This document shows positions 1 to 64,000 of a stretch of DNA of 64,000 nt, piece by piece. The notes under the pieces are model-generated. The model was not told the origin of the DNA. It was given only the letters and a program-made list of their open reading frames with translations, and made no database searches. The stretch lies in assembly GCF_040215725.1 (NCBI RefSeq), contig NZ_CP157971.1, forward strand, positions 124,001-188,000, in the 5' to 3' direction. The translations under genes and the position numbers were made by a program. Position 1 is the first letter of the stretch; every line of letters begins with the position of its first letter. Source of the DNA: Rhizobium sp. ZPR4. Lineage in GTDB: Bacteria > Pseudomonadota > Alphaproteobacteria > Rhizobiales > Rhizobiaceae.

Positions 1-17
1 CAGTTTCATGGGGTGAC

Positions 18-308
18 ATGCGGATTCTTGAAAAAGTCACGCGGGGTGCTCCTTTGACGATCTTTGTGGACGGTGAGCCTGTCCACGGGTTTTGCGGAGA
101 AACCGTGGCAACGGTCATGATCGCGGCGGGGATCAACGCTTTCAGAAACGATAGCCGCGACCGCCCGAGGGGGCTCTTTTGTAACATGGGCACCTGCTGC
201 GAATGCATGGTGCGGGTCGGAGAAGGTATCCAGGAAATTGCAGTCCGCGCCTGTCTGTTGCCTGCTTGTGATGGCCAGCGCATAACGACAGGGTTGCCGA
301 AGTCATGA
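18..308 (+). CDS. (2Fe-2S)-binding protein, HcnA/opine-oxidase small subunit-like
   Basis: 96 aa, the usual length of the small ferredoxin-like subunit of HcnABC-type hydrogen cyanide synthases and of opine or hydroxyproline dehydrogenases. Visible cysteines fit a plant-type 2Fe-2S ligand set: FCGE near residue 26, then CNMGTCCEC around 55-63, and further Cys near 79-84. It would carry electrons for the flavoprotein encoded next, whose ATG overlaps this stop codon (ATGA), so the two are translationally coupled. A TGA just before this ATG suggests a further gene of the operon to the left of the window. The family also covers cyanide synthesis, but here catabolism of an imino acid or opine-like amine is more likely (inference). 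Confidence 0.85.
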   Translation: MRILEKVTRGAPLTIFVDGEPVHGFCGETVATVMIAAGINAFRNDSRDRPRGLFCNMGTCCECMVRVGEGIQEIAVRACLLPACDGQRITTGLPKS

Positions 309-1711
309 ATGACAGAACCGATCTCGCAATCATCGGCGGGGGGCCGGCGGGCATGGCGGCAGCCGAAGTTGCCAGCAAGGCCGGGCTCTCCGTCACTATC
401 ATTGACGAGCAACAGCGGCTTGGTGGGCAGATTCTGAGGCAGCCCTCGAAACATTTCCAGGTGAACAACTGGCTACCCGGTCGCGTTTACAATGGTGTCA
501 AGGCACAGCTGGCGCGGGCTGAAGCATTGCCGGTGCATTTTCTTTCTGGAATGTCGGTTCATTCCGCCTACCGCGATACGTTCGGTTTCGATCTCCAACT
601 TGCAGGTCCATCGGGTGCCACGCATCTTCCGGCGAAACGCCTTCTGATTGCGACTGGCTGTTACGACATGCCGGTTGCATTTCCGGGATGGACCTTGCCA
701 GGAATAACCACTGCCGGCGCAGCGCAGGCTTTCGTCAAGGCGCAACAAATCGTGCCTGGCGACAGGTTTGTTCTTGCCGGGACTCATCCGTTGCAGATCA
801 TTCTGGCTGAGCAAATCCTGAAAGCGGGAGGGCGGGTCGAAGCCGTTCTTTTCGCCCAATCGATAACGCGCTCACTACGCGTGCTCGGCGCACCCGTTAC
901 GGCGACTGCGCATCTGAAATTGTTGGCAGCGGCGGGCAATGCAATGGTCCGACTGCTGCGAGCAGGCGTTCCTGTCCATTTTGGCCAGACCATAGGTAAG
1001 GCCGAAGGCTTGGATCGGGTGGAAGCGGCGACGATCGTTAAGGTCATCAACGGCGTCCCCGGAGACAAGATTGGCCAGATCAAATGTGACGCCATCGCTA
1101 CCTGTTTTGGTTTTCTTCCGCAGTGCGACCTGCCACGAGCGTTGGGCGCCAAAGCGGTCGCTATCCCTAAAACAGGAGGGTGGCGAATTGTTCATGATGA
1201 ATGGATGTTCACCGGGGTTGACGACCTGTTTGTAGCAGGTGAGGTGACTGGCGTCGCAGGCGCCGAGTCGTCGATGATTGAGGGACGGATTGCTGGTCTT
1301 GCCGTAGCTCGGTCAGCTGGCGTGATGGGAGATGCGGAAGCCTTGCGTCTGGTCAAGCCTCTCAGACGTCGGCTTGCTTCTTTGCGCAGTTTCGCCGATC
1401 TTCTTTCTTCAATATCGGATCCATCGCCACTTTGGATGCACCTTGCTTCGCCCGACACGATCCTGTGTCGATGCGAGGACCTCACCCGAGGCGCAGTAAC
1501 CGCCACAATCGATGCGCACCCGACAGTCGATATCAACACGATCAAGAAGCTTACGCGTGCGGGTATGGGACGATGCCAAGGGCGCGGATGCGAGCACCAG
1601 ATCCGCGCCCTGATGGGCTCGACCGCACCCGATCAATGCTTCGAAGCCCGTATGCCTGTGCGCCCCACACCTATTGCAACGATTGCCGCCGCAGATGAAC
1701 AGCCAAATTAG
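305..1711 (+). CDS. NAD(P)/FAD-dependent oxidoreductase, HcnB/opine-oxidase subunit A-like
   Basis: 468 aa. The N-terminal dinucleotide fold is clear (IIGGGPAGMAAAEVA, residues 8-22, followed by an acidic residue in IIDEQ), and GCYDMPVAFPGW near 120 is typical of the pyridine-nucleotide-disulfide family. Near the C-terminus CRCEDL (about 387) and CQGRGCEHQ (about 425) form a BFD-like 2Fe-2S site, the hallmark of HcnB/OoxA/NoxA-type large subunits. The protein most likely passes electrons from a D-amino acid, opine or hydroxyproline-type substrate dehydrogenase subunit to the respiratory chain. It overlaps the small subunit by 4 bp. The substrate cannot be told from sequence. Confidence 0.85.
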   Translation: MNDRTDLAIIGGGPAGMAAAEVASKAGLSVTIIDEQQRLGGQILRQPSKHFQVNNWLPGRVYNGVKAQLARAEALPVHFLSGMSVHSAYRDTFGFDLQLAGPSGATHLPAKRLLIATGCYDMPVAFPGWTLPGITTAGAAQAFVKAQQIVPGDRFVLAGTHPLQIILAEQILKAGGRVEAVLFAQSITRSLRVLGAPVTATAHLKLLAAAGNAMVRLLRAGVPVHFGQTIGKAEGLDRVEAATIVKVINGVPGDKIGQIKCDAIATCFGFLPQCDLPRALGAKAVAIPKTGGWRIVHDEWMFTGVDDLFVAGEVTGVAGAESSMIEGRIAGLAVARSAGVMGDAEALRLVKPLRRRLASLRSFADLLSSISDPSPLWMHLASPDTILCRCEDLTRGAVTATIDAHPTVDINTIKKLTRAGMGRCQGRGCEHQIRALMGSTAPDQCFEARMPVRPTPIATIAAADEQPN

Positions 1712-1800
1712 CTTGCGGCTTGCGCAACGTCTTTTTCGTTTCACATGCATTGTTGTTCACCTGAGCGCGAGATAGCTTGGGAAAAGTGGAGGAGAAAATT

Positions 1801-2205
1801 ATGTTGACACGTATTAACCCTGATAATCTCTATAATGCTCTCAATTACGGATTTTCCCATGGCACACTGCACCGTGAGGGAGGACTTCTGCACCTGGCAG
1901 GGCAGGTAGCTTGGGACAAGGATTGCAACGTCGTCGGAGTCGGTGATCTCGCGGCCCAGACACGGCAGGCGCTGGCGAATCTGCAAGCTGTTCTGACAGA
2001 GGCGGGATGTGGACCTGCCGATGTTGTAAGATTGCGCACCTATGTTGCCGACCACTCACCGGACAAACTTGGCCCGGTACTAGGCGCAATTGCTGAGTTT
2101 TACGGTGACGCGGTCCCAGCGCCCAACACTTTCATTGGAGTGGCAGCCCTCGCTTTGCCCGATTTTCTGGTGGAAATTGAAGCGACAGCAGCAGTTTCGA
2201 AATAA
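1801..2205 (+). CDS. RidA/YjgF/UK114 family protein
   Basis: 134 aa. The start at 1801 is preferred because GGAGG lies 6-7 bases upstream; an earlier in-frame ATG at 1777 lacks a ribosome site. Features such as HLAGQVAWD near residue 35 and the C-terminal LVEIEATA are typical of the Rid trimer fold. Where classical RidA enzymes have the catalytic Arg before the terminal strand, this protein has PNTFIGVA, so it may belong to a Rid subgroup without standard 2-aminoacrylate deaminase activity. Next to an imine-producing dehydrogenase, a role in handling unstable imines or enamines is a reasonable inference. Confidence 0.85.
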   Translation: MLTRINPDNLYNALNYGFSHGTLHREGGLLHLAGQVAWDKDCNVVGVGDLAAQTRQALANLQAVLTEAGCGPADVVRLRTYVADHSPDKLGPVLGAIAEFYGDAVPAPNTFIGVAALALPDFLVEIEATAAVSK

Positions 2206-2349
2206 GCGGCGGTAGCAAGCTCTCAGGGCAGAAGCATAAATCAGAGTGCAGTGTTCCGACGAAAGACTTTTATAGAATTCAACCTGTAAGCAAAGAAGAG
2301 GCCGACGTCGACAGGCGGTCGCCCATGGGGCGTTGGCCAGGAGTGCTAT

Positions 2350-4092
2350 ATGACTGCTTCGACGGGCTGGCGCGCGCCCCTCCCTCCACTCCAGGCTTGG
2401 AACGGTGCAACCGAAACGCTAATTGCACCGGCGGATGATCCCTGGCGCACCGCAGCCGAGGCAGATGATTTTTCCACCACGCCTACATACTCAGAAACGC
2501 TGGAGTATCTTGAGCGTCTGACTAAAGCCTCGCCGATTATCCGGCAGAGAACATACGGCCATTCAGCAGAAGGCCGTCCTCTCATCTTGGTGATTGCAAG
2601 CCTGACGCATGACAACTCGCCTGGTCGCGCCCGTGTTTTTGTTGAATGCGGCATACATCCGGGAGAAATCGACGGCAAGGACGCTGGCCTGATGCTCTTG
2701 CGGGATATCGTCTTTCGGGGACGAGAGGATCTTCTTCAAGGCTGCGACTGGTACTTCGTCCCTGTTCTGAGCCCTGACGGCCATGAGCGGCGGTCTCCGT
2801 TCAGCCGACCCAATCAGCGTGGCCCTGAGGAGCAAGGCTGGCGGGCCTCGGCGCAAGGGCTCAATCTCAACCGGGACTTCATAAAAGCCGACTCGCCGGA
2901 AATACGCGCGATTTTGGAGTTGATCAACGAACTGAAGCCCGACCTTTTTCTCGATTTGCACGTTACGGACGGCCTCGACTACCAATACGACATTACCTTC
3001 GGTTTCCAGGACGGGCCTTATAGTGCGTCACCGGAAATTAACTCGTGGCTCGAAACCACTTTTCGCTCCACGGTTTCGTCCGCGCTGACCATGCAAGGTC
3101 ACCGGCCGGGTCCGTTGATCTTGCCTGTTGATGATCGACGACCCGGGCTCGGTTTGATGCTACCGAGTTTTCCACCTCGATTTTCTCATAGTTATGGCGA
3201 CCTCCGGCACCTGGCAACTGTACTCGTCGAGAACCACTCTCTGAAGCCTACAAAGCAACGGGTGCTGGGCACATATGCCCTTCTGGAGGCGACGCTACGC
3301 TTAGCAGGACAGGAAGTTTCCGCCCTGCGCGCCGCGACCCGAAAGGACTGCGCCCGCAAAACACGCGAAACGGTCCTCACATGGAATGCATCCGAAGCTC
3401 CAGTGCGGAAAACGCTGTTTCACGCCATCTCGTCGGAATTCTACGTGTCTCCGGCGTCAGGCGCGGAAGAGGTGCGTTGGCTTGGAAACCCTATGCCTCC
3501 GGTAGAACTACCACTCTATGGCTCTACGCCTGGCATAAAGCTAGAGCGGCCGCGCGGCTATTGGATCCCGGTTGCCGAGAACCAGGTAATCCAGCACCTC
3601 AAGCTTCATGACATTGAATATCAGATCTCTCCTGAAGCAGTCCAGGTAGAGGTCGCGATGGTTCGGCTCGCCGGCGTCAATATCGAGCCGCGGCTTTCGG
3701 AGAGGCGTCCTGTGCTGTCGGCGGATTGCTCGACGATCGAAGTTCGAAATGAATGTTTTCCCGCAGGATCGGCTTATGTTCCGACCGGCCAGCCGCACGG
3801 CGATCTTGCGATACATCTGTTAGAGCCCGCATGCCCAGACTCGTTGTTCTCTCAAGGCTTTATCTCCGGGATGCTGGAGCAGGTTGAATATATGGAATCT
3901 TACGTTATCGCGCCAATGGCCGAAGAAATGTTGGCTTCCGATGCAGAATTGCAGGCCGCATTCGAAGCCAAACTCGCCGCAGAGCCTGCTTTCGCTGCCG
4001 ATCCCATGGCGCGGTTGAAATGGTTCTACCAGCGTTCGCCCTATCGGGACGACCGGCATATGCTCTATCCGATCGGGCGGGTTATTGAATAG
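2350..4092 (+). CDS. M14 family zinc carboxypeptidase-like protein
   Basis: 580 aa, AGGAG 6 bases before the ATG. The N-terminal 300 residues carry an M14 peptidase fold: CGIHPGEIDGKDAG near residue 99 gives the HxxE zinc pair, LDLHVTDG near 202 is a candidate third-ligand region, and TVLVENHSLK near 298 holds the probable catalytic Glu. A long C-terminal half of about 280 residues matches no domain I can name. No signal peptide is evident, so the enzyme is probably cytoplasmic. Following the HcnAB/Rid genes it may hydrolyse a peptide-like or N-acyl amino acid compound before oxidation (inference). Confidence 0.8.
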   Translation: MTASTGWRAPLPPLQAWNGATETLIAPADDPWRTAAEADDFSTTPTYSETLEYLERLTKASPIIRQRTYGHSAEGRPLILVIASLTHDNSPGRARVFVECGIHPGEIDGKDAGLMLLRDIVFRGREDLLQGCDWYFVPVLSPDGHERRSPFSRPNQRGPEEQGWRASAQGLNLNRDFIKADSPEIRAILELINELKPDLFLDLHVTDGLDYQYDITFGFQDGPYSASPEINSWLETTFRSTVSSALTMQGHRPGPLILPVDDRRPGLGLMLPSFPPRFSHSYGDLRHLATVLVENHSLKPTKQRVLGTYALLEATLRLAGQEVSALRAATRKDCARKTRETVLTWNASEAPVRKTLFHAISSEFYVSPASGAEEVRWLGNPMPPVELPLYGSTPGIKLERPRGYWIPVAENQVIQHLKLHDIEYQISPEAVQVEVAMVRLAGVNIEPRLSERRPVLSADCSTIEVRNECFPAGSAYVPTGQPHGDLAIHLLEPACPDSLFSQGFISGMLEQVEYMESYVIAPMAEEMLASDAELQAAFEAKLAAEPAFAADPMARLKWFYQRSPYRDDRHMLYPIGRVIE

Positions 4093-4445
4093 CGTTTCCT
4101 CTTTTGAACTGTCGACCAGTTTCTGTCGATGTTAAGGGATGGCGCAGGTCTGTCGGTTTCAGGCTGATGCCGAGCTTGGCGTCATCCGCACGCGCTTTTG
4201 GAGACGCGATCGGACCGGCTGTCACCCACCTCAGCAGCCTTGTCTCGACCCGGCTGCTGACGATAGTTTTTCTCGCAGTAGCTTTTTCCTTGACGTCAAC
4301 AATTTTGGAGGCCAGCTCACGATGCCACGCGCTGCTGGAATGATGCGTCCGCGGCAATATCCTATCCTGCCCAAGCAACTTGAATGCTCTACATTGCCGC
4401 GAATGATTGAGTGGAGAGGCCTCTCGTAGGCTTGAGGAAAATTTG
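4093..4445 (+). other. gene-free stretch after the M14 gene
   Basis: 353 bp without a convincing coding frame, recognisable IS end or strong hairpin. The last 15 bases include a GAGG ribosome site that belongs to the collapsed amidohydrolase gene starting at 4446. Confidence 0.5.
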
Positions 4446-4988
4446 ATGGCAGTCGAACAGCTTCAATACATCACAGCCAAACGCATCATCGACGCTCTTG
4501 TTGACGAGCCGATCATGGATGGCGCAATCTTGATCAACAGATGATTTATCTGATGCGCAATGCGCGGGCGGCGCTCCTGTGCGGCGTGCCGACAATGCGC
4601 ATGGTCTCTGAGGGCACTCCCGATAATCCGATAGACGCATACGCCAAGGTCGGAATAGATGCTGGTACCAGTCGCGGGCCGCGGATCATCGACGGCGGCA
4701 CGGGCATCACCCCAACGGGCGGGCATGGCAGTCCGCAGATCTGGACCGATAGCACCGACGCGCTTCGCGCGCGAGTGCGCCAGGATTTCCACCCCGGCGC
4801 CCAATGGATGAAGATCCTCTTGATCGACAGCGGACCTACAAGCACCATCTATTCGGACGAAGAGCTGCGGGCAGGGGTAGAAGAAGCGCATCGCTAGGAC
4901 ATGAAGGCGACGGTTCATGCGACCGGCCGTTAGGGATCCTCAATCATCGCTGCCGCTCGCGCGGGCGTGGACAACATCGAGCACGCCC
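4446..4988 (+). pseudogene. amidohydrolase (imidazolonepropionase-like) pseudogene
   Basis: Three consecutive frames together read as an amidohydrolase. The first starts at ATG 4446 (GAGG upstream) and gives an N-terminus with AKRIIDALVDEPIMDGAILI, which stops at 4542. A second frame from 4541 gives the typical metallo-hydrolase middle part (GPRIIDGGTGITPTGGHG, then YSDEELRAGVEEAHR). A third gives AARAGVDNIEHA up to about 4986. Compared with the family's usual 400-plus residues, an internal block is lost between the first two parts and the C-terminal half is missing where IS256 sequence begins. Broken by deletion, frameshifts and insertion, so surely non-functional. Confidence 0.75.
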
Positions 4989-5563
4989 GTCCGTGTTGAC
5001 GCCGACGGCGGTGATGACGGCGACCGAAACGATGCGGCCGCCGCGCCGGACCTTCAGGTAGGTGGCGTCGATCCATAGAAAGGCCAGTCGCCCCCGATGT
5101 GCCGGGCGAGAAAGGCCTTCACCTTGTCGTCGATCTCTTCACATAGGCGGCTGACCTGGCTTTTGGAGATACCGCTCATGCCCATGGCCTTGACCAGATC
5201 ATCGACCGAGCGGGTCGAAACGCCCTGGATGTAGGCTTCTTGGATCACGGCCGTCAGAGCCTTCTCCGCCATGCGGCGCGGTTCCAGGAAGCTCGGAAAA
5301 TAGCTGCCGGTGCGAAGCTTCGTGATACGCAGCTCGGCGGTCTCGACACGCGTCTCCCAGTCTCGCTCGCAGTGGCCGTTACGTTGCGCAAGCCGGAACG
5401 CGTTCTTCTTGCCGTAGGCCGCGCCGGTCTTCGCGCCGACCTCCAATTCCATCAGTTTCTCGGCAGCAAAACCGATCATCTCACGCAGCAAATCCGCATC
5501 CGCGCTCTTCTCAACAAGCGAGCGCAGGTTCATCATCTCGTCGGTCATCGGTGATCTTTTCAT
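4989..5563 (-). pseudogene. IS256 family transposase remnant
   Basis: From ATG 5563 the protein begins [20 protein letters not shown] and continues through the IS256 N-terminal region ([30 protein letters not shown]). At about 5078 a one-base deletion shifts frame; the next frame resumes exactly with [20 protein letters not shown], containing the first DDE aspartate, and ends around GVNTDG at 4990. The remaining C-terminal half, with the other catalytic residues, is absent. A truncated, frameshifted copy abutting the amidohydrolase relic; it probably caused or followed that gene's loss. Confidence 0.85.
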
Positions 5564-5648
5564 CAGGTTGGTCTTGACCAACCCGACCCTACCGGAAAAA
5601 CACTGATGGCCACCCCACACCATCTCCTGGGACATCATCGGTGAGTAG

Positions 5649-5831
5649 TCAATCCGCTAGGCTGCCACCGCGCCGGAAGGCGCGTTTGATGGCGTCGATC
5701 AGGCCTCGCCTCATGCCGGCGACATGGACCTCCAAGCCCTTGTCCTTGGGGGTGTTGTGGCCACGATAGGCGGCGTCGGCGACAATTTTCTTGAGCTCGA
5801 CGCCGATGCAGTTCCGCCCAGCGCTGCCCAA
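5649..5831 (-). pseudogene. IS5-family transposase fragment
   Basis: A short frame reads VELKKIVADAAYRGHNTPKD and then an AIKRAFRR segment, typical of the central part of IS5/IS1182-like DDE transposases just before the final catalytic Glu region. Both ends are missing. It lies between the IS256 remnant and the porin gene and is not functional. Confidence 0.6.
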
Positions 5832-5900
5832 GTCAGTATCGGCAGTTCCATCTGTCTGATTGTCGGAGTCGAAAAATTCCGAGATCAGCTTCGCTGACGA

Positions 5901-7022
5901 TCAGAAAGCCCGTGTAATTCGGAAATATCCCGATACAACGCCGTCCATACCATCCACGACGTCATACTGAATTTCGGAGCGAATTTCGAAATTATTGATC
6001 GGCATCCAAGCCGCTGCCACCTCGGCGCTCCAGCCATCAACATTTGTCTTGGAAGTGCTGTTCGGCTGATAAAAGTCCTCGAAATACTGAACGGCAACCG
6101 AAGCACCCACGGTTTTCGTGATTTGTTGATAGTAGGACCCGAGCAACGACCATTCGGCATTGCCCCAGCCTCCTGCCACCCAGGTTGGCCCACCGGTGCC
6201 ATAGAGATGGTCCCCGTCCGCATAGAACCCTATTAATCGTAGCGAAGACCCATTTGATCCGACATTGATCTGACTGCCGAGTGAAACGCCGACGCCGTGG
6301 AGATCGTCGCCGTATTCAGCAATGTAGCCTGACCGCATCCAGACGGCGCCCCAGTCCTTTTCATACCCGATCAAGCCAACGACGTCCGGCATGTAGCCTC
6401 CTCCGCCTTGCGACGGAGCTTCCAAAGACAGGGTGCCAAAAAGGCCATCATTTTTATAGTTGTACTGCATCAGCTGCCGAAACTGGTAGCCTCTCCACAT
6501 GCCGTTCCACGAGTGTGATCCCATACTGGAGACGCCATTCGTCGTCTCAGCCCAGGCGGATTCGACGCGTCCGGCACGAAATCCGCCCAACTCGATATAT
6601 CCTTGTTCGAGCCGCACGCTGCCATCATACTGGCTGCCCGATTCAGCCTGTATGCGTGCATAAGATCGCAATACGCCCAACTCCGTGTCGGAGCGCACAT
6701 CGAGATTGACGCGAGCGCTGCTGAATGTTGTACGCCCCTTCGGGAAAAAATTATAATCGCCCGTGTCGCCGGCGTACCGACCTGTCACCGGATCGAACCT
6801 GCCGTTATTTTTGTCGTTTGTCGCACCTATCTCAAACCAAGCGTAACCCGACAGCTGCATGCATGTCTGAGTTCCCGGTATGTAGAAAAATCCGGCGCCA
6901 TAAACGTCGCACACGGGCAGGTAACCAATAGCATTGCTATCAGGTGAAACAACTTTATCCGATGCATGGGCGATTGAAACTGCCGCGAGCGTTACGGCTA
7001 TGCCTATGAATGTTGCTTTCAT
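5901..7022 (-). CDS. outer-membrane porin, RopA/Omp2b (Porin_2) family
   Basis: 373 aa. ATG 7022 is chosen because a GAGGGG ribosome site precedes it and the protein then starts with a clear signal peptide (MKATFIGIAVTLAAVSIAHA). The mature part begins with an acidic stretch and has CDVYGAGFFYIPGTQTCMQLSGY, the conserved two-cysteine N-terminal block of the rhizobial/Brucella porins. Many alternating aromatic/glycine strands follow, and the chain ends in Phe (RITRAF), as expected for BamA-mediated barrel assembly. It is the last gene of the VOC-hyuA-hyuB transcript, so it probably serves as uptake channel for that pathway's substrate (inference). Confidence 0.9.
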   Translation of the reverse strand: MKATFIGIAVTLAAVSIAHASDKVVSPDSNAIGYLPVCDVYGAGFFYIPGTQTCMQLSGYAWFEIGATNDKNNGRFDPVTGRYAGDTGDYNFFPKGRTTFSSARVNLDVRSDTELGVLRSYARIQAESGSQYDGSVRLEQGYIELGGFRAGRVESAWAETTNGVSSMGSHSWNGMWRGYQFRQLMQYNYKNDGLFGTLSLEAPSQGGGGYMPDVVGLIGYEKDWGAVWMRSGYIAEYGDDLHGVGVSLGSQINVGSNGSSLRLIGFYADGDHLYGTGGPTWVAGGWGNAEWSLLGSYYQQITKTVGASVAVQYFEDFYQPNSTSKTNVDGWSAEVAAAWMPINNFEIRSEIQYDVVDGMDGVVSGYFRITRAF

Positions 7023-7065
7023 GTTGGTCCCCTCTTCTTGTTTTATTAGGCAATAGTCCTCCCCC

Positions 7066-7087
7066 GGCGGGCAGCGCACTGCCCGCC
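7066..7087 (-). promoter_or_regulatory. intercistronic hairpin between hyuB and the porin gene
   Basis: Perfect 9-bp inverted repeat GGCGGGCAG / CTGCCCGCC with a 4-base loop, 27 bases after the hyuB stop and 44 before the porin ATG. No U-run follows, so it may stabilise or partially terminate the message rather than act as a simple terminator. Confidence 0.6.
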
Positions 7088-7114
7088 GTGATCCTTCTGA
7101 TGTGCGTTATTCTC

Positions 7115-8839
7115 TTAGGCCTTGATCGAACTTAGCGATCTCAAGGAGCGAGTAGCGTCGTCATCGATAGCGCCATCGACGATCGCGACGCCATAAAGGG
7201 CCTGCGCCGCTTCGGCGGTAACGTATCCATCGATCACATCTTCAAGGACAGCCTCAGGCGCTCGTTCCAGCGGGCTTCCGAACCCTGCCCCTCCCGCGGC
7301 CCTCACCGCCAAACGATCGCCATCCCTGACGTGCATGCGATAAGTGCCGACCTTCTTATCTTGACCGGTATTCAGACCGATAATTACCGCATTTGGTTCC
7401 GGTTCGAGGCCACCATCGAGCGCCCACGGTTTTTCCTTGCTCCTCTTGGTAATGGTCAGAAATTCGCCGTCGTCGACGAAGCGTATATTGCGAATAGTGC
7501 CGCCACCTCCGCGCGTGCGGCCGGCTCCGCAACTGTCGGCGAGGATCTCGAACGACTCCATCAGCATCCCGGTTTTCATTTCGATGACTTCGGTTGGCGT
7601 GTTTCGAACGAGACTTGACGAAATATGACTGGTCGCGTTGATCCCGTCATGGGCAATGGTTGCGCCCCAGCCAACGGGCTCATTGTTAGATACCGCATAC
7701 ATTTCACCGGTAGTATGGTTGGTTCCGACCATCATGAAACCGAGTGTGTCACCTCCCGAACATGCTGCAATCCGGTCAGGCATGCCCTGCGCCAAGGCCC
7801 TGTAGATCAGCTCGAGAGCAAGCGTGGCTGACCATTGCGTATAGGTAGCCGCCGGATAAACAGCATGAAAAAGGTTGCCCTCTGGTGCTATCACTTTGAG
7901 AGCACGAAACGTACCTTCGTTATTGCGCTGCTCGGGGGCCGTCAGGGATTTCAGGACGAATTTGCAGACCGTTTCGGTCAAGCCGAACGGGATATTGATC
8001 GGGCCACGCACGGCTGGGGATGAACCAGAAAAGTCACATGTCATCCCTTCGTCGTCGATTGTCACTCGAACGTGGATCGGAACGGGATCGTCGGTCACAC
8101 CATCGTCGTCCACAATATCGGACGCCTCCCATGTGCCCCGCGGCAGTTCTTCAAGGGCTTTGCGGACAAGCGTCTCGCTATGGACCTTTATACGTGCAAC
8201 TGCTTCGTCCAAGGCTTTCTTGCCAAACTTTTCGAGAATGGCGTTCAAGCGTAATATCCCGGTGCGGGTTGCGGCGACCTGTGCCTCAAGATCTCCCAGT
8301 ACCGCCTCAGGCATTCGCGAGTTGAAACGGATCAAATCCAGGATCTCCTGAACAGGTTTGCCCTCGCGATATACTCGCGTTCCTGGGAAGATGAGGCCTT
8401 CCTGGTGCATATCCGTAGAATCCAGAACATAGCCTGGGTCCTTTGCTCCAAGGTCCATCCAATGGGCGCGAATGCAGGTGAAGGCGAACGGTTTGTCCTC
8501 TCCGGGTGCAAAAACCGGCGCGAACAGTGTCGCGTCGGCAGCATGGGCGGAATTCCAATACGGATAGTTCATTACAATGATATCGCCAGGCCGCAGTGTT
8601 TCCCTGCCGACATATTCAACACCCTTGCGGATCGCGTAGTCGTTGGCGCCAAGGAAATATGCCAGACCGGGTGCGTCTGCAATCAGGTCCAGATCCGCGT
8701 CGTAAATCGAGATGCCAAAATCAAGGACCTCATAAACAACAGGATTAAATGCGGTATTGATCAAGGTCCGCCTCATCTCCTCCGCTGCGGAAACAAGATA
8801 ACTGCGAATGACTTCAACGGAAGCGCCGTCCAGGTTCAT
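7115..8839 (-). CDS. hyuB: hydantoinase B/oxoprolinase (HyuB) family subunit
   Basis: 574 aa, full family length. N-terminal LVSAAEEMRRTLINTAFNPVVYE, DYAIRKG and MNYPYWNSAHAADATL are typical of the HyuB/N-methylhydantoinase B/acetone carboxylase alpha family, as is GCGxG-rich SCGAGRTRGGGGT near 445 and the late GGAGFGSPLERAPE block. Together with HyuA it would form an ATP-dependent cyclic amide (hydantoin, 5-oxoproline or similar) hydrolase. GGAGGG lies before the ATG, which overlaps the hyuA stop by 4 bp (ATGA). The actual substrate cannot be fixed from the sequence. Confidence 0.9.
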   Translation of the reverse strand: MNLDGASVEVIRSYLVSAAEEMRRTLINTAFNPVVYEVLDFGISIYDADLDLIADAPGLAYFLGANDYAIRKGVEYVGRETLRPGDIIVMNYPYWNSAHAADATLFAPVFAPGEDKPFAFTCIRAHWMDLGAKDPGYVLDSTDMHQEGLIFPGTRVYREGKPVQEILDLIRFNSRMPEAVLGDLEAQVAATRTGILRLNAILEKFGKKALDEAVARIKVHSETLVRKALEELPRGTWEASDIVDDDGVTDDPVPIHVRVTIDDEGMTCDFSGSSPAVRGPINIPFGLTETVCKFVLKSLTAPEQRNNEGTFRALKVIAPEGNLFHAVYPAATYTQWSATLALELIYRALAQGMPDRIAACSGGDTLGFMMVGTNHTTGEMYAVSNNEPVGWGATIAHDGINATSHISSSLVRNTPTEVIEMKTGMLMESFEILADSCGAGRTRGGGGTIRNIRFVDDGEFLTITKRSKEKPWALDGGLEPEPNAVIIGLNTGQDKKVGTYRMHVRDGDRLAVRAAGGAGFGSPLERAPEAVLEDVIDGYVTAEAAQALYGVAIVDGAIDDDATRSLRSLSSIKA

Positions 8840-10875
8840 GCGACCCTCCTGCGAACGATAAGATGGCCATGATCGTCAACTTGGACGGTCTGGTCCGAAT
8901 GGATGACAGTGGTGGTGGTGCCTTCTTCAACGATAGCGGGACCGTCGAAGTGATGTCCTGAACCTAGTTTTGCCCGCTCATACACTTTAAAGTTCGTGCG
9001 ATCGCGAAGCGCGAAGCAGAAACACTCACGCTCGCCGCGCAGTGCATCCGATATGGGACCGGTTGCTGTGGGGACAATCGGTAGTGCTGGTTTCGGTAGA
9101 ACCGCGCTCGCGCGCACTCGCAGAGTGACGATTTCGACCGCCGTATCGATGGCGTGACCGTAACGTTCTTTGTGGAGAATATCGAAGCGGTCCCGGATGG
9201 TAGAAAACGGTCGGTTCTCCGAGAGCTCAACCTTGAGCGTATGTTCCTGGCCCACATAGCGGCATTCGACGAGGCAAAGGATTTCTTCGCTTACGCTTCC
9301 GCTGGACTGTGAGGCAAGGCCTTCACGTGCTTCCGCGACCAGTTCGTCGAAGCTGGCCGAGACGGCCGCTTCGGAGGCCGGATCAAGAAGGAGCAGTTCC
9401 GTACGAGAAACATCCGTCACGACGTCCGACATCAGCATTCCCCAAGCGGAGAAGACGGCCGGAGACTGCGGAACTATGAGTTCTGCATTCTCAACTTCAC
9501 GTGCGATCAGAGGGGCGATCATCGGCCCGGCGCCACCGAAAGCCACCATTGAGAAGTCCCGCGGATCGCGACCCCGTTCAACCGTGATCTCACGAATCGC
9601 GCCGGCCGTACGGGCCACAAGCACGTCGAAAATTCCAGCCGCAGCGCGCGTGACGTCAATTCCGAGCGGGCCTGACACCTTGTTTTCCATGCCGCGCCGG
9701 GCGGCTTCGACATCCAGTTTGACCGAGCCATTGAGGAAAGACGCGGGCTCAAGGAAACCCAGAATGAAGGCCGCATCCGTCGTAGTAGGCTCAGTGCCTC
9801 CGCGGCCATACGCGATTGGACCGGGCTGTGCCCCCGCACTCTGCGGTCCGACTTGAAGCAAGCCTTCCTGGACCCAGGCGATCGAGCCACCACCCGCGCC
9901 GATGCATCGAATATCGAATACGGGGATTTGCGCCGGCAGGTCGGCAAAATGTGCCTCGTGCATCACCATGGGATCACCGTTCTCGATGACGGCTGCATCG
10001 AGACTAGTGCCGCCGTAATCCAGCGTTATCACCTGGTCGCGACCGATCGCCTTCGCGAGTTTGCCCGCACCGATCAGGCCGCCTGCCGGGCCGGAAAGTA
10101 CCGTATAGATCGGAGCCCGTCTTGCGGTATCCGCATCCATCGCGCCACCAGAAGAGCGCATGATCAGCAGTTTGCTGTCGAACCCGGCTTGATCAAGTCC
10201 GGTCTCCAGTCTGCCGACATAGTCGTTGAAAATCGGATTGATATATGCGTCAACAACCGCTGTCGCGGTGCGTTCATATTCGCGATACTCTCGCGAGATC
10301 GAATGGGAGGCGGAAACCGCTACATCGGGGAACGCTTCCTGGATCAAAGCTGCGGCGCGCTTTTCATGATCGGGGTTCCGATAGCTGTGCAGGAAGCAGA
10401 TCGCGATCGATCGAATCCCGTCGGCTACAAGTTCGCCGGCCGCCGCCAGGACTGCGCCCTCATCCAGAGGTTCGATTTCTACACCGTGCGCGTTGATCCG
10501 TCCGCCCACACCGATCCGATGGCGTCTTTTCACGATTGAAGGAGGACGCTGATAGCGAAAATCGTACATCGAGGCGGCCGGTACATCGGTGCGGCCCATC
10601 TCGAAAATATCCCGGAAGCCGCTATTCGTGATGATGCCGGTGGGCACGCCGCGTCGTTCGATCAGCGCGTTAAGACCAAGGGTGGTTCCATGGACGAACA
10701 GCTCTGTCTCCCGCAAGTCGACATCTAGCCGCTTTAACGCTTCGAGTACGCCTCGTACCGGTTCATCTGGAGTTGTCGAGGCCTTTGCCAGACGGGTTTC
10801 CCCCGACTGAGTGTCCAAAATAATTGAATCAACGAACGTGCCGCCGATATCTACTGCTACCCGATAGCGCTTCAT
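8836..10875 (-). CDS. hyuA: hydantoinase A/oxoprolinase (HyuA) family subunit
   Basis: 679 aa. ATG 10875 is chosen because AAAGGTG precedes it and the protein then starts with the nucleotide-binding block RYRVAVDIGGTFVDSIILD. HGTTLGLNALIERRG near 80, GGTSLDAAVIENGD near 295 and GAGGGSIAWVQEGLLQVGPQ near 325 are hallmark motifs of the HyuA ATPase fold. It pairs with HyuB, encoded next with overlapping codons, to drive ATP-dependent ring opening. Upstream by 162 bp is the VOC gene on the same strand, so the three probably share a promoter near 11.8 kb. Confidence 0.9.
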   Translation of the reverse strand: MKRYRVAVDIGGTFVDSIILDTQSGETRLAKASTTPDEPVRGVLEALKRLDVDLRETELFVHGTTLGLNALIERRGVPTGIITNSGFRDIFEMGRTDVPAASMYDFRYQRPPSIVKRRHRIGVGGRINAHGVEIEPLDEGAVLAAAGELVADGIRSIAICFLHSYRNPDHEKRAAALIQEAFPDVAVSASHSISREYREYERTATAVVDAYINPIFNDYVGRLETGLDQAGFDSKLLIMRSSGGAMDADTARRAPIYTVLSGPAGGLIGAGKLAKAIGRDQVITLDYGGTSLDAAVIENGDPMVMHEAHFADLPAQIPVFDIRCIGAGGGSIAWVQEGLLQVGPQSAGAQPGPIAYGRGGTEPTTTDAAFILGFLEPASFLNGSVKLDVEAARRGMENKVSGPLGIDVTRAAAGIFDVLVARTAGAIREITVERGRDPRDFSMVAFGGAGPMIAPLIAREVENAELIVPQSPAVFSAWGMLMSDVVTDVSRTELLLLDPASEAAVSASFDELVAEAREGLASQSSGSVSEEILCLVECRYVGQEHTLKVELSENRPFSTIRDRFDILHKERYGHAIDTAVEIVTLRVRASAVLPKPALPIVPTATGPISDALRGERECFCFALRDRTNFKVYERAKLGSGHHFDGPAIVEEGTTTTVIHSDQTVQVDDHGHLIVRRRVA

Positions 10876-11037
10876 GCGCGCACCTTTCGTTCGTTCCAAA
10901 TGTAACTGGTATATTGCATGTACTGCCACATTCTTTGGTTTTCATTGCGCGGCGCACACAAACGTCTACGCACCACGGTTTGCTGGGTGGTCGCCGAGTT
11001 AAGCCTGCTCGGCTGGCGAACAGCCATGTTTCGGAAA

Positions 11038-11583
11038 TCAGTCAGGCTTCCGCGGATCCCAAAGAAGGATCTCGCTCTCGGCTTCGTAAGCCATCCCATT
11101 CGGATAGCTGACCGCCTCCAGTTCCAGGCCCCACGGTGCCCGAAAATAGAGGATCGACTGTCCAGCTATTGGTCCGTCGTTGATAGGGACGGGTCCAAAT
11201 CTCGTCGTAATGCCAGCCTCATCGAGAAATGCTTTCGCTACCGCGATATCGCGCACATAAAGGCCCAGATGGAACGCGCCGGTATCGCTGTTTCGTCCTG
11301 CCAGGTCGCGCTGATCGGGCGCCGAATACTGCACGAGCTCGATATTGGAGCCGCGACCCGTGCGGACAACCGCTGCACGTTCGATGCGGGCACGAGCATG
11401 CACCCCAAGAACGTCCGTCATAAATGATCCTTGGTCGTCGCCAACAGGTCCGAAATCCAGGACTTTCTGACAGCCAAGTAGCCCAGCAAAGAAGGCGACC
11501 GCTTCATCAAGATCGGGCACGGTAATTCCGATATGATCCAGACCTAATAATCCTGGAATCGTCCTGGCGGGTTTGTCAGTCAT
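11038..11583 (-). CDS. VOC (glyoxalase/dioxygenase-fold) family protein
   Basis: 181 aa from ATG 11583, preceded by GGAGGACATC. LLGLDHIGITVPDLDEAVAFFAG at residues 10-32 is the first VOC beta-alpha module with its metal-ligand His. A second module carries the second half (GAFHLGLYVRDIAVAKAFLDE near 110, then GLELEAVSYP with a candidate Glu ligand). The family includes isomerases, epimerases, lyases and dioxygenases. First gene of the minus-strand hydantoinase operon, so a role as racemase/epimerase or detoxifier of a pathway intermediate is plausible but unproven. A truncated copy of its 5' end and control region lies at 14496-14822. Confidence 0.85.
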   Translation of the reverse strand: MTDKPARTIPGLLGLDHIGITVPDLDEAVAFFAGLLGCQKVLDFGPVGDDQGSFMTDVLGVHARARIERAAVVRTGRGSNIELVQYSAPDQRDLAGRNSDTGAFHLGLYVRDIAVAKAFLDEAGITTRFGPVPINDGPIAGQSILYFRAPWGLELEAVSYPNGMAYEAESEILLWDPRKPD

Positions 11584-12096
11584 GATGTCCTCCTCCCGAG
11601 GAAAAGCTTGTAACCGTCGTTCAGCCAACAATGCTCAACTGGGAATCGCTCCGCAGTTACGCTTCCCGGAATCTGACGTAAGTGCAGAAAGCTTGAGCCA
11701 GCGACTGTCGAAACTTGGGCATTCCCCCTCTTATCCAAGGGTCTGCGTTTGTTTCTCAAGCACATTAACTTGATCCGCAAATTGCAGCAACTGACCGCCT
11801 ATGAATGTTTTTGTTGCGCAAAACGCAAGATAGCGACTCTCAGCTAGCCAAGAATGTGTGGGGCTGACAGGGTCACACGATCATCCTCAACTCTGCTAGG
11901 GGGGCTGCTAGCCATTTTCGGAAGTGCGAAAGGCTCGGATAGCTATCGAAACGTCGCCAGGATTTTGCCCTCGATGCGGCTGTCTGTAGCGAAAGCAACT
12001 CATGGAATCCTATCCAAAGCGCTCAGAATAAAGAGGAGGTTTATCTGCTCATTCTGACCCGCGGCCGGAATACTAAGCGCAGGGAGGCGCTCTGAA
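11584..12096. promoter_or_regulatory. divergent control region between VOC operon and NCS1 permease
   Basis: 513 bp without a gene. It must hold promoters for both directions. The part nearest the VOC gene (to about 11830) is duplicated in inverted orientation at 14496-14729 and includes the dyad at 11814-11828. In the half towards the permease I see no second clear operator; GAGGAGG at about 12034 is not followed by a usable start. Confidence 0.5.
11814..11828. promoter_or_regulatory. candidate operator dyad TTGCG-CAAAA-CGCAA
   Basis: 15-bp dyad with 5-bp arms, 231 bases upstream of the VOC start. Read on the minus strand it is TTGCGTTTTGCGCAA; the only related site seen, TTGCGTTTTACGCAA at 14496, sits at nearly the same distance (220 bases) from the truncated VOC copy. 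Conservation within a diverged duplicate suggests function as a binding site; the regulator is unknown. Confidence 0.45.
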
Positions 12097-13431
12097 ATGT
12101 CCATAATCAAACGTCTATCGGGTATCGTGGAAGGCCATCCGCATCAGGGTCCAGCAGAAGACGATATGCAGCGATGGCCATCAATGACGATGCTCATAGT
12201 GGGAGGCATTATTTCCGTGCCTCTGTTTACATTCGGAGGCGAAGTCGGAAAGCTTGCAGACTATTCGACCATCCTTGAGGCTCTTCTGATCAGCAGTATT
12301 TTTCTCGGCGTGTTTGGCGTTACCACCGGCTATATAGGTATCGTCACTCGGCTGCCAACAGCGATGATCCTTCAGCGAACGTTCGGCATTCGTGGTTCTC
12401 TTGCAATTACGATAATGTTGACCTTGGTGTCCATTGGCTGGTTCGGAATTCAGCTTCAGATTATCGTACAGAGCGTGGCCGCGATCCTGCATAAACAATT
12501 GAACATCAGCGTGAATGAGCACGTGGGAATAATTCTTACCGGACTATTGATCTCCTCCACAGCTATCATCGGGATCAAGGCGATGGGAAAGGTCGCGGTC
12601 ATCGGAGTGCCGCTGCTTTTGATAGCGACACTCATCCCGCTCGGCATGGGCATGTCCAATGGCGGTCTCGATACTCTTTTTGGAGCGCGTGACATTCCTC
12701 ATGCCTACAGTCTGGGAATGCTTGTCTCACTGATTGTCGGTACCGAAGTGTTCCCGGTCTCCATTAACCCGGATTTGTCGCGGTTCCTGAAGACAAACCG
12801 CGACAACCGCATCTCAATGCTGTTGGGTTTCGGCTTGGCCTTTCCTTTGCTGCTTGCGCTCGCTGCGGCGTTGGGAATTATCTACAACAATGCTGATCTC
12901 GTAACGACAATGCTGGTGGCGGGCATCGCCTTGCCCGGACTGGCGGTAATCATCCTGGCGACCTGGACCAACAATGACCAAAATCTTTACTCGTCAGCGC
13001 TGTCGTTGTCAGCGATTTTTCCAAGAATGGAGCGTTGGCATCTGGCGTGTCTGGCGGCGCTCGCGGGTACTGGGCTCGCGGCTGTTGATGTTCTCGGCCA
13101 TTTCATATTGCTGCTGAACTTTATGGGTCTGGCGCTCGCGCCGATGGCTGGAGTGTACGTCGCGGATTTCTTTCTTGATCGACCCCGCTACACGGCAACC
13201 GCGCCTCAATTGCCGTCTTATCGCCCGTATCCTGTCGCTTCCTGGATATTCGGAACGGTCCTCGGCTTTACCACCCTTCCCAGCGAAGAGTCTGGCCTTG
13301 GTCTGTTCCATCTCACGGGAGCGCCTTCACTCGACGCCCTCGTATCGGCAATGCTCTTATTGTTTATCGCCAAGAAGTTTTTTTCCGCTAACGCGAGTAA
13401 CCGGCAGATCATAGGCGACGAAAAATGCTAG
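12097..13431 (+). CDS. NCS1 family permease (cytosine/purine/hydantoin transporter-like)
   Basis: 444 aa, GGGAGG 9-10 bases before the ATG. About 12 hydrophobic segments, starting with MTMLIVGGIISVPLFTFGGE near residue 28, TAMILQRTFGIRGS near 90 and the NPDLSRFLKTNRD segment near 223 are consistent with the cytosine permease (CodB-like) branch of the NCS1 family. The family imports nucleobases, allantoin and hydantoins with Na+ or H+. Divergent from the hydantoinase operon, it is the natural inner-membrane importer for that pathway (inference). Its stop overlaps an ATG of the next gene. Confidence 0.88.
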   Translation: MSIIKRLSGIVEGHPHQGPAEDDMQRWPSMTMLIVGGIISVPLFTFGGEVGKLADYSTILEALLISSIFLGVFGVTTGYIGIVTRLPTAMILQRTFGIRGSLAITIMLTLVSIGWFGIQLQIIVQSVAAILHKQLNISVNEHVGIILTGLLISSTAIIGIKAMGKVAVIGVPLLLIATLIPLGMGMSNGGLDTLFGARDIPHAYSLGMLVSLIVGTEVFPVSINPDLSRFLKTNRDNRISMLLGFGLAFPLLLALAAALGIIYNNADLVTTMLVAGIALPGLAVIILATWTNNDQNLYSSALSLSAIFPRMERWHLACLAALAGTGLAAVDVLGHFILLLNFMGLALAPMAGVYVADFFLDRPRYTATAPQLPSYRPYPVASWIFGTVLGFTTLPSEESGLGLFHLTGAPSLDALVSAMLLLFIAKKFFSANASNRQIIGDEKC

Positions 13432-13451
13432 ATGGGACCAGGAAAGCCAAA

Positions 13452-13823
13452 ATGCATACAGCTGAAAATCTAATCACCCATTTTTTTGATTGGTGGAATG
13501 ACGCGTACCGCGAAAACTGCTTCAGCACTGAAGGATTTGCTCGTTATTTTACACCAAATGCCACGTTCATCGTTGACGGGAACTTGCGTGGAACGGGACC
13601 TGAAGAGATCAACCGGCATTTCCAGCGCATCAAAAGGGAAAGTGACGATGTTGAAATCGTCACACCTGCCATTACGACCCTAAGCGACAAAGCAGTCGGC
13701 TTCGTGCGATATCGTGCCACATTTCGTGCCGGCAATTTGACGGGAACTGAGGAGTGCCTTGCCTGGGCGTGCATGCGCGAAGACAAGATCTCTGCGATAG
13801 AGATATTCAGCCGGCCGGCATGA
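13452..13823 (+). CDS. SnoaL/NTF2-like fold protein
   Basis: 123 aa from ATG 13452, which has AGGA 8 bases upstream; an alternative ATG at 13425 overlaps the permease stop and adds nine residues. LITHFFDWWNDAYRENCFSTEGFARYF, then TFIVDGNLRGTGPEEINRHFQRI, resembles the cone-shaped SnoaL-like/nuclear transport factor 2 fold seen in small isomerases and hydrolases and in non-catalytic binding proteins. Cotranscribed with the permease; substrate and activity unknown. Confidence 0.75.
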   Translation: MHTAENLITHFFDWWNDAYRENCFSTEGFARYFTPNATFIVDGNLRGTGPEEINRHFQRIKRESDDVEIVTPAITTLSDKAVGFVRYRATFRAGNLTGTEECLAWACMREDKISAIEIFSRPA

Positions 13824-14495
13824 GAATCACAATGTGGTACGCTCACCGGACCGCGTCTTCGCCGAAGCAATAACCTGCTAAGGATCCCGCAAAGCGTTGG
13901 GCGTTGAGATGGCTAATTTTGGCGAGTTCTAATTTTCCGTCGACAATCAGAAATCGCTGTTCCCCGCCATTTGAAGAGGGGGGGGTGCACAATGAATCAA
14001 TCTTTGCTGAGAGACGCAAGAATTGGCACCCCATCAGTAAAATCCACGAACTGCTCGCCTGGCATTTGTCGAAGATCGCAAGTTGCGACGGAGGGGCCCC
14101 GTGAGTGCGGCATGGTCATGGGCGTCGTGCAGAGCGATCGATGTCGTAGCAGTTGGGAAGGCAGCGGGGACTTAGAGCATAAGCGGACCTGCGGATTGGT
14201 TTGGGAAGGCGATCTGCCGTCCAAGCGCGGTGGGCTGTTTCGGAGCTGCACGAAACAACGACTTTAGATGAGCAAAGTGTTCGAAGTGTCCGCTACCTCC
14301 GACTCTCGCAACATGCCGCCGGCCGAGTTCGCAATGAAATCCGCTCCGGAGAAACAGGCAGCATGAGGCCAAAAGTCAAACCTAAGACTCTCCCTCGAAC
14401 CGGAGCGGTTTCTGGTCTCGGGTCATTGGCGTTCCCAGCGTTCAGACGAAAGCTTCCCGACCTCGTTACTGATCTCCACGCAAAGACCCACTATG
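13824..14495 (+). other. gene-free stretch, possibly decayed coding sequence
   Basis: About 670 bp in which short frames are interrupted by stops in all readings and none has a family-like sequence. A run of eight G near 13977 is the only low-complexity element. I see no IS end or strong terminator. Confidence 0.4.
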
Positions 14496-14510
14496 TTGCG
14501 TTTTACGCAA
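14496..14510. promoter_or_regulatory. candidate operator dyad TTGCG-TTTTA-CGCAA
   Basis: Second copy of the dyad found at 11814-11828, retained in the duplicated control region 386 bases before the racemase start. Confidence 0.45.
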
Positions 14511-14729
14511 TCAAAACGCGCACATGCGACCGGTTGCCGCAGTATGTTGACGACGTTAATGTGGGCCGGAAACAAGCGCAGAACCTTTGAGGAGTAGAAG
14601 ATGCCTGGGTTTCGACAGTCGCTGGCTCTCCATTCCGCAGTTGCGTCAGGTGCCGGGAATGAAACTGCTGAACGTTTCCAGTCGAGCACCCTTGGCTGAA
14701 CGACGTTTGCAAACTCTTCGGAGGACACC

Positions 14730-14822
14730 ATGACTGACAAACCCGCCAAGACGCTTCCAGGATTGTTAGGTCTGGATCATATCGGAATTGCCGTTCTTGA
14801 TCTCGATGAAGCGGTCGTGTGA
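14730..14822 (+). pseudogene. truncated VOC protein copy (30 codons)
   Basis: Reads MTDKPAKTLPGLLGLDHIGI then AVLDLDEAVV and stops (TGA 14820). The first 28 residues correspond to the N-terminus of the intact VOC protein with few differences; the rest of the gene is missing. Preceded by GGAGGACACC. Could act only as a leader peptide now. Confidence 0.8.
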
Positions 14823-14895
14823 CTTAGGAAATCATTGTCGAAATGTTTTGCAGCATGACCGACTGATGACCAAGGGGGAAGAAGGGAATATTGGA

Positions 14896-15621
14896 ATGAG
14901 AATAAAAATAATAGAACCGGGTGTGTATGCGGACCGGGCCTCCATGGAGAGGCTCAATAACGCTTACGAAGCCGATCACGATCCCGATACTGAGCTGAGT
15001 TGGGTCGCGCTAGATAGGGGCATCGAGTCTCCTGAACAACACTTTTGGGAAAGCCTTCAGATGACATTCCTGACCCAGGAGATTGAACGAACGGACCAGG
15101 CTTATTTCGATGGAGTGGTAATATTTTGTGCTGCAGATCCAGGAGTTTCGGCGGCCAAGGAATGCTTACGGATTCCTGTTGTCGGGATTATGGAGACCTC
15201 GGTTGCGCTTGCCAACTTTCTAGGTCGCCGGTTTACTTGGCTTTCACCGCTCAGCCGCGGCAATGGATTCATGCTCGACAAGATTCGTTCTACCGGACTG
15301 GCGGATCGCCTAGCATCAATTCGTTCTATCGAAGTGCCGTTCACAGATATGGAAAACGACAGCGCATTGTTGGACAAGACAATCGCGGAAGGCCGTAAGG
15401 CGATTAATGCTGACAATGCCGATACTTTGATTATTGGCTGCACCGGAATGGTCGGCCTTGCCAGCGAAGCCCAAGAGGCGCTTGGCATACCTGTGATTGA
15501 CGCCGGCGTGGTTGGCATTCGCATGTGCGAAGCACTCGTGAAAATGAACTTGGCTCAAAGTAAGCGCGCCTACCCGGCCCCTCGGGAAGATATGCGTCGA
15601 TTTGTGGATGTAACGGTCTGA
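14896..15621 (+). CDS. Asp/Glu/hydantoin racemase family protein
   Basis: 241 aa from ATG 14896 (purine-rich AAGGGA upstream). Two half-site cysteines of the family are present: FCAADPGVSAAKE near residue 78 and IIGCTGMVG near 180, each in the expected strand-loop position, followed by GIPVIDAGVVGI. Such enzymes racemise amino acids or 5-substituted hydantoins without cofactor; the family also contains decarboxylases and isomerases. With HyuA/HyuB, an NCS1 permease and a porin nearby it completes a plausible hydantoin or cyclic amide pathway. Its upstream region is the duplicated VOC control region, so the two transcription units may answer to the same regulator. Confidence 0.85.
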   Translation: MRIKIIEPGVYADRASMERLNNAYEADHDPDTELSWVALDRGIESPEQHFWESLQMTFLTQEIERTDQAYFDGVVIFCAADPGVSAAKECLRIPVVGIMETSVALANFLGRRFTWLSPLSRGNGFMLDKIRSTGLADRLASIRSIEVPFTDMENDSALLDKTIAEGRKAINADNADTLIIGCTGMVGLASEAQEALGIPVIDAGVVGIRMCEALVKMNLAQSKRAYPAPREDMRRFVDVTV

Positions 15622-16002
15622 GTAAGACTCATCGCCGGTTCCGCGATAGGTCACAGGCCAAACTTACCGCAACATCGAGATAGCTCCGCTCCGAACCTTC
15701 ACGATGGACTTGTATCATCGTAATCATCCCGTCGGCGTTCGACGCCATCAAGCAAGCAAGCGGACCGTCACGCCGCCAGCGCGGCGGTCTATTGCTTGTT
15801 TTGCGAGAGCATCCGGATGTGACCGAAGAGATCGAAAATCGATGCCACACGCCGACCTAGTGTGTCAGTCTGGATTGTATTGTGGGCAATGGCATCGGCA
15901 GCGATGGTGCCAGCGAAAGTAGAGACGATATCGCCAACGTTGACCTAAAATATCGCGCTGACAGCCCCGGCCTAATTCGAAACGAAGGGGCCACCATTAC
16001 TA
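15622..16002 (+). other. gene-free stretch between racemase and IS3 element
   Basis: 381 bp. Several short frames on both strands, none recognisable. GCCGCCAGCGCGGCGG near 15770 is a small hairpin that could end the racemase transcript but lacks a T-run. Confidence 0.4.
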
Positions 16003-16077
16003 GAGTGAACCCTTCGGGCTGGACCACGGGACACGGAAAAACTGATACACTCTGCGGGCCTCAATCGGTGAAGGCTC

Positions 16078-16440
16078 ATGAAGTCCCGAGGTCCATATCG
16101 ACGGCATTCGACGCCGTTCAAATTGCAGCTTTGCCAAGATATCCGGAACGGCGTCATTGGACGGCGCGATGCGCAGCGTACCTATGGCGTTTCGGCTAAT
16201 CTTATCCAGTTGTGGCTCACGCAGTTCGATCGTGGCGAACTGAACGACGAGGAAGCAGAGGCCAGCGTTATTGCCGAGTACGAGGCACACATTGCGGCGC
16301 TTGAACGCAAGGTCGGCCAGCTCACGATGGAGCTTGACCTGGTGAAAAAAACTCCGCGCCAGCCGATCGCCGGCGACAGCGGGAACTCCTCCATCATCAC
16401 CGGTCCCCGGCCTGTTCTGTCAGACGGGGGTGCAAAATGA
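16078..16440 (+). CDS. IS3-family transposase OrfA
   Basis: 120 aa helix-turn-helix protein of the IS3/IS2-type OrfA class: [15 protein letters not shown], then the recognition region [19 protein letters not shown] and a C-terminal leucine-zipper-like coiled coil ([20 protein letters not shown]). It binds the element's ends. A7 at 16345-16351 lies in the frame as AAA-AAA-ACT; after a -1 slip the reading continues open into OrfB, so an OrfAB fusion is possible. The stop also overlaps the OrfB ATG (ATGA), offering coupled reinitiation. Confidence 0.92.
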
Positions 16441-17234
16441 TCGATCTCCCGAGAAGCAGCTATTATTATCGATCAACTGCGAGAGAGTTGAACCTTGGGG
16501 ATACGGAACTCGTTGCTATCATCGAGGATATCCAGGACGAGCTGCCCTGCTACGGATACCGACGCGTAACGCACGAGCTTCAGCGAAGAGGGCACTTGGT
16601 CAAACACAGGCGTGTCGGCCGCGTCATGCGGGCCAACGATCTCGGGATCAGGCCTCGCAAGCGGTATGTTCGCACGACGGATAGCAACCACGATTCACCG
16701 ATCTACCCGAACCTTTATCGGAATGTGATCCCGTCGCGGCCTGACATGGTCTGGGTGGCAGACTTCACATACATCCGTATAGCCGTCGGCTTTTGCTATC
16801 TCGCCGTCATTCTTGACGCCTGCAGCCGGAAAGTCGTCGGCTATGGCCTGTCAAAACGCCTGGCTACGCCGCTGGCGTTGGCGGCGTTACGTTCCGCGCT
16901 TGAAAACAGAAAGCCTCCACCCGGCTGCATCCACCACACAGACCGCGGATGCCAATACGCGAGTGAGACCTATCGACGAGCGCTTGATGCCGGCGGTCTG
17001 CAGGGTTCCATGAGCGCCGTCGGCAACCCTTATAACAATGCTCAGGCAGAGAGCTTCATGAAAACCCTGAAAGTCGAGGACGTCTACATCGCCGGCTACG
17101 AGACATTCGCGGATGTGGCCGAACGCTTGCCCAAGTTCATTGAGGAGATCTACAATGCCAAGCGGCTTCACTCGGCCCTTGGCTACATGTCGCCAGCGGA
17201 TTTTGAAACCCAACTCGCCCAGCAGGCGGCTTAG
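16437..17234 (+). CDS. IS3-family transposase OrfB (DDE catalytic protein)
   Basis: 265 aa. N-terminal HTH_21-like part ([22 protein letters not shown]), then the rve integrase core: [20 protein letters not shown] holds the first Asp, [11 protein letters not shown] the second, and [16 protein letters not shown] the catalytic Glu. All three DDE residues are present and the frame is intact, so the enzyme may be active. Ends 36 bp before the right inverted repeat. Confidence 0.93.
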
Positions 17235-17453
17235 TTTGAAGCGCCTCGCTGGTCCAGCCCGAAGGGTTCACTCCAAAACCGGCTCAGTTCCGCATGGAAA
17301 CCAACATGGCCAGCCAACGAAAGATGGAATGGTATTGCAAAAGCCACCGGTTTTCTGGGTCCCATCCGCAAACGGAGATTTTCATGAGCGTGCTCCGCTT
17401 CCGCTCGCTCTCTTCCCCACGGTGTCAGTATCGGAGCAATACTCCCCAATAGT

Positions 17454-19172
17454 GGGCTCTTCCGCTATTTCGATGCAACTCAGGTCCCAATGATGCGCGA
17501 GCGCAGGAGATCCATCCCGGCCCTTCCATACATGGATCGTTTAATGAATTTCAGTTTGTTGATCTTGCCTTCAACTGGTCCGGTACTCCATGGTAACGTC
17601 AATGCAGCCTGAACCGCCTCGACATCGCGACGGATCCCGCGCGCGAACGACGACATCGGTCCAATAGTTGCGTCATGTAGCCACGGCTTCAGTGCACCGA
17701 TTTCCCGATTGCAGATCATGGACTGGAAGCGCCGTGCCAAGTCTGCTGCGGTGGCTACGTCAGGCGAGGCCGAGGAAATGGCATTCACAAAAGCGCGCTC
17801 GTTCTGTGCAAGAGCATCGGCATCGGCCGTCAAAAGGCGAACGGTTTGTCGGGACGAAGGCGTGCGCCATGAGGTTTTGCGCGGGGTACGAGACAATGCA
17901 GGTGCAGGGACACCGTCGCGCAGCCTTACCTTCACCCATTGGCGAAAGGTCTTTACGCTCTCACGATACCCGCGATCGCACACCTCCCTGTAGAGCCGTG
18001 TCGCGTTGTGGCAGCCTTCAAGCCACCGCCTACGGACGTAATCAGCATGGGCATCGGCCGGATTCTCCGTGAAGATCTTGCGTTCCCATGTCCCCGGTTG
18101 ATTGTCTTTCAGCCATTTCCGTATGGTTTTAAGGTCGATACCAAGCTCACGCTTGATAGCCAGTTGGCTCCAGCCCATGCCGTTCAGTCGTATGACCTCA
18201 TCAAAAAGAGCACGCCGATCTTGATGCCGGTTTTGCTGTTGCCGTGCCGTGGGTTTATGGAGCGGCTCTTCTTTCATGCGCTCGCCGCGTATTCGATCAT
18301 CCGTATCGATCTGCGCCATAAGCGACTTCCCGACATCGCGGATAAGGCGGTATCGCCGCTCCACGACATTCTGCAAGGCATCGGAACAATTACGCAGAAG
18401 ATGCCAATGATCGGCGACCTGCTGTGCTTTCGGCGCTCCGTCCCGGGCTCCACGCGCATACGCGCCGGCCCTATCCCGGGCGATGACTTCAACACCAGGA
18501 TGGTCCGCAAGCCATCCAGAGAGCGTGTCTTTCTCACGATCGGGCAGCAGATCGACAACGTTGTTCGTTTCCAGATCGAGCAGGATCGTTCCGTAACGTT
18601 GTCCGCGCCGCCAAGCCCAATCTTCGACGCCGAGAATTCGCGGCCCCTCGCAATCGCCAGTGGGATATGCTCGCCGCGCAATCCGCAAAATAGTGTCGGC
18701 GCTCACCGGCATGCCGAGGCGGGCGACAAGCCTCGCGTCTGCTTCTCCCCCCAATGCCATGCCGATGCTGCGATGGACATCCTCCAGGCGCCTGATGCGC
18801 CGACAATAGCGCCAAGTCACGTCGCCAACGTTCTCGGCAAATATACGCCTTCGGCATCTGTCGTTGCTGCAACGCAAGCGCCGGACATTCAGGGTTATCG
18901 TGACCGTACGCCCTTGCCATGGTAGGTCGGCGAGCCGCCGCTCGTAACGACTGTGAATCCAATGTGCGGCCTTGCAGCACTCCGGACATTTAGCCCCTGT
19001 CGATCGGAAGCGACAATCGGTCGATATTGCCTCTTGCGACTGTTGAACGTGATCGACGACCAAAGACGGCGGGATCGACGGTAGAATGCGCTTCGCCATT
19101 TCAATGCTCCTGCGGATTCGTGTGTCGACTCAATAGGATTCAGAAAGTTGTACCGAAATTGCGGAAGAGCCC
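17454..19172 (-). mobile_element. ISL3-family insertion sequence
   Basis: Imperfect inverted repeats: GGGCTCTTCCGCTATTTCG at 17454 pairs with GGGCTCTTCCGCAATTTCG read on the minus strand from 19172, and similarity continues inwards for about 27 bp and outwards (CCCCANNAGT). One transposase gene fills the element. The 8-bp target duplication usual for ISL3 is not seen: the flanks look like an extension of the inverted repeat rather than a direct repeat. It starts only about 180 bp after the IS3 element. Confidence 0.85.
17480..19099 (-). CDS. ISL3-family transposase
   Basis: 539 aa, intact. N-terminal zinc-binding domain (GAKCPECCKAAHWIHSRYER then RRLRCSNDRCRRRIF), an HTH segment, and the DDE_Tnp_ISL3 core with GVEDWAWRRGQRYGTILLDL (first Asp near 175) and VIARDRAGAYARGA (second Asp). 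The C-terminal PWSTGPVEGKINKLKFIKR holds the catalytic Glu. The insert between residues 260 and 430 with a second HTH (WSQLAIKRELGIDLKTIRKW) is typical for the longer ISL3 transposases. Confidence 0.93.
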   Translation of the reverse strand: MAKRILPSIPPSLVVDHVQQSQEAISTDCRFRSTGAKCPECCKAAHWIHSRYERRLADLPWQGRTVTITLNVRRLRCSNDRCRRRIFAENVGDVTWRYCRRIRRLEDVHRSIGMALGGEADARLVARLGMPVSADTILRIARRAYPTGDCEGPRILGVEDWAWRRGQRYGTILLDLETNNVVDLLPDREKDTLSGWLADHPGVEVIARDRAGAYARGARDGAPKAQQVADHWHLLRNCSDALQNVVERRYRLIRDVGKSLMAQIDTDDRIRGERMKEEPLHKPTARQQQNRHQDRRALFDEVIRLNGMGWSQLAIKRELGIDLKTIRKWLKDNQPGTWERKIFTENPADAHADYVRRRWLEGCHNATRLYREVCDRGYRESVKTFRQWVKVRLRDGVPAPALSRTPRKTSWRTPSSRQTVRLLTADADALAQNERAFVNAISSASPDVATAADLARRFQSMICNREIGALKPWLHDATIGPMSSFARGIRRDVEAVQAALTLPWSTGPVEGKINKLKFIKRSMYGRAGMDLLRSRIIGT

Positions 19173-19182
19173 ACTTCTGGGG

Positions 19183-19515
19183 AAAATTCACGCGGCATTG
19201 ACAGAGGGATGCATTTTCCGAAAATGGGCTCTCAATGCCCTCGGCTCCGTCGGGCGCGAGCATAAGATTTTATGCACAAGCGTCAATATGCTGGCACTAC
19301 AAACGGTCGCTCAAGCTGGGCTCGCCGCCCCGGCTCTGGTAGAGGCTGACATCCCAACGGGTAGTCGGATCTTAAGACCTCCAGATGCTTCCCCAATTTT
19401 CCTGACGTCACCGTAATGGTCTGTATTTCTCTGGCATTAGGAGGCCAGCGCCAGAATGCTCTGGCGCTCGGTTTGCGAGATTGATGCTGGAAACAATCTG
19501 AGGAACCGTGCCGCC
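19183..19515 (+). other. gene-free stretch with one perfect hairpin
   Basis: 333 bp between the ISL3 element and the tautomerase pseudogene. Contains a perfect 9-bp stem, AGCGCCAGA-ATGC-TCTGGCGCT, at 19447-19468, without a following T-run. No coding frame is convincing. Confidence 0.45.
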
Positions 19516-19894
19516 TTACAAATCAGCAGTTAGCAACTGCGCGCGGCCGAGTCAAAAGGTCCAGTCTTTATCGGTGTTTTCGAGAAATATCATAACATCA
19601 CTCGCCAAAATTCCGAACGACGCGTCGAGGTCCTTGCATAGATTGCGGTACGTCGATTTCTCCTGCTTCGGCCGTGGGCGCGAGATTACCTCGAGCAAAA
19701 CGAATTTTGCGAGCGTTCGATACCAAGGCCGGTGTCCTGGGCAATCAGCCCTCGGGGCGTGCTGGCAGAGGATCTGGTATCGACCCGGTCCGGTACGCTG
19801 AATGATCGAGCCATCGCACTATGCGCGGCATCAAGAAGCTTAATTAGTTCCTCATCACTGCAGCCTTCGAAAACGTGGATTTTCACATTGGCAT
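19516..19894 (-). pseudogene. tautomerase (4-oxalocrotonate tautomerase-like) pseudogene
   Basis: An excellent ribosome site (AAGGAG, 7 bases) precedes ATG 19894, but after Met-Pro a one-base loss shifts frame. The next frame reads VKIHVFEGCSDEELIKLLDA and on to RGLIAQDTGLGIERS. A further shift leads to LEVISRPRPKQEKSTYRNLC and ENTDKDWTF, where TGA replaces the expected glycine codon before LGRAQ. At least two frameshifts and one nonsense change therefore disrupt an otherwise full-length family member. Lies downstream of deoA on the same strand, so it was probably once cotranscribed with it. Confidence 0.82.
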
Positions 19895-19977
19895 GGCTGT
19901 ACTCCTTCCTCACACGGCTATTCTGGGCGGAGCGATCCTCTTCGGCGGCCGTCGCGCCGGCCGCATGGCGTGATCGG

Positions 19978-21297
19978 TTATCGAATGCTGGTATAGACGG
20001 AAGGAGGGGCTGCAACGGGGCTCGGGCCCATGCGAAACGCCTTTGAGATCTTCTCAGCCGCTAACGAGGCGTCCTCGACCGATCGCGCGTGAACATACGC
20101 AAGCGGATGTCCAGTCGGAACGTTCTGACCGATTTCGGCAAGGTCAGTAATTCCCACCAATGGGTCTACGATGTCGTCGGGTCGACGTCGCCCACCACCG
20201 AGCTCAACGACAGTCATCCCCAAGGCTCTGCAGTCGATTTCTTGGACAAAGCCCTCGATGGGCGGGATGACAGGCACAACGATAGGCGCGGTCTGAATGT
20301 ACTTCCCGGTTGCCTCGAGCAAGTCGGTTGGTCCGCCAAGGAGGCTCACCATCTTGGCAAAACATTCTGCGGCACCGCCCGACGCAAGTGCCTGGTTTAG
20401 CATGTGGCGTGCGTCTACTTCGTTTTTCGCAAGTTTGCCCGCCACAAGCATGTATTCGCAGAGCGTGAAGGTAACATCGTGAAGGCGCGACGGTCGGGAC
20501 TTTCCGGTAAGGTATTCGATCGCGCATATCACTTCGACCGAATTTCCAGCGGCGGGTCCCAGCGGCTGACTCATGTCGGTCAGCACCGCGCCCGTAGACA
20601 TCCCAGCGCCGTTTCCGACATCTACGATACTTTTGGCAAGTTCGACAGATTTATCAAACGTCGGCATCACTGCTCCAGAGCCCACCTTGACGTCCATGAC
20701 CAAGGCATCGAGCCCAGCGGAAAGTTTCTTTGAAAGAATAGAAGCGGTAATCAGATCGATCGATTCCACGGTCGCAGTCACATCTCTGATGGAATAGATT
20801 CTCCCGTCAGCAGGGGCTAGGCTCGCGGTCTGTCCAATGATGGCGATACCAGCCTCCTTCACGACCCGTTTGAAGTCTTCCGTTGAAGGAGCGATGTTGT
20901 ACCCGGGAATTGACTGAAGCTTGTCCAATGTTCCGCCGGTATGCCCAAGCCCCTTCCCGGAGATCATCGGAACATACCCGCCGCACGCGGCCACGAGCGG
21001 TCCCAAAATAAGGGACACAAGATCGCCCACGCCACCCGTTGAGTGCTTATCGACGACAGGGCCATTGAGTTTCAACGTACCCCATTCCAGAACCGAACCA
21101 GAATCTCGCTGTGCCAGGGTCAGGCTGACCCTTTCGTTGATTGTGAGCTTGTTCAGAAATACCGCCATCGCGAAGGCGGCGATTTGTGGTTGTGACACAT
21201 CGCCGTCCGCGATCCCTTGCACAAAGTTCGATATCTCGCTCCGGTCCAATTCAAGCTGGTCACGCTTTTTCCGGATGATTTCTTGCGGAAGAGTCAC
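19978..21297 (-). CDS. deoA: thymidine phosphorylase
   Basis: 439 aa, the usual length for DeoA. Starts with GTG 21297, AAGGA 7 bases upstream. N-terminal helical domain ([19 protein letters not shown]), then the family signature [20 protein letters not shown] (phosphate-binding), [15 protein letters not shown] and [14 protein letters not shown]; the C-terminal PYNP domain ends at [16 protein letters not shown]. It converts thymidine (and deoxyuridine) plus phosphate to the base and 2-deoxyribose-1-phosphate. Divergent from the GntR/aldehyde dehydrogenase/reductase genes, which may deal with downstream aldehydes or be separately regulated. Confidence 0.93.
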
Positions 21298-21433
21298 AGG
21301 GTTTCCTTTCCTAGGTTCGCCTCGTTCGGATATTCCCGATCAATTATCGGCTCTTCTCCACAAGACTTTTGCAATAAGCTTTTCGATTGACTCGCCGAAA
21401 AGTGCAAGCACTATTGATACAAAAATCCGTTGC

Positions 21434-21443
21434 GTGTATACGT
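21434..21443. promoter_or_regulatory. candidate GntR/FCD operator GTGTATACGT
   Basis: In the 282-bp region between divergent deoA and the GntR gene, GTGTATACGT has the TGTATAC core often seen at FCD-subfamily GntR sites. TTGGACCAA follows at 21447. Single occurrences only; functional assignment is a guess. Confidence 0.25.
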
Positions 21444-21579
21444 TAGTTGGACCAATGGATCCAGAGAGGGCGAAAAATTCGGTGAAGCGGCCAGATTTTG
21501 CAGAAAGCGTCTATGTTTTCCTTCGCCCATGGGAGGGTCAAGATTGGTAGAAACAGTTGTTGCTTCTGCTGGGACGAGC

Positions 21580-22296
21580 ATGAATACGAGATCTATTGTC
21601 ACAGCCGACCTTGCAAGCGGCGTCGATCTCGCCAGAGGGCAGAGTTTGTCGGAGCAGGTCAGAGAGTCGCTTGAGTCGATGGTCATCAGCGGTGTTTTGT
21701 TGCCTGGTTCACGGATTGACGAGGCTGAACTCACCCAGAAGTTTAATGTCTCACGCACCCCGATGCGCGAAGCTATCAAGGCGCTTATCGCAACAGGCAT
21801 GCTCGAGAACCGTCCTCGTCAGGGCGTTAGCGTAGCCGCTTTGTCTACTTCCGCGCTGCTTGAGATGTTCGAAGTGATGTCAATGCTCGAGGGCATGTGT
21901 GCAAAATACGCTGCGCGTCGCGCGGCGCCCGAACAAATCGCTATGCTTGAGGAAATCCACACGCGCCTTGAAAATGCCATGGAGCGTGCTGACCCAGAAC
22001 TTTTTTATTCCACAAACTTGGAATTCCACGAAGTTATTTATGCGGCGACGCATACGGATTTCCTTGCCGACCAGACCCGCAGCTTGAGGAGGCGAGTCGC
22101 TATGTATTGGAAACAGGTTACGTTTCTGCCTGGGCGGATGGCCGGCAGCATAAAAGAGCATCTTGAAATCATCCGCGCCATCAAAACGAAGGACTCGAAA
22201 TTAGCAGAGCTAGCTGCCAGCCAACACATATGCCTTCTGGGAGATAACATGATCGATTTCATCGCCCGGCTACCACGGACGATCATATCAGATTAA
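21580..22296 (+). CDS. GntR family transcriptional regulator, FCD subfamily
   Basis: 238 aa from ATG 21580; an alternative TTG at 21544 has a better ribosome site (GGAGGG) and would add twelve residues. Winged helix: LSEQVRESLESMVISGVLLPGSRI with TQKFNVSRTPMREAIKALIATGML as recognition helices. A C-terminal all-helical FCD effector domain follows (HTRLENAMERADPEL, EFHEVIYAATH with a candidate metal-ligand His). It overlaps the aldehyde dehydrogenase start by one base, so it probably controls this operon and perhaps deoA. The effector is unknown. Confidence 0.88.
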   Translation: MNTRSIVTADLASGVDLARGQSLSEQVRESLESMVISGVLLPGSRIDEAELTQKFNVSRTPMREAIKALIATGMLENRPRQGVSVAALSTSALLEMFEVMSMLEGMCAKYAARRAAPEQIAMLEEIHTRLENAMERADPELFYSTNLEFHEVIYAATHTDFLADQTRSLRRRVAMYWKQVTFLPGRMAGSIKEHLEIIRAIKTKDSKLAELAASQHICLLGDNMIDFIARLPRTIISD

Positions 22297-23828
22297 TGAC
22301 GAGAGAACCGTTAGATATGACCATACACTCTTTGCCATCCCAAGCTCGCGATGGCCGCCATATATTCTACAACGGTGAATACCAAGAGATCGTCGGCACG
22401 GGCCGAATTGACGTTCGCAGTCCTTCCACAAACGAAGGTATCGGCTACATGGCTGTCGCTGATGCGAGCGATGTTGCGCGAGCAACCAAATCTGCGGCCA
22501 AAGCTTTCGAAACCTGGTCTGCCCTAGACCCGCTCGATAGAGCCCGTCATCTGCGAAAGCTGGCCGAAATCGTGCGGGCGCATATTGGCGAGCTTGCTAC
22601 CTGGGAGTCGGCGATAACTGGACGCCCGCTGCGTGAAATGCGGGCTCAGATGGCTAGAATCCCTGAGTGGATCGAGTATTTCGCAGGAATCGCACCCGGG
22701 CTCGAAGGAGAGTCAAACCGGCTCCGTGGTGGCTTCGCATCAACGACGAGCTGGCATCCCTATGGCGTTTGCGCCCTGCTCACGCCTTGGAACCATCCGA
22801 TCCTTATCCTGGTCAAGAAGCTGGCTGCGGCGCTTGCAGTGGGAAACACCGTCGTTGTCAAGCCCTCCGAACTGGCACCGTGTACCCCTCTGGTGTTTGC
22901 GGCCTGGTGCTCGGAAGCAGGTATCCCACCGGGCGTCGTCAATGTTGTTACAGGTGAAGGTGCGACGGGCGCATCGCTGTGCGCGAGCCGTGAAGTTCGT
23001 CGCATCGACCTGACCGGTGGTACCACGACAGGACGGCGTGTAGCGGCAGCCGCAGCGGAGCGTCTCGTTCCGTGCACTCTCGAACTGGGCGGCAAAACAC
23101 CTGTTGTCATATTCGACGATTGCGACATCGACGAAGCCGCTGCAGGGGCAGTCTTCTCCGCATTTGTAGCATCGGGGCAAACCTGCGTATCGGCTGGCCG
23201 CTTCATAGTTCAACGTTCCGTTTACGATCGCTTCGTTGAAGCGTTCAGCGCGCGCACAGCAACCCTCAAGGTCGGCGATCCTGCCGAGTTGGAGACAGAC
23301 CTCGGTCCGGTTATCTCCTACGCCTCTCTCGAGAGGGTCGAGCGGATGATCGCAAATGCAAAAGCCGCTGGCGCTCGATTGGTAACGGGCGGCGCGGCGC
23401 CCGTGTTTGAGGGGCCACTTTCAGCAGGAAACTTTGTGAAACCCACGATCTTTGCGGACGTGAAGCCGGATATGGAGCTTTTCAGGGAAGAGGTTTTCGG
23501 TCCAGTGGTGGCGGTCACGGCCTTCGACAGCGAGGAGGACGCCTTGGCGTTGGCGAATGACTCGCCTTACGCGCTGGGTGCATCGATCTGGACGAAAGAC
23601 ATCGCACGCGCATCGCGGATCAGCTCGCGCATCAAAGCAGGCATAATTTGGATTAACGACCATCACAAAAACGATCCAAGATCGATTTGGGGTGGATACG
23701 GTGACAGCGGCTATGGCGTGGAAAACGGCTGGGACGCAATAAAATCTTACCTGATCAAACGAAACGTCATCGTCTCTTCAAACCCGGAATTCGACGATTG
23801 GTTTAAGGGCGGGACGCGCTACGGCTGA
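22296..23828 (+). CDS. aldehyde dehydrogenase (NAD(P)+-dependent)
   Basis: 510 aa, complete. LTPWNHPILILVKKLAAALAVGNTVVVKPSE near residue 165 is the cofactor-binding region, ELGGKTP holds the general-base Glu at about 263, and SGQTCVSAGR holds the nucleophilic Cys at about 297. The C-terminal EEVFGPVVAVTAF motif is also present. It oxidises an aldehyde to the acid; resemblance to betaine-aldehyde/vanillin/phenylacetaldehyde-type dehydrogenases does not fix the substrate. Start overlaps the regulator stop (TAATG), a coupled arrangement; the reductase gene follows after 50 bp. Confidence 0.9.
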   Translation: MTREPLDMTIHSLPSQARDGRHIFYNGEYQEIVGTGRIDVRSPSTNEGIGYMAVADASDVARATKSAAKAFETWSALDPLDRARHLRKLAEIVRAHIGELATWESAITGRPLREMRAQMARIPEWIEYFAGIAPGLEGESNRLRGGFASTTSWHPYGVCALLTPWNHPILILVKKLAAALAVGNTVVVKPSELAPCTPLVFAAWCSEAGIPPGVVNVVTGEGATGASLCASREVRRIDLTGGTTTGRRVAAAAAERLVPCTLELGGKTPVVIFDDCDIDEAAAGAVFSAFVASGQTCVSAGRFIVQRSVYDRFVEAFSARTATLKVGDPAELETDLGPVISYASLERVERMIANAKAAGARLVTGGAAPVFEGPLSAGNFVKPTIFADVKPDMELFREEVFGPVVAVTAFDSEEDALALANDSPYALGASIWTKDIARASRISSRIKAGIIWINDHHKNDPRSIWGGYGDSGYGVENGWDAIKSYLIKRNVIVSSNPEFDDWFKGGTRYG

Positions 23829-23878
23829 ACCATTTCCGCTTTGTTCTAACTCAGAATCACAAGTGCAAGGGGGTCATT

Positions 23879-24763
23879 ATGAGAGTCGGATTCATTGGAA
23901 TTGGGGCAATGGGAGTCGGTGTTGTGCGCAACCTGCTCTCGGCAGGGCATGACGTGGCGGTATGGGACCGCTTCCAGACGCCTGTTGAGGAGTTGGTCAA
24001 ACTCGGCGCTACTGCAGCTTCGTCGCCTGTAGACGCCGCGAGTTCGGGGATCGTACTTTCCATGTTGGCGCACGATGACGCCATCCAGCAGGGTTTGATT
24101 GATTTAGGCTGGCTCGTCTCCGTCAAGAAGCCGCTTGTTCACGTCAACCTCTCCACAATCTCTGTTAATTACTCAAAGAAGCTCACCGAGCTTCACGAAG
24201 AAGTAGGAATCGGCTACATTGCTTCCCCTGTTTTCGGCAGGCCTGATGCCGCCCTCGCGGGAAAACTGAACCTTGTGGTTGGGGGACCAAAGGATTTAGT
24301 TGAGCGACTCAATCCGGTTCTTAGCCCAATCAGCGCCAAGGTCTGGCACGTCGGAGAACAACCATCCCAGGCAAACCTCGTGAAAATTGCAGGCAACATG
24401 ATGATCTCCTCTGCTATCGAATCCATGGCAGAAGCTATAGCTCTGGGCGCAGCACACGACGTTGATCGCTATGTGATGTTGGACCTGTACCTCGAAGCCC
24501 TTTTCCCATGCGGAGTTTACCGGGGCTATGGAGAATTCATTCGCCGCAGGGAATATGAGCCGGTCGGCTTTAAGCTTCCCCTTGGCCTTAAGGACATACG
24601 ACTCGCACTCGAGGCTGGGGAAGCTGCTCGGGTTCCATTGCCTCTTGCCGGTGTTGTTCGTGACAGCCTCGTTATGGCCATGGCAAACGGCTACGAAGAA
24701 AAGGACTGGTCATCTCTTGCTGAGATGTCTTTCCTTCGTGCCAACATCGGAGCTGGGAGGTGA
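23879..24763 (+). CDS. NAD(P)-dependent 3-hydroxyisobutyrate dehydrogenase-family oxidoreductase
   Basis: 294 aa with AAGGGGG before the ATG. N-terminal Rossmann motif GFIGIGAMGVGVVRNLLSAGHDVAVWDR, the middle SPVFGRPDAALAGKL region of beta-hydroxyacid dehydrogenases, and NLVKIAGNMM carrying the catalytic Lys at about 169. C-terminal GLKDIRLALEAGEA matches the helical domain. The family reduces semialdehydes (tartronate semialdehyde, methylmalonate semialdehyde) or oxidises 3-hydroxy acids; some members reduce imines. Third gene of the GntR-aldehyde dehydrogenase operon. Confidence 0.88.
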   Translation: MRVGFIGIGAMGVGVVRNLLSAGHDVAVWDRFQTPVEELVKLGATAASSPVDAASSGIVLSMLAHDDAIQQGLIDLGWLVSVKKPLVHVNLSTISVNYSKKLTELHEEVGIGYIASPVFGRPDAALAGKLNLVVGGPKDLVERLNPVLSPISAKVWHVGEQPSQANLVKIAGNMMISSAIESMAEAIALGAAHDVDRYVMLDLYLEALFPCGVYRGYGEFIRRREYEPVGFKLPLGLKDIRLALEAGEAARVPLPLAGVVRDSLVMAMANGYEEKDWSSLAEMSFLRANIGAGR

Positions 24764-24835
24764 AGTGGTGGCGTCGCCTTAACCGAGTTTGCGACTGGCA
24801 ATATCTTTTGCCTGAATTTCAGGCGCCAATGGATA

Positions 24836-25669
24836 ATGCGATTTCGATCGGTCGACGGATTGAACGGAACGCTGGTCGAGGTTGGTCAACACGTGGGCGG
24901 AATCGACGGAAACGCCGTTGAGATCCGCGGTGCGGCCGACGAACTTGCAAAAAGGACGGAGCAGCAGGCAGCCTCGGTAGAAGAAACTGCGGCGGCCTTG
25001 AACGAAATCTCGGAAACCGTGAACGCGTCAACAGTGCGTATATCTGCCGTCGGTGCATTGGTTAACCAGGCTCATGTTCGCGCGAAGTCGTCGGAAGCGA
25101 TCATGAGCGAAACCATGACCGCGATGGATGGGATTCAAGCCTCGTCATCCGAGATATCGAACATCAGCGGCGTAATCGACTAAATTGCGTTTCAGACAAA
25201 TCTTCTTGCTTTGAACGCTGGCGTAGAAGCTGCCAGGGCAGGGGAGGCAGGCAAAGGGTTCGCCGTTGTTGCGCAGGAGGTTCGTGAACTAGCGCAACAT
25301 TCGGCACTTGCGGCGCATCAGATCAAATCGTTGATCGCTCAAGCCGGAAATCAAGTCGAGACCGGCGCACGTTTGGTGGCTGAGACCGGCCAGGTACTTC
25401 AAGCGATTGCGAAGGAAGTGGACGAAATCGATGTGCATGTTTCTGCGATTGTCACATCAACAAAGGAACAAGCACTTGGGCTGCGGGAGATCAACGATGC
25501 TGTCAACGTTATCGACCAGGGTACCCAGAAAAATGCTGCCATGGTCGAGGAGCAAAACGCCGCAAGCTATGAACTTGCCGGAAGCGTCTCACATTTGTCT
25601 AGGTTGATTTCGCGCTTTCGCCTTATTGGCGACGGTGCGTCGGAGCGGATCGATCACCTTGCGGCTTGA
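24836..25669 (+). pseudogene. methyl-accepting chemotaxis protein, C-terminal remnant with in-frame stop
   Basis: The frame gives the cytoplasmic signalling domain: ELAKRTEQQAASVEETAAAL, then [21 protein letters not shown] and [17 protein letters not shown], ending [17 protein letters not shown]. The stop TAA at 25181-25183 replaces what should be a Glu or Asp codon in the highly conserved hairpin tip, with no frame change. The sensor and membrane part is absent: before 24836 only a short out-of-frame piece (PEFQAPMDNA) looks related. A dead receptor gene. Confidence 0.88.
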
Positions 25670-25768
25670 TTTCCTTTTGAGCCCTTTCTTCCACAATCAT
25701 TTCCTCTCGTCGCACTCACCATACGACGTGAGCAGCAAGGTGCATTAGTTCCATAAGATAGATTATGC

Positions 25769-25781
25769 GATATGTTATATC
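25769..25781. promoter_or_regulatory. dyad GATAT-GTT-ATATC upstream of luxR
   Basis: Perfect 5-bp arms, 82 bases before the luxR start, in an AT-rich pocket of otherwise GC-rich DNA. Could be a regulator site or part of the promoter; it does not match a classical 20-bp lux/tra box. Confidence 0.3.
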
Positions 25782-25862
25782 ATTACGCGGCAGTTTACAG
25801 CGGCTTTTACGCTCGGCCGCACTGTCCTAGCTGTTGAAGTACATATTTTGTCGAGGTTTCGA

Positions 25863-26600
25863 ATGGAAGGTTTACGGATAGAAAATGACGGCTTTCAATT
25901 TGTCGCTCTTGAAATACAGAATGCTCGCAGCGTCGAGGACGCGCTACGAATAATCGAACAAGCATACGGCATCGACTATTCCACCTACCATCTGGCTCTG
26001 ACCGTAGCTGACGTCGTCGACGCACCGTATGTTCGCACGACTTACCCCGATGCCTGGGTTGCTCGTTACCTGCTCCGGGGATATGTGAAAGTCGATCCGA
26101 TCGTGTGCGAGGGTCTGGTGCGGCAAATGCCTTTCGACTGGCGCGAGGTGGAAGTCCCGCAGGCGTCGCATAAGTTCCTACAGGACGCTCAGGAGCATGG
26201 TGTCGGAGCCAACGGGTATTCCATTCCCATTGTCGACAAGAAGCGCCGCGCCCTTTTCTCATTAAACTCGAGGAAGACCGACAGCGATTGGAGCAATCTG
26301 GTGGAGATGCGTCGCCACGAGTGGCTCGATCTCGCGTTCCTCATTCACAGGAAAGCGGTGTTCGAGCTTCACGGCGAGCATGATCCAGTCCCGCAGCTCG
26401 GTCCGCGAGAGAAAGAGTGCCTTTATTGGTCCGCTCTGGGCAAAACCAACGACGAGATCGCTGAAATCCTAGGCCTGTCAATGCATACAACCAACCGCTA
26501 TCTGATGTCGGCGCGCCACAAGCTCGGGGCCGCATCGACCACAGCGGCAACTGCTCTCGCAATTCAGCTTCGCCTGATAAATCCATATGGCAATAGATAG
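25863..26600 (+). CDS. LuxR-family quorum-sensing transcriptional regulator
   Basis: 245 aa from ATG 25863 (GAGG five to six bases upstream). Autoinducer-binding domain with the conserved aromatic/acidic set in VRTTYPDAWVARYLLRGY, KVDPIV and PFDWREVEV. C-terminal LuxR HTH begins LGPREKECLYWSALGKTNDE and continues to LGLSMHTTNRYLMSARHKLG. Length and domain order match TraR/SinR-type acyl-homoserine-lactone receptors. Next to its cognate synthase, 78 bp downstream. Near the transfer genes it may time conjugation, as TraR does, but no lux box was found upstream of the tra or virB operons. Confidence 0.93.
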   Translation: MEGLRIENDGFQFVALEIQNARSVEDALRIIEQAYGIDYSTYHLALTVADVVDAPYVRTTYPDAWVARYLLRGYVKVDPIVCEGLVRQMPFDWREVEVPQASHKFLQDAQEHGVGANGYSIPIVDKKRRALFSLNSRKTDSDWSNLVEMRRHEWLDLAFLIHRKAVFELHGEHDPVPQLGPREKECLYWSALGKTNDEIAEILGLSMHTTNRYLMSARHKLGAASTTAATALAIQLRLINPYGNR

Positions 26601-26678
26601 GATTCTGGGAGCTAATACCTGAATATTTCTCACACGAATAATGTGTTGCAGGGTGCCTTCATCAATTTGGAGGCACGC

Positions 26679-27344
26679 ATGTATCTTCTTGTCCAGGCGC
26701 GCGAATATCACAAACACGTCGAATTGCTCGATCAATCGTTCCGTCTGAGGAAAAGAGTGTTTGTGGACCGACTCGGCTGGGATGTTTCGGTATCAGACCA
26801 TCGCGAGCGGGATCACTACGACGAACTTCACCCTGCCTATCTGCTGTGGTGCGATGAAGGTCGCCAGCAGCTTTACGGCTCAGTTCGGCTCATGCCGACG
26901 ACTGGTCCCACCTTACTCTATGACGTGTTCCGCGCAACATTTCCTGATGCGTGTGACCTGATCGCGCCTGGCATCTGGGAGGGTACGCGGATGTGCATCG
27001 ACGAAGATGCCATCGATCTTGACATGCCAGAAATGCGTCCAGACAGAGCCTTTTGCCTGCTCCTGCTCGCTTTGTGCGAAACAGCGCTTGCCCATGGCAT
27101 CGACACGATGATCTCCAATTATGAGCCGCACATGCGCCGGGTCTATCAAAAAGCTGGCGCCGAGCTCGATGAACTCGGGCGTTCAGACGGATATGGTCGT
27201 TTCCCGGTCTGCTGCGGCGCCTTCGAAGTCTCGCACCGCGTATTGGATGCCATGCGCACCAAGCTTCAGGTGGACGCCCCGCTTTATCACCGACCTGCAT
27301 TCCCACACCGCGCTAGCGCCTCCCCGACATTGCTGCCCGCCTGA
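26679..27344 (+). CDS. acyl-homoserine-lactone synthase (LuxI family)
   Basis: 221 aa from ATG 26679, GGAGG six bases upstream. The family's N-terminal invariant residues are present in FRLRKRVFVDRLGWDVS; the catalytic region follows with HPAYLLW, GSVRLMPTTGPTLLYDVF and WEGTRMCID. The enzyme makes N-acyl-homoserine lactone from acyl-ACP and S-adenosylmethionine. Chain length cannot be predicted; the Thr in MISN-YEPHMRRVY region is not decisive. Forms a unit with the upstream luxR. Confidence 0.93.
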   Translation: MYLLVQAREYHKHVELLDQSFRLRKRVFVDRLGWDVSVSDHRERDHYDELHPAYLLWCDEGRQQLYGSVRLMPTTGPTLLYDVFRATFPDACDLIAPGIWEGTRMCIDEDAIDLDMPEMRPDRAFCLLLLALCETALAHGIDTMISNYEPHMRRVYQKAGAELDELGRSDGYGRFPVCCGAFEVSHRVLDAMRTKLQVDAPLYHRPAFPHRASASPTLLPA

Positions 27345-27502
27345 TCCCTCGGGGAGAATTTTTCGTGCGCAGACACGTTCCGGAAAGGTCCTTTTCAACC
27401 TGCTTCGCTGGTGCGTGAAAAACACCATGCTCTCAGCCGTACCGGCCTTCACATCTCGTTTTTGCAGAGGCAAAGCTCGCTCCAGGCTTTGATGGTCAAC
27501 GT

Positions 27503-28111
27503 ATGAAAACTGATCCGTTCGACGTTCATTGTATTTTTAGGGGCATCGGACGCACTGGCCTCGTGATTTTCGAGAGAGACGACGTTCTCCTGAGACGGAA
27601 GACGCCTTTAAGGGATTTCACGCTGGGCGACGTCGATAGAGATTTTGTCAAGGCGCTGAAGCAACTACGAGACGCAAACCTTCGGTTTGGTTTTTTGTCC
27701 GACCAACGCGGAATGGACGCCGGATCTCATGGTGTTTCCGAATTCGTTGCCTTGACGAGGGCGCTCGATGACTTGTTGAGAATTGATGGGGCCATGCCCG
27801 ATTTTTGGCTCGGATGGGCGTCGCCGGCGAGCAAGATTGAGGTCCATCCCCGAGATATTACTGCACCGAAGCCGGAGGTAGCAGCAATCACGCAGGCGAA
27901 GCAATGGTACGGCGTCGCCAACCCAGAGGCCGTCTTCGTTGGGCACTCGTCAGAGGGCCTCGAGGCAGCAAGCCGCAGCGATATCCATGCAATTCGATAT
28001 CCTGGACTGTTGCACAGGAAATACCCTTCAACCGCGATAACCGATGCTCAGCGACTTTCTGATGTTATCGGACGCGTCCTCGGCTTGGATCAGCGCCGGA
28101 CGAACTACTAA
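27503..28111 (+). CDS. HAD-superfamily-like protein, degenerate motif I
   Basis: 202 aa. Resembles histidinol-phosphatase/GmhB-type HAD proteins: VIFERDDVLLRRK near residue 22 stands in the position of the DxDGT motif but lacks the nucleophilic first Asp (Glu-Arg-Asp). LRFGFLSDQRGMDAGS corresponds to motif II, and AVFVGHSSEGLEAASRSDIHAI to motif IV with Ser-Glu instead of Asp-Asp. Catalysis is therefore doubtful. No strong ribosome site. Convergent with the relaxase gene, separated by 19 bp. Confidence 0.6.
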   Translation: MKTDPFDVHCIFRGIGRTGLVIFERDDVLLRRKTPLRDFTLGDVDRDFVKALKQLRDANLRFGFLSDQRGMDAGSHGVSEFVALTRALDDLLRIDGAMPDFWLGWASPASKIEVHPRDITAPKPEVAAITQAKQWYGVANPEAVFVGHSSEGLEAASRSDIHAIRYPGLLHRKYPSTAITDAQRLSDVIGRVLGLDQRRTNY

Positions 28112-28130
28112 CGGTGCTCCCAAAAAAAAG

Positions 28131-30161
28131 CTAGCGGCCTCGTTCCCGATCCTTGTCCTGGGGTGGGCGGAGTTTGATCGACTTCGGTACTTCCCGGTCG
28201 CGCTGCTGAGGTTTCTGGCGATCTCGGTTCGAACCGTTATTCTCTGGTCCGGTGTGCTCTGCGTTAGACCGGTCAATGCGCGATGCGTCAAGGGTGCGGT
28301 TGTTCGAACTCTTGTTGATCACCCCCTGCTCTGCAACGTGGTCGCGACCGGCCGCCGACTTCGTTTCCAAGCTGTCAGAGAACCGCTTGGCGTTGCCATG
28401 GAGCGCGCGGGCCCGATCCTTGCTCACGCGCGAGTCCAACTGCAGGCCGACGACCTTGGTGATGACACTGGTCGCTTGCTCGAAGAGCAGCCGGTCGGCT
28501 GGATTGAGTATCTTTGCAGCGATGCTAGTGGCGGTAGTCACCAGCGTTTCCTTTGCAGCTTTTGCCTGAGCGGCGCTGATCGGCGTGGATCGCAGCATGT
28601 GTTCTTCTCCTTTCAATCTTTTGGGATCTTGTCCTTCGCGTACGGCGGTTTCCAACCGGCGGTACTCGCGCTGCAGCCCGATCGAAAGATCGTGACTCAA
28701 TTCGCGCGCCGTACTGGGGGCACTGCGGTCCTTGGCAATGCCTTCCAACATCTGGATGACACGCCCAATTGACTGCTGTGTCTGATCGAATCGCTTCCTC
28801 GCCTCTTCCAGCTTCGGCGCCTTGGGCGTATCACGAAGCTTGGAGATTACTTTTTCAACGACGTTAGTCGGCGCTGTAGCACCCATGCGCTGAAACATCT
28901 CCCACTCCCACCGCTTCACCGGCGGAGGACCGGCGCGTTCGACACGCTTTTGGCGATCGATAGCTATGCCCCGTTCCCGCGCCTTTTCGGCGAAGCGAGT
29001 GCGCCACTCCGTGAAGTCCCGGATATTTGGATTGAGCATCTTGCCGCTGGCATTGCGCAGCGCGACGATCACATGCAGGTGCGGATGCTTATCAAGGTCA
29101 TTGCGATTGTGGACGGCATAAGCATAGCGGTGACCGAAAAATTGCTCCCTCAGGAAATCACGGCCAGCGAGGATGAACTGATCCCGGTCGATATTCGCCG
29201 GTCCCGACAGCAAAAGATGCATGAAGTCCCGAGGCTGGCGCGACTGCATGAGCGCCCCAACGATCTTACCCTCCGCCGTGAGTTGCTTGTGATCGCTTGT
29301 CGCGATCTCGCGCCGTGCGACGGCTTGATGATAGCGGCCGCTCCTTCCCGGCCGTTCCTCAATGTTCGTCTTGGTCGAAAGCGTTATTTCCACGCCTCCA
29401 CGCTGCATCGCATGCAGCGCCGCCGTAAACCCCTTCGGACCACTCGAAAATTCTATTGGGTACCGCGAGACCGGCGTGATCCCTTGTGTGCGCAGTGCCC
29501 GGTCGACACGCGCATCGATCCAATGAACGTCATCGATTGCAGCGGCAATGCGATTCCTGCTGCTACGGTCAGATCGGTCGCTCTTTTCATGGGCAATGAC
29601 CAGCGCGAGGTTAAGGCGGGTTCGGCCCTTCGCACCGTCGCTGACGCTGAATGCGTAGGTGCGATCGGTATCGCCAACGTCACGGAAGCCCTCGGACGCA
29701 AGCGCGCTTAGCGCGCGGGCAACCTGTTCCCGGTCGGCAGGCTCGAGCTCATAAGCCAGCCGTAGCACGTCCTTGCTTCCTTGCCGATCTCCGAACTCGC
29801 GCTCCCATGAATGAACCGCTGCGCTGAGATCGGTGACTTCTCGGCCATCCTGGTCATGCGCCTTTTCTTCCTTGCTTTGATAGGCAAGCACGTTACGTGC
29901 GGAGGTAGCTCCTGCTCCATAGGACAACACCTTTACGACCACCGCGTTGTTGCCACTCGCTCGGCTGAATGCTGTCCCCGCGCCAGCGTTAGGTGCTCCT
30001 GAGAGTATGCCGGCTTTGGTATTCGGCGCCGGCTTTTTCGCTCCGCCGCCCCCGGCCCCGCCGCCGCGACGCCGACGTTCGTCCTCTATGAGTTCAAAAT
30101 AGCTCGGCAGCCTGCGGCCTTCGGGCCTAGACTTTGAGCGACTTCTGCTGAGGTCGTTCAT
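28131..30161 (-). CDS. conjugative relaxase (MobZ/VirD2-like, MOBP type)
   Basis: 676 aa, AGGAG five bases before the ATG. After a Gly-rich linker the relaxase domain spans about 85-430. AYAVHNRNDLDKHPHLHVIV near residue 345-365 is the three-His metal motif of HUH relaxases, and YGAGATSARNVLAYQSKE near 85 may hold the nicking Tyr. The long C-terminal part is charged and helical and ends very basic. It would nick oriT and be exported by the T4SS encoded at 38-52 kb. Last gene of the minus-strand processing operon; its start overlaps the accessory gene by 35 bp. Layout recalls the rhizobial pRleVF39b-type MobZ systems (from memory). Confidence 0.85.
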   Translation of the reverse strand: MNDLSRSRSKSRPEGRRLPSYFELIEDERRRRGGGAGGGGAKKPAPNTKAGILSGAPNAGAGTAFSRASGNNAVVVKVLSYGAGATSARNVLAYQSKEEKAHDQDGREVTDLSAAVHSWEREFGDRQGSKDVLRLAYELEPADREQVARALSALASEGFRDVGDTDRTYAFSVSDGAKGRTRLNLALVIAHEKSDRSDRSSRNRIAAAIDDVHWIDARVDRALRTQGITPVSRYPIEFSSGPKGFTAALHAMQRGGVEITLSTKTNIEERPGRSGRYHQAVARREIATSDHKQLTAEGKIVGALMQSRQPRDFMHLLLSGPANIDRDQFILAGRDFLREQFFGHRYAYAVHNRNDLDKHPHLHVIVALRNASGKMLNPNIRDFTEWRTRFAEKARERGIAIDRQKRVERAGPPPVKRWEWEMFQRMGATAPTNVVEKVISKLRDTPKAPKLEEARKRFDQTQQSIGRVIQMLEGIAKDRSAPSTARELSHDLSIGLQREYRRLETAVREGQDPKRLKGEEHMLRSTPISAAQAKAAKETLVTTATSIAAKILNPADRLLFEQATSVITKVVGLQLDSRVSKDRARALHGNAKRFSDSLETKSAAGRDHVAEQGVINKSSNNRTLDASRIDRSNAEHTGPENNGSNRDRQKPQQRDREVPKSIKLRPPQDKDRERGR

Positions 30162-30519
30162 CGTATCTCCTGATCAGGTCGGCGATAAAGGTTGACGGCC
30201 TGACGAACGCTGCGTCCCTGATTGAATCAATGGCGCCCATTATCTCGTCCAGCTTTGCCATCATGGCCGCCTCCGACATGGTTTGGTCGTCCTTTTGAGA
30301 GAGAAACTCCTCGTTGCGAAAGGCGAGCTCGCGGAGGAACTGGTGCATGTTTCCCAACTGCCGGTCATGCTCTTCCAGGATCGCGGGTATATGCATGATC
30401 TCCCTGGTAACGATCAGCTTCGCGACGAGGTTGACGGAGATATCGAGACGGCTGGCAAGTTGTTCCACATTGCTGAGGACACGGGCGGGCAGACGGAACA
30501 TGATGGCCGGTTCACGCAT
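30127..30519 (-). CDS. relaxosome accessory (MobC-like) protein, putative
   Basis: 130 aa. Begins MREPAIMFRLPARVLSNVEQLASRLDISVNLVAKLIVTRE, a pattern like ribbon-helix-helix/MobC proteins that bind oriT and assist the relaxase, followed by a probable coiled coil (EEHDRQLGNMHQFLRELAFR) and a basic tail. The gene lies four bases after the preceding gene and overlaps the relaxase start, so all are one transcript. Function assigned by position and general fold; I do not recognise a specific family. Confidence 0.6.
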   Translation of the reverse strand: MREPAIMFRLPARVLSNVEQLASRLDISVNLVAKLIVTREIMHIPAILEEHDRQLGNMHQFLRELAFRNEEFLSQKDDQTMSEAAMMAKLDEIMGAIDSIRDAAFVRPSTFIADLIRRYDERPQQKSLKV

Positions 30520-30523
30520 CCGC

Positions 30524-30928
30524 CTACAGCCCCCTCGCCTTCAAGGCCTCGAGGATCAGTCTGTGGGTCGCCGATGAAAGTTGCTCATGGCGTTCCAGCG
30601 ATACCCGGAAAATCTTCGTCAGCACGTCGTCGTCGAGGTACAGGGAAATGCGCTTACGCTTAACCGATCCGGTGCTCACATCGGTTCCACTCTTTATCGC
30701 CTGCTCTTCCCCAGTTTTGCTTTTGACCGGAGGGCGCCGGGGCTCTGGCGTTCTTTCCTTCTCGACGCTCGGCACTTGCGCCTGGGGAGGATCCTCTGGC
30801 ATGAGCTTGTCGAGATCGAGGCTGGTCGGCATATAGGACGTCGCATCCTCCTCTACATCCTTCGCCTGATCTTCCCTCGATCGGGCGAGAGCGAGAATGT
30901 TGCCGGCTGGCGTTCTTTCCCTCGGCAT
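30524..30928 (-). CDS. ribbon-helix-helix-like plasmid protein
   Basis: 134 aa. A long, proline- and glutamate-rich disordered N-terminal half (PEDPPQAQVPSVEKERTPEP) precedes KRKRISLYLDDDVLTKIFRV at residues 88-107, which reads like an RHH strand and helix. Directly behind the ParA-like gene (5 bp gap), where a small centromere-binding ParB/ParG-like partner is expected. It could equally be a relaxosome component. No close family recognised. Confidence 0.55.
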   Translation of the reverse strand: MPRERTPAGNILALARSREDQAKDVEEDATSYMPTSLDLDKLMPEDPPQAQVPSVEKERTPEPRRPPVKSKTGEEQAIKSGTDVSTGSVKRKRISLYLDDDVLTKIFRVSLERHEQLSSATHRLILEALKARGL

Positions 30929-30933
30929 TGCGC

Positions 30934-31692
30934 TTAGGCAGCCTCGGCCTGCAGGAGGCCGATAAATTCGTTGTTGATCTTTTTGACCAGGTCGATCGCG
31001 TCAAGCACGCTTTCTGACGCACGGCGCTTGGCGGAGGGGGTCAGTGCCGGATTGTTCTCGATGCTGGCAAGCTTGGAGTAAAGCGACCCGAAGCCGGCGC
31101 CGACGTCGCTGAAGTGATTGCTCTTCCGGATGACCGTGTCCACCATCGGAATTCGGCCGCTCGTCAGGATAGCATGGACCTCTGGGAGTGAGCGATTATG
31201 CTTGAGGGCGATCATGTCCACATAGTTCCAGATCGCCGCGTACGGGATCGGACCTTGCGACCGCTTTCTGGAAATTTCCTTCAGGATCGTTGCCACCTTG
31301 ATGGCGGAGGTCGCGGCCGTCGGTTCGGGTATGACGGGTATCAGGACCGCATCGCACTCGTAATAGACCTCAACGGCGCGTTGGTGAACGTATCCGCCGA
31401 CGTCGTAGATCCGGATATCGGCCGCCGGCGCCTGCGCGAGACGATCGGCAAACCGGTCGTCTGGAGCGACCCGCAGATGCAGCAGCGTGCCATCGCTCGG
31501 GAGCAGTCCCCGTTTCATGGAAACATTGTACCAGCGCGTCGACGATTCCTGCTCGTCACAATCGATGAGCAGTGTTCTGTGCCCTTGCTGGGCGAACTCA
31601 GCTGCGAGATTGACGTTTAAGGTCGATTTCCCGGCGCCACCCTTGAAGGTCGATATCGCGAGCGAAAGTGGTTTGCCTGTCATGTAGTCCAT
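30934..31692 (-). CDS. ParA/MinD-type P-loop ATPase
   Basis: 252 aa, starting at ATG 31692 in the overlap TGATG with the upstream stop. Deviant Walker A STFKGGAGKSTLNVNLAAEF at residues 15-34, LLIDCDEQESSTRWYN (A'), IRIYDVGGYV (Walker B region) and VIPEPTAATSAIK complete the ParA/VirC1 fold. Encoded with the relaxase, it may position the relaxosome at the cell pole, as VirC1 does for T-DNA transfer, or partition the plasmid; the neighbouring gene is RHH-like rather than a ParB. Operon promoter probably above 32090. Confidence 0.88.
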   Translation of the reverse strand: MDYMTGKPLSLAISTFKGGAGKSTLNVNLAAEFAQQGHRTLLIDCDEQESSTRWYNVSMKRGLLPSDGTLLHLRVAPDDRFADRLAQAPAADIRIYDVGGYVHQRAVEVYYECDAVLIPVIPEPTAATSAIKVATILKEISRKRSQGPIPYAAIWNYVDMIALKHNRSLPEVHAILTSGRIPMVDTVIRKSNHFSDVGAGFGSLYSKLASIENNPALTPSAKRRASESVLDAIDLVKKINNEFIGLLQAEAA

Positions 31693-32090
31693 CAGCCTCG
31701 AAGTTTTGCTTGGGCTTGCGTGCGCTGGCGAGCCGCGATCAGATCGTCGTTGATCCTCGTTGCTTCGCGCTCTCGGGCTGTATCTGCCTTGAGATCCCTC
31801 CCCGGCCAGAGTTTCAAGACTGGCAGAAGAAGGAGCACGAAGAAGGTGATCGTCGCGCCTTTGAACCAAGCGGACTGCGCATAGAGACTGGCCGCCCACT
31901 CCCATAGTGCCCGCGTCCATTCCATGGGGAACAAAAGATACGAAATCGTCAGCGCGAGGGCGTAAGCAACAAAGGCTGCGATCAATACGCAGGCGGCCGA
32001 GACGACCAAAAAGTTGGCGCTCAAGATTAGGAACCAAAGGGCCCTGAACGGGAAGATCACGATCCTGATTGCCGTACGCTGTACTGACAT
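31692..32090 (-). CDS. small inner-membrane protein of the relaxase operon
   Basis: 132 aa from ATG 32090 (AAAGGC upstream). Two to three membrane segments are visible: FRALWFLILSANFLVVSAAC, LIAAFVAYALALTISYLLF and WFKGATITFFVLLLLPVLKL, followed by a charged helical tail (REREATRINDDLIAARQRTQ). First gene of the minus-strand processing operon, coupled to the ParA-like gene by TGATG. May link the ParA/relaxosome complex to the membrane (inference). Family not recognised. Confidence 0.7.
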   Translation of the reverse strand: MSVQRTAIRIVIFPFRALWFLILSANFLVVSAACVLIAAFVAYALALTISYLLFPMEWTRALWEWAASLYAQSAWFKGATITFFVLLLLPVLKLWPGRDLKADTAREREATRINDDLIAARQRTQAQAKLRG

Positions 32091-32158
32091 CTGCCTTTCT
32101 CCATGTCCCGATTTCGCGTTTGAAAAAACATATCGCAATCGCGTCGACTTTTCCAGAC

Positions 32159-32174
32159 TTGCACTGCAGTATAA
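32159..32174. promoter_or_regulatory. conjugation box 1 (TTGCAC-TGCA-GTATAA)
   Basis: One of five related 16-bp near-palindromes seen only in the transfer region. It lies between the divergent processing operon (ATG 32090) and the thermonuclease-like operon (ATG 32203), 69 and 29 bases away. The plus strand reads TATAAT at 32170-32175, so the box overlaps a probable -10 for the + operon. Confidence 0.65.
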
Positions 32175-32202
32175 TTTTGTGCATCATCCCCAGAGCCAAT
32201 TG

Positions 32203-32895
32203 ATGACGGACGCAAGCATGAATCCTGGCGCACGACGGCTCGCTCAAATCCTTTTTTGCACAATTGCATGCGCGACAAATAGAGTGGCGCTTGCGGGCGA
32301 AGAGGATGCCGTCTCAAGATTTGTCGGGCATTATCAGCAGGCTTATGCGGAAGGGCGCGACCTGATCCCTACCCCCCAAAAGCCCCTGGATACTGCGTCG
32401 ATCGGACCGCTCCACCTGCACACCATCACACCTGAGGGCGCACTGAGCGGAAGCGCGTTCCTCGCCTCCGACGGAACCATCGTCAAATTGGCCGGCGTCC
32501 AAGGTTGCCTCTCGACTGAGCAGATGGAATTCGTCGGCCTGCAGACCACATGCACGATGGTCTCGCTCGCGGGTCTAACCGCTTTGCTCGAGGAGGCTGA
32601 GGCCGCCGCCGGCAACGCTTTTCCGTGCCATTTCCTCGGCCAAAATAACGGCTCGCCCACCGTACGTTTTGCCGAATGCTTCTTCATGAAAAACGGTGAA
32701 ACACAATCGCTGTCAGAAGTGCTCATCAGCAAAGGTGTAGCTTTCGCGGCTCGCGATCGCACCAGCCGGGCAGTGTTTCCGGAATATGCGCAGGCGGAAG
32801 AACGCGCACAGAAAGCGAAAGCCGGAATCTGGGCTAACACCCACTTCGATCATCCCTACGGTGAGCGCTATCGCGCAAATCCCTCCACGGACTGA
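32203..32895 (+). CDS. exported thermonuclease (SNase)-fold protein 1, degenerate
   Basis: 230 aa from ATG 32203 (a second ATG at 32218 is possible). Hydrophobic N-terminus RRLAQILFCTIACATNRVALAG fits a signal peptide. The C-terminal 150 residues follow the staphylococcal-nuclease-like pattern: GTIVKLAGVQGCLS where nucleases have RLxGIDxPE, and LSEVLISKGVAFAARD then AEERAQKAKAGIWA. The catalytic Asp/Glu positions are lost and cysteines (GC, TTC, FPC, AEC) gained. First gene of a six-gene + operon next to the T4SS region; an envelope role in conjugation is inferred. Overlaps the next ATG by one base. Confidence 0.72.
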   Translation: MTDASMNPGARRLAQILFCTIACATNRVALAGEEDAVSRFVGHYQQAYAEGRDLIPTPQKPLDTASIGPLHLHTITPEGALSGSAFLASDGTIVKLAGVQGCLSTEQMEFVGLQTTCTMVSLAGLTALLEEAEAAAGNAFPCHFLGQNNGSPTVRFAECFFMKNGETQSLSEVLISKGVAFAARDRTSRAVFPEYAQAEERAQKAKAGIWANTHFDHPYGERYRANPSTD

Positions 32896-33536
32896 TGAGG
32901 TTCCTGATGTTGATGTCCATTCTAGCAGCTTCCGGCTTCTACGCAGGCATCACCATCATGCCGATGCTGGCCGGCGAGAATCTTTCTGACGCCACCCGTC
33001 ACCCGCCGGCAATCATCCCTGTTAAGGCGATCGAGAGCCAACGCGCCGGGGGCATCCGTGAGAGCGATGGAACCGCATTCGTCCCGTTTCCAGAACAAGC
33101 GCAATTCGAAACTGGTGACACCTGGATTTCCGGTGGACGGCGATATCGTCTCTATGGCCTGCAAGCATGTTTGCGCGGAACCGCCGTCACAATTTCTCCC
33201 GGTGTTGTCAGGGATTGCGGAGAGCTCAACCTGATCATGGTCCAGGCGTTGATTAGAGATATGAAGCCAGTCTGCACGACCATCAAGGATATCGATCAGA
33301 ACAATGCCGTGGTCGGCTGCCAGACGACAACAGGCAAACGGCGCTATGATCTTGCAACTTACATGATTGCGGAGGGGTGGGGATTCGCCGCCGTCGACAC
33401 CTCCGGCCATCTGGTCGTTCCCGGCTACAGGGTAGCGGAAGAAAGCGCACGATCGGCTCGCACCGGCCTTTGGGCCTACTCGGACATGCCTCACCCAGTC
33501 GCAATCCTTGCGGGCCAAGGGAGCGCACAACGATGA
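32895..33536 (+). CDS. exported thermonuclease (SNase)-fold protein 2, degenerate
   Basis: 213 aa. N-terminal membrane/signal segment FLMLMSILAASGFYAGITIM. GRRYRLYGLQACLRGTA replaces the nuclease RLxGIDxPE motif, again without acidic catalytic residues but with a Cys at the same place as in protein 1. The tail keeps the family signature (LATYMIAEGWGFAAVD, then AEESARSARTGLWA). Four further Cys (RDCG, PVC, VGC) may form disulfides in the periplasm. Start codon overlaps the previous stop (TGATG). Confidence 0.72.
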   Translation: MRFLMLMSILAASGFYAGITIMPMLAGENLSDATRHPPAIIPVKAIESQRAGGIRESDGTAFVPFPEQAQFETGDTWISGGRRYRLYGLQACLRGTAVTISPGVVRDCGELNLIMVQALIRDMKPVCTTIKDIDQNNAVVGCQTTTGKRRYDLATYMIAEGWGFAAVDTSGHLVVPGYRVAEESARSARTGLWAYSDMPHPVAILAGQGSAQR

Positions 33537-34156
33537 AACTTGTTTCGCTCTCGATCTTATTTTTGACGATGACAGTGGCGGCACCGAAGGCACAAGTCCG
33601 GCCAGTTGACATCCCGCGCCAGATTTATGGAAAGGTCCAGGTCGTCGATGCGACGACCCTTGAATTCAGGAAGAGCGCGCAGACCGTGCGGCTTGCCGGA
33701 TATGAAGCCCCTCGCCTTGAGCAAACTGCAAAGAGCGATGGCATCGACTGGCCGGCTGGCCAGGTCTCCCGGGCCTGGATGATCCTTCGTACACTTGGCC
33801 AGGACGTCAACTGCGCACCGATTGCTCGGGATGCCAATGGTGTGATCATCGCGCACTGCTTTGTCGGAGAGACAAACCTCGCCGCCACGGCCATCGCAGA
33901 AGGCATCGGCTACGCGTTCAATTACCGCGGTGAACCTCAGGTTCCCGCCTATTTCGATATTGAAAGGAAGGCGCGTGGCCTGGGATACGGCGTCTGGTCA
34001 TCGCCAGATCTCCTTCCTCCGTGGCTCTACACCGCCTCGACGGGTAATGGGGAGAAGGCCAAGGATTCTTCGCTGGAATCTGATAGCGGCTTGCCCCTGC
34101 CGTTACCTGTCGTCCCTGCCAAATCGCCCACCCTCAACGACGTGCATGGAGGTTGA
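33533..34156 (+). CDS. exported thermonuclease (SNase)-fold protein 3, partly degenerate
   Basis: 207 aa from ATG 33533, in ATGA overlap with gene 2. Signal peptide MKLVSLSILFLTMTVAAPKA. Closest of the three to true nucleases: TLEFRKSAQTVRLAGYEAPR keeps RLAG and a Pro, but the expected Asp is Glu-less (YEAPR instead of IDAPE). VNCAPIARDANGVIIAHCFV and LAATAIAEGIGYAFNYRG keep the fold's second half with two Cys. A Ser/Pro-rich C-terminal tail follows. Probably non-catalytic or altered. Confidence 0.75.
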   Translation: MKLVSLSILFLTMTVAAPKAQVRPVDIPRQIYGKVQVVDATTLEFRKSAQTVRLAGYEAPRLEQTAKSDGIDWPAGQVSRAWMILRTLGQDVNCAPIARDANGVIIAHCFVGETNLAATAIAEGIGYAFNYRGEPQVPAYFDIERKARGLGYGVWSSPDLLPPWLYTASTGNGEKAKDSSLESDSGLPLPLPVVPAKSPTLNDVHGG

Positions 34157-34468
34157 ATGAGCCGTATTGTTGCAGCCACTGTGGTGCTCATATTGCTGTC
34201 CGGTTCCGCATCCTCAGCGATCGCCGACGACGGCCCGACCCAGCAGCAAATAAACCAGCGCGATCCGGACTTTTGCGGGGCCGCAGGCGCCGGCTGCGAT
34301 CCCGCCGAGGTGCAGCGTTGGAAAGCTGTCGGCAACAGGCTTGCCGATCTCTCTTCAGCCGATCTCAGTCAGTACGCCTATGGCTGCGCCAAGCATCCCG
34401 ATTGGAGACGAGACTGCGAAACCAATCCAGCCGCTATCCTAAAACGGCTCGGGATCGAGGGATACTAA
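34157..34468 (+). CDS. small exported protein
   Basis: 103 aa, starting one base after the previous stop with GGAGG overlapping it. Signal peptide MSRIVAATVVLILLSGSASSAIA, then a mature part of about 80 residues with four Cys (DFCGAAGAGCD, YGCAKH, RDCET) and a pattern suggesting a helical, disulfide-bonded periplasmic protein. Fourth gene of the thermonuclease-like operon. No family recognised; a T4SS-associated envelope role is inferred from context. Confidence 0.72.
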   Translation: MSRIVAATVVLILLSGSASSAIADDGPTQQQINQRDPDFCGAAGAGCDPAEVQRWKAVGNRLADLSSADLSQYAYGCAKHPDWRRDCETNPAAILKRLGIEGY

Positions 34469-34470
34469 GG

Positions 34471-34848
34471 ATGGCGCTGAGCAAGCCTTCCGGAGGCGCG
34501 GTCTTGGCGGCAGGGTTCGCCTTCCTGGTAGGCGCAAGTGGCGGCTATGCGATCAACGAAATCATCAGGAGCGACCACGAGACCGACCTGGAACACGAGG
34601 TCGCCCGGCTGGAAGACGAAGTGTCACAAAAGGCGAACGCTGACGTCCCGAGTGACGAGGAGGCAAGCGCTGCGCTTGCAAAATCAGGACGGTCGATGCG
34701 CGTTTCGGAATGCAAGCCGCGTCAGGCAGTGCCGGGTGTGACTTGCTCAGGCGTGATCACGACGACCGGTGGATCCTTTGCCGGGACAAACCAACCCGGT
34801 GTGCTCTCCTTTGCAAAAATAGATGGGGTCTGGAGGCAAATCCAATGA
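34471..34848 (+). CDS. membrane-anchored small protein with coiled coil
   Basis: 125 aa from ATG 34471, with the ribosome site in the preceding stop region. An N-terminal anchor (GGAVLAAGFAFLVGASGGYA) is followed by an acidic coiled coil (ETDLEHEVARLEDEVSQKAN) and a C-terminal beta-like region with two Cys (SECKP, VTCSGV). Likely tethered in the inner membrane and facing the periplasm. Overlaps the next gene by ATGA. Not recognised as a named family. Confidence 0.68.
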   Translation: MALSKPSGGAVLAAGFAFLVGASGGYAINEIIRSDHETDLEHEVARLEDEVSQKANADVPSDEEASAALAKSGRSMRVSECKPRQAVPGVTCSGVITTTGGSFAGTNQPGVLSFAKIDGVWRQIQ

Positions 34849-35414
34849 ATATGTCGAAAGAGCGGACAGTGAGACAAAGACTAATATTGGCTGCGATCCT
34901 CACCGGATCGGCCTTTCCGCCATCAGCGGCGACCGTGAGGGCCGAGGATGCGTCGTGGGGATGCCAGGTTCTGCTGTGCGCGGCTTCACAGAATCCGTCC
35001 TGGCACGGCGTTTCCTACTGCGTTCCACCCATGACAAAACTCATCGCGGCGATGAAGGAGCCGGGATTTTCGTGGCCCATTTGCGAAGAAGCCAATGCCG
35101 GCAACCCGGGGCACGAGACTTACGACGACTGCCCGTCAGGCACCACGGTTGGCAGCAGTTCGCAGACTGGCAATGGCTGGAGCAGTGAGCCTGACCAGTG
35201 CATCAAAACCGTTGATGTTTGCCGATCTTCCGGGCAGCGCGCTTCCGACGCCAGCCACAGCAGTGTTGTGACACGGCGAAGCTTCGGCGATCGAGGCGAT
35301 AGCTGCATCCAGCAGATTGCGACGCCGCGGCCGCGCCGTGCAGACCCCTATTACTTCGATATCCCGAACGAACAAGGCGTGAAGCAGAGGTTCTGGTTCA
35401 ACCTAAACCATTAG
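34845..35414 (+). CDS. exported cysteine-rich protein of the conjugation operon
   Basis: 189 aa from ATG 34845 (ATGA overlap). Signal peptide LILAAILTGSAFPPSAATVRA. The mature protein starts WGCQVLLCAASQNPSWHGVSYCVPPMTKL, a block I recall from small proteins near T4SS genes on rhizobial plasmids, and contains seven or more Cys. Ends in a basic/aromatic stretch (YYFDIPNEQGVKQRFWFNLN). Last gene of the operon, converging with the XRE regulator. Function unknown; disulfide-stabilised envelope factor is the best guess. Confidence 0.7.
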   Translation: MNMSKERTVRQRLILAAILTGSAFPPSAATVRAEDASWGCQVLLCAASQNPSWHGVSYCVPPMTKLIAAMKEPGFSWPICEEANAGNPGHETYDDCPSGTTVGSSSQTGNGWSSEPDQCIKTVDVCRSSGQRASDASHSSVVTRRSFGDRGDSCIQQIATPRPRRADPYYFDIPNEQGVKQRFWFNLNH

Positions 35415-35449
35415 TCTAATCCGAGTCGAACCAATGTCTCCGCAAGAAC

Positions 35450-35791
35450 TTACGTTGTCTCGTCGGTGGTTTTCTTTTTCCCCCGACGGGCTCGCCACGC
35501 GGCGATCCGAGCAAAATCGCTATCCGAGATTCTGAACAAATCTTCAATCGTGACATTCCACTCGCGCTGCATCTTGTCGAGAGTCGAGAGCTTCACATCC
35601 CGCATGCCCCTAGCGACTTGCGACATGTAGGCTTCCGACACGCCAAGTTGGTCGGCCAGGTCCTTGTTCGTCAATCGCCGTTGAGCCTTCAGTCGCATCA
35701 GGCCGATTGCGAGCCGCTCCTGGAAAGAGAGAGACGTCAGGTCAATCACATGCGAAGCTTGATCGGTGCCATCGTCCTTCAACCGCGGCAT
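35450..35791 (-). CDS. XRE-family transcriptional regulator
   Basis: 113 aa. A single lambda-repressor-type HTH: IGLMRLKAQRRLTNKDLADQ and LGVSEAYMSQVARGMRDVKLSTLDKMQREWNV at residues 30-78, with a basic C-terminal tail (WRARRGKKKTT). It stands alone, flanked by the thermonuclease-like operon and the 36-kb genes. On pRleVF39b-like rhizobial plasmids an XRE protein (TrbR) represses transfer, and this gene holds a similar place (recalled, not searched). It is the best candidate to bind the five conjugation boxes. Confidence 0.88.
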   Translation of the reverse strand: MPRLKDDGTDQASHVIDLTSLSFQERLAIGLMRLKAQRRLTNKDLADQLGVSEAYMSQVARGMRDVKLSTLDKMQREWNVTIEDLFRISDSDFARIAAWRARRGKKKTTDETT

Positions 35792-36121
35792 CGAACGACA
35801 CTTTCGCCCGGAGGATCCATCAACGCGCTCGGGCGCAACAGCGGCTGATAACCAGGGGCATGAGCGCCCCGATGGTCACCTGGATGTTTCAAAGTTCTAC
35901 CGCTCATCCGATGCATAGGCTGTCCAGAGATCAAAAAATTAAGCGTTAACGTTCTTATCTTCGTGTTCGACTTCAATACACCGCAGCGGCCAGCCTGTGC
36001 AAGTGAACCCCACGCCTCCCAAAATGGACGGCTCAGTCTCCTTGTAGACCGATCTCTGATTGCTCCAAACTTTAACTGCGGTTAAATTTTTGATCTGTTT
36101 CTATGGATAGGAAAACAACCT
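35792..36121. promoter_or_regulatory. control region between XRE gene and the 36-kb operon
   Basis: 330 bp without a gene. It contains conjugation box 5' of the + genes (36071-36086) and TTAAGCGTTAA near 35940, a short dyad in an AT-rich pocket that may be part of the XRE promoter. No other feature was seen. Confidence 0.5.
36071..36086. promoter_or_regulatory. conjugation box 2 (TTTAAC-TGCG-GTTAAA)
   Basis: The most symmetrical of the five boxes: perfect 6-bp arms around TGCG. It lies 35 bases before the ATG at 36122 and 280 bases from the XRE start. The TATAAT of the other boxes is replaced by TTAAAT. Confidence 0.65.
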
Positions 36122-36415
36122 ATGAGATCCCTTGAACGGCTTGGCTATCGGATCGACCTGCGGCAATTAGGAATGGCGATCCTATTTCTGGCACTCGCAT
36201 TCGTCGCCGCTCGATTGGCTTTTCGAGATAGCCTGACCTTGGGCTACGCGATGGTTATCCCATGCTACATCTTCCTATCCGCCATCACTGAAGGTGCTCG
36301 GTTGGGGAGAAGCAGTTTTTGGGGCATTCGCGGCTGGGCGGAAACGGCCTTCGCGCTCGCTTGCTCCGCGGGCGTTGGCTATCTCGGCTTCAGCCTATGG
36401 TCGATCGGGTACTGA
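36122..36415 (+). CDS. small inner-membrane protein
   Basis: 97 aa, AGGA nine bases before the ATG. Three hydrophobic segments: QLGMAILFLALAFVAARLAF, SLTLGYAMVIPCYIFLSAIT and TAFALACSAGVGYLGFSLWS. It directly follows conjugation box 2 and precedes the 448-residue protein by 9 bp. No family recognised; location suggests a transfer-related membrane factor such as an exclusion or assembly protein (inference). Confidence 0.65.
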   Translation: MRSLERLGYRIDLRQLGMAILFLALAFVAARLAFRDSLTLGYAMVIPCYIFLSAITEGARLGRSSFWGIRGWAETAFALACSAGVGYLGFSLWSIGY

Positions 36416-36424
36416 TAGCTAACG

Positions 36425-37771
36425 ATGCGTATCGTGGTCCGCAACAGCCCGATCCATGTCTTGATGGAACTAAGCGACAGCGAGGCCATCGCGTTGCGTG
36501 CCTGGTACGGCAACGCGGCCTCGAGCGCCGATGAGGCAATTGCGCTTTCAGTTATTCGACGCGTCAAGGTGATGAATGGCTGGATCGAATGTGACTGCCT
36601 GAAGGCACAGCATCAGCCGTTGCTTGCCCCAATCCAACAGGAACACACGTTCACGCTGCGGCGACTGACGCCGAAGGATAATACCTCGGGTCGGCATGAA
36701 GAGCGGCCGAACCACGCCCTCTCCTGCCCGTTCCACGTTGACAAGGACGCCAGCCCCGCCCTCATTGACCGCAGCTATCATCTTCGCCCCCTGCCCAAAT
36801 CCGACCGCTCGTACATCGATGCCCTTCCCGCCATTCCTGATCGCCTGGCCGATGTCTCAGGTCATGAACCCTCCAGATCGAACGAACGAAATGACCGGCC
36901 CTCCAGACTGGGTGGCGTGCTGTGGCGGATGCTTGATAGGGCGGGTACGAACGTGATCCCGCCGCTGCAGGATGAAGTTGATTTCACGCTTACCAACCAG
37001 TTGTCGCGGCTGCGTTCCGCCGCGCGTGAACTGAGGGTGCTCAGGACCTGGACGCTGAACGCGCTACTATCGACTTGGGGCCCCGATTATTGGAATCCGG
37101 AGAGCCGTTGGCAACGGCTGCTAGCGACCTCGCGCCGCGACTGGCCCGAGGGACTTCGCCGCACCGGCTTCATGCTGTTGTTTTCGACCAGCGTTTCCAC
37201 GCAAGCCATCATGCCGGCATCCAGCTCGCGGACAATCGACATCCTCTCCAAGGTGCGCCAGCCGCTTCGGGGCGACCCGGCAAGCCGAGGCCCATTTCTC
37301 ACCCTCCTAAACGTGGATTTTCAGGAAGACGATGAAGGACCGGTTCGCGCTGTGCAGGCCTACGCTCAACCTGTCTACAACGGCGATACGCTCTTCCCCA
37401 TCGAGTCCGGATTTGAGCGTGACGTTTCCCATTTGCTGTTTTGGCTTCAGCAATCGCTCTTCGATGCCGCGCCAGACCTGCGGATCACCATTATCAAGCC
37501 CCTCTTCGCCATGGAAACGCCCATCGGCCCGTGCAGGCCTGACTTCGTCTTGGAAATTGCGAATAGAGATCAGCCACCGCGCAGACTGCTCGTCGAGGCC
37601 CTCGGGATGGAGACCGAGGAATATCGTGACGCCAAGGAAAAAACGATCCCGCGAATGAAACATCTGGGGCCAATCTTTGCTATTTTCCCGGAGGATCTTA
37701 TCGAAAAGAATTCCGAACAGACTGGGCGCCGGCTGCAGGCGTGGGTCGTCGACAAAATAAGCGATCGCTGA
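36425..37771 (+). CDS. two-domain protein: Cys/His cluster plus PD-(D/E)XK-like region
   Basis: 448 aa. N-terminal part has WIECDCLKA near residue 57 and HALSCPFHVD near 97, a possible zinc site like that in DUF1173-type plasmid proteins. The C-terminal third reads GPCRPDFVLEI, then RRLLVEALGMETEEYRDAKE and IPRM. This resembles PD-(D/E)XK nuclease-fold proteins (Pro-Asp, a hydrophobic strand, then Val-Glu-x-x-Gly with Tyr and Lys following). The exact active-site lysine is uncertain. Cotranscribed with the small membrane protein under box 2. Could process or inspect transferred DNA; activity is not established. Confidence 0.6.
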   Translation: MRIVVRNSPIHVLMELSDSEAIALRAWYGNAASSADEAIALSVIRRVKVMNGWIECDCLKAQHQPLLAPIQQEHTFTLRRLTPKDNTSGRHEERPNHALSCPFHVDKDASPALIDRSYHLRPLPKSDRSYIDALPAIPDRLADVSGHEPSRSNERNDRPSRLGGVLWRMLDRAGTNVIPPLQDEVDFTLTNQLSRLRSAARELRVLRTWTLNALLSTWGPDYWNPESRWQRLLATSRRDWPEGLRRTGFMLLFSTSVSTQAIMPASSSRTIDILSKVRQPLRGDPASRGPFLTLLNVDFQEDDEGPVRAVQAYAQPVYNGDTLFPIESGFERDVSHLLFWLQQSLFDAAPDLRITIIKPLFAMETPIGPCRPDFVLEIANRDQPPRRLLVEALGMETEEYRDAKEKTIPRMKHLGPIFAIFPEDLIEKNSEQTGRRLQAWVVDKISDR

Positions 37772-37819
37772 GACTGCGGCGCAACAGGAAGGATGGTTGG
37801 CCGGCTTCTTCGCCTTTTG

Positions 37820-38146
37820 CTAGGACTGTGCCGAGCCGCCATTAATCTCGGATTCGGCTGCCTCAAGCAGAGCGCTCTGAACACGAGACCCGATTTCCGG
37901 CGGGCAGTTGCCGAACATGGTGCATACAAGCTCGTCCGCTAGTTCGGCGATCGTCGGCGTGAGCAGAGGTGTAACATTTTCATCCGCTCCTCGGCGTTCG
38001 AGCTCGGCTTCGATGGCGCGCTTTTCCACCGCTCGCTCCTTGACCATCAGCCAGAGACCCGCGTTAGCCTTGGCTGCGGCAACAATTCGTCGGATACTCT
38101 CATCTTTCAAAAGACCCCGATTAGGGAGGTATCGGATTTCGCCCAC
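37820..38146 (-). CDS. small hypothetical protein downstream of virD4
   Basis: 108 aa, good ribosome site AGGAGGAAC before the ATG (on the minus strand). Mostly alpha-helical and charged (KAAKANAGLWLMVKERAVEK, then LELERRGADENV), with CTMFGNCPPEI near 75 as its only Cys pair. It starts 95 bp after the virD4 stop and may be the last gene of the T4SS transcript or independently expressed. No family recognised. Confidence 0.6.
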   Translation of the reverse strand: MGEIRYLPNRGLLKDESIRRIVAAAKANAGLWLMVKERAVEKRAIEAELERRGADENVTPLLTPTIAELADELVCTMFGNCPPEIGSRVQSALLEAAESEINGGSAQS

Positions 38147-38241
38147 GGTATGTTCCTCCTTCCGTCAGTCCCAATTGACACAGGTCAACGCCGCAATTAG
38201 ATCGCCAAGCTGCACGCCGGGGTTCGGAGCATCCTATTCGC

Positions 38242-41040
38242 TTACGCAAACCGATCTTCGTCGTCGTATTGCGGTCCTTCTTCACTCAGCGGATCGCGAG
38301 CACGATCGGCAAATTCGCGCAGAAATGCTTTCGAGCTATCTTCCGTCAGGCGCTCGCAGAGGGTTCCGATCAGGAGCTCGACATCCGCATTCAGCTCCAT
38401 CGGGTCGAACGAGCCCGCGTCCGCCTGCTCAAAAATTGCATCATTCAGGGCCTTGATGTCCGTCCCGAAGGCGCCGCGAACCTCCTGCCGTCGCAGGATG
38501 CCTGCGGTGGCGGGATTTCCAGCTTCGTTCTGACTATCCGGAGGTCGCTGCACTCGACTGCCTGGTCCTAGTGGCGAGCCCGGATAGCGACTGCGATCCA
38601 ACTTCGCCTGATCTATCCCAGTTTCGAAGTCATCAACTTGGACGGGGGTGGTCGTTCCTGCTGCCCCGCCGTCATCTCCGTGTCCGCCCGGTGCCGCGAT
38701 TTTCTTGTTCCGCACCTGGGTACGCTCGTCATCTCGAAGTTCTTCCTCCCTCCGTCCGGCTTCGCGAGTTTCGTCGAGATCCAGACGCTGACGAAGTTCA
38801 TCGAGCGAAGAAATATAGACGTGTCGGACGCCCTGCTTGACGATGAAGCGAACATTCTGTGGCTGCTGCGGCCTGTTCACGGCAACAAGATCAACGACTC
38901 GACCCGCCGGCAAGCTATTGTCGGTTGCCTGGGATAGAGCGGCTTCAAGCCGCGATGCATCGCGTCTAAAGGCTTCGGTGTCGGCGGTCGTCCATTCGAC
39001 CGGCTGTATGCACGGTTTGGTCACCGGCTTGAACTTCCGCACCTTCGAAAACGTCCGCTCTCCCCCGGAATCGAGTTTCATGATGCGCATGAGCGGCATG
39101 CCGGTAACCTGGAGGATCGCCTCCTCCGGCTTCATCATCATCAGCGTATTGACTGGAAGCAGGTCCACCGACACCGGCACCTTCGAGATGGACCGTTGCC
39201 TGCGACCATGGCGGTGTGAGTAAGAGGATTGCTCGACCCACTCGGTCGTCCTGCCGGCTGCGGCAGAGACGGCGGCTGCGTCCTCCTGGTTCTGGAAGTT
39301 CATGAACAACTTAATCGTGGACGCGCCCATCAGGATCTTCTGCCCGGACCGCTGATACAGTCGTTCGAGCTGCGCGCCATCCTGCAGGATAAAGACGAAG
39401 CGAACGCCGTTCTTCCGGATCAATGGTGCAAGCGTCAGGACAGTATCTATGCGCCCGCCATTCCCGAACTCGTCTAGCATCATCAGCACTTCGTGCTCGC
39501 CGTTGCGCAACGGTCCCATCTGCACGAGCTTGTCGGCCATCTGCTGGATGAACATCGAAATCAGCCGCTCGTAGATCTGCATCGCATTCCAGTCGGCCTG
39601 GACGAAAATCACCAATTTCCGCTTTCTGATCGTGTCGATCGGGATCGTGGTGATAGAGGTCAGCGCTTCCACAAGGGGATTCTGCAGAAAATTGAGCTTG
39701 GCGACGATCTCCGCTGCAATCCCCTCGCCCAGCTTTTCATGTCGACCAGCGAATTTTGTAAGCTGCATGCGGGTCTGATCGGAAAGAACGAGCTCATAAT
39801 TCTCCAGAAGCTGGATGATCGCCTTGCGTTCATCCGACATCGAATTGAGAATGCGGTAGAGCTCGCTGAGCGATTTCCGCGTATCGGGGCACTCCAGCAC
39901 GAAACCCAGCATGGCTGTCAGCAGGATCCTGGCGCTCTCCTCCCAAAAATCCGATGAATCGGAGCGCAGACGCTCCGGCAACAGCATCTGGGTGAGCTTC
40001 TGCAGGTCGGTGATCCGCTGGTTCGGGTCGGCGCTGATGAGGTCGAGTGGGTTATAGCCGTCCGTAAATTTGGAGCCTGGCGCCAGCAGGAAAATCTCGT
40101 AGCCCTGATCCTTCAGATAACCCGACGTCTCCTCAAACAGCTCGCCGCTCATGTCGAGGACCATCTGCGATCCCTTGAAACTCATCATCGTCGGAATGAC
40201 GAAGCCGCGCGACTTGCCCTGTCCCGGGGAGCCGATGACCATCACATGCTGATCGCCGTCGTTGCGCAGAAGTAGACCCTGTTTGAGACCCAGAACGATG
40301 CCGTGCTTATCACGCAACCGGAAATCAGCGGCATCCTTCAGGGTTGCCAGTCTTGCCTTTCCCATGATCATGCGCTGGCGCTTCTGGATTGCTGCCCCGA
40401 TCGGAAACCCAACCGCGACTCCAGCGGCCGCCAGACCGGCGAGCGCGGCGAACACAGTCTGCCGTGGCGGCCGCTGGAGCGTCCCGGCCGCGTCGGTGGC
40501 TCCAAAGGGTGCCTGATACATCGCCGCAAGATGCGCGCCATAATAATTAGCTACTCCGGCCAACCCACCGGCTTTGCTTGCGACGAGATAAAACACAGTT
40601 CCGTAAACTATGACAGCGGCATAGGCAGCAGCGAATATCAGTGCAGTATGCGCAATCAGTGTGAACATCGACCTCACATGCAGGAGGTAGAGGATTTTAC
40701 GCGACAGCGCCCTTCCCGCTTTCAGCATCCAGAGGGTCAGCAGGAAAAAGAGAAACGGCGAAGCGAGAACGAACGCCAGGATTGAGAGCCCGATGGTGTT
40801 CCGCGTGCGAATGATCGACCATGTGTAGGCAATGCCGTCGAGAATAGGCGCCTGCCCGACATAATCGTAATAGGAGGCCGACCCGAAAGATGTGACATAG
40901 CCCTCGTAGATCAGCGTGAAGAACATCAGCCATATCGCCACGGCGCCGAGAACGGCGACCGGGAAGGTGAAGGCCGAGGCCTCCTGGAGCTTCGTCCATT
41001 TGGGGCGTTCAGCCTCTGCGTCCGTGGATACGCTTGCCAT
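38242..41040 (-). CDS. virD4: type IV coupling protein (VirD4/TraG family), long form
   Basis: 932 aa from ATG 41040 (GAGG about nine bases upstream; start lies inside virB11). N-terminal membrane region (VAVLGAVAIWLMFFTLIYEG, further helices to residue 225), Walker A IGSPGQGKSRGF near 270 and Walker B VLMMLDEFGNGGR near 520. Conserved QLERLYQRSG and NFQNQEDAAAVS follow. It recruits the relaxosome and pumps DNA into the T4SS. The usual VirD4 ends soon after 650; here about 250 extra, acidic, poorly conserved residues end in DDEDRFA, perhaps a substrate-recognition extension. Confidence 0.9.
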   Translation of the reverse strand: MASVSTDAEAERPKWTKLQEASAFTFPVAVLGAVAIWLMFFTLIYEGYVTSFGSASYYDYVGQAPILDGIAYTWSIIRTRNTIGLSILAFVLASPFLFFLLTLWMLKAGRALSRKILYLLHVRSMFTLIAHTALIFAAAYAAVIVYGTVFYLVASKAGGLAGVANYYGAHLAAMYQAPFGATDAAGTLQRPPRQTVFAALAGLAAAGVAVGFPIGAAIQKRQRMIMGKARLATLKDAADFRLRDKHGIVLGLKQGLLLRNDGDQHVMVIGSPGQGKSRGFVIPTMMSFKGSQMVLDMSGELFEETSGYLKDQGYEIFLLAPGSKFTDGYNPLDLISADPNQRITDLQKLTQMLLPERLRSDSSDFWEESARILLTAMLGFVLECPDTRKSLSELYRILNSMSDERKAIIQLLENYELVLSDQTRMQLTKFAGRHEKLGEGIAAEIVAKLNFLQNPLVEALTSITTIPIDTIRKRKLVIFVQADWNAMQIYERLISMFIQQMADKLVQMGPLRNGEHEVLMMLDEFGNGGRIDTVLTLAPLIRKNGVRFVFILQDGAQLERLYQRSGQKILMGASTIKLFMNFQNQEDAAAVSAAAGRTTEWVEQSSYSHRHGRRQRSISKVPVSVDLLPVNTLMMMKPEEAILQVTGMPLMRIMKLDSGGERTFSKVRKFKPVTKPCIQPVEWTTADTEAFRRDASRLEAALSQATDNSLPAGRVVDLVAVNRPQQPQNVRFIVKQGVRHVYISSLDELRQRLDLDETREAGRREEELRDDERTQVRNKKIAAPGGHGDDGGAAGTTTPVQVDDFETGIDQAKLDRSRYPGSPLGPGSRVQRPPDSQNEAGNPATAGILRRQEVRGAFGTDIKALNDAIFEQADAGSFDPMELNADVELLIGTLCERLTEDSSKAFLREFADRARDPLSEEGPQYDDEDRFA

Positions 41041-42058
41041 CTTCGTCCACCTCGTCGGCAAAATAGATCTCGCTGACACCGCGACCGCCGGCGGCATCGC
41101 TCTTTTTCAACTGCACCACGATCGGGATGATCGAGCGGATGTAGCGGATGATATCGTCGCGCTCCATGCGGACATTGCTGTTCAGCACCAGCGTCGAAAG
41201 CCGGTTGAACGCGTGATGCGGCGAGTTTGCGTGAATGGTCGACATCGATCCAGGATGCCCGGTGTTGATCGCATTCAGGAAGTCGAAAGCTTCGTCGCCG
41301 CGCAGCTCGCCCATGAAGATCCGGTCTGGCCTGAGGCGAAGCGCGGAGGCCAAGAGGTCGGTCATCGTCACTCGCGCCTCTCCTTGGGCACCCTTCGAGA
41401 CCAGCAGCGAGACGACGTTTTCCTGGCGCGGTTCCAGCTCGGCCGTGTCCTGCATGATGATGAAACGCTCATGGTTGGGAATGGCTGTCAGCATTGTATT
41501 GAGGAAGGTCGTCTTGCCGGTGGACGTGCCACCCGAGATCAACATGCTGCGATGGTTGATCGCCGCAAGCTCCAGGAAGGCGCGCGCCTGCCCCGTCCGC
41601 AGCAGGCGCGACAGCTCAATATCGACGTCATCGATATAGTCGTCACCTGTGACCTTGGTGAAGCGGAAGGCGCCTGCTTTCTCATAGTCGTCGAGATCGA
41701 AGCGCCGGATGAATTGCTTGCGGATCGAAAAAACATGTCCGGTGGCAGAGGTCGGGTTGAGCACGAACTGAACGCGTTCGCCGTTGGTGAGTGTCGCCGA
41801 GAGCAGCGGATTTTCAGCATTGATGGTCTGCTTCGTGAACGAGGCCGCCCGCGACGCCATATGACGGATCGCCTCCTGATCGAGCCCGTCGACCTTTTGC
41901 CTCACCATGCTGAGCTGGCCTATCCGCTCGAGCCAGATCTCGTTGCTGCGTTGGCAGGAAATCTCCACCACCGCGGGATCGTCGAGAAATTGTCTGATGG
42001 GCTCGAGCGCCTCGGAGAGAAAGTGCTGCTCGGCGGAGATGGGTTGGTGCGCGTTCAT
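41009..42058 (-). CDS. virB11: T4SS traffic ATPase VirB11
   Basis: 349 aa, family length. Walker A ISGGTSTGKTTFLN near 172, Asp box QDTAELEP near 200, MGELRGDEAFDF (Walker B) near 250 and the His box TGHPGSMSTIHANSPHHA near 268 are complete. A hexameric cytoplasmic ATPase powering pilus assembly and DNA transfer. ATGA overlap with virB10's stop; its own end overlaps the virD4 start by 32 bp, so expression is tightly coupled. Confidence 0.95.
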   Translation of the reverse strand: MNAHQPISAEQHFLSEALEPIRQFLDDPAVVEISCQRSNEIWLERIGQLSMVRQKVDGLDQEAIRHMASRAASFTKQTINAENPLLSATLTNGERVQFVLNPTSATGHVFSIRKQFIRRFDLDDYEKAGAFRFTKVTGDDYIDDVDIELSRLLRTGQARAFLELAAINHRSMLISGGTSTGKTTFLNTMLTAIPNHERFIIMQDTAELEPRQENVVSLLVSKGAQGEARVTMTDLLASALRLRPDRIFMGELRGDEAFDFLNAINTGHPGSMSTIHANSPHHAFNRLSTLVLNSNVRMERDDIIRYIRSIIPIVVQLKKSDAAGGRGVSEIYFADEVDEDGKRIHGRRG

Positions 42059-43392
42059 TTGGCGGACCTCTTTCGACGCAGGCGGTCGAATTCCTCGCGC
42101 ACCGGGTCCGGATATAGATCCGAGAAATCAAGGTCCCTGGTGACGAAGACAGTGATGTCGGAGCCTTGGGCGATGTGGATCGTCGGCCGGATATTGCGGG
42201 TGTCCTGGAAGGCTTCGGTCGCAAGTTGCTGGATCCCTGATGCGATCGTCTCGGCGGCGATCTCGCGCGCCCGATCCTGCGAGGTCGTGCCGTTATCCTG
42301 GGGGATGCTGGTAACGGTTCCGTCCGTGTTGACGATCGTGATATTTCGATCCTGTTTCTGACCAAGCTGGGCAATGTATTGCGTGACCCCGCCAATCATC
42401 GTCATCAGCGCCGGCGGCCCGAACCGTTCCCAGTATTTCCGGTCGACCGCACCTGTCATGCCGGAACGGCCGAGACGATCCGTGCCGTAGGAGCCGAGCT
42501 GGACCGAAACACCGTCGCCCCGGATTATCCGCGTCCAGACGATGAGCAGGCGCTCCTGCCCGCGTTCGACGCCGGATTTATAATCGCCGATCAGCGAGGA
42601 GCCGGCGGGTATCAGGATCCGCCGGCCATCGAAGGAGTAGACATCCTCACGGACAATCGCCTTCACCATGCCGGCGAGGTCGGAATTGATGGCCGTTTCC
42701 AATGTGCCGCGGATCATCGTGCCCTGTGGGATCCAGGCATCGATACGGCGGTTCTCGGCGGCAACCGACACCTGAACCCCCTGCCCTCCCATGGCCTTCA
42801 GGAAGGCTCGATCGCCATCAACAGCACCTCCCGCGTCCGACGGTGCGCCGGGGGGCGTGGCGGTTGAGCCGTTCGCACCGAACAAGCCGGCTCCCGTGGC
42901 ACCTGACGAAGTGCTTGCCGCCCCGCCTGTGCGTTCCGATTGATCGAAAACGACAGCGGTGGAGCGCACGCGCTCAAGCAGCTTAGCCTGCCTCGCAAGC
43001 TCGATGCATTTGGGATCGTCAGGATTTTTACCCCTCGAGCAGTCGACATCGACCGGCGGCGCGACCTGGGCCGGGGCCGGGATGACGGGCGCCGGTGGCG
43101 GGGGCGGCGGAGGGGGTGGCGCCTCCGGTACCTGCACCGTCGGCAAAGGCGGCGGAGCCGGCGGATTGAATCCTTCGTTTCTGGGCGCCTGCACCGGGCG
43201 GAATTCTTCATGCGGCGTATTGTCGATCGCCGGTTCCCGCTCGCCGCCGGAGAAAAGGAAATAGAGGACCACAGCAACGCCGGCGATTGCCGCCACCACG
43301 GCGATTGGCCGCATCAACCCAACCCCGGAGCGCCTTACCTGACCGCCGATGGCGGTGTCATTGTCTATCGAATGATAGTTCGGATCAGACAT
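42055..43392 (-). CDS. virB10: T4SS core-complex protein VirB10 (TrbI family)
   Basis: 445 aa. Short cytoplasmic N-terminus, one membrane segment (LMRPIAVVAAIAGVAVVLYF), a long Pro-rich periplasmic linker (QVPEAPPPPPPPPPAPVIPA), then the TrbI beta-barrel with AWIPQGTMIRGTLETAINSD, PAGSSLIGDYKSGVERGQERL and the outer-membrane antenna region near GMTGAVDRKYWERFGPPALM. Spans both membranes and gates the channel. Follows virB9 by 9 bp and overlaps virB11 by ATGA. Confidence 0.95.
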   Translation of the reverse strand: MSDPNYHSIDNDTAIGGQVRRSGVGLMRPIAVVAAIAGVAVVLYFLFSGGEREPAIDNTPHEEFRPVQAPRNEGFNPPAPPPLPTVQVPEAPPPPPPPPPAPVIPAPAQVAPPVDVDCSRGKNPDDPKCIELARQAKLLERVRSTAVVFDQSERTGGAASTSSGATGAGLFGANGSTATPPGAPSDAGGAVDGDRAFLKAMGGQGVQVSVAAENRRIDAWIPQGTMIRGTLETAINSDLAGMVKAIVREDVYSFDGRRILIPAGSSLIGDYKSGVERGQERLLIVWTRIIRGDGVSVQLGSYGTDRLGRSGMTGAVDRKYWERFGPPALMTMIGGVTQYIAQLGQKQDRNITIVNTDGTVTSIPQDNGTTSQDRAREIAAETIASGIQQLATEAFQDTRNIRPTIHIAQGSDITVFVTRDLDFSDLYPDPVREEFDRLRRKRSAK

Positions 43393-43401
43393 CGTGCCTC
43401 C

Positions 43402-44235
43402 CTATCGTGATTTTGATGGTGAGCCAGCACCTGACGAGCCGAGCCGCTTCGGCGCCACAGCACCCTCGATCGGCGCCGGCACATCGGCGGGAGCGGTCCT
43501 GAGGTTGAATAGGCAGGTCTCGTTCTCGGTACCGTACCGAAGCGTCCACTGCCGCGAGACCGTGTCGATGACGATGTAGTCAGCCTCACGGCGATAATTG
43601 ACGAGGCTCTCTCGCCGCTTGTTATCGACAATGAAGATCGCCGGCACGTCGCCGGTGAACTTCATGAAGGTCTTCAGACCGTCATCGAACACCCACAAGG
43701 GCTTGGCGGCATCGCTGCCCTTGAAGCCATAGTCGTAATTGACCTTGTCGCGGCGGATGTTCTTGATGTTGGGATTGCGCTCTGCATCCTGCGCCTGTTT
43801 CCACAGTTCGGCCGTGCCCTTCAACCCGGCGTCTTCCGGATAAATGAAGCGCAGCTTGAAGGTCTGGTTCTGGATGGACTTGCTGTCATTGACCTCAAGA
43901 TCAAACGAATAGGTTCGTTTCGTCGTCACCACGGAGAGGTTTGTCGGCGCGTCTTTTTCCATCGGCTTCAGGGTGAGTGAGCGCCGGTCGGCCGATGTCA
44001 GGATCTGCCAGGAAACCGTGTCCCCCGCAACCACCTGGGTAACCTCTTCGTCCGCACCGAAGAGGATGGTCGTTACCATCCCGTAAGTCCCGGTGACGAC
44101 GAAGACCTGTTCAGCCGAATAGGGCAAGGTCCGCACGCGCGGATCGAGCCTGCCGGGCCGGGCAGTCAATTCCGCATGAACCGAAGGGGCCGTCAGAAGC
44201 AGTGACAGCATTATCCCGACCCTGACCCGCCTCAT
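43402..44235 (-). CDS. virB9: T4SS core-complex protein VirB9
   Basis: 277 aa. Signal peptide MRRVRVGIMLSLLLTAPSVHA. N-terminal domain with RVRTLPYSAEQVFVVTGTYG and the TTILFGADEEV motif; C-terminal domain with NYDYGFKGSDAAKPLWVFDD and RYGTENETCLFNL, typical of CagX/VirB9. Forms the outer-membrane ring with VirB7 and VirB10. The single mature Cys near 255 might pair with the VirB7-like lipoprotein. ATGA overlap with virB8. Confidence 0.95.
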   Translation of the reverse strand: MRRVRVGIMLSLLLTAPSVHAELTARPGRLDPRVRTLPYSAEQVFVVTGTYGMVTTILFGADEEVTQVVAGDTVSWQILTSADRRSLTLKPMEKDAPTNLSVVTTKRTYSFDLEVNDSKSIQNQTFKLRFIYPEDAGLKGTAELWKQAQDAERNPNIKNIRRDKVNYDYGFKGSDAAKPLWVFDDGLKTFMKFTGDVPAIFIVDNKRRESLVNYRREADYIVIDTVSRQWTLRYGTENETCLFNLRTAPADVPAPIEGAVAPKRLGSSGAGSPSKSR

Positions 44236-44966
44236 GGGGTTAGCCCCGAAGGCATCGTCTCGGGAACCTTGACGTATTCGGTGACGACAAAGCCGAGGGG
44301 GTTATAAAGCCGGACCCGGTTGCTGGCGGGGAGATTGATCTGGCGGTAGCGGATCGTCGCCGACCAGCGATTGACCACATCGCCGCCGCGGCGCCGTTCC
44401 CGGGTCTCGAAGCGCACCGACATTGTGGTGGCATTGAGCGGATTGACGGACAGGATTTCGGGTCTGATCTCGCCCGTCGTTCCCATGGTCTTGACCGGAC
44501 CTCGTGGATTGGAAGGGTTCATCCACTCCGAATAGTCCTTGAAGGCCGGGGAATCCGGGTCCGACCAAAGAGCGATCATGTCGAAGTTTTCCGACAAATA
44601 GCGGGGGTCATAGGTCTCGCGACGTATGACGTAATTGCCGACGAACGAAGCGCGGACGGCCTGGATTTCTGAAACGTTCGACCGGTCCTTGTCGAGCGTG
44701 GTCACCGTCTCCATGTAGCCCGTGTTCTTGTCCACGATGAGCGGCACGACCTCGGTGCGCACCAGTGGAAAGAGCTGCGCGACAGAGAAGGATAGAACGC
44801 CGGCCACGAACCAACCCGCCACCGCGAAAACCAACAGGATGAGACCGATCAGAGTCCGCAGCGACCGGTTCTTCTCGCCCCAGGAGAGGTGCTGATCGTA
44901 GATCTCTTGTGGTCCCGGCACACGATCGGCCGGCGCCGCTTTCAATTGCCTTTTGAACAATGCCAA
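44232..44966 (-). CDS. virB8: T4SS inner-membrane protein VirB8
   Basis: 244 aa. Cytoplasmic start, a single membrane helix (LIGLILLVFAVAGWFVAGVL), then an NTF2-like periplasmic domain with VPLIVDKNTGYMETVTTL, RETYDPRYLSENFDMI and the NPLGFVVTEYVKVPE ending, as in VirB8. It nucleates assembly by contacting VirB9, VirB10 and others. Its start lies 55 bp after the virB6 stop and its end overlaps virB9 (ATGA). Confidence 0.95.
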   Translation of the reverse strand: MALFKRQLKAAPADRVPGPQEIYDQHLSWGEKNRSLRTLIGLILLVFAVAGWFVAGVLSFSVAQLFPLVRTEVVPLIVDKNTGYMETVTTLDKDRSNVSEIQAVRASFVGNYVIRRETYDPRYLSENFDMIALWSDPDSPAFKDYSEWMNPSNPRGPVKTMGTTGEIRPEILSVNPLNATTMSVRFETRERRRGGDVVNRWSATIRYRQINLPASNRVRLYNPLGFVVTEYVKVPETMPSGLTP

Positions 44967-45021
44967 GTTTCAAACCTCGAATTCGCAATGAGTAAAATCG
45001 GTGATCCTTGCCGCCTCCGCG

Positions 45022-46095
45022 TCATTCGCTGCTGCGCCGACGATTGGTGAGCATCCGACCAAGCGCACCGACGCCAGCGACACTGCTGCGGCCCGCAAGC
45101 GCTGCAGCCGTGACGGCGCCCCTCGGTCCGGCCAGCGTGCTGAGTGCTATGGCCGCGGCCTGCCCGGCGCGGGAATTGCTCGAAGAGAGGCGCCGGCGTG
45201 CGGCATAGTAGGCCGTGTCCACGCCGCCCCCGCCCGGGACGCCAGAGAAGGCTGCCCCGTAGGCAAAGCTGCGCGCGAAATCCGGCACTTGGAAGATGAA
45301 ATAGGAGATCAGCGCGAGATAGAGCACCATGGCGAGCACGATCGCCAGAGCATTCTCCTTGGTCGCCATGTCGCCGTTGATCGTGTCCATCATGCCGATC
45401 AGAAAGCCGAACGACAGGCCGGCCATGATGTAGGTGAAGAGCAGCATGAACATGCCGTAGGCGACGCCCCTCACCCAGGCGTCGAAGACAAAGCGGGTGA
45501 TGCCGAAGAAATAGCAGAGGATCGCGATCGGACCGATGGCAAGCATGACGGCGGTGATCATCTTGGCAAAGAGGGTGACGCCGGTGAGGATCAGCAGCAT
45601 CGGCAGGAGGCCGAAGACCAGCACGATAAAGACGACGACGGCGCCGGTCACATTCGGCAGCCATCCGGATTCGTAGGAATTGAAGAGCTGCATGGCAAAG
45701 TCGTAGACCTTGCGAGCCATACTCGCGACTTGCTCGGCGATGTCTGCTCCGGCTGATTGACCGCCCATCGCCGAGGATATGGCCGATCCGAGATCCTGCG
45801 GGGCCGACAGCACGAACTGTCCGATATTGTCGTAGAAGAGCGCCCAAGACATGATGAGAGTATAGGCGAGCGTGATCTTGAAGGCGGTGATTGCCATGTC
45901 TTGAAGGGAAACGCTCGATAGCCCGAGCGCGCCCCAAAGGAAGTAGAGGGTCAGGAAGATCGCCAGGATGGCGGAAACGAGGTTTCTGTTTTCGGCAAAC
46001 AGCCCCCAGGCCCGCTCCAGCGACGCCTCGTTGATCTTGTCGAAATATCGGAGCGCATCGCCATAGAAGTTTATCGCGTAGCTGACGGGATCCAT
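45022..46095 (-). CDS. virB6: T4SS polytopic membrane protein VirB6
   Basis: 357 aa, with GATGAGAC before the ATG. TrbL/VirB6 pattern: LVSAILAIFLTLYFLWGALG, ITLAYTLIMSWALFYDNIGQ, the amphipathic periplasmic loop P2-like region, ITGAVVVFIVLVFGLLPMLL and AVMLAIGPIAILCYFFGITR among five to seven membrane segments. C-terminal tail is Ala/Arg-rich (GRSSVAGVGALGRMLTNRRR). It forms part of the inner-membrane channel. Overlaps the VirB7-like gene's end by 25 bp. Confidence 0.93.
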   Translation of the reverse strand: MDPVSYAINFYGDALRYFDKINEASLERAWGLFAENRNLVSAILAIFLTLYFLWGALGLSSVSLQDMAITAFKITLAYTLIMSWALFYDNIGQFVLSAPQDLGSAISSAMGGQSAGADIAEQVASMARKVYDFAMQLFNSYESGWLPNVTGAVVVFIVLVFGLLPMLLILTGVTLFAKMITAVMLAIGPIAILCYFFGITRFVFDAWVRGVAYGMFMLLFTYIMAGLSFGFLIGMMDTINGDMATKENALAIVLAMVLYLALISYFIFQVPDFARSFAYGAAFSGVPGGGGVDTAYYAARRRLSSSNSRAGQAAAIALSTLAGPRGAVTAAALAGRSSVAGVGALGRMLTNRRRSSE

Positions 46096-46313
46096 GTCTC
46101 ATCCTGGAAATTGTTCACCGGTCGCATAGGACCGCAATCGTCCTTGATGGCGCCCGCGAGCGCATTCTCAGCGACGGTGGTCGTGGGCTCGGATACGAAG
46201 CCGAGGGCCGGGACCGGATTGTCGTCGGCCGAGCATTTGGCAAGCTGCTCATATTTTCCGGCGCATCCGACGAGCACCGCACCGATCAGCCCCAACACAA
46301 GAACTGCCCTCAC
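46071..46313 (-). CDS. VirB7-like small lipoprotein
   Basis: 80 aa with a lipobox LVGCAG at residues 14-19 after MRAVLVLGLIGA. The mature part has two further Cys (LAKCSAD and DDCGPM). Between virB5 and virB6 where VirB7 or an entry-exclusion (EexN-like) lipoprotein normally sits; in either case an outer-membrane lipoprotein. ATGA overlap with the virB5 stop. The VirB7 role is likely; exclusion is the alternative. Confidence 0.75.
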   Translation of the reverse strand: MRAVLVLGLIGAVLVGCAGKYEQLAKCSADDNPVPALGFVSEPTTTVAENALAGAIKDDCGPMRPVNNFQDETWIPSATR

Positions 46314-47101
46314 TGGTTCTGATCCTCGAATGCCTTCAGCTGATCGCGAACAGACGTACCCTGCGGCTGAGTACCGCCGTCACGCATGACACTGTCGGGA
46401 AGCGGCGCGAAGGTTTTGAGGTTTTGCGACGAGGTTGCTAGGGCGGCCTTATACTGCTGGTTCAGCAGCATGACCTGGTTGTTGAGCGAGCCGACGGCTT
46501 CGTTGGCGGTCTGATTTCCCTGCAGCACCATCTGGGTGTTTTGCTCCAGCGCCCCTTTCAGATCCTTCGCCGTTCCAATCTGCTGGGTGGCCTGCATGAA
46601 CGAATTCTGCCGGTCCTTGGTGGCGCTGTTCATCGCGTCAGTCAGCGCAGTCAGCGTCGTCAACGCGTTGATCCCTTGAGAATAGGCCTGATTGGCGCCG
46701 GAGAGCTCACCGCCCTTGACGGTATCGACCACCATCTTCACGAGGTTGAGGCCATTGATCAGTTTGGCCGCGGTATTCTGGAACTGACCGTTAATACCGC
46801 CGAACACGGCTGCGTTGCTCGATAGCACCGTGCTGAAATCCGGCGCCTGTCCCATGGTGAAGCCATTGCCGGTCGCAAGCTTGGCAAACTGGCTCGCATC
46901 CTGCGTTCGGTCGCCAGTGATCGCCGCCAAGGTCTTTGTGGTGTTGTCCTTGACGACTGACGTGTCCTGCTGGATCTCCGAAGAAAGCCGTTTGATCTCT
47001 TCGCTGATCGAGATGTTTTCCGAGTCCTTGACGGGGACCTGTGCATAGGCCTGAGCGACGGAAACGATGGAGAGCGCCGCTGCGATCATTGCTGTTTTCA
47101 T
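46310..47101 (-). CDS. virB5: T4SS minor pilin VirB5
   Basis: 263 aa from ATG 47101, with AGGAAAGG upstream. Signal peptide MKTAMIAAALSIVSVAQAYA-QVPV. Long amphipathic helices characteristic of VirB5/TraC tip proteins (SEEIKRLSSEIQQDTSVVKD, then ATQQIGTAKDLKGALEQNTQ and SLNNQVMLLNQQYKAALATS). Located at the pilus tip and thought to mediate contact with recipients. 19 bp separate it from the upstream transglycosylase gene. Confidence 0.9.
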   Translation of the reverse strand: MKTAMIAAALSIVSVAQAYAQVPVKDSENISISEEIKRLSSEIQQDTSVVKDNTTKTLAAITGDRTQDASQFAKLATGNGFTMGQAPDFSTVLSSNAAVFGGINGQFQNTAAKLINGLNLVKMVVDTVKGGELSGANQAYSQGINALTTLTALTDAMNSATKDRQNSFMQATQQIGTAKDLKGALEQNTQMVLQGNQTANEAVGSLNNQVMLLNQQYKAALATSSQNLKTFAPLPDSVMRDGGTQPQGTSVRDQLKAFEDQNQ

Positions 47102-47120
47102 GTGCCTAACCTTTCCTGTG

Positions 47121-48293
47121 CTAATTTGCCGTCGGCCTGGAATCGACCACCGTGACGAGGCCAAGTGCCGGGTCCTGCAATGCCGTGAAGGTCGCGACCG
47201 CGCCATTTGCACGTGCCTCATCCTGCAGGTCGGACAGCCAGTGCTGGATCTGTTCTGTGGTGGCGTTGGACGGGACAGCGAAGCAACGAGTGCCACCTGT
47301 ATCGATGATATTGGTCGGGCACCGGATCTCGGCCATGACAAGCGAGCCGTCATGGTCTTTCGAATTTCCGCCACCACTGCCACGAAGGCTAGCCGACGAG
47401 GATTGCAGGCCGGACTGAAGGCGCTGCAGATATTGCTGGTTCGCTGCGATCGATTTCCCAAGCAGCTCGTTCCAAACGGAGCCGCGTTCGATCTGCGCCT
47501 GCGTGTTTCGGTCGACCGCCTTCTTCAGCTGCTCGCCGCAACCGTTTGCGTAACTCGCGGTTTCTGGCTCGGCTGTACCCTCCGATGGGGTGTTATCACC
47601 GTTCTGGGCCTTGTTACGGGCATAGTAGGCGGAGACCTTTTTGACGTAGTCCTGCGTCTCCGGAATGTTGGGGATCTGACCGTTCTGCAGCGACTGCCGG
47701 TACGGTCCGGCATTGTAGCCGGCGGCGATCAGATCATAGCGGTCACCGAACATGCCCTGGAGCTGCTTGATGTATTTGACGCCGCCCCGAATATTGTCGC
47801 GCGTGTCATAAGGGTTGACGCCGAGCTGTGCGGCGGTGCCTGGCATGAGTTGCATGACGCCGGTGGCACCGACCCCCGAGCGCGCCGACTGGCGGAAACG
47901 CGACTCCTGCTCGGCGATCGCCATCGCAAAATTTGGATCGACACCCTGCCGGATTGCCTCCTGTTGCACCATGCTGGCAACTTCCTGCTGGCTTGGTGTC
48001 CGGGATGATGGCGCTGCGGGCGCAGTGTCTCCCCCTATGCCATCGGCTGAGCAATCCGTCGGCGCGCCCGAACCCTGACCAGGTGCGACGCTGTCGGTCG
48101 CTCCGCCCGAGGCGCCTTTGACTTTGCGCGTATCGGCCTGATAGGACTGATACCAGTTCTCGGTCGCCTGCTGGATCTTCTGGCGCGCCTGGTCGATGAC
48201 CGGCACCTGGGCATGACCTGTGCCAACGGGAAAGAGCAGCGCCAAGGCCAACACGCCGGCCGCGGCTCCCTCAAGGTGCTTTGCGTGCTTCAT
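47121..48293 (-). CDS. lytic transglycosylase of the T4SS operon (second, large)
   Basis: 390 aa. Signal peptide AAAGVLALALLFPVGTGHA. The SLT domain (about residues 100-215) has MAIAEQESRFRQSARSGVGATGVMQLMPGT with the catalytic Glu, and IAAGYNAGPYRQ. A C-terminal region of about 150 residues with Cys (NGCGE, EIRCP, TRCFAV) is not part of the usual VirB1 and resembles a fused secreted module. It cuts peptidoglycan to let the channel through. Overlaps virB4 by 23 bp; a second SLT gene heads the operon, so the system has two. Confidence 0.9.
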   Translation of the reverse strand: MKHAKHLEGAAAGVLALALLFPVGTGHAQVPVIDQARQKIQQATENWYQSYQADTRKVKGASGGATDSVAPGQGSGAPTDCSADGIGGDTAPAAPSSRTPSQQEVASMVQQEAIRQGVDPNFAMAIAEQESRFRQSARSGVGATGVMQLMPGTAAQLGVNPYDTRDNIRGGVKYIKQLQGMFGDRYDLIAAGYNAGPYRQSLQNGQIPNIPETQDYVKKVSAYYARNKAQNGDNTPSEGTAEPETASYANGCGEQLKKAVDRNTQAQIERGSVWNELLGKSIAANQQYLQRLQSGLQSSSASLRGSGGGNSKDHDGSLVMAEIRCPTNIIDTGGTRCFAVPSNATTEQIQHWLSDLQDEARANGAVATFTALQDPALGLVTVVDSRPTAN

Positions 48294-50790
48294 CGACCGT
48301 CACCCCATCCCAGTCGCAGAATTTCGAGAGCCAGTTCTTTGGATCGTCGCCGTACTCGTCGAGCAACATCTCGACTTCGCGCACGGTCTCTTCCCTCCCC
48401 GAGAGCACCTTGATGAACTCTGGCATGTGGGACATGTCGACGCGAGCGATCACGCTGCTCTTTGCCTGCTTGATCAGCATGAAGCGCGAACTCGGATCAC
48501 CGTTTTTGACCCAATCGAATTCCGCTCGCGAGAGACCGAAATGCTCCATGTAGGAGTTTTCGTCAGCCTTGGGATTGGCAAAGAAGATGTTGGTCGACGT
48601 CTGTTCGATGATCGTGCGGCTGACGCTCGAACGCACCACGTCGTCGGCCGACTGCGTGCCGAAGATGACGAGACCGTTTCGCTTTCGGATCGTCTTGAAA
48701 TAGTCCTTCATGGTACGCTTGAACTCGTCGTCATCGAGCAGCTTCCAGGCTTCGTCCATCAGGTTGATGATCGGCGCCTTGCCGTCGTAGATCGCATCCA
48801 GTCGGTGGAACATGTAGAGAAGGGCTGCGGTGCGTACGGTCGGATCATCAAGGATCGACGTCATGTCGAAGCCGATCATTGGCCGCGAGATATCGAGATC
48901 GTCGGCCGCGTTGTCGAAGAGCCAGGCGTAGGGTCCCTTGTCGACCCATTTGTCGAGCCGGGCGATCAGGCTGCCTTCGGTCCGCTCACTGCCGGCAAGC
49001 AGCGCCCGCAGTGACGAAAGACGGCGATAAGACCTGTCCTTCGTCTTCAGGACTGACTTGATCGCGTTGCGAATGATCGCTTCTTCCTGCGGCGTCAGGC
49101 TTTCGCCTTCCTTGGAAGGTTTCAGCATGAAGCTCAGGAGCCCATAGAGGAAAACGCGGTTCTCCTCGGTGTCATCAAGCAGTAGCGGGTTCCATCCCGA
49201 CGGCTGGCCGGGCTCCAGCGACATGTAGGTTCCGCCCGCTGCCCGCACCATGATGTCGAGGCCACGGTCCTTGTCGAAGACGATCGTCTTCAGCCGCGGG
49301 CTGACGCGATAGGCTTGCAGGATCAGGAAGGCCATGATGACGGTCTTGCCGGATCCGGTCGGGCCGAAAACTGTCGTGTGCCCGACGTCGCCCTGATGGA
49401 AGTTGAAGAAGAAGGGCGTGCCGGACGTCGTCTCAAAGATTGTGATTGCCGGCCCCCAATGGTTGCCGTCAGGCTTGCCGTAAGGATAGGCGTGAAAGCT
49501 GCTCAAACCCGAGCAGTTCAGCGTGGAGATCAGCGCTCGCCGGGCGATATAGGCCTGATTGCCGGGCAGTTGCGCCCAGTAGGCCGGCTCCGCATTCAGG
49601 TCTTCGCGGACATAGGAAGCGCCGAGCGCGCCGAGTTCGTTGCCGATCAGCGCCACGGCATCGTCAAGCTGGGCGATGGCTTTGGCGACCGGCATCACCG
49701 TGAGATGATGTTCGGTGAAGGCAACCCGCTTGCGGGCAAGTTCGTCCCGGGCAATATCGAGATTGGCCTGGACACTCGAGCCACCTTCGTCGGCCTTTGA
49801 CATCTGCCGGTCCAGTCGTTCGATCCGGCTGCGGGCCGCCATGTCGTCGACAAAGGACATCGATTGCGTCAGCACCAACTCGAATGGCAGCTTGAGGATA
49901 TAATCAAGCATGCCGGCGCCCGTCTCCGGTGGATATTCCTTCAAGGAGACCATCGCCGCATAGCGGTCATCGCCCGGTATGTCGCCTTGCAGGTGAATGA
50001 TGCGGTTGCCGATCGATGTCCGGCGGGCCGGTAGCATCTCGTCGATCGGAATGTTGCCCAGCCGGATCGGCCGAACGCGTCCACCGTTCAGTAGCGTATA
50101 AAAGAACTCGCATTGCTCGGAGAACCAAATTTTCCGCGCGGCTTCGTCGACGACCATATCTTCAGAGACATCGCGGAAGACTTTTCTGTTCTCGCCGAGG
50201 TCAGCTTGGACGCGTTGCACGTCGCGAAGGACCTTCGGCCCATAAACGGAAAGCGATTTCTCAAGTGCTCGCGTTGCCTCGTTGAGTTTATCGCGCATCG
50301 CGCGGAACTGTTCCTTGCGCACGATCGTGCCGCCAGCACCCATGAGGCGGGACAGCGCCGATCCCTTTCGGAACATGGGGCGCACGACCAGCGAGACATA
50401 AGTGTCGTTCACGAACATCTCGTTTTTCGAGATGCTCGACTGATAGACGTGATCGAGGCGCTCCATAAAGGGATCGGCGAAGGCTGACGGCAACGACGGC
50501 GCAACCTTGCGTCTGATCACGTGAGTATAAAGTGCGAAGCTGCCGATCGAGGAGATCGCACGGAAGGCGGCATTGCGCTGCCGCTGCAGCATATTGATCG
50601 TTTCGATATCCGCCGTCTCGAAGGAAAAGCCGGTGAGCTTCAGGGTTGAGACGAGGCAGTCGTTCTTCAGGCGGATGATGCCGTTTTCGATCGGGACGTA
50701 GAAAGGAACATGCGTCGCCACATTGCGGTCTGCAAAGATCTCCCAACCCTTTGACAGACTGCCTCTCAGCGATCTCGCCATCGTGTTCAT
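48271..50790 (-). CDS. virB4: T4SS ATPase VirB4
   Basis: 839 aa, family length. N-terminal CagE/TrbE domain (ENGIIRLKNDCLVSTLKLTG, ETGAGMLDYILKLP), Walker A VFGPTGSGKTVIM near 478, Walker B INLMDEAWKLLDD near 676 and the GTQSADDVV arginine/sensor region near 715. The largest energy protein of the apparatus, acting at the inner membrane in pilin handling and transfer. A second possible start, MARSLRG, lies three codons in. Follows virB3 by 3 bp. Confidence 0.96.
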   Translation of the reverse strand: MNTMARSLRGSLSKGWEIFADRNVATHVPFYVPIENGIIRLKNDCLVSTLKLTGFSFETADIETINMLQRQRNAAFRAISSIGSFALYTHVIRRKVAPSLPSAFADPFMERLDHVYQSSISKNEMFVNDTYVSLVVRPMFRKGSALSRLMGAGGTIVRKEQFRAMRDKLNEATRALEKSLSVYGPKVLRDVQRVQADLGENRKVFRDVSEDMVVDEAARKIWFSEQCEFFYTLLNGGRVRPIRLGNIPIDEMLPARRTSIGNRIIHLQGDIPGDDRYAAMVSLKEYPPETGAGMLDYILKLPFELVLTQSMSFVDDMAARSRIERLDRQMSKADEGGSSVQANLDIARDELARKRVAFTEHHLTVMPVAKAIAQLDDAVALIGNELGALGASYVREDLNAEPAYWAQLPGNQAYIARRALISTLNCSGLSSFHAYPYGKPDGNHWGPAITIFETTSGTPFFFNFHQGDVGHTTVFGPTGSGKTVIMAFLILQAYRVSPRLKTIVFDKDRGLDIMVRAAGGTYMSLEPGQPSGWNPLLLDDTEENRVFLYGLLSFMLKPSKEGESLTPQEEAIIRNAIKSVLKTKDRSYRRLSSLRALLAGSERTEGSLIARLDKWVDKGPYAWLFDNAADDLDISRPMIGFDMTSILDDPTVRTAALLYMFHRLDAIYDGKAPIINLMDEAWKLLDDDEFKRTMKDYFKTIRKRNGLVIFGTQSADDVVRSSVSRTIIEQTSTNIFFANPKADENSYMEHFGLSRAEFDWVKNGDPSSRFMLIKQAKSSVIARVDMSHMPEFIKVLSGREETVREVEMLLDEYGDDPKNWLSKFCDWDGVTVDEARKAP

Positions 50791-50793
50791 CGC

Positions 50794-51120
50794 TTACACT
50801 CCGTAGGTTCTGACGCCGCCACCGAGCTTCCGGCCAAGAGGGTTGACACCACACATGCTGAGGCGCCCGACGATCTCGAAAAACCAGAGATCGAGCTTGA
50901 CGGTGAGCACGTAGAGAATGCTGTGGAGGACGACGAAGGAGACCGGGAACCACAGGATGGATCCCAGGATCATGAAGACCATTAGCGAAACAAAACATTC
51001 CGCCAGGAAGTAAGTGTACGGAATTCCCATCACCGTCGGCGGTCGTGTGAGAGCCAATATGACGGGATGGGATTCGATATAGTCGTCGCCACCCTCGGCG
51101 GTATTCCCTGCTCCCGCCAT
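50794..51120 (-). CDS. virB3: T4SS inner-membrane protein VirB3
   Basis: 108 aa. SHPVILALTRPPTVMGIPYT near residue 17 and two tightly spaced membrane segments (FLAECFVSLMVFMILGSILW, FPVSFVVLHSILYVLTVKLD), then WFFEIVGRLSMCGVNP, the VirB3/TrbD/AvhB3 pattern. Partners VirB4 in pilus assembly; the genes are three bases apart, and in some systems fused. Confidence 0.93.
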   Translation of the reverse strand: MAGAGNTAEGGDDYIESHPVILALTRPPTVMGIPYTYFLAECFVSLMVFMILGSILWFPVSFVVLHSILYVLTVKLDLWFFEIVGRLSMCGVNPLGRKLGGGVRTYGV

Positions 51121-51123
51121 GGC

Positions 51124-51495
51124 CTAAGACCCGCTGCCAGCAAGGAAGTCGACGAGCTCGGCGGCGGCAAACATGCCGGCAAGGCTTCCTCCAACCCGAA
51201 GCAGCGCTCCCCAGGACCAGTAGCCAAAGGCTGCGGCGAGAAACATGCCGATGAAGGCAATCGCTCCGACCGAACGACCGAACGGCCCGGTGAAGAACTG
51301 CACAAGTCGGTCAGCCGCGTTTTGAAGGGCATCGAGATTCTGCGCGGCCGCTGGCTCGTACTGGCTGACGAGCAGGATCAGGCTCGTCGCAAGCACGATG
51401 GCGGCGTTCCCGACCCACCTCCTTTTGGCCAATGAGGACCAGGCTACGCTGCCATAGAGAACGGCGCTCTGGACTGCGAACGCGATGGGATTCAT
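51124..51495 (-). CDS. virB2: T4SS major pilin VirB2 (TrbC family)
   Basis: 123 aa. Long signal sequence ending in PAAAQ, then the prepilin with two hydrophobic segments (GRSVGAIAFIGMFLAAAFGY and RVGGSLAGMFAAAELVDFLA). Length and layout match TrbC/VirB2. Processed by signal peptidase and assembled into the conjugative pilus. ATGA overlap with the upstream transglycosylase gene's stop; virB3 follows after 3 bp. Confidence 0.92.
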   Translation of the reverse strand: MNPIAFAVQSAVLYGSVAWSSLAKRRWVGNAAIVLATSLILLVSQYEPAAAQNLDALQNAADRLVQFFTGPFGRSVGAIAFIGMFLAAAFGYWSWGALLRVGGSLAGMFAAAELVDFLAGSGS

Positions 51496-52607
51496 TCAAA
51501 CACCTCTTCCTTGACAATTTTGACCGGCTCACCTGGATCATTCCGAGCCCCCTGAGCTCGGATTTCTGGTGGGGCCGAAGTCACTGCTGAGAAAACAAGC
51601 ATCGGGGATTTTGCGCGGTCGGCCCGGCCGGTACGGCGGGACGCCGAGGCCGTACTTGTGGACGTGACACCCGGCGCGGCCGCCGTGCCGGTATAGTATC
51701 CAACGACACGGGTGACATAGTCCGCGGTCTCGCGGATCAGTGGCAGGGAATGGCGAAGGTCGACATGCGGCTCGCCGGCATTATAAGCGGCGGCGACCAA
51801 CACAGGATTTTTGTACTTGGCGATCAAGACGCGGAGAAACCGCGTGCCAGCCTGGATGTTCTGCTCCGGATCCGATAGATCGGTCGCACCGAAGGCTTGG
51901 CCGATGCGTGGCATGACTTGCATCAAACCGATGGCGCCCGCGGAGCTAACCAGATCTGGATCGAACCCGGCATTCTCGGCCCGCATGACCGAAAGCACCC
52001 AGTTGGGATCCACCTCCTCCTTCCGGGCAACCTTCAAAGCAAGTTTGGCATAGTCCGTGGGCACACCGGATAAAAGATCCGATCGGACCTGTACTGGTGG
52101 CTCGCTGACATGAGGTGTGATTGTCGGCTCGGCAAGTTCCGGAACGGCGGTTGCATGGTCAAACGAGTAGACGCTGACCAGCGAATGCACATCGCGCTCC
52201 CGACGGTCATTCGTGCTGCCAAAGGCTGATTCTGATGATCGCCCGACGCTGTCACTAAACCCTCCGATGAACTCCGGCGGACCAGCGCTGATCCGAAGCG
52301 CGTCAACGACCGGGCCGCTAAATCGCGCGTTGAAGCTGGCAGAATCGATCGTTGGGATATCCCGCGTCAAAGTAGCAGCTGAGGCCTCCGGATTTGTCGG
52401 CACGGCCGCCACCTCGCTGGCCTTCGGCTCCGCCAGGCTGGCGGTGTGGACGTGCGTCGACTTTGCCAAGACGATGTGGCCGCTACTGTCATCTGGGCCG
52501 GAGGCGAAACCGGTAAGCAGAAAAGCCGAGGTTCCGGCGAGCCATAGCACGCTCCACGAGGATATCTTGGGCGGTCTGTTCACAGGCGAAAGCGGATCGC
52601 TATCCAT
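51492..52607 (-). CDS. virB1: VirB1-type lytic transglycosylase heading the virB operon
   Basis: 371 aa. An N-terminal membrane segment (SVLWLAGTSAFLLTGFASG) followed by about 170 poorly conserved residues, then an SLT domain: VDPNWVLSVMRAENAGFDPD with the catalytic Glu, SSAGAIGLMQVMPRIG and VLVAAAYNAGEPHV. Ser/Thr/Pro-rich tail. It opens the peptidoglycan for the T4SS. The first gene of the transfer operon: box 3 overlaps its presumed -10, with the start only 19 bp further on and no clear ribosome site, so a very short leader or a different internal start is possible. Confidence 0.9.
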   Translation of the reverse strand: MDSDPLSPVNRPPKISSWSVLWLAGTSAFLLTGFASGPDDSSGHIVLAKSTHVHTASLAEPKASEVAAVPTNPEASAATLTRDIPTIDSASFNARFSGPVVDALRISAGPPEFIGGFSDSVGRSSESAFGSTNDRRERDVHSLVSVYSFDHATAVPELAEPTITPHVSEPPVQVRSDLLSGVPTDYAKLALKVARKEEVDPNWVLSVMRAENAGFDPDLVSSAGAIGLMQVMPRIGQAFGATDLSDPEQNIQAGTRFLRVLIAKYKNPVLVAAAYNAGEPHVDLRHSLPLIRETADYVTRVVGYYTGTAAAPGVTSTSTASASRRTGRADRAKSPMLVFSAVTSAPPEIRAQGARNDPGEPVKIVKEEVFE

Positions 52608-52625
52608 GGCTGAACCAATGCAAAA

Positions 52626-52641
52626 TTATACTGCGGTATAA
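52626..52641. promoter_or_regulatory. conjugation box 3 (TTATAC-TGCG-GTATAA)
   Basis: Perfect 6-bp arms around TGCG. Minus strand reads TATAAT at 52630-52625, a consensus -10 for the virB operon whose first ATG is at 52607. The box therefore overlaps the -10 and could be bound by a repressor. Confidence 0.72.
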
Positions 52642-52681
52642 GATTTTGAACCGCATTCAGCCGTGGAAATCAACCCTAAAG

Positions 52682-52697
52682 TTTAACTGGAGTATAA
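52682..52697. promoter_or_regulatory. conjugation box 4 (TTTAAC-TGGA-GTATAA)
   Basis: One mismatch between arms. Its centre is 56 bp from that of box 3, so two boxes lie in the virB upstream region, roughly five helical turns apart. The TATAAT on the plus strand points towards no gene on that strand. Confidence 0.6.
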
Positions 52698-52744
52698 TTA
52701 GCAGGGCACCGCGCTATGTCAGAAGGCGAGCTTCCAAAAGGAAA

Positions 52745-53200
52745 TCAATCCCTTAGTCTTGACCATTGATCCGGGGTCCAGCGATACCGAAGCTGTTCGC
52801 GATCTCCCAAAATGCGAGCTAGACGGACGGCAGTCCCGCCCTTTACCAGGACCGAACCGGCGTTGGCACCCGATGCACGGACAGAGATTCGGCACACGAA
52901 ATTAGGCAACTCCGTCTGTATTCTCGTCACCTGATAGCAGGACTCGATCTGGTAGCGGCCGCCATCACGACCCATCGATAAGTTGCTGTCTTGGACGGGA
53001 CCAAGCCGCTGGCGTCCGAATTCGGTGCCATACTCCAGCTGGCATTCGGCGATGTTTTCCCGATAGGCTTTGCAAGCTGCGAGGCTAAGATACGCGAACG
53101 GTACTGGCGGCTGTGGTCGGCCGCGCTCGACCTGATGACCACATCCTGCCAGCGCCAACATTGCTGCCAGAGATCCGAAGAGCTTCGCAAAAGTCCGCAT
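52745..53200 (-). CDS. lipoprotein, probable transfer-region envelope protein
   Basis: 151 aa. Signal peptide and lipobox MRTFAKLFGSLAAMLALAGCGH (Cys at 20). The mature part has CKAYRENIAECQLEY, ESCYQVTRIQTELPNFVCRI and a C-terminal beta-like region ending RYRWTPDQWSRLRD. AAGGTAG precedes the ATG. 11 bp after the upstream gene, so a two-gene minus operon upstream of virB1, possibly under box 5. Not recognised beyond being a lipoprotein. Confidence 0.68.
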   Translation of the reverse strand: MRTFAKLFGSLAAMLALAGCGHQVERGRPQPPVPFAYLSLAACKAYRENIAECQLEYGTEFGRQRLGPVQDSNLSMGRDGGRYQIESCYQVTRIQTELPNFVCRISVRASGANAGSVLVKGGTAVRLARILGDREQLRYRWTPDQWSRLRD

Positions 53201-53211
53201 GGTGCTACCTT

Positions 53212-53946
53212 CTATCTTGCCTGCCGATAGCCGGCCTGTTCCAGGGCTTCGAGGAAAAGATCACGGGCGAGCGCGCAATAGGGTGACGTTGCCTGAGCCA
53301 GGTGAAGCTGGGTGAGCACCAGTCCGAGATCGGAAACGGTCGTCACGACGTCCTTGAGGTCGCTGTTGAACCCGTCCCGCAACACCTCGCCGCTCGCGTG
53401 GCCTTTGACTTCGATCGCGTAGTCGTTGCGCGCGATGCTGTGCCAAAGCTCGATCGTGCCGGTTTCGCCCACCGCGCTTTCCGTGTCGCAGACGAGGAGG
53501 AGGGCGTAATCCGGATCGCGCATCGCGCTTTCCTCTATAGAGGTGTCCCCACGGAATTCCGTCAGCACCACCTCAGTGGCAAAGAGCATCAAGCGCTCGT
53601 TCACCAGGAGGCGCTTCTGGCCAAGCCGGACAAAGCCGTTCATGACAACGGAGCGGATTGCTGCGGGCGGAAGGTTTTCCGCGCAGTGTTCGCATATCGA
53701 TGTCAGTTGGCTATCGAGAAAGGCAAAGGTGCTGTGGAAGCGGTTGACGATGGATCGCTCAACATGTTCTGTTTGGCCGCCCAAGGCTTCGACGAAAGCG
53801 AACGCATCAAGTGTTTTGCGAGGCTTCGCGAGTACATCGCTCTCCGATGCGGAGCCCGGGTCCCCGACCAGGCTCGAAGGGCCAACGACGATAGCGGCAG
53901 ACCGCGTCTGTGCACCACAGCCCGGGCAGTCCGCTGAGAATGGCAC
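53212..53946 (-). CDS. hypothetical protein with N-terminal Cys pairs
   Basis: 244 aa beginning at GTG 53946 (AAGGA about 11 bases upstream). Two Cys pairs, ADCPGCGAQ at residue 7 and SICEHCAENL near 84, could make a zinc site. The rest is mixed alpha/beta (GQKRLLVNERLMLFATEVVL, then DPDYALLLVCDTESAVG, TVSDLGLVLTQLHLAQATSP). Cytoplasmic. First gene of the small minus-strand operon with the lipoprotein, about 107 bp from box 5. No family recognised. Confidence 0.6.
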   Translation of the reverse strand: MPFSADCPGCGAQTRSAAIVVGPSSLVGDPGSASESDVLAKPRKTLDAFAFVEALGGQTEHVERSIVNRFHSTFAFLDSQLTSICEHCAENLPPAAIRSVVMNGFVRLGQKRLLVNERLMLFATEVVLTEFRGDTSIEESAMRDPDYALLLVCDTESAVGETGTIELWHSIARNDYAIEVKGHASGEVLRDGFNSDLKDVVTTVSDLGLVLTQLHLAQATSPYCALARDLFLEALEQAGYRQAR

Positions 53947-54052
53947 TTTGTACCATTCCTTCGTCAGGAGGGATCGATTGTGTATCAGGGCAAACCCGCT
54001 TTCCGATTGAACGGCTTATTGCTCGACCGATCATATTGACGGACCGAAAAAC

Positions 54053-54068
54053 TTACACTGCAGTATAA
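54053..54068. promoter_or_regulatory. conjugation box 5 (TTACAC-TGCA-GTATAA)
   Basis: One mismatch between arms; plus strand reads TATAAT at 54064-54069. It lies 107 bp upstream of the minus-strand gene starting at 53946 and also faces the gene-free region to the right. Confidence 0.6.
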
Positions 54069-54479
54069 TTATCAGCGGCAAATGGTTTGCTCAAGCGGGA
54101 AAAGGAGAATGCCGTTTGCGGACGCCCGGAGCACTAAATCGGCGATTCCGTGGCCGCCATCGGGAGTGGATCGACGCGCCCCCAGGAGCGCAAACCGGCT
54201 CGAAAGTATCGCTTTACATCGTCCGACTGCGGATTTGCTCGCTGTCCGGCGACTGTCCAGCGTTGATGTTTACATATTCGGTTCGATCATAGGTCCAAAG
54301 CCTCGGAGCCGCAGCGCGAAGCTTTGTGCTCGCCCGACCATCGCCGTGACGCACGACGTTTGCGACCAGACCCGGCCGCCCGACTTGATGAACACCGGCA
54401 ACCATCGCCTTTCAGATGGAGCCGCATATTGCGGAAGCAAACGGCACCACTCGCAGGTCAATCGACGGAAGGCGCGGCG

Positions 54480-54840
54480 ATCACCGATCTTCCGATCCGC
54501 GATTTCACTCGTTGCTCACCGCACTCATTCTCTCGTTTGGGCCTTCCCCGATTGAGCGTGATCGCGTTTGAGCTCATCGCGGAGGAGCTCGTTTGCGGAT
54601 TCGCACATATCAGTATTCGCGCAATGACCGGTCCGCCCATTCACCCGTTCGCCGACGCGCAGATTTGCCGTATCGCGAGGTCACCGATCCACCTGTCTGC
54701 GCGTCGGCTTATTCGCTCATTGCACGCGGCGCGCACTCGCAGGTCCACTCATTCACCTGTTCGCTCATTCGCCGATGCGCGTAGTGGGCGAACCACCTAT
54801 TCGCCTGATCGCGAAAGCGCTTAGAGGCATGTTCGCTGAT
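54480..54840. repeat. irregular field of TTCGC-containing repeats
   Basis: Related units occur again and again, for example CACCCGTTCGCCGACGCGC (about 54646), CACCTGTTCGCTCATTCGCC (about 54753) and CTATTCGCCTGATCGCG (about 54799). Unit length is not constant and there are no spacer-repeat pairs, so it is not a CRISPR array. Confidence 0.5.
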
Positions 54841-54971
54841 CCCTGCCATTCCTACCGGGCGGCCACCCCCCGCTCCACCTCCCCTTTCCGGCTCCACTAG
54901 CGTCGCCGCCGGACATCGATCTCGGCCAGGCACCCGACCGAACGCGGATGCGGTTGGGCTCACTCAGACAC

Positions 54972-55012
54972 TCGCCCCTCGGGCGAAAACGGCTGTTGGT
55001 ATACCAACAGCC
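54972..55012. repeat. two adjacent palindromes, one 22 bp and perfect
   Basis: TCGCCC-CTC-GGGCGA at 54972-54986 is followed by a perfect 22-bp palindrome at 54991-55012 whose half is GGCTGTTGGTA. Perfect palindromes of this length are rare by chance. Confidence 0.75.
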
Positions 55013-55021
55013 TATCCTGCC

Positions 55022-55167
55022 ATCTCTCACCGAACCCATCTGGCCGCCGTGCCCGAGGCGCCCATGCTGTTGCGAGTCGCCAGACAAAGCAACAGCGGTC
55101 ACAGGCTGATTGCCTGTGACCCGCGCCGGAGGGACAGCACGGTGGCCAGATGGGTTCGGTGAGAGAT
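55022..55167. repeat. 31-bp inverted repeats enclosing a perfect hairpin
   Basis: Arms at 55022-55052 and 55137-55167 differ at one base (ATCTCTCACCGAACCCATCT... and its complement). Within the loop is a perfect 10-bp stem GGTCACAGGC-TGATT-GCCTGTGACC at 55097-55121. Confidence 0.8.
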
Positions 55168-55263
55168 ACTGAAGGAGCCGTCGTCGTGAGCTGCCGGGAT
55201 GGTCGTGACCGTAGGGAACGGGCATCGATGGCCGGCGAACGATGCGACGGAGAGCACACCGCA

Positions 55264-55450
55264 GGAGAGGAGGACCACCTGCGGCGGATGCCTAAAGCAT
55301 GAAGGCGCAGCGCAAGGTGATCCTCCTCTCCGTGTTGTTTGGGGAAGTCGCGGCAGCGTCCGCCTACCGGACCGAAAGGCCGTGCGGGTCTTTACCCGCA
55401 CCACAGGGAGAGGGGAGGTTGAGGGGAGAGGCGGCAAGTCTCTCCCCTCA
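55264..55450. repeat. three further inverted repeats
   Basis: GGAGAGGAGGACCACCT (55264-55280) pairs with its complement at 55315-55331 with one mismatch. GTGCGGGT-CTTT-ACCCGCAC forms a stem at 55382-55401. TGAGGGGAGAG pairs perfectly across nine bases at 55420-55450. None is followed by a T-run on the plus strand. Confidence 0.7.
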
Positions 55451-55533
55451 AGACCGCGTGCAGGCTCGATGCCGGGAAGCGGTCAAGCTCGCAGAAGAGA
55501 CGAGAGACGGCAAGAGCCGCCTCCCGTCCCGCA

Positions 55534-56019
55534 TCAATCGGAGACGACGTGTGCGATGCTGATCGCGATGTCCGCCTCATTGCGGATCGCACCGACGATC
55601 GGGGCGAGCGTGCCCAACTCATCCACGGTGAGTGCAACGAGTGTCGGATAGGCGACCTCTATGCCGTCGCAATCGGCGGAGAGCGCATTATGCCATTCGC
55701 CGCCGTTTACCCGGTACTCGTGAGTGTTGAAGTCGATTTCGAAATCATCGAGCAGTGTGATCAGGAAACGGGCAAAGCATTCCTCTTCGCCACGAAGCTG
55801 GAAGGCGACAAGACCTTCCTCGTCCGGCTCGCTGGCGAGCTGGCGCTCCAGCGCCGTTATGGATTGTACCCGCGCAATTGCCGCTTCCAGGCCGTTAACG
55901 AGCCCGTCATGCAGTTTGAGCAAGAATTCGTCCTCGCAGTCGATGCGATTTGCAAGGACGATGAGCCTCAAGCCCGCAAGCACTGCGAGTTGATGGACGT
56001 AGTACCAGGTATCGGACAT
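55534..56019 (-). CDS. acidic plasmid-backbone protein of unknown function
   Basis: 161 aa from ATG 56019, GGAG eight bases upstream. Hydrophobic helix near the start (HQLAVLAGLRLIVLANRI), then a strongly acidic, helical chain (DCEDEFLLKLHDGLVNGLEA) and FARFLITLLDDFEIDFNTHE. Preceded on its strand at 52-146 bp by leader element A, which is shared with the 54-residue gene at 56883. No family recognised. Confidence 0.7.
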   Translation of the reverse strand: MSDTWYYVHQLAVLAGLRLIVLANRIDCEDEFLLKLHDGLVNGLEAAIARVQSITALERQLASEPDEEGLVAFQLRGEEECFARFLITLLDDFEIDFNTHEYRVNGGEWHNALSADCDGIEVAYPTLVALTVDELGTLAPIVGAIRNEADIAISIAHVVSD

Positions 56020-56445
56020 ATCAGTGTCTCCTTTCCGTCTCTGACGAAAGGAGGCCGCACCGTAGCCGCGAGGGGTCAGGGATCGCGGAACGCGACCGCC
56101 AGCGGCGGCAAGCGGAGGAGCCGATTTTCTGACGATGGCCCGAAGGGACGGCGGCGGAAAATTGGAGGAGCCGCGCCGTCCGTGACGCCGGAGTGGCGGG
56201 TGCACAATGAGACGTCAGAGAGAGCTAGACCACGGCGCCGCAGGCGCCGTGTCCGTATCCGGCGTCCAGCCGGCCATGCAGTCTATCCTCGGCCATTGTC
56301 ATGGAACAGTGGCACGCCGGTCCGACAGCCGCGAGAGCGGGCGTCACCCGAATGGGACGAAACCCGCCAGGGGTTCGGTGAGCGACAGCGAATAGCACCG
56401 TCCGCCGCAGGCGGCTCGCCCGTCACGCACAAACCCATCATTGCA
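56020..56445. promoter_or_regulatory. leader region between 56019 gene and WGR gene
   Basis: 426 bp without a gene. Holds leader element A (56071-56165) and a GC-rich hairpin ACGGCGCC-GCAG-GCGCCGT near 56231-56250. Promoters for both directions must lie here. Confidence 0.5.
56071..56165 (-). repeat. leader element A (shared with 57101-57194)
   Basis: Ordered blocks GGGGTCAGGGATCGCG, GGAGCCGATTTTC and GAAAATTGGAGG recur as GGGGTCAAGGATCGCG, GGAGCCGATTTTG and CAAAATTGGGGG in element B. CCGATTTTC (56121) can pair with GAAAATTGG (56157). Confidence 0.7.
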
Positions 56446-56817
56446 ATGAATCAATCAACAGCGACCGATTCAAATATGTCGTTGGACGCAAAGTCTGGCC
56501 TGTCCGATTCTTGCATCATGATCGCACAGCCCTACCAGCTCTATGTCGAACGCACGGACGCCAGGAAGAACATGGCACGGTTCTATGCGATGTCGATCGA
56601 ACCGACGCTGTTCGGTGAGGTATGTGTCGTGCGCCGGTGGGGCCGCATCGGGTCAGGAGGGCAGAGGATGGTGCATCATTTCCAGAGAGAAGAGGAAGCG
56701 GTCGGCCTGTTCCTTGAACTTCTGCGGCAGAAGCGGAGGCGCGGATATTGTCCGAGATCGCATTTGACGCGATTGGCGACTGTCTCACCGATGGCGGAAG
56801 GATGTCCGGCGAAGTGA
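56446..56817 (+). CDS. WGR-domain protein
   Basis: 123 aa from ATG 56446; ATG 56518 (MIAQPYQLYVERTD) is an equally good start and leaves just the domain. The WGR domain spans YQLYVERTDARKNMARFYAM, CVVRRWGRIGSGGQRMVHHF and EEEAVGLFLELLRQKRRRGY, with the Trp-Gly-Arg motif that names it. WGR domains bind nucleic acid ends in PARPs and occur alone in bacteria. Small WGR proteins of this kind recur on rhizobial plasmids. No clear ribosome site. Confidence 0.85.
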   Translation: MNQSTATDSNMSLDAKSGLSDSCIMIAQPYQLYVERTDARKNMARFYAMSIEPTLFGEVCVVRRWGRIGSGGQRMVHHFQREEEAVGLFLELLRQKRRRGYCPRSHLTRLATVSPMAEGCPAK

Positions 56818-56882
56818 TGCTTCGAGCCAGACGCGCCAGTCGACCCGGCGCGTCAGGCTCGGTGACATGGCGAAAGCCGCCC

Positions 56883-57047
56883 TCAGAAGGGCGGCTCAGC
56901 GTCGATTGCGCCCTCCTGTTCGGCCATGATTACCGCCAACTCGGCGCAGGCGAGTTCCAGCTCGACCTTGATCTCGCGGCGTTCGTCGGGATACACGGCA
57001 TTTCGCAATTCGGCCCGCAGCTCTTCGATGTGTTGTTCTAGAAGCAT
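56883..57047 (-). CDS. 54-residue helical protein
   Basis: 54 aa starting at ATG 57047 with a strong ribosome site (AAGGAG, six bases). Sequence MLLEQHIEELRAELRNAVYP then DERREIKVELELACAELAVI, ending GAIDAEPPF: almost wholly amphipathic helix, acidic. Preceded at 54-147 bp by leader element B. Short length would let most gene finders skip it. Function unknown. Confidence 0.72.
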   Translation of the reverse strand: MLLEQHIEELRAELRNAVYPDERREIKVELELACAELAVIMAEQEGAIDAEPPF

Positions 57048-57442
57048 CGTCGTCTCCTTGACGTTTGTGAAAGACGACGCGCGCGGTCATGGGGGCGTGG
57101 CGGGGTCAAGGATCGCGTCAGCGACCGGCGGAGCCGGTGAGTGGGGGAGCCGATTTTGTCGGAGCGCAGGGTACCGGAGCGGAGGCAAAATTGGGGGCAC
57201 CGCTCGTCCTTGAGACCGGCATGCTCCCATGGCATCCTCGAACGGACTGAGCAGATATCTCCTCTCCGTATCGCACCCGAACGCGAGGACGGGCTCGATG
57301 CCCGTCTTCGGGTTATCTTACACCTGACCACGTGAATAACTGTGGAGATCCGGGCTTTCCTCGCCATTTGCCGTAGCGTGTCGATGACAGCGCCGATCGG
57401 CAATGGCAGGGATTCTGCATCTGACACGATGCGGAGAAGAAT
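57048..57442. promoter_or_regulatory. leader region between the 54-residue gene and HU
   Basis: 395 bp without a gene. Holds leader element B (57101-57194) for the minus strand and, on the right, the HU promoter and its GGAGAAGA ribosome site. Confidence 0.5.
57101..57194 (-). repeat. leader element B (shared with 56071-56165)
   Basis: See element A. The arms here are CCGATTTTG (57150) and CAAAATTGG (57186): compared with A both arms changed together (C-G to G-C), so pairing is kept. Confidence 0.7.
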
Positions 57443-57721
57443 ATGACGACTACAAACGAAATCGCCGACAAGATCGCAAGCGAGCATGGGCTGACCAAGG
57501 TTCAGGGCAAGGCCATCGTCGAGGCGGTAATCGCCTCTATTACCGCAGCCGCGGTTGCGGGTAACGAAACGTCGCTGCCCGGCTTCGGCAAGTTTAAAGT
57601 GAAGGAGACGCCTGAGCGCGAAGCGCGTAACCCGGCGACAGGTGCGACGATAAAGGTGGCCGCTGCCAAGAAGCTGGCGTTCACGCCGGCCAAGGCTCTC
57701 AAGGACGCGCTGAACAAGTAG
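57443..57721 (+). CDS. HU family DNA-binding protein
   Basis: 92 aa. The HU/IHF fold from MTTTNEIADKIASEHGLTKV through the signature GFGKFKVKETPEREARNPATGATI and the closing ALKDALNK. GGAGAAGA precedes the ATG. Nucleoid protein that bends DNA; plasmid-borne HU often helps replication or transfer. A bidirectional terminator follows at 57740. Confidence 0.95.
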   Translation: MTTTNEIADKIASEHGLTKVQGKAIVEAVIASITAAAVAGNETSLPGFGKFKVKETPEREARNPATGATIKVAAAKKLAFTPAKALKDALNK

Positions 57722-57739
57722 CCTGGTCGGCCAGGCAAA

Positions 57740-57770
57740 AAAATAGCCCGGCGCTGTGCCGGGCTATTTT
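57740..57770. terminator. bidirectional rho-independent terminator
   Basis: Perfect 13-bp stem AAAATAGCCCGGC-GCTGT-GCCGGGCTATTTT with T-rich flanks on both strands, between the convergent HU gene and the gene ending at 57786. GCCTGG-TCGG-CCAGGC (57721-57736) lies just before. Confidence 0.9.
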
Positions 57771-57785
57771 CGTTTTCGGTGTGCG

Positions 57786-58118
57786 TTAGCGAGCGGGTGT
57801 CCCGTTGATAAGATCCTGAATGATCGCGTCGCTGACGGCGTGATGCGCTTCGCGGGCATGATCGTCCAAGAGCTTGTGAAGAATGCCCGAGGCCAACGGT
57901 ATGAAGTCGAAACCGCGTGCGATTGCCGCGGTCCGCAGTAGCGACAGTGTTTCGAACTCGCGGAAGTCTGTCCCGAGCCAGAGTTCAAGATCCTCGCCAT
58001 CGGCGTCCGGAAATGCCTGGAGGAAGTACGTCTGAAGCGGTCGGTCGTAGCCGATGATGGCATCCGGGTCCGCATGGCGGGATGCGGTTCGGCTGACAGT
58101 GATCGTGTAGCGGCTCAT
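57786..58118 (-). CDS. conserved plasmid protein, unknown function
   Basis: 110 aa, GGAGACC before the ATG. Reads MSRYTITVSRTASRHADPDA, then DADGEDLELWLGTDFREFET and a helical C-terminal half (HKLLDDHAREAHHAVSDAII). Acidic and soluble. Cotranscribed with DUF736 (56 bp gap). I recall similar small proteins next to DUF736 genes on rhizobial plasmids, but no function is known. Confidence 0.75.
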   Translation of the reverse strand: MSRYTITVSRTASRHADPDAIIGYDRPLQTYFLQAFPDADGEDLELWLGTDFREFETLSLLRTAAIARGFDFIPLASGILHKLLDDHAREAHHAVSDAIIQDLINGTPAR

Positions 58119-58174
58119 GGCGGTCTCCTTTGGAATGGGGACGCCGGCCCCGATGTCGGGGCCGGCGGTCCGGT

Positions 58175-58498
58175 TCAGGCCGGGCTGTTCCAGAGGATGA
58201 CCTTCTTGCCGGGCTCACCGCCGGGCGCCGGGGCGACGTTGCCGAAGATCACGCCGATTTCGGGCGCTTCGAGCTTCGTGGAGATGTATTCCTCGCCTGT
58301 CTGGCGGGAAATGCGATTCCAGCCTGCGCCGATCTCGAAGCCGGTCTTGCGATGGATGATGCGATAGTCCGGAGCTTCTTCGCTCGCCTTGCTGGCGTTC
58401 GGGATGAGAGCAATCGGGGCGTTGACCCGGATGGTGGCGAAGATGCCTTCGAGAGTGCCGTCGGTCTTTTCGGTGAGGGTTGCGATCGTGGTAGCCAT
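58175..58498 (-). CDS. DUF736 family protein
   Basis: 107 aa, GGAGAC before the ATG. Begins TIATLTEKTDGTLEGIFATI and ends GEPGKKVILWNSPA, the typical DUF736 beta-rich protein found on plasmids of Rhizobiales and Sphingomonads. Function unknown; a single-stranded DNA-related role has been guessed. Preceded by a leader with several hairpins (58523-58662). Confidence 0.9.
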   Translation of the reverse strand: MATTIATLTEKTDGTLEGIFATIRVNAPIALIPNASKASEEAPDYRIIHRKTGFEIGAGWNRISRQTGEEYISTKLEAPEIGVIFGNVAPAPGGEPGKKVILWNSPA

Positions 58499-59075
58499 GG
58501 GATTGTCTCCTTCGTTGTATCGGGACCATTCCCGATGGCGCCAGAAGAAGGGGCTGTGCCGCAGGCGTCACCGAAGCTTTAGCGAAGGGGAACCCCCTTG
58601 CGGGGTTGACGCTGATCGCGGCCGGTCCCTTAGAAAGGCGACATAAAGAACGGGAATGGTCCTTGATTGCGACGTCGGCAGGAGACCTCACCGTGGCTGC
58701 CCTTTGCGGACCCGCGGAGTGCCACGCTCGTCGATTGCGTCGGTGAGTGTTCGGGTCAACGGATGCTGGCATTCAACCAGATGAACGCGGCGAGAGCGAC
58801 CATCAGTTCCAGTCCCATCGTCATTGTCAGAAATGGCTTCGGTGGGTGTGGCGCTCGAATTGCCGTACGCTGTGGCGGGACTACAGCTCGGTTGAAGTTG
58901 AATAAGGGTCACGACACCGGCTTGATTTCCAGGCATCGCTCTCGCGCCAATGATGATCCGGAAACGGTAGCTGCCGCAAACACTCGGCAGTCGGAGAGTC
59001 GCGTCGTGAGGACCGCCTCCAACGGAGAGGGAGCCGCCGGAGATGTCCCGCATGATCACCGCTTTCGATCGCGGC
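58499..59075. other. structured leader of the DUF736 gene and gene-free stretch
   Basis: 577 bp. GGACCATTCCCG (58523-58534) pairs with its complement at 58651-58662 and encloses AACCCC-CTTGC-GGGGTT (about 58601) and other stems. Opposed open frames of about 140 codons run through 58667-59110 on both strands; their sequences look unlike proteins and neither has a good start, so no gene is called. Confidence 0.5.
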
Positions 59076-59498
59076 TCAATCGAGGCGGTTGACCCGGCCG
59101 GATCTGCCACGCGCCTCCGCGAACAGCCTGGCGATCTTCACCATGAAGGGTTTGCTGAAGCGGCCGAGGACGTCCTGATCTGACTCGATGTACCAGGAGA
59201 GTTCGACGATGTCGTAATTGTATTCGTCGGCCATGATCCAGCACTGCTTCAGATCGCTTAAGCCCGCGCGCTTACGCTCGATCTCCGGGATCTCCAGAGC
59301 GGCCCGACCGGTCTGCGGCGACTGCGTGGTGATGGCGAGAAGGGCCAGATGGGTATTCCCATCGGAGGCGCTTCGGATGGCGATGACGACGCAGACCGGG
59401 CGCTGCTTGCGGCCTTCGGTTTCGCCGCGCTGCTGCTGCCAGGCCCAGAGATATGGATAGGAAATGACTTCGCCGGGCCGGAATTCACGGCTCATCAT
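59076..59498 (-). CDS. PemK/MazF-like toxin candidate of a type II TA pair
   Basis: 140 aa from ATG 59498 (GAAGG five bases upstream), overlapping the antitoxin stop by 14 bp. FRPGEVISYPYLWAWQQQRG and GRKQRPVCVVIAIRS resemble the N-terminal beta-barrel of PemK-like proteins, with QSPQTGRAALEIPE following. DLKQCWIMADEYNYDIVE is the conserved second half. Putative mRNA-cleaving toxin. Similar genes follow Phd-type antitoxins on rhizobial plasmids. Function inferred from fold-like pattern and partner. Confidence 0.72.
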   Translation of the reverse strand: MMSREFRPGEVISYPYLWAWQQQRGETEGRKQRPVCVVIAIRSASDGNTHLALLAITTQSPQTGRAALEIPEIERKRAGLSDLKQCWIMADEYNYDIVELSWYIESDQDVLGRFSKPFMVKIARLFAEARGRSGRVNRLD

Positions 59499-59745
59499 CG
59501 TAGCCTTCGCCGCGCGCCAGCCGATCGATCGCCTCGTCGAACAATTCCGCATGCTCGGCGGGCATCTCGGAGATATGATAGGCGCGGCGGGGATCGCCGC
59601 CCGTGCGCATGCGCTCGTAGTGCTCGTAACTCATCAGCACAAAGCGAGGCTTCTTGTGGCGGGTGAGCATGACCGGTTCGCGGCTTGCCGCATCGGTAAT
59701 ATCGCCGATCTGTTTGTTCAGGTCGCCTGTGGTGAACTGCTTCAT
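59485..59745 (-). CDS. Phd/YefM-type antitoxin
   Basis: 86 aa, GGAGG nine bases before the ATG. MKQFTTGDLNKQIGDITDAA, then EPVMLTRHKKPRFVLMSYEH, is the PhdYeFM DNA-binding fold; the C-terminal half (PAEHAELFDEAIDRLARGEG) would bind and block the toxin. Overlaps the toxin start, so antitoxin precedes toxin as usual. Upstream direct repeats at 59767-59790 are candidate autorepression sites. Confidence 0.88.
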   Translation of the reverse strand: MKQFTTGDLNKQIGDITDAASREPVMLTRHKKPRFVLMSYEHYERMRTGGDPRRAYHISEMPAEHAELFDEAIDRLARGEGYDDEP

Positions 59746-59766
59746 CGTTGCTGGCCTCCGCTAGAC

Positions 59767-59790
59767 TTCCATATATTCCATGTTTTCCAT
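59767..59790 (-). promoter_or_regulatory. three 9-bp-spaced ATGGAA repeats before the TA operon
   Basis: On the minus strand ATGGAA occurs three times at exact 9-bp spacing (59790, 59781, 59772), 22 to 45 bases before the antitoxin ATG in an AT-rich pocket. Candidate promoter/operator bound by the Phd-type antitoxin. Confidence 0.5.
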
Positions 59791-59799
59791 ATTTTCAAG

Positions 59800-59820
59800 A
59801 AAAACGGCGCTCACGCGCCG
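59800..59820 (-). terminator. rho-independent terminator after the DUF2493 gene
   Basis: On the minus strand CGGCGC-GTGA-GCGCCG followed by TTTTT, two bases after the DUF2493 stop at 59823. Confidence 0.85.
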
Positions 59821-59822
59821 TC

Positions 59823-60752
59823 TCATGAAGCCTGCCAGACCGGAATGCCGAGGCGACGCGCCTTGTCGGCAAGATTGCCGGTAATGCCGTTTCCGGGAAA
59901 GACGATCAATCCGACGGGCATGACCGACAGCATCTCGTCATTGCGCCGGAACGGCGCCGCCTTGGCGTGCTTGGTCCAGTTGGGTTTGAAGGTGATCTGC
60001 GTCACCCGGCGCGCTTTAGCCCAGCAGGCGGCGATGCGTTCGGCCCCTTTCGGCGAGCCGCCATGCATCAAAACCATATCTGTGTGTTTGGCATGCACCT
60101 GATCGAGCTTCGCCCAGATCCGTTCATGGTCGTTGTAGTCCATGCCGCCAGCGAACGCGATCTTGGTGCCGGCCGGAATCAGGACTTCGGTTTCGGCGCG
60201 CCGGCGGGCGGAGAGGAAGTCCCGGCTATCGATCATCGCCGCCGTCATGTTGGCGTGGTTGACCTTGGAGCCGGTGCGCGGCCGCCAGGATGAACCGGTC
60301 TGCGCCTCGAACAGGTCGGCCGCGTAGTCGCGCATGAACTCGAAGCTGTTCCGGCGTTCAAGCAGCGTGATGCCCTCGGCGATGAGGCGTTCGAGTTCGA
60401 CGCTCTTCACCTCCGAGCCGTCCTGCTCGCGCTGGCCGGTGCGCTGCGCCTCCTCGTTGCGATCGAGTTCGCGCTGGATGCGCTCGCCGGCGCGATGGAA
60501 GAGATTGGGGATCGACCAGAACAGGTCTTCGAGATCGGGTTCCAGCCGCGTGTCCCCGAGCATTTCGGCGAGAGCGTCGAAGATCGTGGTGATCGAAGAC
60601 TGGACCTGCGGCTCCTCCGGCAATGGCCGTGGGTCGGGCTCGTCCTGGAAGGGGCGATAGCCGAAGACCTGCATCTCGTAGATGAAGCGATCGGTCGGGG
60701 AAGACGCGTGGTGGGGCTCGAAGGTGTCGTCGGGCTGAAGGATCAGGTCCAT
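59823..60752 (-). CDS. DUF2493 domain-containing protein
   Basis: 309 aa from ATG 60752, GGAGACC six bases upstream; the ATG at 60764 lacks a site. N-terminal half is acidic and plasmid-specific (PDPRPLPEEPQVQSSITTIF, then LEPDLEDLFWSIPNLFHRAG). The C-terminal half carries the DUF2493 (YspA-like, SLOG-type) domain. Its features are KIAFAGGMDYNDHERIWAKL, VLMHGGSPKGAERIAACWAK and VIVFPGNGITGNLADKARRL, a Rossmann-like nucleotide-binding fold. SLOG domains bind nucleotides or ADP-ribose-type ligands. Frequently found on rhizobial plasmids between a Toprim gene and a TA pair. Ligand unknown. Confidence 0.88.
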   Translation of the reverse strand: MDLILQPDDTFEPHHASSPTDRFIYEMQVFGYRPFQDEPDPRPLPEEPQVQSSITTIFDALAEMLGDTRLEPDLEDLFWSIPNLFHRAGERIQRELDRNEEAQRTGQREQDGSEVKSVELERLIAEGITLLERRNSFEFMRDYAADLFEAQTGSSWRPRTGSKVNHANMTAAMIDSRDFLSARRRAETEVLIPAGTKIAFAGGMDYNDHERIWAKLDQVHAKHTDMVLMHGGSPKGAERIAACWAKARRVTQITFKPNWTKHAKAAPFRRNDEMLSVMPVGLIVFPGNGITGNLADKARRLGIPVWQAS

Positions 60753-61123
60753 GATGGTCTCCATCGGTTTGGGCCGCGCCTCTCGCGGCCTGACGGCGAA
60801 CCCGTTCACGCGGGCCGAGGCCGGAACCGCAAGCGAAGTGCCGCGGCCCAGCGAAGCGCCGGGCGGCGGAGGGAGGGTTTCTTGATCCGCGAGGAATGGC
60901 GGCCATCGCATCGGCCCGAAAATTGGGAACCGGTTTTCGGAAAAGCCGATGCGCAAACATGGCCCGGCAGGGGAAGAAACGTGACCGACCCGCTGAAGGC
61001 CGAGGCCCGCGTGGTAAGGGTCGCCTCTCGGCAGGCCCGCGGGCGCGCGCCCATCCGGAATGAGGCCAATGTACCGCATTCGCCGGCAGCGCCCGAACCC
61101 CTCCCCTGCCTCTGCGCCCAGAC
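60753..61123 (-). other. leader of DUF2493 with a RIME-like repeat
   Basis: 371 bp without a gene between the Toprim and DUF2493 genes. Besides the palindromic element at 60908-60952 it holds several short GC-rich inverted repeats. Probably the promoter and leader of the DUF2493 gene. Confidence 0.5.
60908..60952. repeat. rhizobial intergenic palindromic element (RIME-like)
   Basis: GCATCGGC and GCCGATGC enclose CCGAAAA...TTTTCGG, giving a nested hairpin. The sequence agrees with my recollection of the short palindromic intergenic elements that are abundant in Rhizobium/Sinorhizobium genomes. Confidence 0.7.
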
Positions 61124-62161
61124 TCACGCCGGCAGGAATGCCATCGCGTCTTCCGGGACGAGTTGAGCCCTGAGGCTTGCCGTTAGCCGGTCCGGGCCCA
61201 GCCAGCGAAGATCCTCGTTGAAGTCGCCGAGCTCAGGCGACAGCACCAGCGGCAGGATTCCCTCTTCCTGTGCCCGGCGGCTCAATGCTTCGATCCCATG
61301 TCGGCCGGCGGCATCCGCGTCGGCGGCGATGTAAACGCGCCGGCATTCCGGCGGGAAGCGGAAGGCGGCAAGGTGATTGGCCGTGAGCGCCGCCACCAGC
61401 GGCATGCCGGGCATGACATGCGATAGCGACAGCATGGTCTCAAGCCCCTCGCCTGCCGCCATCACCGCGACAGGTGCATTGACCGGAAAACCGAAGCGGA
61501 CGCCATTCCCGAGGAGCCCGCCAAGCGCGCGGCGCGGATCGTCGACCTTCGCCTTGCCGACGCCCTCGGGATCTAGCCAGGTGCGGTGGACGCCGGTGAT
61601 CGCGCCGGCACAGTCGGTCACGGCGGCGATCAGCGCGGGATAGCTGCTCATCCGGCCTGTGACGAGGTCGCGATAGTAGGACGACGGGTGGAAACGGAGC
61701 GCCGCATGGGTGGATGCCCTCAGGATACCGCGCTCGCGGAGATAGGCATCAGCCAATGTGCCGGCCAGCGGCTGTGTCATCCGAAACAGACGCCTGGCGC
61801 GCTCAGACGCTGGCCGTTCAATCGGTTGAGGTTCATCGGTGTCGCCCTTGCCAAATGGCAGCGGCTTGGGTCGAGGCAGGCTGAGGAACTGACGCGCCGC
61901 GTCTGCAACGTCGCGGAAGTCGACGAGGCCGCAGGTCTCGCGGACGAGGTCGAGCAGATTGCCAGATTGGCCGGTCGCCGCATCCGTCCATCGGCCGGCG
62001 CGGGGACCGCTCAGATGGACATAGAGCGAGCGGCCCTTGTTGTTGCCGACATCGCCGACGAGCCAGTAATTGCCGGCCCGGCGGCCGGCGGAGAGATAGT
62101 GGCGGCAGACCGCCTCCGCGTCCTGCGCGAGACGATCCGCCAGATCAGAAGCGGAAAGCAT
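61124..62161 (-). CDS. Toprim-domain protein, primase-like
   Basis: 345 aa. N-terminal zinc-free primase-like part (DAEAVCRHYLSAGRRAGNYW, then RAGRWTDAATGQSGNLLDLV) as in DUF7146 plasmid proteins. RYHPSSYYRDL-like segment and WLDPEGVGKAKVDDPRRALG lead into the Toprim domain: VMAAGEGLETMLSL (Glu) and VYIAADADAAGRHG (DxD). Such proteins serve as plasmid primase/topoisomerase-fold enzymes, perhaps in replication or establishment after transfer. 11 bp after the helicase gene, so one transcript. Confidence 0.9.
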   Translation of the reverse strand: MLSASDLADRLAQDAEAVCRHYLSAGRRAGNYWLVGDVGNNKGRSLYVHLSGPRAGRWTDAATGQSGNLLDLVRETCGLVDFRDVADAARQFLSLPRPKPLPFGKGDTDEPQPIERPASERARRLFRMTQPLAGTLADAYLRERGILRASTHAALRFHPSSYYRDLVTGRMSSYPALIAAVTDCAGAITGVHRTWLDPEGVGKAKVDDPRRALGGLLGNGVRFGFPVNAPVAVMAAGEGLETMLSLSHVMPGMPLVAALTANHLAAFRFPPECRRVYIAADADAAGRHGIEALSRRAQEEGILPLVLSPELGDFNEDLRWLGPDRLTASLRAQLVPEDAMAFLPA

Positions 62162-62172
62162 GCGGACCTCCG

Positions 62173-64000
62173 TTATCGCCGTGCGACATCGACGAGGCGA
62201 TGGCGCTCAATCAGCTTCGACAGGATCTCCGAACCCTCATCTGTGACAGGCACGAAGAAGCGCAGCTTCCAATTGATCATCTCGGAAAACAGCCCGATCG
62301 ACCGCAGCCAGTCACGCATGCCATCGGTGAAGCCGTTCAGTTCGACGCGGTATTCGTTCATGACGCGCACGCGGCGGAGCGTCATGTCGCCGGCGAGGCC
62401 GACGATAGAGGATCCGTCGACGAGCGATGCCCAGGCCTGGGCGGGGGTTAGCACGTCGGTCTGATCGATCCCGAAGTTGCGGCAAAGCCCGGCCAGCCGA
62501 TCCGGAGCAATGACACGGCCAACGATCCGCTCTCCGTCATCGGTCTGCAGCCGCCGCACCCGGCAGAAATCCTGCGGCAGCAATTTCCAGATTGGCAGGA
62601 GCAACCCGCTGACGATGTGCATCGTCGAGGTCGAGAATTCCGGCACCGCCGCGACCTCGGTATTCCACGCGAGGGCAAAAGCTTGTTCGTCGGCTTCCTC
62701 CCAGGATGTCTCTTCGAGCTGCCGGACCTCGAAGCGCAGCTCGTCCATCGGCCGGATCAGTGAGACGCGCGGTTGAATGGAGCCGTCATCCAGCATGATC
62801 GAGCGGGTCGGGACCATCACCGCGGGCCGGCCCGACTTGCCGTTGATCATCAGCCTGGCGCGTGGATCCTGCCCGACGAGGCTTTGAACCTCCTGGAACT
62901 GCATCGGCGCATGGCGATCCCGGCGTTCGATCGTCAGCAAGTGCGACTGCGCGCCGGTGACGGGATGCGTGTAGATCAGCCGGCGCTCGGTGACCGTCAT
63001 GCTGTCGGCGGTAATCGTCTCCAGGCCCTTGTCATAGACGCCGGCGGCGATCGCCCCCTCGATGCGGGCGGCGAGCAACTGCTCGAAAGCCTCGAACAGC
63101 ACGTTCTGCATGGCGATCGTCAATGCCAACATGCGATTGAGGAAGGTCTGGATCGGCGGCAGCTCATCCTTCAATCCGCCCTCCTCCGATGTCAGCGACA
63201 GGCCGGTGATGTTTTCGAATCTGTCGAGCGAGCAGCCTTCGATCCTGCCGGCATGCAGCAGTCCGTAGAATTGCCGCAGTGCGTCGCGGGCATATTGGGA
63301 TTCGAGATTGTCTTCGGACCGGAAAATGCCCTGCCCGCCGGTCTGGCGTTGACCACGGGTGATGGCGCCGAGCGTGTCGAGACGCCGGGCGATCGTCGAG
63401 AGGAAGCGCCGTTCTGCCTTGACATTGGTGGCGATCATCCGAAAGCGCGGCGGCTGCTTCTGGTTGGTGCGATGGCTGCGCCCGAGCCCCTGGATCGCCA
63501 CGTCGGCACGCCACCCGGCTTCGAGAAGGTTATGCAAGCGCAGGCGCTGATTCCTTGCGGCGAGATCAGCGTGGTAGGATCTGCCGGTTCCACCGGCGTC
63601 GCTGAAGACCAGAATGCCTTTCTCGTCGTCCATGAAGGCGCGGGCCTCGTCGAGATTGGCGCTGCCGGGCCGAGTCTGCACGGCATAGCGCGTGATAGAG
63701 GTGCTGTCCTCGCGGCGGACGATGCGACGTGACCGGCCGGTGATTTCGGCCACCTTCCCGGTTCCGAAGTGCTGGACGATCTGGTCGAGCGCCGTCGGGA
63801 TCGCCGGCAGGCTCCCGAGCGTTTCGACCAGTTCGTCGCGGCGACGTTCGGCCTCCCGGCAGATGACGGGGTTGCCGTTCGCGTCATGAACCGGCCGGGA
63901 ACTGAGATTGCCGTCGGCGTCGGAAAATTCCTCGAAGAGCTGCACCGGAAAGGAGTGCATGAGGTAATCGATGACATATTCCCGCGGCGTCACGTCGACC
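62173..64000 (-). CDS. strawberry-notch-type superfamily 2 helicase, C-terminal part (runs off window)
   Basis: At least 608 residues; the frame stays open to the window edge, so the N-terminus with Walker A is missing here and no start is claimed. Helicase C-terminal motifs include DDEKGILVFSDAGGTGRSYH, the arginine-finger region ADVAIQGLGRSHRTNQKQPP and LSTIARRLDTLGAITRGQRQ, as in the SBNO_C domain. Bacterial members of 1,400 or more residues sit on large rhizobial plasmids and phage-like elements, sometimes fused to methyltransferase domains. Function in DNA maintenance or defence is unknown. First in a series with the Toprim gene. Confidence 0.88.
   Translation of the reverse strand, partial: VDVTPREYVIDYLMHSFPVQLFEEFSDADGNLSSRPVHDANGNPVICREAERRRDELVETLGSLPAIPTALDQIVQHFGTGKVAEITGRSRRIVRREDSTSITRYAVQTRPGSANLDEARAFMDDEKGILVFSDAGGTGRSYHADLAARNQRLRLHNLLEAGWRADVAIQGLGRSHRTNQKQPPRFRMIATNVKAERRFLSTIARRLDTLGAITRGQRQTGGQGIFRSEDNLESQYARDALRQFYGLLHAGRIEGCSLDRFENITGLSLTSEEGGLKDELPPIQTFLNRMLALTIAMQNVLFEAFEQLLAARIEGAIAAGVYDKGLETITADSMTVTERRLIYTHPVTGAQSHLLTIERRDRHAPMQFQEVQSLVGQDPRARLMINGKSGRPAVMVPTRSIMLDDGSIQPRVSLIRPMDELRFEVRQLEETSWEEADEQAFALAWNTEVAAVPEFSTSTMHIVSGLLLPIWKLLPQDFCRVRRLQTDDGERIVGRVIAPDRLAGLCRNFGIDQTDVLTPAQAWASLVDGSSIVGLAGDMTLRRVRVMNEYRVELNGFTDGMRDWLRSIGLFSEMINWKLRFFVPVTDEGSEILSKLIERHRLVDVARR

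Follow-up and report, generated by a model that had tools for sequence, protein, structure and literature searches.

Plasmid repressors that coordinate several transfer operons through palindromic sites are known from the IncP systems, where TrbA and KorA act in the manner proposed here for an XRE-type protein encoded at 35450 in the 64-kb stretch of DNA analysed (the window). The IncP sites differ in sequence from the boxes described below, the operons differ as well, and the XRE protein matched the TrbA model weakly, with 24.2 bits against a cut-off of 96, and was not classed as a TrbA. By sequence, it shares its XRE domain with QseC (9xz9_A, E 2e-05) and with the controller protein C.BclI (2b5a_A, E 4.9e-07); QseC and the C proteins of restriction-modification systems act mainly on their own locus, whereas the boxes of the window are spread over 22 kb of transfer genes. 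As far as the accessible parts of the literature go, transfer operons of large rhizobial plasmids are also controlled by RctA/RctB (type II) and TraR (type I), regulators different from XRE 35450 (PMC8628070, PMC9601222). The closest described system is the type IVa plasmid pRleVF39b, for which the accessible text reports TrbR as a transfer repressor (PMC8628070, PMC7449395), an increase in transfer upon trbR mutation (PMC7449395) and a location of the gene between Dtr and Mpf (PMC9601222). That text covers the gene and its effect and gives no operator, and literature searches, the reach of which did not include the primary TrbR papers, returned no published TrbR operator; the candidate presented here comes from sequence.

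The XRE gene of the window is located between the relaxase/ParA genes and the virB/coupling-protein genes. Its product exceeded the cut-offs of HTH_26 (27.7, cut-off 22) and HTH_3 (26.5, cut-off 23), and thus carries a domain of the HTH_3 type. The structure model was all-helical (mean pLDDT 73.3) with helices at residues 42-49 and 53-60, the latter being the predicted recognition helix of the modelled helix-turn-helix; residues 52, 54 and 58 probably correspond to DNA-contact positions of 434-type repressors. Relatives were found in 53 plasmid records, 19 of which were opened (L010-L027, L083). The XRE protein of WSM2304 is 68.5% identical, and its plasmid pRLG203 (L012), which we take to be related to pRleVF39b, carries the full set of five boxes along with the same genes. 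XRE 35450 resembles TrbR and is probably its ortholog. A VirB-type Mpf, a coupling protein and a MOBP-type relaxase are all present in the window; PF03432 (Relaxase) scored above its cut-off and the MobP1 model below (38.2 vs 200 bits), and typing of 15 relatives gave MPF_T in 15/15 and MOBP in 11/15. The best reading of these genes is a type IVa-like rhizobial conjugation system.

Features of the transfer region, in coordinates of the window (strand "." for the palindromic boxes)
Feature	Position	Strand	Remarks
Relaxase operon (small hypothetical protein, ParA-like ATPase, two small proteins, relaxase)	28131..32090	-	predicted target of box A; from domains and annotation of relatives
Box A, TTGCACTGCAGTATAA	32159..32174	.	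gap from which the relaxase (-) and thermonuclease-like (+) operons diverge
Thermonuclease-like operon (six genes in L010)	32203..35414	+	predicted target of box A; SNase domain 33533-34156 and annotation of relatives
XRE/Cro-C1 type regulator	35450..35791	-	probable TrbR ortholog and probable box binder; Pfam HTH_26, HTH_3
Box B, TTTAACTGCGGTTAAA	36071..36086	.	35 bp ahead of the 36122 gene (+); some 280 bp from the XRE gene, on its upstream side
Conserved gene pair of unknown function	36122..37771	+	predicted target of box B
virB operon with coupling-protein gene	38242..52607	-	predicted target of boxes C and D; domains of VirB10, VirB11, a coupling protein and a transglycosylase, remaining genes named after annotated relatives
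Box C, TTATACTGCGGTATAA	52626..52641	.	ahead of virB1
Box D, TTTAACTGGAGTATAA	52682..52697	.	56 bp from box C
Promoter-like match CTGACA-17-AATTAT	overlaps box D (52682..52697)	-	
53.9-kb operon (a pair of conserved genes of unknown function)	52745..53946	-	predicted target of box E
Box E, TTACACTGCAGTATAA	54053..54068	.	ahead of the 53.9-kb operon (-)

A sequence-only reading had described five 16-bp palindromes lying in gaps of this region and not seen elsewhere in the window. All five sequences were found at their positions, every one is intergenic, and zero-mismatch matches to TTNNACTGNNGTNNAA occurred in the window at those five places only. When one mismatch was allowed, 10 of the 11 strand-matches in the window fell at the five boxes, against a shuffle mean of 1.68, and none of 100 shuffles reached 11. 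Using a matrix of 61 sites, including five from the window itself, the boxes scored 25.7, 25.3, 23.8, 21.0 and 17.6, while the next best 16-mer of the window scored 5.6, so that no equal-scoring site was present elsewhere in it. An exact-pattern search gave no further TTNNACTGNNGTNNAA on the window's own contig and four more places in the rest of the 7.74-Mb genome; these lay without exception on contig C1, had arms containing G or C, and look like chance matches.

The same gaps carry boxes in related plasmids. In 15 plasmid loci of Rhizobium, Neorhizobium and Agrobacterium (612,633 bases), we counted 60 exact-frame matches, where 20 first-order resamplings predicted 3.3; 56 of them fell in the same five gaps, the other four being set aside by position, and not all plasmids carry all five boxes. 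The box A gap was occupied in 14/15 loci, and boxes B, C, D and E were found in 10, 13, 12 and 12 of the 15, respectively, including two B boxes and three D boxes with 7/8 fixed bases; B, D and E were thus absent from 5, 3 and 3 of the 15 stretches, and one more C and one more E box turned up in whole records. Column identity inside and outside the five boxes was 0.96/0.66, 0.91/0.52, 0.97/0.71, 0.87/0.69 and 0.91/0.48, over 11-16 rows picked for having the box, which favours the inside value. The claim of a conjugation regulon made in the earlier reading is supported. Neither kind of counter-evidence that it had named was encountered, since the matrix scan gave no equal-scoring site in the rest of the window, the exact pattern gave only chance-like matches in the rest of the genome, and related plasmids have boxes at the same positions. 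Across the 10.35 Mb of 18 whole plasmid records, 72 of 77 strand-matches to TTATACNNNNGTNNAA were located in these gaps, compared with 6 matches of a reversed-pattern control; the whole record of L019 contained no TTATACNNNNGTNNAA match. Of 39 loci retrieved by XRE protein similarity, 34 had a box at the distance of the relaxase/thermonuclease gap from trbR, and the three best matrix matches in two distant relatives (53% identical) were boxes E, C and A. No box was found on the 20.5-kb plasmid of a 64%-identical TrbR relative or within the stretches examined of L026 and L075. L023, L067, L073 and L074 had no gap box at threshold and enter none of the helix/box counts given below; in L074 (49%) the best matrix match lay outside any equivalent gap.

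In a wider set of 394 genomes, the looser pattern TTNNACYGCRGTNNAA matched in 132 and was dropped as a family survey for being too unspecific, whereas TTATACTGCRGTNNAA matched in nine. Four of these also had a trbR match (G000, G029, G194, G045), in G337 the box adjoins a 55-residue remnant of the 53.9-kb gene, and four had unmatched arms and no trbR match (G006, G078, G093, G309). Conversely, five of the nine genomes with a trbR match lacked TTATACTGCRGTNNAA, namely G140, G377 and the weak matches G015, G188 and G266. L042, L054, L059 and L067 appear to be the same contigs as G194, G029, G377 and G045, respectively, and are not independent of them.

The box sequence changes together with the recognition helix of the regulator. 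An S/T helix was paired with TTATAC in 39/39 cases, two of which (L070 and L024) come from the same record, and an H/D helix with TTGTAC in 10/10. The A-to-G switch was also seen in the first half of box C (3/3 vs 0/13) and of box D (3/3 vs 0/11), the C and D boxes of the H type being weaker (6-8 of 8 fixed bases). An E helix goes with TTCYAC, of which there are four places in the 71.9-kb E-type plasmid, one on the trbR contig of the E-type G045, which carries one TTATACTGCAGTAGAA too, and one in the 16 other records. In that E-type plasmid, L025, only the thermonuclease gap is equivalent among the four TTCYAC places, and no exact-frame box was found ahead of virB1 or the 53.9-kb gene. On the TrbR tree, built by a quick method with 24 of 48 inner branches open and L075 left out for its short reading frame, one change accounts for the H/D switch and one for the box switch. 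The helix and box changes are very few independent events on the tree, and with one change each no sign test is possible.

We therefore favour, with a probability of about 0.84, the reading that the palindrome is a "TrbR box", the putative operator of the XRE repressor, through which the transfer operons would be held off together. A TrbR dimer would place one subunit on each half-site, e.g., TTATAC, and on the boxes it would overlap or abut the core promoters of five units (the relaxase, thermonuclease-like, 36-kb, virB and 53.9-kb genes), so that DNA processing, mating channel and accessory genes would be kept off jointly. If repression were lost, either in an occasional cell or immediately upon arrival in a recipient devoid of TrbR, the set would switch on. 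The earlier proposal that XRE 35450 binds the boxes is strengthened by linkage and by the co-variation of helix and box, which make it the likely binder. Another plasmid DNA-binding protein might bind the boxes instead, with TrbR merely linked to them; a candidate is the accessory protein encoded at 30524-30928 in the same region, which matched RHH_7 below threshold (E 0.025, 15.4 bits vs a cut-off of 27). Repression of their own promoters is common among accessory relaxosome proteins, but RHH operators usually have shorter half-sites and the box changes follow the TrbR recognition helix, which makes this alternative unlikely.

Where the boxes lie relative to promoters was examined next to a further claim, that four of them carry a TATAAT serving as the -10 element. 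The hexamer is literally there: the boxes at 32159, 52682 and 54053 have it on the + strand, the one at 52626 on the - strand. At 52682 and 54053, however, it faces away from the - strand operons, these two boxes reading TTATACT on the coding strand, and this orientation makes a -10 role doubtful for two of the four. Promoter scans returned a single consensus promoter, the one at box D, while 31900-36200 yielded none; in 12/15 rows, a TTG[AG]CT of the relaxase strand begins 24-26 nt ahead of box A. Because no -35 was seen at one common distance from all five boxes, the -10 assignment was not adopted. Nor is an autoregulatory box claimed for trbR: box B lies 293-394 bp upstream of trbR, and apart from it the matrix scan found no strong box near trbR, only weaker matches (8.8-15.4) at about -157 to -263 in L024, L066 and L068-L072. 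In H-type loci, the region upstream of trbR gave no match.

With box positions relative to promoters not firmly fixed, the boxes could be activator sites at which the bound protein turns the operons on. This is a shade less probable still than an RHH-like binder, since trbR mutation raises pRleVF39b transfer (PMC7449395) and box D overlaps a promoter-like -10 element. Binding by a chromosomal global regulator such as PhaR/AniA is very improbable. In its favour, TGCACTGCA within box A agrees with the PhaR core YGCRNYGCR of PMC12542648, a table of which also holds the PhaR-like site CTATACTGCACTGCAGTATAA with the entry NE in its binding column. However, the core is absent from boxes B, C, D and E and from box A of some relatives (e.g., L021, L019), and a global regulator should have sites elsewhere in the genome, where only chance-like matches were found; with the core in one of five boxes, PhaR was set aside. 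Least probable of all is a conserved promoter element without operator function, for despite the TATAAT or TATACT embedded in four boxes, conservation extends over both arms and the 16-bp frame, the arms change jointly with the TrbR type, and no -35 was seen at one shared spacing.

It is conceivable, though we hold it only tentatively, that TrbR and its boxes define transfer "immunity groups" resembling those of phage repressors, with the classes S/T-TTATAC, H/D-TTG(T/C)AC and E-TTCYAC. If so, a resident TrbR would silence transfer genes only on plasmids that share its class, whether these are arriving or already in the cell, and class would decide if an entering plasmid goes through a brief derepression and passes on to further cells; the orphan TrbR of L027, on a small plasmid with a relaxase gene, could then act on the boxes of a resident. 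For type IV rhizobial plasmids, the accessible literature names the repressor TrbR and does not give its target sites. Once the box is defined, the regulon of a related plasmid can be predicted from its sequence, the operons that the box governs can be named, genes of unknown function among them, and promoter fusions become a way to test for the release signal of transfer. The paired classes of helix and box provide a naturally occurring series in which to study how the specificity of plasmid repressors changes.

The five 16-bp palindromes reported in the sequence-only reading (boxes A to E) were all found in the window as described, and the statement that the motif does not occur elsewhere in the window held, since TTNNACTGNNGTNNAA at 0 mismatch was restricted to those five places. 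In a scan with a scoring matrix built on 61 sites, of which other plasmids contributed 56, the five boxes scored between 17.6 and 25.7 and everything else in the window 5.6 or less. Across the whole genome, the exact pattern was present at 4 additional places, all in contig C1 and with arms that contain G or C, and TTATACNNNNGTNNAA produced 10 strand-hits, five at the boxes of the window and five elsewhere, with 7 for the reversed control. Given these counts from the window, the matrix and the genome patterns, the motif is genuine and restricted to the transfer region, as far as can be judged from these patterns.

Positions of the boxes and of neighbouring features in the window
Feature	Position	Strand	Surroundings or content
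Box A	32159		Between divergent relaxase operon and thermonuclease-like operon
Relaxase operon			Small protein, ParA-like, two small proteins, relaxase
XRE protein (probable TrbR ortholog)	35450-35791	-	Situated between the boxed transcription units
Box B	36071		Upstream of two conserved genes
36-kb gene(s)	36122-37771	+	
virB operon	38242-52607	-	
Boxes C and D	52626, 52682		Upstream of virB1
Blocks between C and D	52642-52681	virB strand	GTTGATTTC and GTTCAAA, largely kept in relatives
53.9-kb gene/operon	52745-53946	-	
Box E	54053		Upstream of two-gene operon
Direct repeats	54481-54776		Degenerate, 21-31 nt, spaced about 200 nt
Inverted repeat	55022-55167		31 nt, 97% complementary, 84 nt separating arms
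Second inverted pair	55264-55331		17 nt, near the 31-nt inverted repeat

Relatives of the XRE protein were found in 53 plasmid records, 19 of which were opened (L010-L027 and L083). The same region was present in fifteen loci (L010-L024) from Rhizobium, Neorhizobium and Agrobacterium; the record of L022 is without annotation and its boxes were assigned by position. Box A was detected in 14 of the 15 loci, box B in 10, box C in 13, box D in 12 and box E in 12; two of the B boxes and three of the D boxes match at 7 of the 8 fixed bases. In L014, C and E lie beyond the stretch read, yet within the same record. Exact-frame matches in these loci numbered 60 versus 3.3 expected, with 56 within the five gaps. 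Identity was higher within the box than in the flanks at all five sites, most clearly at B and E, in a comparison limited to rows that have a box, a choice that biases the inside value upwards. The spacing between C and D was 56 bp in the window and 10 other loci, and 54 bp in L020. When 18 whole records were scanned, 72 of the 77 strand-hits of TTATACNNNNGTNNAA fell in the five gaps (control, 6); the records of L019, L026 and L027 had none, and the boxes of L019 are of the TTG type. In L083, a TrbR-type plasmid, annotated genes for an acyl-homoserine-lactone synthase and an autoinducer-binding protein adjoin the transfer region (L083:28578-30059).

A TrbR alignment search of genome contigs yielded 39 loci, in 34 of which a box with all 8 fixed bases lies as far from trbR as box A does (2.8-3.7 kb); no such box was found at that distance in L067, L073, L074, L075 and L076. 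Some of the relatives are more distant. The three best matrix matches in L067 and L073 (53% identical) score 7.9-15.8 and are located upstream of the 53.9-kb gene, upstream of virB1 and at the box A distance. Among the four best matches in L078 (38-39%), one is upstream of thermonuclease-like genes, another precedes two reading frames ending with a relative of the 36-kb gene, and the remaining two are elsewhere; the best match in L074 (49%) falls in no equivalent gap. Genome G337, which has no trbR match, carries a fully symmetric orphan box next to a remnant of 55 residues with 80% identity to the 53.9-kb gene (L084:9734-10018). This box looks like a relic, because all other transfer proteins tested were absent from that 20-kb stretch. 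An orphan TrbR relative, 64% identical (L027:9947-10297), is encoded directly 3' of a traA relaxase gene; its 20.5-kb plasmid has no box in the stretch examined.

The model of the XRE protein (17 sequences, mean pLDDT 73.3) consists entirely of helices, among them 42-49 and 53-60. In most relatives the first residue of the TrbR helix after LGV is S or T; a group of Agrobacterium, Rhizobium, Neorhizobium and Ciceribacter has H or D there, and in L025 and L067 the helix sequence is TEGYMSE (E type). Box A carries TTATAC in 39/39 rows of the S/T group, TTGTAC in 10/10 of the H/D group and TTCCAC in L025. On the virB strand, the first half of C and D begins with TTG in 3/3 H-type plasmids, with L083 classed as H type, and in 0/13 (C) and 0/11 (D) of the others; of the 8 fixed bases, H-type C and D boxes retain only 6-8, and in the S-type L012 and L023 the second half of D carries TTG. 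The E-type 71.9-kb plasmid has TTCYACNNNNGTRGAA at 4 places, each of them between annotated genes; there is a single occurrence in the E-type genome G045, on the contig that carries trbR, and another single one in the 16 other records. The TrbR tree shows one change for the helix and one for the box; therefore, the match between them is a parallel change at several sites in few lineages, and not many independent events.

In published work, TrbR is described as a repressor (PMC8628070) whose mutation raises transfer (PMC7449395), and rhizobial conjugation systems are divided into four groups (PMC13274422). Literature searches using TrbR with repressor or binding-site wording, or the box letters, revealed no published TrbR operator among the matches listed, and the matrix scan gave no sign of autoregulation of trbR. 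Box D overlaps a promoter-like CTGACA-17-AATTAT on the virB strand, and in 12/15 rows TTG[AG]CT is located upstream of box A when read on the relaxase strand; because of these two features, we think that TrbR dimers would sit on the boxes and block initiation. Release by a signal, or entry into a TrbR-free cell, may then turn on the five units together.
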